Positions 1 through 26,722 of a stretch of 26,722 nt of DNA are shown here, piece by piece. Each line of letters begins with the position of its first letter. Positions within the stretch are counted from its first letter, which is position 1. Made by a program: the position numbers and the translations under genes. This DNA is from a virus. The stretch is taken from IMG/VR virus record IMGVR_UViG_3300042883_000704, positions 1-26,722 of that record. One strand, given 5' to 3'. Below the pieces are notes generated by a model. The model had not been told where the DNA came from, did not search any database, and worked only from the letters and a program-made list of their open reading frames with translations.

Positions 1-347
1 TCGATACATCCCTCTGACCCGACTAGACCATCTGGGCTGGTGCCGTGGGTGGCGCAATCGAACCAGCCGCCGTTCGTCACGTCATTGAACGTGGTGTCCG
101 AGTACAGCCGACGCGCTATAGGCTCTTGCTCCACACCTCTGAGCATCGCAGCGGTGGGCTGGAACCCTCCTTCCACGCGGTTGCGCGTCAATCGCTCAAT
201 CGCAAGGTCGCGGGCGAAATCTTTTGCTGGGTCGCCAAACTCTTTCCCGTCATGAGCCATGTAGACCCCCGCCTTGGACCCGCCTGGCTTGCCTAGCCGG
301 AGATTGAACCAGTCATCTCCGGTCTGTTCTACGTCATGCCAGATCAT
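1..347 (-). CDS. YqaJ/lambda exonuclease-like recombination nuclease, C-terminus cut by window edge
   Basis: The 115 visible residues look like the N-terminal part of a YqaJ or lambda-Exo type 5'-3' exonuclease of the PD-(D/E)XK fold, which resects double-stranded DNA ends for single-strand annealing recombination. Visible marks are the IWHDVEQTGDDWFNLRLGK start (the usual W-x-x-R-x-G-x-x-S pattern), the EQEPIAR helix near residues 73-79 and the catalytic SPDGLVG segment with Asp106. The E-x-K that should follow lies outside the window. The ATG at 347-345 overlaps the stop of the preceding gene (ATGA), so it is the last visible gene of a translationally coupled leftward operon. The role is known for the family; the assignment is from motif reading. 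Confidence 0.8.
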   Translation of the reverse strand, partial: MIWHDVEQTGDDWFNLRLGKPGGSKAGVYMAHDGKEFGDPAKDFARDLAIERLTRNRVEGGFQPTAAMLRGVEQEPIARRLYSDTTFNDVTNGGWFDCATHGTSPDGLVGSEGCI

Positions 348-829
348 GTCGATGCCTCTTCCAAGATTTGCTTGATATGCTCTGGAGATAACTGAACGCG
401 CTTTAGAATCGAGTCGATGTTGCCTGACTTTTGGTAAGCCGCAACTGCCCCAGCCCAACGGTCTGACTCTGGTGTAAGGAACGGCTTCTCAACCGGCTTA
501 GACAATAGTAATCCATCGACCATGTCCTTTCCGTACTTCACTTTGCGAACCGTCACAGTGACCTTCACGCCACCCCAATCTTCAAGGTACGGGCTGCCGG
601 TTAACTCGGCCAGGAACTGCGAGTTGGTCTTATTGAGAATCATCGGTGCCAGCTTCTCTTCTGGCCGGATGAACTTCTCGACGAAGTGCGCGGTGTTAAA
701 TGAGTCTTTAGTTCTCTTTGTTAGATCAGACTCGAACACCACTCGCTCAATCGTTAAGACTGATTCGCCATCGATGTCGCTCGACGACAGGTAGGGTGAC
801 TCCATCGCTTTTCTCCAGTGAGTTTTCAT
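344..829 (-). CDS. conserved phage protein of early recombination operon, 161 aa
   Basis: I chose the ATG at 829-827, which overlaps the upstream stop as ATGA, rather than the upstream in-frame start that would add 20 residues inside the neighbouring gene. The protein begins MKTHWRKAMESPYLSSSD. It has a beta-rich middle with the pattern K-x-APMILNKTN followed by SPYLEDWGG and a lysine-rich VTVRKVKYG strand. This resembles a widespread phage family of unknown function often found next to exonuclease or annealing genes (recalled, not searched). The C-terminal 45 residues are helical and charged. Sitting directly before the exonuclease gene suggests a DNA recombination accessory or ssDNA-binding role, but that is only inference. 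Confidence 0.7.
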   Translation of the reverse strand: MKTHWRKAMESPYLSSSDIDGESVLTIERVVFESDLTKRTKDSFNTAHFVEKFIRPEEKLAPMILNKTNSQFLAELTGSPYLEDWGGVKVTVTVRKVKYGKDMVDGLLLSKPVEKPFLTPESDRWAGAVAAYQKSGNIDSILKRVQLSPEHIKQILEEAST

Positions 830-1149
830 GCGACCGCTCCTTCTCGTGCCGCGGAAAGTGCAGGGCGGATAGCGAAAAATTTGTCCCAATAAGCATCGAC
901 TTCGTCTACAGTCATCTTCATCTCTTCGTCATAACTAGCCTCGACCGCGTCTTCCAAGATTTTTTCTTCCATCATCGCGTTAGCCATTGCCCAGGATGCT
1001 GTGCAGTAGCCTTTAATTTCCTTCTCCAAGGTCTGGCCTGCACCCAGATACCCCAGTTTATGGGCGGCGAGTAACCCCGTCAGCGCGTGGGCAGCGAATA
1101 TGGCGCGGGGGTCCATTCTTTTCAGTTGTTTTTTTACTTTCTTTTTCAT
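826..1149 (-). CDS. small phage protein, 107 aa, unknown function
   Basis: This is a short protein with a very basic N-terminus (MKKKVKKQLKRM), then a predicted helix around DPRAIFAAHALTGLLAAHKLGYL and an acidic C-terminal half. The DPRAxFAAxALTGLLA pattern resembles a common small phage protein found in early operons, function unknown. A good ribosome binding site (AAGGAGAA) precedes the ATG at 1149-1147. The ATG overlaps the preceding stop by ATGA, and its own stop overlaps the next start the same way, so it belongs to the leftward operon. No catalytic motif is visible. Confidence 0.75.
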   Translation of the reverse strand: MKKKVKKQLKRMDPRAIFAAHALTGLLAAHKLGYLGAGQTLEKEIKGYCTASWAMANAMMEEKILEDAVEASYDEEMKMTVDEVDAYWDKFFAIRPALSAAREGAVA

Positions 1150-1430
1150 GAGATTCTCCTTGATCTAACGTCCAGTTGTTCTTCTAATAAATTCGGGTCT
1201 TCTTTGATCTCTCTGTCCATCTCGACGATTGCTGTGTGCAAATTCTCTGCACCGAACTCGTTGATAAGGTCAGGCAGCATTGCCGTAAACGTCGCCCAGT
1301 GCCGGTCTTCGCGGTCTTGAATATTCTGGTTGTAGTTGGCCTTCTTCTTAGCGCCGTAGTCGCGCCAGTGCCGAGCAACATCTGTCGACGCTGAATTTGT
1401 ATACACAAAGCTGGGATTCAATATGTTCAT
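1146..1430 (-). CDS. small phage protein, 94 aa, unknown function
   Basis: The start at 1430-1428 overlaps the stop of the 31-residue peptide gene upstream (ATGA) and has GGAG about ten bases before it, inside that gene. The product is soluble and helix-rich, with segments VARHWRDYG, EDRHWATFTAMLPDLINEFG and LHTAIVEMDREIKEDPNLLEEQLD. I do not recognise the family. Position in the leftward operon, upstream of the exonuclease, suggests an early-expressed host-takeover or recombination accessory protein, but nothing in the sequence shows a function. Confidence 0.7.
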   Translation of the reverse strand: MNILNPSFVYTNSASTDVARHWRDYGAKKKANYNQNIQDREDRHWATFTAMLPDLINEFGAENLHTAIVEMDREIKEDPNLLEEQLDVRSRRIS

Positions 1431-1522
1431 GTTGTCACTCCAATATGTGAGATCAACCCGATCACGAACCCTGTTACATAGATCGCGGCGACTACCCAGC
1501 GGTTAACTTTCAAATCGTTCAT
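1427..1522 (-). CDS. 31-aa single-span membrane peptide
   Basis: A short reading frame starts with ATG at 1522-1520, preceded by AAAAAGGAATT, a clear ribosome binding site, and its stop overlaps the next ATG as ATGA. The product has a short polar N-terminus (MNDLKVNRW), one hydrophobic segment (VVAAIYVTGFVIGLI) long enough to cross the membrane, and a tail ending GVTT. It is the first gene of the leftward operon after a leader of about 155 bases. Good ribosome site, coupling and a coherent hydrophobic segment argue that it is real. Function is unknown; small membrane peptides in this position can act in exclusion or host interference, which is speculation here. Confidence 0.6.
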   Translation of the reverse strand: MNDLKVNRWVVAAIYVTGFVIGLISHIGVTT

Positions 1523-1683
1523 TAGTAATTCCTTTTTAAATGAACGCGAAGTGGTGGGCTTTGATCCTTTGTGCCGGGTGCTGCGTGCCTAGTACTTAGG
1601 TCGTTCCCCGCCCCCCGTTGCCACTAGAGGATTTCAGCCTGGAGCCGTACCGGACTCGCCGGTTTTGCTTCACGTTCTTTTAA
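1523..1683 (-). other. long GC-rich leader of the leftward operon
   Basis: This stretch lies between the inferred leftward start point near 1677 and the first gene. It holds no convincing gene. It is much more GC-rich than the flanking AT-rich control DNA and can form small hairpins, for example ACCGG-cgagt-CCGGT on the minus strand (1648-1662) and a CCTA/TAGG pair around 1589-1601. A leader of this length with hairpins could carry an antitermination or regulatory RNA element. That is inference only. Confidence 0.35.
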
Positions 1684-1712
1684 AATATAGATTAAGTACT
1701 TAAATAAGTCAA
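1684..1712 (-). promoter_or_regulatory. leftward early promoter (PL-like)
   Basis: On the minus strand, TTGACT (1712-1707) and TATATT (1689-1684) are separated by exactly 17 bases, each matching five of six sigma-70 consensus positions. The expected start is near 1677, driving the exonuclease operon. The spacer contains the perfect 12-base palindrome TTAAGTACTTAA, so a repressor bound there would block the promoter. Confidence 0.75.
1692..1703. promoter_or_regulatory. operator candidate inside the leftward promoter spacer
   Basis: TTAAGTACTTAA is a perfect 12-base palindrome lying between the -35 and -10 boxes of the leftward promoter. Its half, TTAAGTA, recurs at 1907-1913 and 2333-2339, and the related word TAAGTATT occurs on the opposite strand near 1723-1730 and 1920-1927. 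The likely ligand is the XRE repressor encoded at 1989-2306. This is inferred from position and repetition. Confidence 0.5.
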
Positions 1713-1738
1713 TAAAAATTAATACTTATTTTGTGATA

Positions 1739-1891
1739 CTAGGCTGCTAAAGGGATAAAAGCTGAAGGGGGCTGGAGGGCAAACTCTTTGGTGGCTATTA
1801 CAGCAGACACAACGTGTACAAAATTTTTCTGAGCGGGGTCAAGCTTGGCATAGAGAGCGGTGAATTCAATAATTGCGTTTAAATTATTCAT
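1739..1891 (-). CDS. possible 50-aa protein downstream of repressor
   Basis: An open frame from ATG at 1891-1889 to TAG at 1741-1739 encodes a 50-residue product beginning MNNLNAIIEFTALYAKLD, with a helical middle (QKNFVHVVSAVIATKEFAL) and a proline-rich end. The ribosome binding site is weak (GGGG about ten bases upstream). A promoter-like pair lies just upstream at 1923-1951. It follows the repressor gene in the same direction and could be co-transcribed or separately controlled. I do not recognise the product, and length plus weak initiation signals keep confidence moderate. Confidence 0.4.
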   Translation of the reverse strand: MNNLNAIIEFTALYAKLDPAQKNFVHVVSAVIATKEFALQPPSAFIPLAA

Positions 1892-1918
1892 AATCCAAGC
1901 CCCAATTTAAGTAGACAT

Positions 1919-1941
1919 AATACTTATACAGCATATGTATT
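1919..1941. promoter_or_regulatory. near-palindromic operator candidate
   Basis: This 23-base imperfect palindrome has arms AATAC and GTATT. It contains ATAC-N7-GTAT at 1926-1940, the same arrangement as the site at 2326-2340 before the repressor gene. It overlaps the -10 of the promoter-like pair at 1923-1951, so it could serve as an operator for that promoter. Confidence 0.4.
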
Positions 1942-1951
1942 AAAAGTACAA
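1923..1951 (-). promoter_or_regulatory. possible leftward promoter after the repressor gene
   Basis: On the minus strand TTGTAC (1951-1946) and TATAAG (1928-1923) are separated by 17 bases. The -10 is good and the -35 is weak. It would drive the small 50-codon frame at 1739-1891 or contribute to leftward transcription. The overlapping palindrome suggests repression. Confidence 0.4.
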
Positions 1952-1988
1952 GCATATCTTTAAGTCTTGTAGTTGATCCCCTACAGCA

Positions 1989-2306
1989 TTAGCCGAGCAT
2001 ACTCTTAACGAGTGCTAACAACGACTTACGCTTATCTTCGTCGAGTGACAAATATATTCTGGTCATTTCTTCCTGGTCGGAATTTGTGGGGGTCGCATCC
2101 TTAACCCCTTCGCCCGTTGCCAGCCACAAAGCGTTCACTTTGTAGTGGTCGGCGATCTGCGCGGTGTGTCTTGATGCATTAAATCTACCGGTCTCGAGCG
2201 CGCTAAGTCCGGCTTGAGTAATCCCAAGTTTCTTTGATAACTCGGCCTGAGTCTCGCCAGCCGCAATCCTGAGTGCCTTCAATCGTTCGCCAAATTTATT
2301 CTGCAT
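1989..2306 (-). CDS. small XRE-family (Cro/CI-like) repressor
   Basis: This 105-residue protein has a classical N-terminal helix-turn-helix of the Cro/C1 family: FGERLKALRIAAGETQAELSKKLGITQAGLSALETG, with the HTH at about residues 20-38. The following NALWLATGEG segment is typical of DicA/CI-like repressors. It lacks an S24 LexA-like peptidase domain, so it is not a self-cleaving repressor; induction, if any, must work differently. The start at 2306-2304 has an AGGTGA ribosome site. It is transcribed away from the replication genes, with operator-like sequences on both sides, as expected for the regulator of a lysis-lysogeny switch. It could act as a Cro-type or a CI-type regulator; the sequence does not decide. 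Confidence 0.88.
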   Translation of the reverse strand: MQNKFGERLKALRIAAGETQAELSKKLGITQAGLSALETGRFNASRHTAQIADHYKVNALWLATGEGVKDATPTNSDQEEMTRIYLSLDEDKRKSLLALVKSMLG

Positions 2307-2325
2307 TGCGTCACCTATTAGTGAG

Positions 2326-2340
2326 ATACAAATTAAGTAT
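2326..2340. promoter_or_regulatory. operator candidate between repressor and rightward promoter
   Basis: ATAC-N7-GTAT forms a 15-base inverted repeat just upstream of the repressor start. It ends where the -35 region of the rightward promoter should begin. A repressor bound here could control both its own gene and the rightward replication operon. The same geometry occurs at 1926-1940. Confidence 0.5.
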
Positions 2341-2358
2341 TCGGACTATAACAAATTA

Positions 2359-2367
2359 TGTTATAAT
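2359..2367 (+). promoter_or_regulatory. rightward early promoter (PR-like), extended -10
   Basis: TGTTATAAT is a perfect extended -10 box (TGn followed by TATAAT). No good -35 is present at 16-18 bases upstream (TTCGGA or ATTCGG), which fits an extended -10 promoter. It should start near 2374, about 58 bases before the ParB-like gene, and drive the replication operon. The operator candidate at 2326-2340 abuts its upstream edge. Confidence 0.65.
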
Positions 2368-2431
2368 TCAATCTCTATGAAAGTAAGACCGACGGAATAA
2401 TAAAAAGTTGCATTTATTTTAAGGACTCCCG

Positions 2432-3286
2432 ATGAAACTGAAAATAGTAGCACTGGACGACATAATAACAGACGGCGGCACACAGCAGCGGGCTGAGATC
2501 TCGACGGATGCAGTCGAGGAGTACGCAGAGGCAATGCGTACTGGCGCCACGTTCCCTCCCATGATTCTATTTTATGACGGAGCGCGGTACTGGCTGGGGG
2601 ACGGGTTCCATCGATACCAGGCCCAACGTGCTGCAGGCATTGATGAGTGCCAAGCCGACGTGCGGCCAGGCACCCAGCGCGAGGCCATTCTATATAGCAC
2701 CGGGGCGAATGGTTCGCACGGGATCCGGCCGACCAACATCGACAAACGCCGGTCAGTCACCGTTCTGCTGACTGATTCAGAATGGACAAAGTGGTCAGAT
2801 CGGGATATCGCCAAGCATTGCCGTGTCACTAATGGATTCGTTTCCAAGGTCCGCAATGAACTTTCTTTCGGGACAAAAAAGGAAGGCAAGGTGTGTATCG
2901 TAAACACACTAACCCCGAGAGCCGCTCCAGTACTCGATATAGCAAAACCATCTGAGGACGGTTATGAGGACAATACGCCGACGGACAATGACAAAAGAGA
3001 TGACGATCTCCAGGAAGCGCGAGAACGCGGCGACTACTTTGAGTCAATAGTAGAGGGTCTCCATGAACAAATTGCCATTGGAGCGCTTCCTACAGAGGAT
3101 CAGGCTGACGCAGCCCAATTAATCAAGGACTTACAAGAAGAAAACAAAGACCTCAAGGCCGAACTCGTCATACTCCGGGCGGTCACCGTGAGTTTGAAGG
3201 CGTCGAGTGGGCTACTGCTGACCGAGAACGCTGAACTGAAGCAAGCAGATCTAGCCAGAAAGCGTCGCGAACGCCAGCCAGCCTAG
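2432..3286 (+). CDS. ParB-N-domain / HTH protein heading the replication module
   Basis: Residues 1-100 resemble the ParB/Srx N-terminal domain. The key motif is GDGFHR (residues 56-61), preceded by PPMILFYDGARYWL. A helix-turn-helix follows at about 122-143 (SDRDIAKHCRVTNGFVSKVRNEL). The C-terminal third is charged and probably coiled coil (LIKDLQEENKDLKAELVILR, then ENAELKQADLARKRR). A good ribosome site (AAGGA) precedes the ATG. It is the first rightward gene after the switch and is followed two bases later by the helicase, so it may bind the phage origin or regulate the replication operon. ParB-like proteins without a ParA partner are common in phages and their roles vary, so the function is inferred. 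Confidence 0.8.
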   Translation: MKLKIVALDDIITDGGTQQRAEISTDAVEEYAEAMRTGATFPPMILFYDGARYWLGDGFHRYQAQRAAGIDECQADVRPGTQREAILYSTGANGSHGIRPTNIDKRRSVTVLLTDSEWTKWSDRDIAKHCRVTNGFVSKVRNELSFGTKKEGKVCIVNTLTPRAAPVLDIAKPSEDGYEDNTPTDNDKRDDDLQEARERGDYFESIVEGLHEQIAIGALPTEDQADAAQLIKDLQEENKDLKAELVILRAVTVSLKASSGLLLTENAELKQADLARKRRERQPA

Positions 3287-3288
3287 TC

Positions 3289-4764
3289 ATGCCAACTCTT
3301 CGCCCATATCAGACTGAGAGCCTAGACGCCCTGCGCGCCGGGTTCAGGTCTGGGCATCGCACGCAGATGTTGTATCTGCCAACGGGCGGTGGGAAGACTG
3401 AGATAGCGATCTCGATGATGAAGCACGCGACCGAGAAGGGTCGGCGCGCGGCGATGGTGATGGATAGGCGGGTGCTGGCAGACCAGACCAGCCAACGCTT
3501 GGACCGGTACGAAGTAGACCACGGGGTCTTGATGGCGGGTCACCCGAGGTACCGCCCGACCAACCCCCTCCAGGTCTGCACGGTCCAGACATTGGAGAAG
3601 CGTGGTGGATTCCCTCTGATTGATCTACTGATCGTGGACGAGGCTCATATGTCCCGCCGGTCAATCATAAATTACATAACCCAAAATCCAGAAGTGAAGG
3701 TTGTGGGATTGAGCGCCACCCCATTCACTAAGGGTCTGGGGGAGATTTACTCAAACGTCGTCAGCACGTCGTCGACGAACGCTCTGATGAAAGAGGGCAA
3801 CCTCGTGCCGCTCCGAGTATTTATCACGACCGAGACTGACATGAGTTCGGCCCATAAAAAATTTGGCGAGTGGACAGATAAGGACGCAACGGCTGCAGGC
3901 ATCAGGATCACCGGAGACGTGGTTCAAGAGTGGACAAGGATCGCCCACGAAGTATTTGGCAGGCCAGAAAAAACCTTGGTCAATGCGGCCGGGGTCGCGC
4001 ACGGTAGGGATCTCGCTCGAGGGTTCGGAGAGGCTGGATATAATTTTGTGGCAATTAGTTACAAAGACAGCGACGAATACAAAGCCGAGGTGTTAGCTGA
4101 GTTTAGAAAGCCTGACTCGAGCATCCACGGTGTAATCGCAACCGACATCCTGACAAAGGGATTCGACCAGGCCGACGTTCGCATCGGCATCAGCGCACGG
4201 CCATTTAGTAAATCAATCTCATCACATATTCAGCAAATGGGTCGGGTAATGAGGCCGTTCCCAGGTAAAGAGTTCGCGGTCTGGATAGACCACTCAGGGA
4301 ATTATTTGCGATTTCTAAAACAGTGGGGAGAGATCGCTGAGTTTGGCGTGCATGAGTTGGATGACGGTGCAGAGAAGGTTATGCCCGAGCCGACAGAGTA
4401 CGAAAAGAAAGAATGTAAATGTCCTAAGTGCAAAGCGCTCTGGGGTCCGACAGATGTATGTGCTAGTTGCGGGCATGTTCGGATTAGGACGAATGACGTC
4501 GTCACAGTGCAGGGAACTGCGGCCGAGTACGTTGAGCCGAAAGAAATATTTAGCAGCGCATTCAAGGAGCGGTGGTACCAAGAGTTGCTGGGCTTCGGCA
4601 GTCAGAAGGGCTACCCGACGCCCTGGGCATATTACAGATACATCGAAAAATTTAACATCAAGCCGTGCTGGAAACAAGTTTACGCAGAGCCGAGTCAAGA
4701 ACTGCTGGGCTGGCTGACATCAAGACAAATCGCATATCGATACAACAAGAAGAGGGCGGCATGA
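3289..4764 (+). CDS. SF2 DEAH-box DNA helicase, phage replication
   Basis: This 491-residue protein has the full set of superfamily 2 helicase motifs. These are a Q-like RPYQ at residues 5-8, Walker A LPTGGGKT at 30-37, DEAH at 117-120, SAT at 142-144, an ATDILTKGFD segment and motif VI QQMGRVMRP from residue 315. A cysteine cluster follows (C376, C378, C381, then C391 and C394), a probable zinc-binding knuckle. It fits the type III restriction R-subunit/phage helicase group that unwinds DNA during phage replication. The next gene, a Toprim primase-like protein, overlaps its stop (ATGA), so the two probably act together at the fork. Confidence 0.92.
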   Translation: MPTLRPYQTESLDALRAGFRSGHRTQMLYLPTGGGKTEIAISMMKHATEKGRRAAMVMDRRVLADQTSQRLDRYEVDHGVLMAGHPRYRPTNPLQVCTVQTLEKRGGFPLIDLLIVDEAHMSRRSIINYITQNPEVKVVGLSATPFTKGLGEIYSNVVSTSSTNALMKEGNLVPLRVFITTETDMSSAHKKFGEWTDKDATAAGIRITGDVVQEWTRIAHEVFGRPEKTLVNAAGVAHGRDLARGFGEAGYNFVAISYKDSDEYKAEVLAEFRKPDSSIHGVIATDILTKGFDQADVRIGISARPFSKSISSHIQQMGRVMRPFPGKEFAVWIDHSGNYLRFLKQWGEIAEFGVHELDDGAEKVMPEPTEYEKKECKCPKCKALWGPTDVCASCGHVRIRTNDVVTVQGTAAEYVEPKEIFSSAFKERWYQELLGFGSQKGYPTPWAYYRYIEKFNIKPCWKQVYAEPSQELLGWLTSRQIAYRYNKKRAA

Positions 4765-5606
4765 CGTTCACAGAATTCGTGGCAGCGAGTGGGCTATCTA
4801 TCTCCCACCTCAAATCAAATGTTTGGGGCAGGGCGCGCATCGGTAACGAGCGCCAGGAGAATGCGTCTTATTTTTACGCGGGTGACTACGGATTCGTAAT
4901 GAATTGGAAAGACGGATCCGACAAAGTCTCGGTCTGGCAGCACGACAAAGAGATGACTCAACCTGATCGTGACGCCATGGCGCGACGCATGGCTGCATCA
5001 CAGACTGCGTACAAATTACAGAGAGAGGATGGGCGCAGGGAAGCAGCGAAGAAGGCCCAGGAGATACTCAAGGGGTGCAAGTTAGAACTTCATCCGTACC
5101 TCGCATCGAAGGGATTCCCCGATGCGGTCGGTAATATTTACTTTGAGAATTTCAACCCCGTCCTCGTTATTCCGATGACGTATCAAAAAAATATCTGCGG
5201 CGTGCAGACTATCGATGTCGGCGGTAATAAGAAATTTCTCTACGGCCAACGCACCAGCATGGCCCATCACACAATCGGATCGACAGGGCGCACTTACTTG
5301 GTTGAGGGGTATGCCTCGGCACTGTCACTGCGTGCGCTCCTGTGCGCCCTGAGCATCTCCCAGCACACCATCGTCGTGACGTTCAGTGCGAACAATCTGG
5401 GCAAGTTGGCAGCGAATTATCCTGGTGCGCTAGTAATAGCAGACAACGACGAATCAGGCACCGGGCAACGTGTTGCGGAGGCTACTGGACTGCAATGGTG
5501 GATGCCGGACGTTATTGGGCAAGACATTAATGACATGCACAAATCACTCGGGTTATTTAAAGCTTCGCAGATTTTGAGAAAGACCGTATCGAATTCGATG
5601 TTTTAA
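4761..5606 (+). CDS. Toprim-domain primase-like protein
   Basis: The ATG at 4761 overlaps the helicase stop and is preferred over an in-frame start 96 bases upstream inside the helicase gene. The 281-residue product has HPYLASKG at about 111-118, a beta-rich region, and a Toprim catalytic core: Glu182 in YLVEGYASAL and the Asp pair in VIADNDESG (D228, D230). This fits the primase family typified by plasmid and phage Toprim primases that make RNA primers. No N-terminal zinc finger is visible, unlike DnaG or T7 gp4; the neighbouring helicase carries a Cys cluster instead. The last codons overlap the late promoter-like repeat at 5597-5610. Confidence 0.85.
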   Translation: MTFTEFVAASGLSISHLKSNVWGRARIGNERQENASYFYAGDYGFVMNWKDGSDKVSVWQHDKEMTQPDRDAMARRMAASQTAYKLQREDGRREAAKKAQEILKGCKLELHPYLASKGFPDAVGNIYFENFNPVLVIPMTYQKNICGVQTIDVGGNKKFLYGQRTSMAHHTIGSTGRTYLVEGYASALSLRALLCALSISQHTIVVTFSANNLGKLAANYPGALVIADNDESGTGQRVAEATGLQWWMPDVIGQDINDMHKSLGLFKASQILRKTVSNSMF

Positions 5607-5610
5607 TTTA
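5597..5610 (+). promoter_or_regulatory. late promoter-like repeat, copy 1
   Basis: GATGTTTTAATTTA, the core shared by six plus-strand sites in this window, lies across the stop codon of the primase gene. Together with its downstream flank (CTGATAGATACTGA) it is nearly identical to copy 2 at 11349. It precedes a 340-base gene-free stretch and then the nuclease/NinB/NinG block. Confidence 0.6.
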
Positions 5611-5950
5611 CCTGATAGATACTGATTGCGTTTCAAGCTTTGCGAGTAGATGGGGATAACCACAGACCGGCGCAAGGTGAAGGGCAGCAAGAATGAGTGC
5701 AGGCTGCAGCGTGGGTGAATGTTAGAGCGCGCACTGGGATATTTGTGAGTTCGTTAAGTCGGGCGTCCGGGTCCATATGACTCGGCACAGATCATAAGTC
5801 TGACATTGCCGTAATGCGATAGGTGGCTCCAGTTTTGAGACATTTTCCGCGAAGGTGAACGAGGCCGGTTATTCGGGTCTTGGGATGAGTTTGCCTTTTG
5901 CTCCAGGTTCACCAGTTTTGAACTGAAGTCAAGAACACAAGGGGGGTAGG
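5607..5950 (+). other. gene-free region, possible untranslated RNA or leader
   Basis: No reading frame here looks coding; the best forward ATG frames stop within about ten codons. It begins at a promoter-like repeat and ends just before the TTG start of the next gene. It contains a 7-base inverted repeat (GGTGAAC at 5854-5860, GTTCACC at 5907-5913) and a 10-base direct repeat CCAGTTTTGA at 5829-5838 and 5912-5921. It could be a structured leader, a small RNA, an origin or the remnant of a lost gene. Confidence 0.45.
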
Positions 5951-6313
5951 TTGGGAGATAGAGAATCGGTTCTGCGGTGGCTGAAAAGAATTAAAGAGCC
6001 GGACGTTGAGCCGGTCATAAGGGCGTGCGAAAGGGACCCAGCGGCCCGCGCATATTTCCGCAAGCTTGCACATGTTGCTCCGGTGGAGATAGTCAAAGAG
6101 TGGATCCCTGATCTGCCGGCGCCGAAGAAGATTACACCAGAGCCGGTCTGCCATCGCTGCACGAATCGCAGACTGCAAGTAAGTGCTGGTCCAGTCTCGC
6201 TGCATACATGGATCTGCGAGTCGACCAAGAAAGCGCTTGGAAACAATTTTGATTTTCTGGCCGGGGTTGGACTACCGGTTAAATGTAAGGCGCGGACGGA
6301 GGAGATGGCATGA
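5951..6313 (+). CDS. small protein with CxxC motif, unknown function
   Basis: The frame starts with TTG at 5951, seven bases after a GGGGGG ribosome site, and its stop overlaps the ATG of the nuclease gene. The 120-residue product starts GDRESVLRWLKRIKEPDVEPVIRACERDP, a helical charged region. It has Cys67-x-x-Cys70 (CHRC) and a later WICES cysteine that could form part of a zinc site. I do not recognise the family. Its place as first gene of the accessory operon, coupled to a nuclease gene, is the only hint to its role. Confidence 0.6.
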   Translation: MGDRESVLRWLKRIKEPDVEPVIRACERDPAARAYFRKLAHVAPVEIVKEWIPDLPAPKKITPEPVCHRCTNRRLQVSAGPVSLHTWICESTKKALGNNFDFLAGVGLPVKCKARTEEMA

Positions 6314-6789
6314 ACGAAATCGAGGTAACACTGGGTGATGACGAATGGATGCTGTGCCAGATTATCGGCCGCAGCAGATCTCTCCTCGCCAGGGCAGGCA
6401 AAGTCACTGACGCGAAGCAGGGGTCACAGAATGGTCCTGATGCGGATGTATCCGGGTTCGCTGCAGAGTACGCATTCGCGAAACATCATAACGTATTCCC
6501 TGATTTTGGATTATCTATCCGGTCCGGGTCTGCTGACATGATCGTGAAGGGCCAGAAGATTGATGTGAAGTCGACCAATCGCACGAACGGTTGCTTAGTT
6601 TGCACTCTCAAGGAAAACGCCGACGTTGATGTGTACGTCCTAGCAATTACGGCAGACCTACCAAAAGTTCGCTTTGTTGGATTTGCACGGTCCGCGCAAT
6701 TGCGAGACAAGCAAAATATTAAAGATCTTGGTTGGGGTCGTCCAGGGTATGTGATGCCCCAACACGCGCTAACGAGTTTCGCTGCGTGA
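6310..6789 (+). CDS. PD-(D/E)XK-like nuclease
   Basis: The 159-residue protein has the layout of a small restriction-endonuclease-fold nuclease. A helix with GFAAEYAFAKHH carries Glu53, SADMI carries Asp76, and KIDVKST gives the D-x-K signature with Asp85 and Lys87. Small phage nucleases of this fold include Holliday junction resolvases and end-trimming enzymes; the exact substrate cannot be told. It overlaps both neighbours (ATGA upstream, GTGA to NinB downstream). Adjacency to NinB and proximity to NinG suggest a recombination or DNA processing role. Confidence 0.7.
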   Translation: MNEIEVTLGDDEWMLCQIIGRSRSLLARAGKVTDAKQGSQNGPDADVSGFAAEYAFAKHHNVFPDFGLSIRSGSADMIVKGQKIDVKSTNRTNGCLVCTLKENADVDVYVLAITADLPKVRFVGFARSAQLRDKQNIKDLGWGRPGYVMPQHALTSFAA

Positions 6790-7175
6790 AGCAAACATTC
6801 TATCTAGTCCACGCCCAAGCCCGCGCCTTGGCACTCAGAGCGCTCCTGGCTGCGGCGGATGGAGTATGCATCACGATCGGTATGGTCACGAGATCACTGG
6901 AACAGAACGCGGCGATGTGGCCGATTCTAACTGGGTTTAGTAAACAACTTATGTGGCCGGTCAATGGAGAGATGGTCTACATGAATCAGGAAGAGTGGAA
7001 GGATGTGCTGACTTGTGCCTTCCGGCAAGAGACTCCCCGGATCGCTGCAGGGATGAACGGAGGCAACGTGATGCTGGGATATAGAACAAGCAAATTCACA
7101 AAGGAAGGATTCTCCGAGTGGCTGGAGTTTCTAAACGCCACCGCAGCGGATCGGGGCGTGGAGGTGGAAGCATGA
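6786..7175 (+). CDS. ninB: NinB-like recombination mediator (lambda Orf family)
   Basis: I place the start at GTG 6786, which overlaps the previous stop (GTGA); the upstream ATG would extend into the nuclease gene. The 129-residue protein matches the NinB pattern: a SLEQNAAMWPIL segment, then NQEEWKDVLTCAFRQE, a GNVMLGYRTSKFTKEGFSEWLEFL stretch and a RGVEVE end. This parallels the lambda protein (SLDQN, WK-V-TAALKQ, STSRM-EF-ELLE, ERGV). NinB/Orf binds single-stranded DNA and loads annealing protein in lambda Red recombination. It probably works with the exonuclease of the leftward operon. Confidence 0.85.
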   Translation: MKQTFYLVHAQARALALRALLAAADGVCITIGMVTRSLEQNAAMWPILTGFSKQLMWPVNGEMVYMNQEEWKDVLTCAFRQETPRIAAGMNGGNVMLGYRTSKFTKEGFSEWLEFLNATAADRGVEVEA

Positions 7176-7390
7176 AAACAATTATCCATGTCAATCAGCA
7201 CAAGATCCGGGCAAACATAAAAAACAATGCGTTCGAGCCGGTGCTGACTGTGAAGACTTACAAGTCCAACACATATGCCCACGAGGTTGGAATACTGGGT
7301 CCGTCTAAAGTTGTCTACTCCCCAAACAAACCGTTGTCATGCGGCGCAAGAGTCTGGATCGAGACTGAATGCGAGGTTGTTACAACATGA
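7172..7390 (+). CDS. small conserved phage protein, 72 aa
   Basis: The ATG at 7172 overlaps the NinB stop (ATGA) and has a GGAGGTGGA ribosome site; this start gives MKTIIHVNQHKIRANIKNN. The product is beta-rich, with VLTVKTYKSNTYAHEVGILGPSKVVYSPNKPLSCGARVWIETE. The HVNQHKIRAN and PLSCGARVWIET segments look like a conserved small phage protein of unknown function (from memory). It sits inside the coupled accessory operon between NinB and a helix-turn-helix protein. Confidence 0.75.
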   Translation: MKTIIHVNQHKIRANIKNNAFEPVLTVKTYKSNTYAHEVGILGPSKVVYSPNKPLSCGARVWIETECEVVTT

Positions 7391-7593
7391 TCCATCAAAC
7401 TCCCTACAGCGCCAGAGAATTACGTTTTGCGGCAGGGCTGACTATCCCTGAGTTGTCTGGTCGGACAAGAATATCCGAGACTGATTTAGCGTTAGCCGAG
7501 AGGGGATGGAGATTAACGTCAGAGCAGTGGGTGACAATTCAACACATCTGCAATCCACGAATCGAAAAATTTAGAATGAGTGCTAGAGGATGA
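7387..7593 (+). CDS. small HTH protein, 68 aa
   Basis: The ATG at 7387 overlaps the preceding stop. Residues 6-40 (YSARELRFAAGLTIPELSGRT, then ISETDLALAERGWR) follow the XRE helix-turn-helix pattern: an A-G-L-T turn and a final E-R-G. It is close to a minimal DNA-binding domain with a short tail. It could regulate later genes or bind operator-like sites, but no target is evident. Its stop overlaps the next start. Confidence 0.7.
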   Translation: MIHQTPYSARELRFAAGLTIPELSGRTRISETDLALAERGWRLTSEQWVTIQHICNPRIEKFRMSARG

Positions 7594-7850
7594 CCACTAA
7601 AGACAAATGCATCCTGGGGTTCCTCGTTACATTTTTTTTCATGATGTGCTTGTTGCAGTACTACTCGCATAAGACATCGAGAGCGGCGCATAACAAAGAA
7701 CACAAAGAATGGATTCTCTCAGAACAGCGGACATGCGCTGATGGGGCAAGGTACTCAGTGATTAAGTTGGACGGGTCGCTCACATGTGTCTACGACGACC
7801 GGAGTAGGTACGGGTGGGCTGATCGCAGCAAAAAGGTTGAAATTAAATAA
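7590..7850 (+). CDS. small membrane-anchored protein, 86 aa
   Basis: The protein has a short polar N-terminus (MTTKDK), one hydrophobic helix at about residues 7-25 (CILGFLVTFFFMMCLLQYY) and a charged domain with two cysteines (C49 and C66 or close) that might form a disulfide if the C-terminus is periplasmic. It starts by overlapping the HTH gene stop and ends nine bases before the beta-helix gene, so the two may be made together. Function is unknown. Confidence 0.65.
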   Translation: MTTKDKCILGFLVTFFFMMCLLQYYSHKTSRAAHNKEHKEWILSEQRTCADGARYSVIKLDGSLTCVYDDRSRYGWADRSKKVEIK

Positions 7851-7859
7851 GAGGGGATT

Positions 7860-10070
7860 ATGAAAAAACTACTGAAAACATTATTTGTAATTGCAGCGCT
7901 CGGATCCGGGGTGGCACAGTCCGCTACTTACTACGTCGATGGGCGCGCTGGGATGGGCAGTGACGCGGCTAGTGGTCTGATCGGGCAGCCGTGGGCGACG
8001 CTGAATAAGTTACTCGTCAAATCACCGGCGCTAACTGCCGGAGACACTGTAATTTTAATGTGCGGGAGCGTCTGGCGTGAGTCGCTTACGATCGGTGGGG
8101 CGGGCGGTAACTCCACCTCGCCAATTACGATACGCGCAGAGACCGGGTGTACTGATGCTACTCGACCCGAGATCAATGGCTCGACCCCTATTACTACAGC
8201 CTGGACTCGAGTGGGCGTAACCAGTACATATTCGACGCCTCTCACGGCGACGTGGGTTCGCCAAGTTTTTGTGAATGGCCGATATTTGACCATTGCGCGG
8301 TACCCCGCTACTGGGTTTTTGGTGCCAATCCCAGGCAGCGCGGGGACTTTAGCTGCGGGCGTGGCGACACTGACAGACACTGCGGGCATCGGGGCGATGG
8401 TGGCGGCTGCAGGGGCATCAACTGTCCCGACAACTACGCCGGTTACTGACGATAATATAGCGGGCGGTGCTGCGATTTACATTCGTACTGTTGGCTGGAT
8501 TGTTGAAAGCGCTACCGTCAGCGCGACCGGTGGGATTACTGCGGGGAACACAGTTTTGAACATGGCCCCAGGCTCTTTCCAAGGGGTGGGGCAAACGGCA
8601 CTAGCGTACCAGCCTGGAACAAAACCCGGGGGCGTAAACGCTGCTGGATATTATCTGGTAAATAAGTTATGGATGCTGTCCGCGGCTCCTGGCTGGTATC
8701 ACGATGGCACAACATTGTATGTTCACCTCCCTGATGGAACAGCCCCGTCTAGCACCTCAGTAGGGCGCGTAGTCGAGGTATCTACAACCCCCCGCAACTA
8801 CGGTATTCAGTTAACTAATCAGCCGTATGTGAATATCAGCGGGATCAGGGTAAAACAGTTTGGGATGGATGGCATCATCGTGAGTAGCACAGAGTCAAAT
8901 TCAACTCTGAACCAGCACACTTTCAATGATATGCAAGTGCTGAACTCTGGGCAGAATGGAATCACATTCGCTAACGGTGCAGCCTCGCCGAACGGCCCGA
9001 CCGGAACAGTTAGCAACTCATATATTAATGAGAGCGTCATCGACGGGGTAAACCTATATTATACAAATAACGTCAACGTGATTAATAACCGGATCGAGAA
9101 CTCCGGTGTTACTGGCGGTCCTTTTAGAAGCAGGGGCGCGATTTGGGGTATGCAATCTAATAATATGGTCGCGACCGGGAACTCCATTTCACGGAGTGGC
9201 TACATCGGGATTCGCTTCCAAGGGAATGCTACCGTAAAAAACAACATAATCAAAGACTCATGCTTGGTACTCGATGATTGCGGTGGGATTTACGGATGGA
9301 ACAACCTAAATTCTATTCCGCTGAATTCTGTCATCTCAAATAATATTATTGAGAATGTGTACGGGAATCGATATGGAGATCCTGATTCTTTTACCGGAGC
9401 CACGGGGATTTATCTGGATGATACTGCGAGTTACGTCCAGGTTCGCGGGAATACCATTATCAATGCTGGGCAAGGGCTATACACCCACAATGGTTGGAAA
9501 AATGTTTTTGATAGTAATGTGATCGCTTATCCTCGCGTCGTCGCGATGGTGTCTGCGTTCGATTACATCACGCTTCAAAGTTTCTACCAGCAAGGGAATA
9601 TTTTTTCTAACAACACGGTGCTAAGTGGTAACCACCCAAATTTACAAATGTATTTTCATCTAGGCAGGCTCCCGTCAGAGAATATTACATCTGGCTTCCC
9701 TTTCCCGGTGCAAATCATGACGGCGAATAAGTACAGCGGGAATAGCGCGAACACCTTGATGTTTGTAAGGTCGATGGTTGGTACCTCGGGGTTTTCTGGT
9801 ACTGGGTCAGGCTCCACCGGCCCGGAGACTTTCGCGACGTTAGTGGGTAAAGCGAACCACGGCACATACCGCGTGATGCGGAAAGCCGCCGGGCTGATCG
9901 TGAATAAAACCGCAGCAAGCGTTAGCTATAACTGCGTCGCCTCCTCGTCTGGGATCACGATGTGGGAACTGAAGACCACTGACTGTCTCAATGCAAAGAA
10001 TTTCAACGGGACGAAAATTAAATACCCGGTCACGATCCCGCCCTACTCATCGCTGCCAGTATTCCAGTAG
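7860..10070 (+). CDS. secreted right-handed beta-helix protein, probable polysaccharide-acting moron
   Basis: The 736-residue product starts with a standard Sec signal peptide (basic MKKLLKT, hydrophobic LFVIAALGSGV, cleavage expected after AQSA). The mature protein begins TYYVDGRAGMGSD, a common opening of pectate-lyase-like parallel beta-helix proteins. Residues about 310-560 hold many N-x-I/V-x-x-N turns (NVNVINNRIENSG, NATVKNNIIKDSC, SVISNNIIENVYG, VQVRGNTIINAG), typical of PbH1 coils. The C-terminus is Gly/Ser-rich, then a small beta domain. Related folds cleave or bind polysaccharides. A signal peptide is not expected for a tail spike assembled in the cytoplasm, so lysogenic conversion is plausible. 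A weak SD (GAGGGGAT) precedes the start. Confidence 0.75.
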   Translation: MKKLLKTLFVIAALGSGVAQSATYYVDGRAGMGSDAASGLIGQPWATLNKLLVKSPALTAGDTVILMCGSVWRESLTIGGAGGNSTSPITIRAETGCTDATRPEINGSTPITTAWTRVGVTSTYSTPLTATWVRQVFVNGRYLTIARYPATGFLVPIPGSAGTLAAGVATLTDTAGIGAMVAAAGASTVPTTTPVTDDNIAGGAAIYIRTVGWIVESATVSATGGITAGNTVLNMAPGSFQGVGQTALAYQPGTKPGGVNAAGYYLVNKLWMLSAAPGWYHDGTTLYVHLPDGTAPSSTSVGRVVEVSTTPRNYGIQLTNQPYVNISGIRVKQFGMDGIIVSSTESNSTLNQHTFNDMQVLNSGQNGITFANGAASPNGPTGTVSNSYINESVIDGVNLYYTNNVNVINNRIENSGVTGGPFRSRGAIWGMQSNNMVATGNSISRSGYIGIRFQGNATVKNNIIKDSCLVLDDCGGIYGWNNLNSIPLNSVISNNIIENVYGNRYGDPDSFTGATGIYLDDTASYVQVRGNTIINAGQGLYTHNGWKNVFDSNVIAYPRVVAMVSAFDYITLQSFYQQGNIFSNNTVLSGNHPNLQMYFHLGRLPSENITSGFPFPVQIMTANKYSGNSANTLMFVRSMVGTSGFSGTGSGSTGPETFATLVGKANHGTYRVMRKAAGLIVNKTAASVSYNCVASSSGITMWELKTTDCLNAKNFNGTKIKYPVTIPPYSSLPVFQ

Positions 10071-10072
10071 CC

Positions 10073-10255
10073 ATGAGGTGTTTGAAGTGCGGTGGTGAGA
10101 TGCTCCCCGGCAAAGCGATACAGCAAACTTGGGTTGGGGAGCCAGACTTTCTAAACGGGCGGGTGGTCACTATGTCGCCTGGCGGACCCGGCCAATTAAT
10201 AGATTGCGAGAAGTGCGTTAGTTGTGGGTGGTCAATCACGGTGCCTGCAGAGTGA
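10073..10255 (+). CDS. small zinc-ribbon protein, 60 aa
   Basis: The protein has two CxxC knuckles, CLKC near the N-terminus and CVSC near the C-terminus, with conserved-looking GKAIQQTWVGEPDF and SPGGPGQLIDCEKC segments between them. This resembles a widespread small phage zinc-ribbon protein of unknown function. Its stop overlaps the GTG start of NinG, so the two are translationally coupled. It begins two bases after the beta-helix gene ends. Confidence 0.75.
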   Translation: MRCLKCGGEMLPGKAIQQTWVGEPDFLNGRVVTMSPGGPGQLIDCEKCVSCGWSITVPAE

Positions 10256-10758
10256 AACTGAAGAAGTGCAAAGTATGCAAGTGTCCGTTTCAGCCCGTGA
10301 GGCCGTTGCAATACGTTTGCGGATGGGAATGCGCTTCGGATCTCAAGACGTACAGGCCGGTGAAGGTTAAGAAGCCGAAGGCAAGTGCCAAGACGCTCAC
10401 AGATCACGTCAAGGACACTCAGGTTGCGTGGAATAAGTATGTGAGGGTAAGAGACCACGATCTGCCGTGCGTTAGTTGTGGGGAGTGGAAGGACAAGTGG
10501 CACGCCGGGCATTACATGGCTACATCGATCCGGCCACAGTTGAGATTCCATCCTGACAATGTTCATAAACAGTGCTTGAGGTGCAACAACTTTCTAAGTG
10601 GGAATTTGATTTACTACAGGAAGGGATTGTTGAATCGAATTGGCGAAGAGAGAGTGGACTGGTTGGAGGGAGTACATGAGCCGGCACATTACACGATAGA
10701 CCAGTTGGCCAAGATTAAAGCGGATAGTAGAAGAATGACGAAAGAATTGGAAGGGTAA
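10252..10758 (+). CDS. ninG: NinG/Rap-like recombination nuclease
   Basis: The start is GTG 10252, overlapping the previous stop; an upstream ATG would lie inside the zinc-ribbon gene. The 168-residue product matches lambda NinG (Rap). An N-terminal zinc knuckle (C6, C9, C23, C27) and basic linker precede WNKYVRVRDHDLPCVSCG, then WHAGHY (H84, H87), a PQLRF segment, HKQCLRCNN (H105 to C111), a SGNLIYYR stretch and an RIGEERVDWLE helix. NinG is a structure-specific endonuclease acting on recombination intermediates. Its presence with NinB and an Exo-like protein points to a lambda-type recombination system. Confidence 0.9.
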   Translation: MKLKKCKVCKCPFQPVRPLQYVCGWECASDLKTYRPVKVKKPKASAKTLTDHVKDTQVAWNKYVRVRDHDLPCVSCGEWKDKWHAGHYMATSIRPQLRFHPDNVHKQCLRCNNFLSGNLIYYRKGLLNRIGEERVDWLEGVHEPAHYTIDQLAKIKADSRRMTKELEG

Positions 10759-10791
10759 AGAGTTATACATCATTAACAGAGTACCGGCGGC

Positions 10792-10866
10792 GCTCGTTAT
10801 ACCCCGGAATGCTGGTCCGGTTTCCTTGGACACTCCTAACCGAGCGATAGCCTCGGATTAACGAGC
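10792..10866 (+). ncRNA. candidate structured RNA, three-way junction
   Basis: An 8-base closing stem (GCTCGTTA 10792-10799, TAACGAGC 10859-10866) encloses two hairpins. Each has a 5-base stem and 7-base loop: CCGGA/TCCGG at 10804-10820 and CCGAG/CTCGG at 10840-10856. The 5' strand can also pair with 10837-10846 (TAACCGAGCG), giving a mutually exclusive fold. It lies in the gap after NinG, where lambdoid phages carry late regulatory elements. It is not a tRNA by loop sequence. Prediction is by eye only. Confidence 0.45.
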
Positions 10867-10891
10867 AAAGCTATGCATGTTGCGTCAGATT

Positions 10892-10916
10892 AATAACTTT
10901 TGCGTTATTTTATATA
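10892..10916 (+). promoter_or_regulatory. AT-rich inverted repeat and possible promoter before small late regulator gene
   Basis: AATAAC (10892-10897) and GTTATT (10904-10909) form an inverted repeat, followed by TATATA (10911-10916), a possible -10. No convincing -35 is placed at 17 bases. It precedes the gene at 10930 by a few bases, so the strong AGGAGGAG ribosome site lies immediately downstream. Confidence 0.3.
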
Positions 10917-10929
10917 AAGAGGAGGAGTT

Positions 10930-11187
10930 ATGACATTCACTTTCTTTCAATTAGCGTACCAACTAGGAGCAGTTGGATCTCAGATGACAGAGCGGGATTT
11001 GTGTTTGGTTCTAATCTCAATGTCTAGGGCGAATCTCATTAAACAGATGAATGACGGCTCTTATATCTTGACCGAACCGGGTGAGAAATATATGACATTG
11101 CATTACACTAAATCTGATGATGCAGCGCGTCTCGCTAAAGAGTTGATTTCAAAGTTTACTTCACAAAAGGGTGCATTGAATGCTTAA
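10930..11187 (+). CDS. small winged-helix-like protein, 85 aa
   Basis: The gene has an excellent ribosome site (GAGGAGGAG) and opens a new short unit after the structured gap. The product MTFTFFQLAYQLGAVG is followed by MTERDLCLVLISMSRANLIKQM, then a wing-like NDGSYILTEPGEKYM, and a charged helical tail. The pattern of helix, then L-I/V-x-x-x-x-DG-x-Y-x-LTxxGxxY, resembles small winged-helix regulators. Position before the terminase operon suggests a late transcription regulator, possibly the factor acting at the late promoter-like repeats, but there is no direct evidence. Confidence 0.55.
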   Translation: MTFTFFQLAYQLGAVGSQMTERDLCLVLISMSRANLIKQMNDGSYILTEPGEKYMTLHYTKSDDAARLAKELISKFTSQKGALNA

Positions 11188-11350
11188 TTTTTCTGAGAAG
11201 CAAATACAAAGAAATAATGCAAAGTTATTCGCCAAGTTCCTCCAGCCAGGCGAGTTGAATGTTCATAACGAACCAGAACCAAAACCAGATATCCCAACCG
11301 AAGAGGAGTTCCTCGCCTTCATCCGAGTGAGGAAGTGGCTAGGAATTTGA
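11180..11350 (+). CDS. small protein, 56 aa, before terS
   Basis: The frame starts at ATG 11180, overlapping the end of the preceding gene by eight bases, with an AAAAGGGTG ribosome site, and ends at TGA 11348-11350 inside the late promoter-like repeat. The product is MLNFSEKQIQRNNAKLFAKF, then a proline-rich linker (EPEPKPDIPTEEE) and a FLAFIRVRKWLGI end. The overlap and coherent composition favour a real gene. I do not recognise it. Confidence 0.55.
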   Translation: MLNFSEKQIQRNNAKLFAKFLQPGELNVHNEPEPKPDIPTEEEFLAFIRVRKWLGI

Positions 11351-11362
11351 TGTTTTAATTTA
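11349..11362 (+). promoter_or_regulatory. late promoter-like repeat, copy 2
   Basis: The core GATGTTTTAATTTA with flank GCTGACAGATACTCA lies 20 bases before the small terminase ATG. It is almost identical to copy 1 at 5597 over about 34 bases. A transcript starting just downstream would have a very short leader with no obvious ribosome binding site. Confidence 0.65.
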
Positions 11363-11382
11363 GCTGACAGATACTCAGACCA

Positions 11383-11931
11383 ATGACAAAAGAGTTGACG
11401 GCGCAGGGTTCCCAGTACATCGAGGAGTACATCCAAAATGGGGGGAACGCGAAGCAGGCAGCCCTATCCACAGGCTATACAAGCGCCCGCGCACCGGTCC
11501 AGGCGAATGTTGGCACTGAGTTAGTTAAGCGTGTCAAGAAGCTGGGTGAGAAGTACAAGATCAAGACTGGCAGGGTGCTGAAAGAGTACGCGCAGATCGC
11601 TTACTTCGATCCGCGAGAGTTGTTTGATAAGAAGACGGGGAAGCAAATCCCGATCCATCTACTCCCGGCGAATATCGCTGCAGTGATCTCAGGATTTGAG
11701 ATTGACGAGAACGGCACGCAGCGGTTGAAATTTTGCAGTAAGCATTCAGCATTAATTGAATTAGGTAAGTTCCTCAACCTTCCCGGTGCCAGAGAAGTGG
11801 TGGTGCAGGGCGGGGACACCTTTATCAATGTCTCAATGAATGACAAGGCTCGGAGAGTGGCATTCTTACTCCGATCCGCACTAGAGCAAGAAGAACCCGA
11901 GGACAGTCGGATACTGTCAGAGTCCATATAA
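11383..11931 (+). CDS. terS: terminase small subunit
   Basis: The 182-residue protein begins with an HTH-like DNA-binding region (QYIEEYIQNGGNAKQAALSTGY) and continues with VGTELVKRVKKLGEKYKIKTGRVLKEYAQIAYFDPRELFD, characteristic of Terminase_2 small subunits. A later segment, LIELGKFLNLPG, is also family-like. The protein recognises the packaging site and recruits the large subunit. It is placed 20 bases after late promoter-like copy 2 without a clear Shine-Dalgarno sequence. Unusually, the large subunit gene is about 6 kb downstream, separated by virion and spike genes. Confidence 0.85.
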   Translation: MTKELTAQGSQYIEEYIQNGGNAKQAALSTGYTSARAPVQANVGTELVKRVKKLGEKYKIKTGRVLKEYAQIAYFDPRELFDKKTGKQIPIHLLPANIAAVISGFEIDENGTQRLKFCSKHSALIELGKFLNLPGAREVVVQGGDTFINVSMNDKARRVAFLLRSALEQEEPEDSRILSESI

Positions 11932-11967
11932 ACAGCAGCCTTCGGGCATAAAATAAGGAGCATCACT

Positions 11968-12774
11968 ATGTCACGCATTTTATCTTCCATACATGATAGA
12001 AAACTGGGTCTTACCCATGAGGGTCAAGCACTCTGCCCCAAGGGATTCGTCTCGGGTGAACACGGTAAGCAGTTTCAAAATGAGTCACCCGACAAAGTTG
12101 TTCTGTTAGATGACTTCCTCGGCGATGTGGTCGCAGACCAGTGGAACAATGTAGAGGGCGCGGGTGGAAACACTGATGCAGCCATTGTGCCTGGTGCAAT
12201 TGGTGGAGTGCTACGGCTGGCCAGCGGCGCTACAGGTGTCAAGGCTACAGATATGGTGGGGGTTACTCATACCCTTGGCTGGAAAGCAATTAACGGTGGC
12301 CTAGCTTATCAAATTCGTTTCAAGCCAAACACCGCAATCGTTAACCGTTATATTTTTATTGGCCTAACGGACATCCTTACTGTTGAAGCGCCTATCACTT
12401 TGAGTGGCACAACCTTCACCGCTGCGGCTGATGATGCAGTGGGAGTTCTGTTCGATGTCGATGCGACTACCGACACCTATCGTCTAGTGGGCGTGAACGC
12501 AACGGTTAAGACCACGTTCGATACCGGCCTAGTTCCAGTGATCGACCAGTACGAAACATGGCGCATCGAAGTGACTAAAGCTGGCCTGGTAAGCTTCTTC
12601 CGAAATGGTCTCGCAGTTAACACCGGCACAACGCAGATCACTGCGAACGTCGGGACATCAATTGTGTTGACCCCTTGCGTCTACGCGTCAGTCAACTCAG
12701 CCGCTTCAAAGACTCTCGATGTCGACTACATCCATGTGTCGATGAATCGTGGCTTAGACGGCACCGCAGTTTAA
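11968..12774 (+). CDS. virion structural protein, lectin-like beta sandwich
   Basis: The 268-residue product begins MSRILSSIHDRKLGL and has a beta-sandwich pattern: VVLLDDFLGDVVADQWNNVEG, LAYQIRFKPNTAIVNRYIFIGL, VGVLFDVDATTDTYRLVGV and WRIEVTKAGLVSFFRNG. This resembles concanavalin-like lectin/glucanase folds often found in phage head or tail fibre proteins. No catalytic pair stands out. A good SD (AAGGAG) precedes it, and an intrinsic terminator follows at 12813. It could be a head fibre, decoration or spike-associated protein; the exact virion position is unknown. Confidence 0.6.
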   Translation: MSRILSSIHDRKLGLTHEGQALCPKGFVSGEHGKQFQNESPDKVVLLDDFLGDVVADQWNNVEGAGGNTDAAIVPGAIGGVLRLASGATGVKATDMVGVTHTLGWKAINGGLAYQIRFKPNTAIVNRYIFIGLTDILTVEAPITLSGTTFTAAADDAVGVLFDVDATTDTYRLVGVNATVKTTFDTGLVPVIDQYETWRIEVTKAGLVSFFRNGLAVNTGTTQITANVGTSIVLTPCVYASVNSAASKTLDVDYIHVSMNRGLDGTAV

Positions 12775-12812
12775 AGAGTTTCGCTTCGCTTCCTAACAGG
12801 GTTGCAAAGTTT

Positions 12813-12844
12813 AGGACACCTCCCACAAAGGGGTGTCCTTTTTT
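12813..12844 (+). terminator. intrinsic terminator
   Basis: AGGACACC (12813-12820) pairs with GGTGTCCT (12832-12839), extendable by two pairs, with loop CCACAAA and a T tract to 12844. It ends the terS unit, and late promoter-like copy 3 begins at the very next base. Confidence 0.9.
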
Positions 12845-12858
12845 GATGTTTTAATCCG
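12845..12858 (+). promoter_or_regulatory. late promoter-like repeat, copy 3
   Basis: GATGTTTTAATCCG follows directly on the T tract of the terminator at 12813-12844 and precedes the spike cassette by about 40 bases. The GATGTTTTAAT core is identical to copies 1, 2 and 5; the downstream flank is different. Confidence 0.65.
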
Positions 12859-12897
12859 CTCGAGTTAGCATCAAGAGGATTACGGAGACTCAAGAAT

Positions 12898-13245
12898 ATG
12901 GCAATCAGTTACGCGAAACGCGCACTACTTCCAAATCAATCTACTTCGACGTTCGATCCTCTCGGTCTCACTCTGAGCAACGTCGTAACGACCATCGTCA
13001 GTTCGCTCACGATCCCCGCTCTATCGACTTCTCAAACCGTCCGGCTGCTGAATGCCGGTACAGAAACAGTTTTTATTTTGATTAATGACGCGACTGAGGC
13101 GACATTGCTGAATGCGATGCCGCTCCTGGCTGGGTCGGCGGAAGTTTTCTTTGTGTCATCCGACGCAGTTGACGCCGTAGTCATCCAAACCATCGCAGCC
13201 AATACCGGCTCGACCCTCTACGCTACACTCGGCCGGGGTAACTAA
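12898..13245 (+). CDS. small virion-associated protein, 115 aa
   Basis: The start has GGATTACGGAG upstream. The product MAISYAKRALLPNQSTSTF is beta-rich and low in charge, with SSLTIPALSTSQTVRLLNAGTE and AMPLLAGSAEVFFVSSDAVDAVVIQT, ending in an Ala/Gly/Thr-rich stretch. This composition is usual for small phage decoration or fibre-adaptor proteins. It is the first gene after late promoter copy 3 and directly abuts the deacetylase spike gene, so it may be a spike partner. I cannot name a family. Confidence 0.6.
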   Translation: MAISYAKRALLPNQSTSTFDPLGLTLSNVVTTIVSSLTIPALSTSQTVRLLNAGTETVFILINDATEATLLNAMPLLAGSAEVFFVSSDAVDAVVIQTIAANTGSTLYATLGRGN

Positions 13246-15342
13246 ATGACACTAAGAGCCGTAGCAGCCCCCGCAGCAGCGACGGTATCTACATCTGCTG
13301 TATCAACATTCCCGGCTAAAACTGATTTTAGAGATTACGGACGTCGAGTCGCGTCGTGGTCGACGGCAGGGTATACGACAAAGCCCGCTCCCACTGATAT
13401 TGCGGTAGAACTGTATGACTTCCCTCCAACGCTGGATCTGGGTGGGATGATCAGGACCATGAAGCTGCAAAAAACAACCGACGCCACGCCCACCTTTATT
13501 CAGCAATCCCCCATCGATTACGCCTCGCTCACCACCGTTTCGCTCCAAGGGTACTTGCCGGACGGTACTACCACGCTTGGATTTAGCGCTGGGATCTGGG
13601 TGAAAAATCCAATGAGCCGGACGCTAAATTTTGAACTGAAATTCTACAACAAGAATGCGAACACATCAGTCTGGTGGAAAGCTGCGGCCGACCCTTCCAG
13701 TCTATTCCCAGAGACGAACGGCTGGGTGTTCCTGACGTTCTCTCCGAATACTCGCGTAAACAGCGGCACCGTGTGGGCTGCTGGTGTTGATACAGTAAGT
13801 TATGTGAGAGTGACGCAAGTAGATGATGGGGATGAAGGGCCGTGGGAAGGTGGGGAGTATTTACTAATAAGCAGTGTCTACGTCGATTGCGCCGCTAGGT
13901 CCACATTTATGCTGGGATTTGATGACGGCACATCGGATCAACGAAATCCCACCTTAACACCTATCACATCCGGGGGCAGCCCAGTTACATCATGCACCGC
14001 AACGACAGTAATAATGACAACCGCACCAGTTCCTCCGCTGATAGTCGGGGCTGCGATTAAATTTACCGGTCAATCAACGGTCGTCGGCGGGGTCGGGGTT
14101 ACGTTTGTTCCGACAGGGCTGATTGCCGGCACGAAGTACTACGTCTCTTCGACCGAGGCCACCGGTTTAATTTATGGGCTGACAACGGATGCATTGTTTA
14201 CAACACCTGTCGCGATGACGCCTGAGACTAAGACATGTCACTGGACGTATGCCGGGAAGCAGCTTCGGAGTTCACAGCAGATCGTTGAATCATACGGTTT
14301 CAAGGGGAATCTATTTATTGTTCCGTCGTGGTTGGATACTAATGGTACTTATGGGTACACATCTGGGCCAAATAAATTCCTCACCACTGCCGAGTTAATT
14401 GAAATGCATAACGAGGGGTGGTCTGTCGGTTCACATTCAAACACTCACCCCTCTAACAACGAAAGCGCGGGTCTTCGTCTACTCGGTCCTTATGGTTATT
14501 TCTTGTCGAACACTTTTGACAATATGTCGTTAACCTACTGCACATACCGGTCGATCACTGCGGGGAATGGCCGACGCAGAGCAATCTCTTCAGCAGCGAA
14601 TACCGTCACATTTGAGAATGCTCACAAATTCTTACTCAACCAACCGGTTGTATTTACTGATTCCGCGCCGGGAACCATGGTCGTTGGAACTACATACTAT
14701 GTTCAGTTCATTGGTAGCGTGACGACATGCGTTTTTGCAACCGACCAGGGAAGTATGGTTAGTCTAGTCACTCCCGGCACTTGGTCTGGTGTTGCAAACT
14801 ATCGTTACCCGGGGTCAACGAATGATTCGACCGCAATCCTTGCAGATATCGAAGCGGGTATCGCTGCCCTTGATGCAATCGGGATAACTTCCGGCCGCGA
14901 TTATTTTGCGCTTCCGCAAGGCTCTTATGATGAATATGTAAGACAGGCGTGTATCACGGCAAAATTGGGCTGGGTGCGCGGCGTACATAATAAAGTAAGT
15001 ACGATCATGGTAGGGAAACCGTCGGGCGGCGGTCTGAGTGGGCAAATCGAATCCGGCGGATGGATGTCTCAAGTGGACGCGATCCAGACTGATGGTGCTA
15101 CTACAGCCGGGGTTACTAGCCCGCCGGTGTGGTCGGTAGACCCAGCTATAGCATCGATCAAAAGATACGTCGATGACGTGGTAACGCTGGGGGCCTGCGG
15201 GTGTTCGTACCATCACAACGTCGGGAACAGTGTACTCGCCAGCCTTGATTGGACTTGTGCATACCTCAAGACTAAATCTGACGCCGGGGTCCTCGACGTC
15301 ATCACGCTCGATCAGATGGCGAGTCGCCAGGTCAGAACATGA
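13246..15342 (+). CDS. tail spike with NodB-type polysaccharide deacetylase domain
   Basis: The 698-residue protein has a beta-sandwich N-terminal region (to about residue 220), then a carbohydrate esterase 4 (NodB) domain. Motif 1 is FDDG (residues 225-228), motif 2 is HSNTH (397-401), a motif-3-like stretch is YFALPQGSY (553-561) and a late motif holds YHH (His656, His657). CE4 enzymes remove acetyl groups from sugars, so the spike probably deacetylates the host capsule or O-antigen. Two beta-rich inserts (about 235-336 and 443-520), both with a GT-x-YYV core, split the catalytic motifs. It starts right after the previous stop and overlaps the next start. Confidence 0.8.
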   Translation: MTLRAVAAPAAATVSTSAVSTFPAKTDFRDYGRRVASWSTAGYTTKPAPTDIAVELYDFPPTLDLGGMIRTMKLQKTTDATPTFIQQSPIDYASLTTVSLQGYLPDGTTTLGFSAGIWVKNPMSRTLNFELKFYNKNANTSVWWKAAADPSSLFPETNGWVFLTFSPNTRVNSGTVWAAGVDTVSYVRVTQVDDGDEGPWEGGEYLLISSVYVDCAARSTFMLGFDDGTSDQRNPTLTPITSGGSPVTSCTATTVIMTTAPVPPLIVGAAIKFTGQSTVVGGVGVTFVPTGLIAGTKYYVSSTEATGLIYGLTTDALFTTPVAMTPETKTCHWTYAGKQLRSSQQIVESYGFKGNLFIVPSWLDTNGTYGYTSGPNKFLTTAELIEMHNEGWSVGSHSNTHPSNNESAGLRLLGPYGYFLSNTFDNMSLTYCTYRSITAGNGRRRAISSAANTVTFENAHKFLLNQPVVFTDSAPGTMVVGTTYYVQFIGSVTTCVFATDQGSMVSLVTPGTWSGVANYRYPGSTNDSTAILADIEAGIAALDAIGITSGRDYFALPQGSYDEYVRQACITAKLGWVRGVHNKVSTIMVGKPSGGGLSGQIESGGWMSQVDAIQTDGATTAGVTSPPVWSVDPAIASIKRYVDDVVTLGACGCSYHHNVGNSVLASLDWTCAYLKTKSDAGVLDVITLDQMASRQVRT

Positions 15343-15560
15343 GTATGGATGATGATGACTGCCTGGTGCCAGTCGGTCGAGTATCGGCCTGGGCTAGAAA
15401 GCTGAGAATATTTCTCATCATGGAACCCAGGCACACACTCACTGAGAGAGAAGCTAAGTCTTTTTCAAAATGTAAAGAGGGGCTTTACAACGCGGGCTAT
15501 GAACTCCCGGTTAACGTGGCAGAGGCAGACGCACTTATCGACTTTATCAGGATACGCTAA
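15339..15560 (+). CDS. small protein, 73 aa, unknown function (paralogue of 15901 gene)
   Basis: The ATG at 15339 overlaps the spike stop. The product starts with an acidic MSMDDDDC, and its last 40 residues, HTLTEREAKSFSKCKEGLY followed by NAGYELPVNVAEADALIDFI, match the C-terminus of the protein at 15901 in pattern (P-x-x-TL-x-E, G-x-x-x-P, V-x-E-x-D-x-LID). Such small helical proteins between spike genes could be chaperones or adaptors. Function is not known. Confidence 0.55.
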   Translation: MSMDDDDCLVPVGRVSAWARKLRIFLIMEPRHTLTEREAKSFSKCKEGLYNAGYELPVNVAEADALIDFIRIR

Positions 15561-15904
15561 TGGGATACGCTAGACATGACGAGGGCATACATCGGGTATT
15601 CGTCAACCCGTCATCAATTGGTGACAACGTAGTACTGGCAGCGCAGGGATTTGGTGCGCTGGGGACCGGGCTAAAAATACGAGTACTCTACATCGTGGCG
15701 GTGGCTGCAGCGGCTAACGTGATCACGCTCAAAAGTGGATCGACTGCGATCAGTGCTGCTAAATCTCTTGGCATCAACGGTGGATTTATCTTGCCGCGAG
15801 ACGCTAACGGCTGGTATGAGACTGGCCCAAATCAGGCACTGAACATCGCGTTGACTGCGGCTACTGCGGTCGGCGTTGATATAGGCTATGTGGTGGTGAC
15901 ATGA
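15560..15904 (+). CDS. small virion structural protein, 114 aa
   Basis: The ATG at 15560 overlaps the preceding stop (TAATG). The product is beta- and alanine-rich with little charge. It has IHRVFVNPSSIGDNVVLAAQG, KIRVLYIVAVAAAANVITLKSG, FILPRDANGWYETGPNQALN and VGVDIGYVVVT, which together suggest a small structural or decoration protein of phage heads or fibres. The gene overlaps the next start by ATGA. Exact role unknown. Confidence 0.6.
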   Translation: MGYARHDEGIHRVFVNPSSIGDNVVLAAQGFGALGTGLKIRVLYIVAVAAAANVITLKSGSTAISAAKSLGINGGFILPRDANGWYETGPNQALNIALTAATAVGVDIGYVVVT

Positions 15905-16164
15905 TCGATAAATTCCTAGCCTGGCTGAATCCAGCACCAGCACCCGAGCCAGAGATACGGATGCAGGCGCTTCCAATTACGGTCGGTGAGTCCTCTCCCG
16001 CTGCACGCCGGAACGCATCACGCCTCTCGCGTCTACTCTCAATACCGTCCCCGACTGCTGAGACATTGGAAGAGATAAAAGTTCATCAAATAAAGTTGGA
16101 AGAGCAGGGATTCATTGCCCCGAAGAGCGTAAAAGAGTGCGACATTTTAATAGACAATTTATAA
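15901..16164 (+). CDS. small protein, 87 aa, paralogue of the 15339 gene
   Basis: The gene overlaps the previous one by ATGA. The N-terminus (MIDKFLAWLNPAPAPEPE) is proline-rich and followed by a helical RRNASRLSRLLSIPS region. The final 45 residues (TAETLEEIKVHQIKLEEQG, then PKSVKECDILIDNL) match the end of the 73-residue protein at 15339 in pattern. The two genes flank a single structural gene, suggesting a small duplicated module. Function not recognised. Confidence 0.55.
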   Translation: MIDKFLAWLNPAPAPEPEIRMQALPITVGESSPAARRNASRLSRLLSIPSPTAETLEEIKVHQIKLEEQGFIAPKSVKECDILIDNL

Positions 16165-16175
16165 GGTAGAACATC

Positions 16176-16628
16176 ATGGCAGCATTCAATCTATTCGATC
16201 TGTGGCGCATCTCCACCGCCAACCCGGCACGGGCTGGGGTGATTCCTGGCACATTAAAGATGGCGATCTTCAAGGCATTTACCCCAAATCAAAATACTGG
16301 TGATTTTTACAGCGCGATGGTGGCGGGTACGAACGAGGTCGCCGGTACAAATTACACCGCCGGGGGTAATGCGTGCGCCACACCGACTTGGACCGGGCCG
16401 GACGGTGCTGGACTTGGCACTTATGATGCAAGTGATCCAGCGGTTTGGTTGACTAGCGCCACGGGATTTGCCAATGCACGCCGAGCGATACTTTACTACG
16501 ACACTGGGGTCGCCGGCACCAGTCGTCTCGTCGCGTATTCCGATGATTTCGGTGTCGATCTAGGTAATACCGCAACGGATCTATTGGTTTCATTTAACGC
16601 CGCTGGCGTCTTCACCTCCCCCCGATAG
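16176..16628 (+). CDS. virion structural protein, 150 aa
   Basis: The product starts MAAFNLFDLWRISTANPARAG and has Gly/Thr/Ala-rich beta segments (GTNEVAGTNYTAGGNACATP, WLTSATGFANARRAILYYDTG, DFGVDLGNTATDLLVSFN), with few charges. This pattern is common in small tail fibre or decoration subunits. It lies in the spike cassette between two small genes and a larger structural gene. A GGTAGA stretch upstream may serve as ribosome site. Function is not assigned beyond a structural guess. Confidence 0.6.
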   Translation: MAAFNLFDLWRISTANPARAGVIPGTLKMAIFKAFTPNQNTGDFYSAMVAGTNEVAGTNYTAGGNACATPTWTGPDGAGLGTYDASDPAVWLTSATGFANARRAILYYDTGVAGTSRLVAYSDDFGVDLGNTATDLLVSFNAAGVFTSPR

Positions 16629-16637
16629 GAGATTACT

Positions 16638-17435
16638 TTGAGCGTAATTTCCACACTAGATCAACTGATCGGCGCAGCAAAGCAGCGTCTGCAAATTATC
16701 CACACGACATCAATGACTGGTGTCGCAACCTCCTATCAGTCATTAATCGCGATAGCTGGGGATCCTGGCGCTGGGACGCTGGCGGGAACCAGCATAACCA
16801 CCGGGGTTGTTCCAACCGACGCTACTGCAGGCGTACCAGTAATCAACCCGTTCGGTGCCTCGGCAACCGGGTATCTTTCTCGTCTCGAAGTAACAAACAC
16901 CGTCGCGAGTCGGGTCGCAATTTACGACCTTTTGTGGAAGGGCGGCGCGTACCCGTTCAACCAAACACTCGCTACTAATACCCCTACGAGTTACTCCTCT
17001 CGCGTTCCAAACGGTACGGACTACAACACGCTGGAGATTTGGTACGAACAGGTTACCGCTGGTACAGGCACCCAAAACGTCGCGGTGACTTATAACGACG
17101 AGGGTGGGGTATCATCTACCACACCAGTAGTCGCGGCTCCTGGCGCGATGATCGTGGGCCGAATGTTTCAAGTACCTTTGGTCGCGGGAGATAAGGGCGT
17201 CCAAGGAATTACAGGTGTTGCTGCAACCGTCGCCTCGGCGGGGACTTTTAACCTACTCGTCATGCGTAAGCTTGGTGAGGCGCGTATCAATTTGGCAAAT
17301 TTCGCCGTCGTCCAAGGGCCACTCGAGACAGGTATGCCGGTGGTATTCACGGATTCAGCGCTCGTGATGCTCGTCGCAGCAGACTCCACTGCAACCGGTA
17401 TACCCTGCGCTTACATTGATATAGCAAACGGCTAG
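16638..17435 (+). CDS. virion structural protein, 265 aa
   Basis: TTG at 16638 is the start, with TAGGAG eight bases before it. The protein begins MSVISTLDQLIGAAKQRLQI, and the rest is beta-rich: TGYLSRLEVTNTVASRVAIYDLLWKGG, TSYSSRVPNGTDYNTLEIWYEQVT, VGRMFQVPLVAGDKGVQGI and TGMPVVFTDSALVMLVAAD. It lacks charged linkers and looks like a tail or head surface protein of the spike cassette. The family is not recognised. Confidence 0.65.
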   Translation: MSVISTLDQLIGAAKQRLQIIHTTSMTGVATSYQSLIAIAGDPGAGTLAGTSITTGVVPTDATAGVPVINPFGASATGYLSRLEVTNTVASRVAIYDLLWKGGAYPFNQTLATNTPTSYSSRVPNGTDYNTLEIWYEQVTAGTGTQNVAVTYNDEGGVSSTTPVVAAPGAMIVGRMFQVPLVAGDKGVQGITGVAATVASAGTFNLLVMRKLGEARINLANFAVVQGPLETGMPVVFTDSALVMLVAADSTATGIPCAYIDIANG

Positions 17436-17437
17436 TC

Positions 17438-17983
17438 ATGTCTAACGTCTGGCGGCGGTTTCCCTCTAGATCTGTAACCGCCAATGATCTTCTAAGGAAA
17501 TCAACCGGCGCTGCAGTTGTCGCGGCTGATTTTTTCGAGCCGCCGGTCGGCCCCGGATTAACCACGGTTAATTTGACCACTGCGGCATTCGCATTCACCT
17601 CCGCTGCAATTGGTATCAAGAGGACACTCTCGCTCAGTTCAGCAACCATGACTTTCGCTGCCGCTGCGATTGCGGTTGCAAGCGTGTTCACGCTATTCCT
17701 ATCGGCGGCCGTACTTAATATGACGGCCCAAGCGTTCAAAATCACATCCCGATTATCTAACACAGTCTCAACTCTGCGATTCACCGCTCAACCGATAGCG
17801 TTGAAGAATACGCTCCGAACCACCACAGCATCTCTAGTGATGATCGCTCAATCAATCCGCGTGATTTTCAGAATCGTTTTGGGTGCCGCTTCGTTTGGAT
17901 TCACCGCGCAGCAAATCACATTGACCTTGGTGGCAGCGAGTGGACTCATTGCCGGGGTCATGATGATGCTAGGAGTAGGTTGA
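17438..17983 (+). CDS. tandem-repeat virion protein, 181 aa
   Basis: After a short basic N-terminus and a PPVGPG hinge, residues about 44-175 consist of roughly six copies of a 20-22 residue unit with the core FTAQ-x-I (FTSAAIGI, FAAAAIAV, MTAQAFKI, FTAQPIAL, MIAQSIRV, FTAQQITL). Phage fibre-like proteins with short beta repeats of this kind are common. Long hydrophobic runs could also mislead membrane predictors. It is the last gene before the late promoter-like copy 4 and terL, closing the spike cassette. Confidence 0.6.
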   Translation: MSNVWRRFPSRSVTANDLLRKSTGAAVVAADFFEPPVGPGLTTVNLTTAAFAFTSAAIGIKRTLSLSSATMTFAAAAIAVASVFTLFLSAAVLNMTAQAFKITSRLSNTVSTLRFTAQPIALKNTLRTTTASLVMIAQSIRVIFRIVLGAASFGFTAQQITLTLVAASGLIAGVMMMLGVG

Positions 17984-18002
17984 CTGACAAGGGTCGTAAT
18001 TT

Positions 18003-18016
18003 GATGTTTTAACACG
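18003..18016 (+). promoter_or_regulatory. late promoter-like repeat, copy 4
   Basis: GATGTTTTAACACG is preceded by TAATTT, so the shared core extends upstream, and it lies about 20 bases before the large terminase ATG. The flank ACATACTCTC resembles copies 1 and 2 (AGATACT). No terminator is visible before this copy. The leader would be very short and without a clear ribosome site. Confidence 0.65.
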
Positions 18017-18035
18017 ACCGACATACTCTCGACGG

Positions 18036-19595
18036 ATGGAATTAAAAGAGTTAGTTGGGTTACTGACGGACTCGCCAAACGGCGATGAAATAATAAAAGA
18101 AGCCCTCGCATCGACAGAAAATCGTTGCTGGGTTCCGAACCCCGGACCGCAGACAGAAGCATTCTTCAGCCAGGCTGATGAGTTGTTCTACGGCGGGCAA
18201 GCTGGAGGCGGTAAGACCGATTTAATTCTCGGTCTCGGGCTGACAGAACATCGAAGCGCATTAGTGCTGCGGCGTACACGCGGCGAGGCGAAGGGCTTAG
18301 TCGAGAGACTCTCCCAGATCTTAGGTTCACGCGATGGATGGAGTGGTGTCCAGAGTGGAATATGGCGCAGGCCGGACGGTCGGACGATTGAGATCGGTGG
18401 CTGCCAGTTGGTTGAGGATAGACAGAAATATAAAGGTCAGGCGCATGACTTATATGGTTTCGATGAGATCAGCGATTTCACCGAGAGCCAGTATTCATTC
18501 ATCATTGGCTGGAATCGATCAGCAATACCGGGGCAGCGATGCAGAATTGTAGCTGCAGGCAACCCACCCACTAGACCAGAAGGTCTCTGGGTACTAAAAC
18601 GGTGGGGTGCCTGGCTCGATCCGCAGCATTTAGACCCAGCCGAGCCGGGCGAGTTGAGATGGTACACATCGAACAGCGATGGCGAAGAGATTGAAGTGGA
18701 TGGCGCTGGTCCGCATGAACTTGGAGCCGATGAGCCAGTTTACGCACGGTCGAGAACATACATTCCGGCCACGTTAAATGATAACCCTGATCTAGCATCG
18801 ACAGGGTATCAAGCAAGCTTAGATGCATTGCCTGCTGAGTTACGAGCGGCATACAGAGATGGCGATTTTGGTACGACGCTGAAGGATGATCCTTACCAGA
18901 TCTGCCCGACAGCATGGGTAACACAGAGCCAGCAGAGATGGACGCAGGCTGCACCAGTTGGGATACCGCAGTGCGCGATTGGAGTTGATGTCGCCATAGC
19001 AAAAGACAAATTTGTTATTGCTTGCCGGCACGATGGATGGTACGCACCACTCATCTCGATTCCTGGCAAAGATTTAGAGGACCCGAAGAAAGCAGCCGGA
19101 CGAGTACTCTCAGAGCGGCGCGATAATTCGATGGTCGTAGTAGATGTCGGAGGAGGGTGGGGCGCAGATTGCTACGCTCAACTCAGCAGAAACGGGATCG
19201 ATTGTATCGGGTACATGGGAGTTAAGACGAGTTCGCGTAAGAGTGCTGATCACCGATTCGCGTTTAGCAATGTTAGGACGGAAGCATACTGGAAATTCAG
19301 AGAAGCTTTGGACCCGTCGCAGCCTGGCGGATCACGGATTTGTCTGCCACCTAGTGCCTCACTTAAAGCGGATTTATGCGCGCCAGGGTACCAAGTAAAA
19401 GGCTCTAGCACCGGTGGAATACTAGAAGCTGAGTCGAAAGAAAAGGTTTGTAAAAGGCTAGGACGGTCACCCGATGAGGGAGATGCAGTTGTCATGGCTT
19501 GGTTCGACGGAGTCCGGCAATCGAATGTCGCCGGGGGCTGGAAGGGTGGTCGCAAGACCGAGGCAGTAGCAGTAAATCGAGGTCGTCGTTATTAA
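18036..19595 (+). CDS. terL: terminase large subunit
   Basis: The 519-residue protein has Walker A GQAGGGKT (residues 54-61), Walker B LYGFDEISD (D143, E144), a coupling segment VAAGNPP and a C-terminal RNase-H-like nuclease. Nuclease acidic residues are Asp318 (IGVDVAIAKDK), Asp370 (VVVDVGGGWG) and Asp483 (EGDAVVMAWF). These drive ATP-dependent packaging and cut the concatemer. The start at 18036 follows late promoter copy 4 by 20 bases. It is followed by the proline-rich protein and the portal, a normal order, but is split from terS by a 6 kb spike cassette. Confidence 0.95.
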   Translation: MELKELVGLLTDSPNGDEIIKEALASTENRCWVPNPGPQTEAFFSQADELFYGGQAGGGKTDLILGLGLTEHRSALVLRRTRGEAKGLVERLSQILGSRDGWSGVQSGIWRRPDGRTIEIGGCQLVEDRQKYKGQAHDLYGFDEISDFTESQYSFIIGWNRSAIPGQRCRIVAAGNPPTRPEGLWVLKRWGAWLDPQHLDPAEPGELRWYTSNSDGEEIEVDGAGPHELGADEPVYARSRTYIPATLNDNPDLASTGYQASLDALPAELRAAYRDGDFGTTLKDDPYQICPTAWVTQSQQRWTQAAPVGIPQCAIGVDVAIAKDKFVIACRHDGWYAPLISIPGKDLEDPKKAAGRVLSERRDNSMVVVDVGGGWGADCYAQLSRNGIDCIGYMGVKTSSRKSADHRFAFSNVRTEAYWKFREALDPSQPGGSRICLPPSASLKADLCAPGYQVKGSSTGGILEAESKEKVCKRLGRSPDEGDAVVMAWFDGVRQSNVAGGWKGGRKTEAVAVNRGRRY

Positions 19596-19611
19596 CTTTT
19601 AGGAGAAGCAC

Positions 19612-19800
19612 ATGGGCGGAATGTTCAGCAAGCCTAAAGCACCACCACCACCACCACCACCACCGGTAATCCCGAAGCCAGAAGTAATTCCCTTGGCTGA
19701 TCAAAATAGCGCGAATGCATATTACAAAAAGCGCGCCGCTAAAACTCAGACGGGTCGAGTGTCCACAATAATGGACTCTGGTCACGATAGGCTGGGTTAA
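19612..19800 (+). CDS. small proline-rich protein, 62 aa, before portal
   Basis: The ATG follows TTTTAGGAGAAGC, a good ribosome site. The product is MGGMFSKPKAPPPPPPPPV, then a helical ANAYYKKRAAKTQTGR and a TIMDSGHDRLG tail. Its C-terminus resembles that of the next protein (K/R-rich helix, G-R-x-S-T, DxLG). Small proteins with a poly-proline stretch next to the portal are common in podovirus-like genomes; their role is unclear, possibly connected with the head-tail junction. The proline tract is coded by an ACC triplet repeat. Confidence 0.7.
   Translation: MGGMFSKPKAPPPPPPPPVIPKPEVIPLADQNSANAYYKKRAAKTQTGRVSTIMDSGHDRLG
19641..19664 (+). repeat. ACC trinucleotide repeat, eight units
   Basis: Eight tandem ACC triplets encode the proline stretch of the gene at 19612. 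Being in frame with the gene, unit gain or loss would change the number of prolines without shifting the frame. Confidence 0.9.
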
Positions 19801-20262
19801 TTGGCTCCACCCATGATCATCCCGTTTCTTATGGAGATGGGAACCATGATGTCCGCTGCAGCTTCCAGCACTGCGATGGCTGCGGCGGCTGGTGAGGCCG
19901 CGTTGTGGGGGGCTGGTGCGGCGTCAACGATGGGTATCGCTGCGGCACCAGTGTCCGCAATCAGTGGGTTAGCACTCGGCTCAGGATTGGCCGCTGCGGC
20001 GGCGTCTCCAATCGTCGGTGCATTTGATGCAGTCGGCTCAACGATGGCGGTGGCGGGTGCAACACAGGCAATGGCACCCAAAATGCAAATGCCGTCAGTC
20101 GAATCGCCACTCCCAGTGATGGAGACCGCGATCACGATGCCAACGATGGATACTGAGGCGCTCAACGAGGTCCGTAAGCGGTCATACCTAGCACAATCTC
20201 AGCGCGGTGGGCGGGCATCCACCATGCTGTCGAATGACGATCACCTCGGGGGCGGGCTTTAA
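19801..20262 (+). CDS. alanine/methionine-rich protein, 153 aa
   Basis: A TTG start at 19801 directly follows the preceding stop; an ATG at 19813 is an alternative. The product is extremely rich in Ala, Met, Gly and Ser, with hydrophobic runs (SAAASSTAMAAAAGEAALWG, ISGLALGSGLAAAAASP). It ends with a helix and RGGRASTMLSNDDHLGGGL, which parallels the tail of the 62-residue protein before it. It ends directly at the portal start. Such Ala-rich sequences may be ejected or membrane-associated proteins, but no function can be assigned. Confidence 0.6.
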   Translation: MAPPMIIPFLMEMGTMMSAAASSTAMAAAAGEAALWGAGAASTMGIAAAPVSAISGLALGSGLAAAAASPIVGAFDAVGSTMAVAGATQAMAPKMQMPSVESPLPVMETAITMPTMDTEALNEVRKRSYLAQSQRGGRASTMLSNDDHLGGGL

Positions 20263-21906
20263 ATGCTGGCAGACTATCTAAAGAAACAAGGGAATGAACT
20301 GTTCAGTAAACGCAGTTCAGTTCTCGCGCTGTGGCAGCAGATCGCAGAAAATTTTTACCCAGAGCGTGCAGACTTTACCGGCGCTCGGAATGCTGGTGGA
20401 GATTTAGCGAAAGGTCTTGCAACCGGGTACCCCGTTCTGATGCGGCGCGATCTCGGTGACTCCATTGGATCAATGCTACGCCCAACGAGTAAAGCCTGGG
20501 CGCACGCAAGGGTCGCGAATTGGGATGATGTGAGTACCGAAGCCCGCGCATGGCTCGAGATCAGAGAAGAGCGTATGCGTCACGAGATGAACCAGGCCGA
20601 CACGCAGTTCACTAGAGCAACCAAACAAGCTGACCATGATTTCGCAGCGTTCGGCCAAGCGGTAATTCAGATCAGTCTAAACAGTAAGGCAAATGGATTA
20701 CTCTACAGGTGCTGGCACCTGAGAGACGTGGCCTGGATGGAAAATACCGACGGTGGTATTGGCTGCGTTTATAGAAAATGGAAAGCGACAGCTGCGGACC
20801 TTCAAAGATTTTTCCCGAAGACATTGCATCCGAGCGTCAAAGAAAAATTAGATAAGGACCCGTACTGCGAATTCGAGATCTGGCACTGCGTAATCGAGTC
20901 CGATGTCTACGTTGACCCGCTCGGAAAGAAATACAACACCCCGTTCATCTCGGTTTATCTGGATGTGAAAAATGCTCACATCATGGAAGAGGTCGGGATG
21001 AAGACAAATGAATATGTCATCCCACGGTGGTCCTTGGTCTCGGGCAGCCAGTATGCATACAGCCCGGCTGTTGTGGTTGGACTAGCTGATGCACGGACAC
21101 TGCAAGAGATGACCATCACCCTTCTAGAGGCGGGCGAGAAAGCTGTCACCCCACCGATGTTAGCTGTGCATGGCGCGCTACGCAGTGACGTTAATGTCAT
21201 GGCGGGTGGATTGACTTGGGTAGACAGAGAGTATGACGAACGGTTGGGTGAGGTTCTACGTCCTCTGACACAAGATAAGTCCGGTATCCCAATAGGTTTC
21301 AACATGGCCCAAGATGTACGGGCGCAACTGCACGAAGCATTCTATTTATCTAAGCTTTCACTCCCCCCTCCCCAGGGCGAGATGACGGCTTACGAAACAG
21401 GGCAGCGAGTACAGGAATATATCCGTCACGCGCTGCCACTCTTCCAGCCTCTGGAGATGGAATACAACGCACCGATTTGCGAGAACACGTTTGACCGGTT
21501 GCTACTCGCTGGAGTGTTCGGATCACCTTGGGATATCCCAGAGGAACTCCGTAACCGCGAGGTTGAGTTCACATTCGAGAGTCCATTACACGACGCCATC
21601 GAACGCGAGAAGGGCCAGCGATTCCTTGAGGCGACTTCGATCATCGCCAACGGTGCGGCCGCAGATCCAAGCGTTGCACATTTACTCGATGTGAAATTAG
21701 CCACCAGAGACGTACTGCAAAGCACCGGTGTTCCTACAACGTGGCTACGCTCAAAACCGGCAGTCGATGCCCTGGTCGAGCAGGACAAACAAGCACAACA
21801 AACCGCAGCCCTGCTGCAGCAGATGGAACAAGGTGCCAAGGTCGCTCAATTGATCGGTCAGACTGCCGCACCATCCGGCACCCTTAATACCGGCGCCGCA
21901 ATATGA
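20263..21906 (+). CDS. portal (head-to-tail connector) protein
   Basis: The 547-residue protein resembles the T7 gp8-like head-tail connector family. Visible are LADYLKKQGNELFSKRSSVL, NFYPERADFTG, the DLGDSIGSMLRPTSKAWAHA segment, DVAWMENTDGGIGCVYRKW and VVVGLADARTLQEMTITLLE. Later come KAVTPPM, FYLSKLSLPPP, MTAYETGQRVQEYIRHALPL and a Gln-rich tail. The portal forms the dodecameric ring through which DNA is packaged and to which the short tail attaches. It abuts the previous stop and overlaps the next start by ATGA. Confidence 0.92.
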   Translation: MLADYLKKQGNELFSKRSSVLALWQQIAENFYPERADFTGARNAGGDLAKGLATGYPVLMRRDLGDSIGSMLRPTSKAWAHARVANWDDVSTEARAWLEIREERMRHEMNQADTQFTRATKQADHDFAAFGQAVIQISLNSKANGLLYRCWHLRDVAWMENTDGGIGCVYRKWKATAADLQRFFPKTLHPSVKEKLDKDPYCEFEIWHCVIESDVYVDPLGKKYNTPFISVYLDVKNAHIMEEVGMKTNEYVIPRWSLVSGSQYAYSPAVVVGLADARTLQEMTITLLEAGEKAVTPPMLAVHGALRSDVNVMAGGLTWVDREYDERLGEVLRPLTQDKSGIPIGFNMAQDVRAQLHEAFYLSKLSLPPPQGEMTAYETGQRVQEYIRHALPLFQPLEMEYNAPICENTFDRLLLAGVFGSPWDIPEELRNREVEFTFESPLHDAIEREKGQRFLEATSIIANGAAADPSVAHLLDVKLATRDVLQSTGVPTTWLRSKPAVDALVEQDKQAQQTAALLQQMEQGAKVAQLIGQTAAPSGTLNTGAAI

Positions 21907-22181
21907 CCCGTCGCGTAACCGCGCCACCTCCGTACCTCCCGCCCGATTGGATCCCCGCCGACGCATCAGCAATTCAAGCGCTGGTGCGTGGGGACGCCAC
22001 ATCAGATCAGCAACAAAGAGCGATCAACTGGGTCGTCTACGCCGCTGCAGCCACCAACGACCTAGAGTACCGCACCGACCCAAGGGATCACGCCTTCGCA
22101 TCGGGTCGCCGGTTCGTTGGTCTGCAAATTAATAAGATGATCGGAGTTAACGTGAACGCAATCGTGAACGCAAAGCAATGA
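21903..22181 (+). CDS. conserved phage protein, 92 aa
   Basis: The gene overlaps both neighbours by ATGA. The product has PPYLPPDWIPADASAIQALV, then TSDQQQRAINWVVYAAAAT and a conserved-looking ASGRRFVGLQINKMIG segment. The GRRFVG pattern is usual for a small protein found between portal and scaffold genes of several podovirus-like genomes (from memory, unnamed). It is predicted as a small helical protein. Function unknown; position suggests a head morphogenesis role. Confidence 0.7.
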   Translation: MTRRVTAPPPYLPPDWIPADASAIQALVRGDATSDQQQRAINWVVYAAAATNDLEYRTDPRDHAFASGRRFVGLQINKMIGVNVNAIVNAKQ

Positions 22182-22621
22182 GTACCGTCGCTTGGGATGG
22201 GACGCACTTAGTCGGGGATTGTCAGGCGACATGGGGCGGGACCCCAGTCAAGACTCACAAGGTCATGCACGTTCCATACAAAGGTACCACCTATCTAATT
22301 GGGTGGGCTGGCAATGAAGCGCAGGGAATTAGGTTCGTCGAGCATTTCACCAAAAAGGGTTTAGCTGGCCGACCAGAGTTATCTGACGGTACTGAAATTC
22401 TTGTGATCTGCCGCAATTGGGCGAAGGTCGAATCCGGCCGGGATACCTCCGACATCATGAACGAACCGCGCTGGGCAATTGGATCAGGCGCCGAGTTCGC
22501 CATGGGTGCGATGTACGCTGGGGCCACTGCTGAACAGGCAGTCCAGATCGCCACCACATTAGATGTTTATACCGGAATGGGTATAGAAAAGATTTGTTTT
22601 AACCACGTCGAGGAGCAATAA
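22178..22621 (+). CDS. proteasome/HslV-like Ntn hydrolase, candidate prohead protease
   Basis: The 147-residue protein starts MSTVAWDGTHLVGDCQATWG. This is the proteasome beta/HslV start, in which a Thr near the N-terminus (Thr3, or Ser2/Thr3) becomes the nucleophile after Met removal. It is followed by KTHKV, a YLIGWAGNEAQG turn, WAIGSGAEFAMGAMYAGATAEQAVQIA and LDVYTGMGIE, all usual in HslV-like folds. In a phage it would sit next to scaffold and capsid genes and could process head proteins. Being directly before scaffold supports this. It also might be inactive, or degrade host proteins. Confidence 0.75.
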   Translation: MSTVAWDGTHLVGDCQATWGGTPVKTHKVMHVPYKGTTYLIGWAGNEAQGIRFVEHFTKKGLAGRPELSDGTEILVICRNWAKVESGRDTSDIMNEPRWAIGSGAEFAMGAMYAGATAEQAVQIATTLDVYTGMGIEKICFNHVEEQ

Positions 22622-22624
22622 AAT

Positions 22625-23515
22625 ATGGAATCAGAAATCGTCGCAGACCCGGCCATGGAGACCGTCACCTCTGTCGTTTCAGAACCAGCAGAAGTAATCC
22701 CAACCCAAGCACCACCCGTTGTAGATTGGCTTGCAGAGCGCACCGCCATTGCAAACGGCGACCCGAAGATCTTAAACCGGCTGGGTCGTTATACCACCAG
22801 AGACGACGCGATCCGCGCCGGAGTAGAGGCTCAGAATAAGATCGGATCCATCAGGGCGACACAACCAATCAATGCAGACTCATCCCCAGAAGATATTGCT
22901 GCTTTCCGGCAAGCGAACGGAGTTCCCGAATCTGCCGACAAATATCAAATTAATCTGAGTGATGGGCTAATCATTGGCGAGAATGACCGGCCAGTTGTGG
23001 ACCATTTTCTGGGTATTGCTCACAAGCACAATCTTTCTAATGCCGTTACATCGGACATCATCTCTGGGCAACTAGCACTACAAGAGACGATGATTGAACA
23101 GCGCGCCGCGTCGGACCGAGAGTCACTCACTCAGGCTCGTGCAGTGCTATCGTCGAACGATGTCTGGGGCAGTGAGACCAACCTCAATATTAATTTGATC
23201 CACGGGCTGTTAGATGGCGCGCCAGAGGGTGTCAAAGACCAGTTGGTTAACGGTCGGATGCAAGACGGCACCCCGATATTCAATCACGCGCCGACACTGC
23301 AGTGGTTGGCATCAATTGCTCGTGAAGCGAACCCGGTCGCAACCGTTGTGCCAGGCTCTGGTGCTAACGGCATGATGTCGATTGATAATGAAATCAAATC
23401 AATTGAAGATGCCCGCCGCACCAACCCAGACTCGTACTGGAAGAGCCAGCCAACACAGGATCGGTTGACCGCATTGCTCGGCGCTAAGTCTCTAGCAGAG
23501 GCGAAGTACCGCTAA
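22625..23515 (+). CDS. scaffold-like head assembly protein
   Basis: The 296-residue protein is acidic and helix-rich with an N-terminal low-complexity part (EIVADPAMETVTSVVSEPAE). A scaffold-like SSPEDIAAFRQANGVPESAD-KY segment follows, and the charged tail is SYWKSQPTQDRLTALLGAKSLAEAKY. The position between a putative prohead protease and the major capsid gene fits a scaffolding protein that shapes the prohead and is then removed. An SD (GAGGAG) lies within the end of the preceding gene. A strong terminator follows at 23539. Confidence 0.8.
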   Translation: MESEIVADPAMETVTSVVSEPAEVIPTQAPPVVDWLAERTAIANGDPKILNRLGRYTTRDDAIRAGVEAQNKIGSIRATQPINADSSPEDIAAFRQANGVPESADKYQINLSDGLIIGENDRPVVDHFLGIAHKHNLSNAVTSDIISGQLALQETMIEQRAASDRESLTQARAVLSSNDVWGSETNLNINLIHGLLDGAPEGVKDQLVNGRMQDGTPIFNHAPTLQWLASIAREANPVATVVPGSGANGMMSIDNEIKSIEDARRTNPDSYWKSQPTQDRLTALLGAKSLAEAKYR

Positions 23516-23538
23516 GGTAATGGTTATTATCTAAACCT

Positions 23539-23592
23539 GTATCGTAAAGTAGTCATTAGAAGGCTTACTGACTATTTTACGGTACGTTTTTT
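23539..23592 (+). terminator. strong intrinsic terminator after scaffold
   Basis: A 17-base stem, 23539-23555 with 23569-23585 and two G-U pairs, is followed by T6 at 23587-23592. It stops the terL-portal-scaffold unit immediately upstream of late promoter-like copy 5, which starts at the next base. Confidence 0.9.
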
Positions 23593-23606
23593 GATGTTTT
23601 AATTTA
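23593..23606 (+). promoter_or_regulatory. late promoter-like repeat, copy 5
   Basis: GATGTTTTAATTTA follows directly on the terminator's T tract, giving the core TTTGATGTTTTAATTTA. It leads into an untranslated leader of about 140 bases before the major capsid gene, so it would let capsid be transcribed separately and strongly. Confidence 0.7.
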
Positions 23607-23752
23607 GTCGCATTAATATCAAGGCTGCAAGAAATAGGCCCGTGTAGCTAGAATACCCGACCCTCCCGACGAGGCACCCGGCGAAGCACGCGACAGGCAC
23701 CCCGAAATCTTTGCGATAGGTATTTCTATTTCAATATTTTAAGGAGCCAATC
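23607..23752 (+). other. untranslated leader of the major capsid gene
   Basis: This stretch has no gene. It contains a C/G-rich middle (about 23648-23705) and a possible long-range inverted repeat, AGAAATA at 23630-23636 with TATTTCT at 23721-23727, closing around it. It ends with TTTTAAGGAG before the capsid ATG. A long structured leader could stabilise the capsid message. Confidence 0.35.
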
Positions 23753-24583
23753 ATGGCCGCATCAGCACCAATGATCCAGTACAGGCAGGAATTTATCCAA
23801 GGTTTTGAACAAGCCCAATCTCTTGCACGCGATACAGTAACAACCGAAGCCGTCATCAAAGGCGACCGCGCCACATTCCTCGTAGCTGACTCTGGCAATT
23901 CAGATGCAGTAACTCGTGGTCTGAATGGTCTGATCCCTGGACGCGCCGACAATCTGAACCCGATGACAGCGACATTAGTCGAATGGCATGATAAGCCAGT
24001 CAAGACCGGTTTCAATATTTTCTCAAGCCAAGGCGATCAGCGTCGAATCATGCAAATGACATCGATGGCAACTATCAATCGCAAAGTCGACCAGACCATC
24101 ATTACTGAACTGAACACCGGCTCGGTAAACACTGGTGTTGCAGACAAAGCGTCCTTGAGTTTAGTTTTGTACGCTACCACGATTCTAGGTAATAACAGCG
24201 TTCCTTTGGATGGCAATGTCAGCGCGTTAATCACGCCTGCCTTCTACGCTTATCTGATGCAAACTAAGGAATTCACCAACAATGAGTACGTCAATAACAA
24301 GCCTTTTTCAGGACAAATGACTATGTTCCGTTGGGCTGGTGTGAACTTCATTGTTCATCCTAACCTACCAGGAAAAGGCACGAACGCTGAGAAGTGTTTC
24401 ATCTACCACAAGAGCGCGATAGGCCATGCAATTAACCGCAACGATATCGAATACGTTCCTGGTTATGATGAAGAGAACGACTACTCTTACGCAAGATGCT
24501 CGGTCTACATGGCCGCTAAGATCTTGCAGAACACCGGCGTTGTAGTTGTTAACCACGACGGCTCGGCATTCGCAGCAGCGTAA
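23753..24583 (+). CDS. major capsid protein
   Basis: The 276-residue protein follows the scaffold gene and a dedicated promoter-like element, as is usual for the major head protein. Sequence features are MAASAPMIQYRQEFIQGFEQ, a short helical start, beta-rich VEWHDKPVKTGFNIFSSQGD, IITPAFYAYLMQTKEF-like segments, FRWAGVNFIVHPNLPGKG and a PGYDEENDYSYARCSVYMAA stretch near the end, consistent with HK97-type coat proteins in overall pattern. The length is short for an HK97 coat but acceptable. Expression is probably high, given the strong SD (AAGGAG) and its own promoter-like element. Confidence 0.85.
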   Translation: MAASAPMIQYRQEFIQGFEQAQSLARDTVTTEAVIKGDRATFLVADSGNSDAVTRGLNGLIPGRADNLNPMTATLVEWHDKPVKTGFNIFSSQGDQRRIMQMTSMATINRKVDQTIITELNTGSVNTGVADKASLSLVLYATTILGNNSVPLDGNVSALITPAFYAYLMQTKEFTNNEYVNNKPFSGQMTMFRWAGVNFIVHPNLPGKGTNAEKCFIYHKSAIGHAINRNDIEYVPGYDEENDYSYARCSVYMAAKILQNTGVVVVNHDGSAFAAA

Positions 24584-24590
24584 TAACGAC

Positions 24591-24609
24591 AGCCCCTTCG
24601 GGGGCTTCT
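24591..24609 (+). terminator. short hairpin, possible attenuating terminator
   Basis: AGCCCC-TTCG-GGGGCT (24591-24606) is a stable UUCG-capped hairpin followed by TTCTT, a weak T tract. It lies between the capsid gene and the next gene and could reduce downstream expression. It could also act as a 3' mRNA stabiliser. Confidence 0.55.
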
Positions 24610-24630
24610 TAAACTTTTTGGAGATTCATC

Positions 24631-24927
24631 ATGGCCTACGCAATAACCGATCCATTTATCTGTATGACTCACGCAGCCCTGGCTGTTGGTCCTCGCATTT
24701 GGTATCACTCATCTGCTGATGCACTCGCCGCAGTAAACACCGGCAACTTTATTACAAACGGAACCGCATTAGGTCTGCGCGCTGGTGACTACGTTCTACA
24801 CCGTGATACGACCGCTGCCACTGGCGACACCACCCTACATATGGTCCTCTCAGTCGCACCCACTTACCCAGGTCTAGTCGACTTGACAGACGGCACATTA
24901 GTTGCTGCGGGCGCTAACGCAGACTAG
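24631..24927 (+). CDS. small head-associated (decoration-like) protein, 98 aa
   Basis: The product begins MAYAITDPFICMTHAALAVG and has a beta-rich pattern (GPRIWYHSSADALAAVNTGN, LGLRAGDYVLHRDTTAATGD, HMVLSVAP) with few charged residues. It follows the capsid gene after a short attenuating hairpin, as many decoration or head-completion proteins do. It is probably a minor capsid component, but a family was not recognised. TTTTTGGAG before the ATG is a good ribosome site. Late promoter-like copy 6 starts within a few bases after its stop. Confidence 0.6.
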   Translation: MAYAITDPFICMTHAALAVGPRIWYHSSADALAAVNTGNFITNGTALGLRAGDYVLHRDTTAATGDTTLHMVLSVAPTYPGLVDLTDGTLVAAGANAD

Positions 24928-24932
24928 TTTTT

Positions 24933-24946
24933 GATGTTTTAGTCTG
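24933..24946 (+). promoter_or_regulatory. late promoter-like repeat, copy 6
   Basis: GATGTTTTAGTCTG carries the TTTTTGATGTTTTA core but has AG instead of AA at the end, the most divergent copy. It precedes an intrinsic terminator (24962-24991) and then the gene at 25009, unlike copies 3 and 5, which follow terminators. Confidence 0.5.
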
Positions 24947-24961
24947 ACGGATGTAAATTGA

Positions 24962-24991
24962 ATGGGCGCAAATCACCGCGCCCATTTTTTT
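24962..24991 (+). terminator. intrinsic terminator before tail genes
   Basis: ATGGGCGC (24962-24969) pairs with GCGCCCAT (24978-24985), followed by T7 to 24991. It would end transcripts from the capsid unit and also those starting at late promoter-like copy 6, so the downstream tail genes need readthrough or partial termination. Confidence 0.85.
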
Positions 24992-25008
24992 ACTCAGGAG
25001 TTCATTGA

Positions 25009-25425
25009 ATGTCGATTACCAAATTACAAGACGCGCCCGTTGCACGGAATGTTTTTGTCGCGGCACCCGCTGCTGGAACGAAAGTCGAGGACATGCTCAA
25101 GCCGGAATACTGGGCGCATGTATGCAGAATGCTTCATGTCTCTGACCGTATTGAAGCGGTACCCGAAGACGGCGAATGGTTCGCAGAATTCTATGTTTGT
25201 GATACCGGGCTGAATCGCGCATCGGTAGTGCTACTTCGTAAGCATAATCTACACAGCGAAGAACTGCCGGTGATCGCCGCAGATTATGAAGTTAAGTGGA
25301 AGGGCCAATCAATGAAATGGACGATCATAAGAATTTCCGACAAAGCTGTCGTCAAGGATGGGTTCTCGGCCAAGGGTGACGCAGAGTTTTGGTTGCACGA
25401 GTACGAACTCGGTCTGCATAAATGA
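25009..25425 (+). CDS. conserved phage protein before the tail tube, 138 aa
   Basis: The start has CAGGAG upstream. The product MSITKLQDAPVARNVFVAAP is followed by KVEDMLKPEYWAHVCRMLHV, EDGEWFAEFYVCDTG and VVLLRKHNL, then an acidic C-terminal half. The pattern MLKPEYW-H is seen in proteins placed between capsid and tail-tube genes of several podovirus-like genomes, usually unnamed. It probably contributes to head completion or tail joining. It overlaps the next gene by ATGA. Confidence 0.65.
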   Translation: MSITKLQDAPVARNVFVAAPAAGTKVEDMLKPEYWAHVCRMLHVSDRIEAVPEDGEWFAEFYVCDTGLNRASVVLLRKHNLHSEELPVIAADYEVKWKGQSMKWTIIRISDKAVVKDGFSAKGDAEFWLHEYELGLHK

Positions 25426-26054
25426 CCACGCAACTGAGTCTATACAACGACGCGCTCATTCACATGGGTGAGCGGCCGCTTGTCGCATTAACCGATAACA
25501 CTGAGCCACGCCGCGTGTTAGACCAGATCTGGACTAACGCCCGTAAATTCTGCCTAGAACAAGGGCATTGGAAGTTCGCTCAACGAACGGCAAAACTCGA
25601 TTATTCGTTGATCATTACTCCAGCATTCGGATACCCCAGAGCGTTTACCAAGCCAGCCGATTTTGTTCGGTTGTCTCAGATGTGCGTGGACGAGTTTCTT
25701 GACTTCCCACTCACAGATTACAAAGATGAGGCTGGTGTCTGGTATGCAAATTTAGATAATATTTATGTGCAGTACGTCTCATCTGACGCAGCATATGGCT
25801 ATGATCTGACGCTCTGGCCCGAGACATTCACGTTTTACGTTGGGCTGTATTTAGCGTGGCGTGCTGGTACTCGCATCTCAGTCACTGTCGACAGAGACGC
25901 GCTCCAGAACGATCTCCGAGAGGCAAAGCTTAACGCTCTGTCAAAGGATGCTGTGAGCGGCCCAACGCAATTCCTACCGTCAGGTGGGTGGGCTGCGACC
26001 AGGTCCGGTGGTGGTGGTCAAGGCCGCAAGAATCCATCCAATCTCTATGGCTGA
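25422..26054 (+). CDS. tail tubular protein A-like (T7 gp11 type)
   Basis: The 210-residue protein shows the pattern of T7-type tail tube A: SLYNDALIHMGERPL, EPRRVLDQIWTNARKFCLEQG-WKFA, TKPADFVRLSQMCVDE and a C-terminal ALQNDLREAKLNALSKDA helix, ending in a Gly-rich tail. This protein forms the ring joining the portal to the nozzle. The ATG overlaps the previous stop and its end overlaps the next gene by eight bases. Confidence 0.85.
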   Translation: MTTQLSLYNDALIHMGERPLVALTDNTEPRRVLDQIWTNARKFCLEQGHWKFAQRTAKLDYSLIITPAFGYPRAFTKPADFVRLSQMCVDEFLDFPLTDYKDEAGVWYANLDNIYVQYVSSDAAYGYDLTLWPETFTFYVGLYLAWRAGTRISVTVDRDALQNDLREAKLNALSKDAVSGPTQFLPSGGWAATRSGGGGQGRKNPSNLYG

Positions 26055-26722
26055 TTCATCAGACTACATCCTTGCATTTAATCGCGGCGTTGTGAGTCCG
26101 CTGGCACTCGCACGGGCCGACGTTAAGCGCATCGCCATGAGTGCTGAGACCCAGACTAACTGGATCCCTCGCGCGCTAGGTCCAATGTCTGTTCGCCCAG
26201 GTCTGCAGTATATTGGGCCGACCGCCAGTAATAATCCTGTACGTCATATCCCGTTCGTATTCGCAATTAATGACACCGCGCTGGTCGGTCTCACGAATTT
26301 AGAGATGACCGTTCGTCTCTCTGAAGTGCTGATCACTCGGCCGTCGGTGTCAACTACGATCACCAACGGGACATTCAATACTGACTTAACCGGCTGGACC
26401 GATGCTGACGAAGGAACTATCCCGACATCCGTCTGGCTTGCCGGTGGGTACATGTCCTTGCTAGGTGATGGGACTCTCGCCGCTACCCGCGACCAGACTC
26501 TAACCATTTCCGCACCTAACCAGAATGTAGAACATGCTCTACGCATAGTAGTAGCACAAGGTGGGGCAGTGCTTCGCGTTGGGAGTACTGCCGGGGGAGA
26601 TGAATATATTTCAGAGACTACGCTGAGAGTTGGAACGCACAGCCTAGCATTCACCCCGACCGGGGCATCCGTGTTCGTTAGACTATTTAACCGAGATGAC
26701 TACGCTACTCTGGTTGACTCAT
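26047..26722 (+). CDS. tail tubular protein B-like, C-terminus cut by window edge
   Basis: An open frame from ATG 26047 runs to the right edge (225 codons visible). It starts MADSSDYILAFNRGVVSPLA, then LARADVKRIAMSAETQTNWI and LGPMSVRPGLQYIG, matching the usual N-terminus of tail stabilisation/tubular B proteins (FxxGxxSPxLxxRxD, RPGxxYIG). From about residue 100 an inserted beta-sandwich-like domain starts with NGTFNTDLTGW, a pattern seen in carbohydrate-binding modules. It would form the tail nozzle. It overlaps the tail tube A gene by eight bases. Confidence 0.8.
   Translation, partial: MADSSDYILAFNRGVVSPLALARADVKRIAMSAETQTNWIPRALGPMSVRPGLQYIGPTASNNPVRHIPFVFAINDTALVGLTNLEMTVRLSEVLITRPSVSTTITNGTFNTDLTGWTDADEGTIPTSVWLAGGYMSLLGDGTLAATRDQTLTISAPNQNVEHALRIVVAQGGAVLRVGSTAGGDEYISETTLRVGTHSLAFTPTGASVFVRLFNRDDYATLVDS

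Follow-up and report, generated by a model that had tools for sequence, protein, structure and literature searches.

A Repeated Element Predicted to Form the -35 Region of Phage Promoters

Examination of the 26,722-nt stretch of viral DNA considered here (the whole of which is referred to as the window) revealed a six-copy repeat that, with moderate confidence, is taken to correspond to a phage-specific promoter family, in which the repeat core would provide both the -35 hexamer and the promoter-proximal portion of the spacer (TTGATG-TTTTAAT), with host RNA polymerase being assisted by a phage activator acting on this extension of the -35 region. As such, the window would contain six sigma70-type promoters, one for each rightward gene block, with TTGATG serving as -35 hexamer and the xAxxxT sequence found 17 nt further on serving as -10 hexamer, assignments based on their invariance across window and relatives. 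The host enzyme and its primary sigma factor would be joined by an activator, a DNA-binding phage protein positioned at about -30 much as T4 MotA is but not homologous to it, and would in this manner switch on gene blocks separated by terminators. Use of host RNA polymerase, together with the existence, identity, and activating sign of the trans-acting factor, is what we infer from the sequence.

Copies of the Repeat and Predicted Promoter Architecture

As originally predicted, GATGTTTTA occurs six times in the window, always on the plus strand (positions 5597, 11349, 12845, 18003, 23593, and 24933), as compared to 0.15 copies expected, with no copies being found on the minus strand of the window. 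Only copies 2 and 5 match the full 17-mer exactly, with one mismatch being found in copy 1, three in copies 3 and 6, and four in copy 4. When the window was scanned with a matrix based on the six copies, these scored 30-33 bits and the next best place scored 7 bits; because random sequence reaches 9-12 bits, the window is considered to hold no weaker copies. All six copies are intergenic or span a stop codon, as had been noted earlier, with copy 1 holding the TAA of the primase gene and the TGA of copy 2 being the stop of g11180. The presence of two copies directly after terminators was likewise confirmed, with copy 3 adjoining a canonical terminator and copy 5 a strong, terminator-like hairpin followed by T6. 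An AxATACT sequence thought to be common to copies 1, 2, and 4 is indeed found in copies 1 and 2, while that of copy 4 is shifted by 2 nt.

Downstream of the core, G at +19, A at +24, and T at +28 (counted from the first T of TTGATG) are invariant in 6/6 copies, and xAxxxT lies exactly 17 nt downstream of the -35 hexamer in each. An invariant A plus an invariant T four columns on was seen in none of 20,000 random sextets. When sites were chosen on the motif alone (n = 22), xAxxxT appeared at 16-18 nt in all 22, as compared to 15.3% of the 733 TTGATR sites that served as background, and the rule was kept in all 14 copies from two additional genomes, each containing seven. A sigma70-type layout, namely, TTGAnn, a -10 carrying A and T at positions 2 and 6, respectively, and a spacer of 16-18 nt, was found at all six window copies, with copy 1 presenting TCGATG. 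The earlier statement that the copies share no -35 was wrong in effect, since the core itself is predicted to be the -35; the -10 had been missed because a -35 was sought upstream of the core.

Given that each gene block has a single copy, found on the coding strand, and that relatives contain similar families, the earlier reading of the repeat as a phage-specific promoter family is supported, and transcription is probably carried out by host RNA polymerase with the primary sigma factor. The -10 hexamers of the window are weak, with 3-4 of 6 matches to TATAAT, in line with what is expected of activator-dependent promoters. For copies 1 to 6, transcription is predicted to begin at about 5630, 11382, 12878, 18036, 23626, and 24966, respectively.

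Table 1. Predicted promoter elements and adjoining terminators in the window.
Feature	Position	Strand	Remarks
Copy 1, -35 and extension (TTCGATGTTTTAAT)	5594..5607	+	hexamer TCGATG at 5595-5600; overlaps stop of primase gene 4785-5606
Copy 1, predicted -10 GATACT	5618..5623	+	spacer 17
Copy 2, -35 and extension	11346..11359	+	upstream of small terminase (TerS) gene 11383
Copy 2, predicted -10 GATACT	11370..11375	+	spacer 17; TerS ATG 7 nt past -10, predicted leaderless
Intrinsic terminator directly 5' of copy 3	12813..12844	+	stem 12813-12839; T tract gives first T of TTGATG
Copy 3, -35 and extension	12842..12855	+	heads g12898 and deacetylase block
Copy 3, predicted -10 TAGCAT	12866..12871	+	spacer 17
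Copy 4, -35 and extension	18000..18013	+	upstream of large terminase (TerL) gene 18036
Copy 4, predicted -10 TACTCT	18024..18029	+	spacer 17; TerL ATG 6 nt past -10, predicted leaderless
Long hairpin then T6, terminator-like, between scaffold gene and copy 5	23540..23592	+	-18.8 kcal/mol, z -5.6
Copy 5, -35 and extension	23590..23603	+	heads major capsid gene 23753
Copy 5, predicted -10 TAATAT	23614..23619	+	spacer 17
Copy 6, -35 and extension	24930..24943	+	heads g25009 and tail genes
Copy 6, predicted -10 TAAATT	24954..24959	+	spacer 17
Intrinsic terminator, stem begins right after copy 6 -10	24960..24992	+	-16.8 kcal/mol at full length

Conserved Architecture and Lineage-Specific Extensions in Relatives

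Related uncultured podoviruses present the same promoter architecture at the same gene boundaries, with copies again being confined to one strand (7:0 in G42 and 7:0 in G43). The relatives containing the extension are all metagenomic contigs. Exact GATGTTTTA is mostly absent from relatives, an apparent lack of conservation that was overturned by comparing orthologous boundaries. The extension varies by lineage (TTTTAAT, TATKAAT, TTATACA, or TATGCG), with that of the window, TTTTAAT, covering about -29 to -23, and at least four diverged promoter families were seen, namely, those of the window, G18/G42/G43, G20, and G29/G30. Even without the extension, TTGAxx-N17-TAxxxT is kept at orthologous boundaries; indeed, four related uncultured podoviruses (L004, L005, L009, and L021) have ordinary sigma70 promoters of this form at the same boundaries as does the window but no common -35 extension.

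Agreement of the extension was 0.82 within a genome, as compared to 0.59 at the same boundary between genomes (permutation p 0.0005). The -10 showed the opposite trend, with values of 0.43 within a genome and 0.61 at the same site, and so follows the site, while identity in the remainder of the spacer past the extension was only 0.35 within genomes. The hexamer reads TTGATG or TTGATA, a base change made in step by almost every site in a given genome, while each -10 diverged separately. The extension evolves in concert within genomes, and the architecture is conserved. Uniformity of the extension within genomes, together with a -10 that follows the site, is consistent with a trans-acting factor that is specific to each lineage and sits near -30, and the change of the extension in step in each genome suggests that a putative DNA-binding protein controls the gene blocks.

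No comparable promoter family was found in the cultured Limnohabitans phage DC33 or among the prophage-like loci of bacterial genomes that were scanned; in cultured phages, the capsid showed remote matches only. Repeated k-mers in L009, L019, and L033 are different from the window repeat. Inverted repeats over the -35 (for example, 13 bp in L049, 13 bp in G01, and 7 bp in window copy 6) were rejected as a general feature, being significant (p < 0.05) in only 9/35, mainly at capsid promoters.

Candidate Regulators and Comparison with T4 Middle Promoters

A single-subunit RNA polymerase or a phage sigma factor had earlier been offered as possible readers of the repeat, with the former to be sought beyond the window. 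T7-type RNA polymerase (PF00940) was absent from the window, itself a fragment from which tail, lysis, and further genes of its genome are missing, and from G18, G20, G29-G33, G42, and G43 (T7 control, E 1e-109), and sigma70 region 4 (PF04545) was not found in the window or its relatives, several of which span 50-55 kb (controls positive), findings that speak against both options. A giant protein of 2.2-3.9 kaa, considered as a virion RNA polymerase, showed, on inspection by eye, no motif of an RNA polymerase and had no PDB match. A phage-encoded activator, also raised earlier, is the reading preferred here, and these searches revealed no regulator gene. A clade-limited zinc-finger protein was rejected as regulator, as it is absent from G42 and G43, which carry the element, as was a small HTH protein, the recognition helix of which is nearly identical across lineages with different extensions. 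Because the early genes of the window are unrelated to those of G20 and G29, a common phage activator was not evident.

In T4, a distance of 12 ± 1 nt separates the MotA box (WWWTGCTTTA) from the -10 (PMC2988021). In the window, the end of GATGTTTTA is separated from the -10 by 12 nt in 6/6 copies, within this range, and, as in T4 middle promoters, a conserved phage element near -30 is found at a fixed distance from a sigma70 -10. Unlike those promoters, however, the window family keeps the TTGA of a normal -35, and no MotA (PF09158) or AsiA (PF09010) homologues were detected (T4 controls positive), the window itself being a fragment. Moreover, T4 middle promoters depend on a very good -10, whereas those of the window are poor, which counts against a MotA-like activator.

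Alternative Explanations

Were the extension instead the operator of a phage repressor overlapping the -35 of every rightward promoter, the blocks would be directly shut in a lysogen. Such an arrangement, considered quite unlikely, recalls the operators and stoperators of cluster A mycobacteriophages, which are short, asymmetric, intergenic, and in one orientation, come in lineage-specific variants with the same genome-correlated divergence, and may overlap a promoter (PMC6550527). The window element shares these traits and overlaps the -35, the first rightward operon of G20, G42, and G43 has a copy within its promoter, and the window contains an XRE repressor-like gene. However, the repressor/early region of the window (1-5590) holds no copy and has a repeat of its own (AATACTTA at 1721, 1919, and 2334), and just six or seven sites, each with a -10 at 16-18 nt, are found, unlike the 20-30 stoperators of cluster A phages, which mostly lie away from promoters. 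A similarly low probability is assigned to plain host sigma70 promoters that spread through the genome by copying and use no further factor, with duplication or homogenisation then accounting for the uniform extension. The ordinary -35/-10 layout, the ordinary promoters found in the same places in similarly distant relatives, and the 91% identity of copies 1 and 2 over 33 nt all agree with this. Still, recent duplication would have brought flanks along, whereas identity drops sharply past the extension, and the in-step change between TTGATG and TTGATA, accompanied by -10s that diverged per site, also argues against such copying.

Lambda Q and AlpA elements (QBE and ABE) are found within sigma70 promoters and have terminators nearby (PMC7969949; PMC7171158), the elements being located between the -35 and -10 (AlpA critical bases at -25 to -20) and the terminators just downstream (PMC7969949). 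As window copies adjoin terminators, the element could serve at every promoter to equip RNA polymerase with a comparable antitermination factor, allowing passage through downstream terminators, yet this is very unlikely. Processive antitermination would be needless with one promoter per block, initiation within the stem at copy 6 would already disarm that terminator, and Phage_antitermQ (PF06530) had no match in 11 records (control positive); unlike the Q and AlpA elements, moreover, that of the window starts at the -35, has a promoter-distal conserved part (-36 to -23), and serves many promoters per genome. Least probable, to the point of being hardly credible, are the options of the original prediction, namely, an extended -10 (TGnTTTAAT) or a promoter for a phage RNA polymerase or sigma factor. 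While TGTTTTAAT looks like TGnTATAAT, and ATTTAGCTGACA of copy 2 resembles, by eye only, the SP6 promoter, T replaces A(-11), needed by sigma70, in all six copies, variants in relatives do not keep the sequence, the spacing to the downstream xAxxxT varies over the 16-18 nt expected with sigma70, and neither a polymerase nor a sigma factor was detected in the searches above.

Should the activator-dependent promoters preferred here be real, the at least four diverged families at the same gene boundaries would comprise a natural set offering a direct route to a phage -35 transcription factor, and would provide predicted start sites and an annotation rule for this uncultured podovirus group, along with two compact devices, namely, a promoter initiating inside the stem that terminates the preceding operon and terminase genes beginning at +1. 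Should no factor be needed for the extension, the set would be of the ordinary host type. Possible, if doubtful, is a podovirus-encoded factor of a new type that, acting on host RNA polymerase, would read an extended -35 (TTGATR plus 7 nt) and would have co-diverged with its six to seven promoters into distinct specificities, alongside terminase mRNAs lacking leaders and promoters placed inside terminator stems.

Timing, Terminase Starts, and Terminator Overlap

The earlier designation of the family as late is unsupported, given that copy 1 lies between the primase gene and the NinB/NinG region and that a copy drives the first rightward operon, containing cro-like HTH and primase genes, in G20, G42, and G43. 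Considering the short distances from the -10 to the ATG listed in Table 1, both terminase genes would begin at about the predicted transcription start, giving rise to mRNAs predicted to be leaderless, a conserved design feature. A second such feature is presented by the promoter after g24631, which is predicted to start inside the stem of the upstream terminator. The predicted start of the copy 6 promoter (about 24966) falls in the left arm of this stem, with folding from that point yielding only -6.0 kcal/mol, as compared to the full-length value, and a similar terminator overlap after g24631 is seen in L004, L005, L009, and L021.

Results

The window, a 26,722-base fragment from IMG/VR, belongs to an uncultured podovirus-like phage encoding a T7-like head-tail connector, NinB, NinG and an XRE repressor-like protein. 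As originally predicted, GATGTTTTA was found in six plus-strand copies, with none on the minus strand and 0.15 expected from shuffled sequence, each copy being intergenic or spanning a stop codon. When scored with a weight matrix built from the six, every copy exceeded 30 bits, as compared to 7 bits at the next-best place in the window and 9-12 bits in random sequence. The family is thus a closed set of six, with no gradient of weak matches.

Coordinates of features in the window and related contigs
Feature	Position	Strand	Detail
Copy 1	5597	plus	downstream hexamer GATACT
Copy 2	11349	plus	GATACT
Copy 3	12845	plus	TAGCAT
Copy 4	18003	plus	TACTCT
Copy 5	23593	plus	TAATAT
Copy 6	24933	plus	TAAATT
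AATACTTA repeats	1721, 1919, 2334 (rc)		around XRE repressor-like gene
XRE repressor-like gene	1989-2306	minus
Beta-helix protein	7860-10070		736 aa, right-handed, apparent signal peptide; between NinB and NinG genes
Deacetylase-domain protein	13246-15342		698 aa, polysaccharide deacetylase domain; between terminase subunit genes
Capsid 5' leader	23620-23752
Giant protein	L137:1645-8277		2.2-3.9 kaa with homologues
Basic proteins, contig G20 (L138-L140)	11885, 17425 (reverse-complement contig)		204 and 232 aa; before terL and before capsid promoter

The original prediction that no -35 is shared came from seeking one upstream of the core; here, the TTGATG of the core itself (TCGATG in copy 1) was read as the -35, with xAxxxT lying 17 nt downstream. 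In all six copies, the tabulated hexamer has A as its second and T as its sixth base. Outside the core, only G(+19), A(+24) and T(+28) are invariant downstream, and an invariant A followed four columns on by an invariant T appeared in 0 of 20,000 random sextets. The AxATACT previously assigned to copy 4 lies two bases off register relative to copies 1 and 2. The predicted -10 hexamers are weak.

Searches with capsid, portal and terminase sequences revealed many metagenomic relatives, many of which present TTGAxx-N17-TAxxxT at orthologous boundaries, namely, before the large terminase subunit gene (terL), before the major capsid gene (mcp) and after g24631, the gene upstream of copy 6. Part of the clade also carries a lineage-specific extension of the -35 that recurs at several blocks (TTGATA-TTTTAAT in G18, G42 and G43; TTGATA-TATKAAT in G20; TTGATG-TTATACA in G29/G30; TTGATA-TATGCG in G31/G32). 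G42 and G43 each contain seven copies, on one strand only. Of 22 sites from the window, G18, G20, L049 and L078 that were selected by the motif alone, all 22 had xAxxxT at 16-18 nt, versus 15.3% of background TTGATR sites, and 14 additional sites of G42 and G43 show the same. Because these sites share descent, nominal probabilities make the evidence look stronger than it is. The G29-G33 sites, found with a pattern that already included the -10, were left out of these counts.

Across the window, G18, G20 and G29, agreement at positions 6-13 is 0.82 among sites of one genome and 0.59 when orthologous sites of different genomes are compared; for the -10 hexamer the corresponding values are 0.43 and 0.61. 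This contrast persists when G42/G43 and G30 are substituted. Within genomes, the remaining spacer agrees at 0.35, so the pattern does not stem from long segments having been copied recently.

After g24631, a terminator stem starts 1-2 nt past the -10 in 7/7 genomes measured; in L004, L009 and L021, which have no extension, such a stem near the -10 was seen by eye. A transcript begun at the predicted +1 would be missing most of the stem's left arm, which in the window weakens the hairpin from -16.8 to -6.0 kcal/mol. Judging from sequence, upstream transcripts should stop here and newly started ones escape. The terL ATG lies 6 nt past the -10 in the window, G18, G29 and G30 and 8 nt past it in G42/G43, and that of the small subunit gene (terS), or of the gene replacing it, lies 6-7 nt past in the window, G42 and G43. 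Given the usual +1, leaderless terminase mRNAs are therefore predicted.

At some capsid promoters the -35 occupies the loop of a long inverted repeat; this was rejected as a general feature, not holding across sites. The capsid leader and its orthologues conserve GGCCCCG ... GGACACCC ... GGACACCCCGAA, followed by the ribosome site. The leader gave no Rfam match and RNAalifold no convincing structure; a helix around the first GGNNACCC scored 4.20 versus 3.72 +/- 0.12 for shuffled partners. It is a candidate new RNA or protein-binding leader element.

Discussion

The promoter family is real and interesting, and its members are best called sigma70-type promoters with a lineage-specific extended -35. 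Confidence that these are promoters is high; the version that includes an activator is somewhat favored. Of the earlier "late promoter" label, the promoter family stood and "late" proved too narrow, with copy 1 lying in the early/middle region and the first rightward operon of relatives having its own copy.

A phage RNA polymerase or sigma factor had been among the readers proposed. In the window, which lacks a large part of the genome, and relatives, including G20, G29, G42 and G43 (52-55 kb, possibly incomplete), no T7-type RNA polymerase, sigma70 region 4 or Phage_antitermQ match was detected, nor any MotA or AsiA homologue, controls being positive throughout (T7 and T4 for the polymerase and MotA/AsiA, respectively). 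No regulator gene for the extension was identified in these sequences. Host RNA polymerase would be the simplest reader of the -35/-10, and the position near -30 would fit a MotA-like activator at the extension: as in T4 middle promoters, where the MotA box lies 12 +/- 1 nt from the -10 (PMC2988021), GATGTTTTA ends 12 nt from the -10. Were the element co-evolving with a trans factor, a short sequence changing in concert at six or seven sites would be the expected trace; a host factor differing between hosts could serve as well as a phage protein.

The extension could instead load a Q- or AlpA-like factor (cf. PMC7969949) or be the site of stoperator-like repression (cf. PMC6550527). Activation is preferred to both because the -10s are poor, each block is served by a separate promoter, and the window repressor region contains its own repeat, AATACTTA, and no GATGTTTTA copy. 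The AATACTTA repeats, which do not belong to the GATGTTTTA family, may serve as operators for the repressor itself.

Other genes were also noted. The beta-helix and deacetylase proteins are possibly receptor or depolymerase cargo. The giant protein, encoded past the tail genes and with homologues in G20, G29 and G33, contains LPD22 near its N-terminus and a conserved HE..HF motif mid-protein; it matched phrog_9880, of unknown function, and nothing in the PDB. The two G20 basic proteins are related to each other, appear homing-endonuclease-like by eye and have relatives in G30 and G34. Finally, Limnohabitans phage DC33 (PQ492659.1) is filed as Inoviridae, yet has a 39-kb genome with a tailed-phage-like large terminase.
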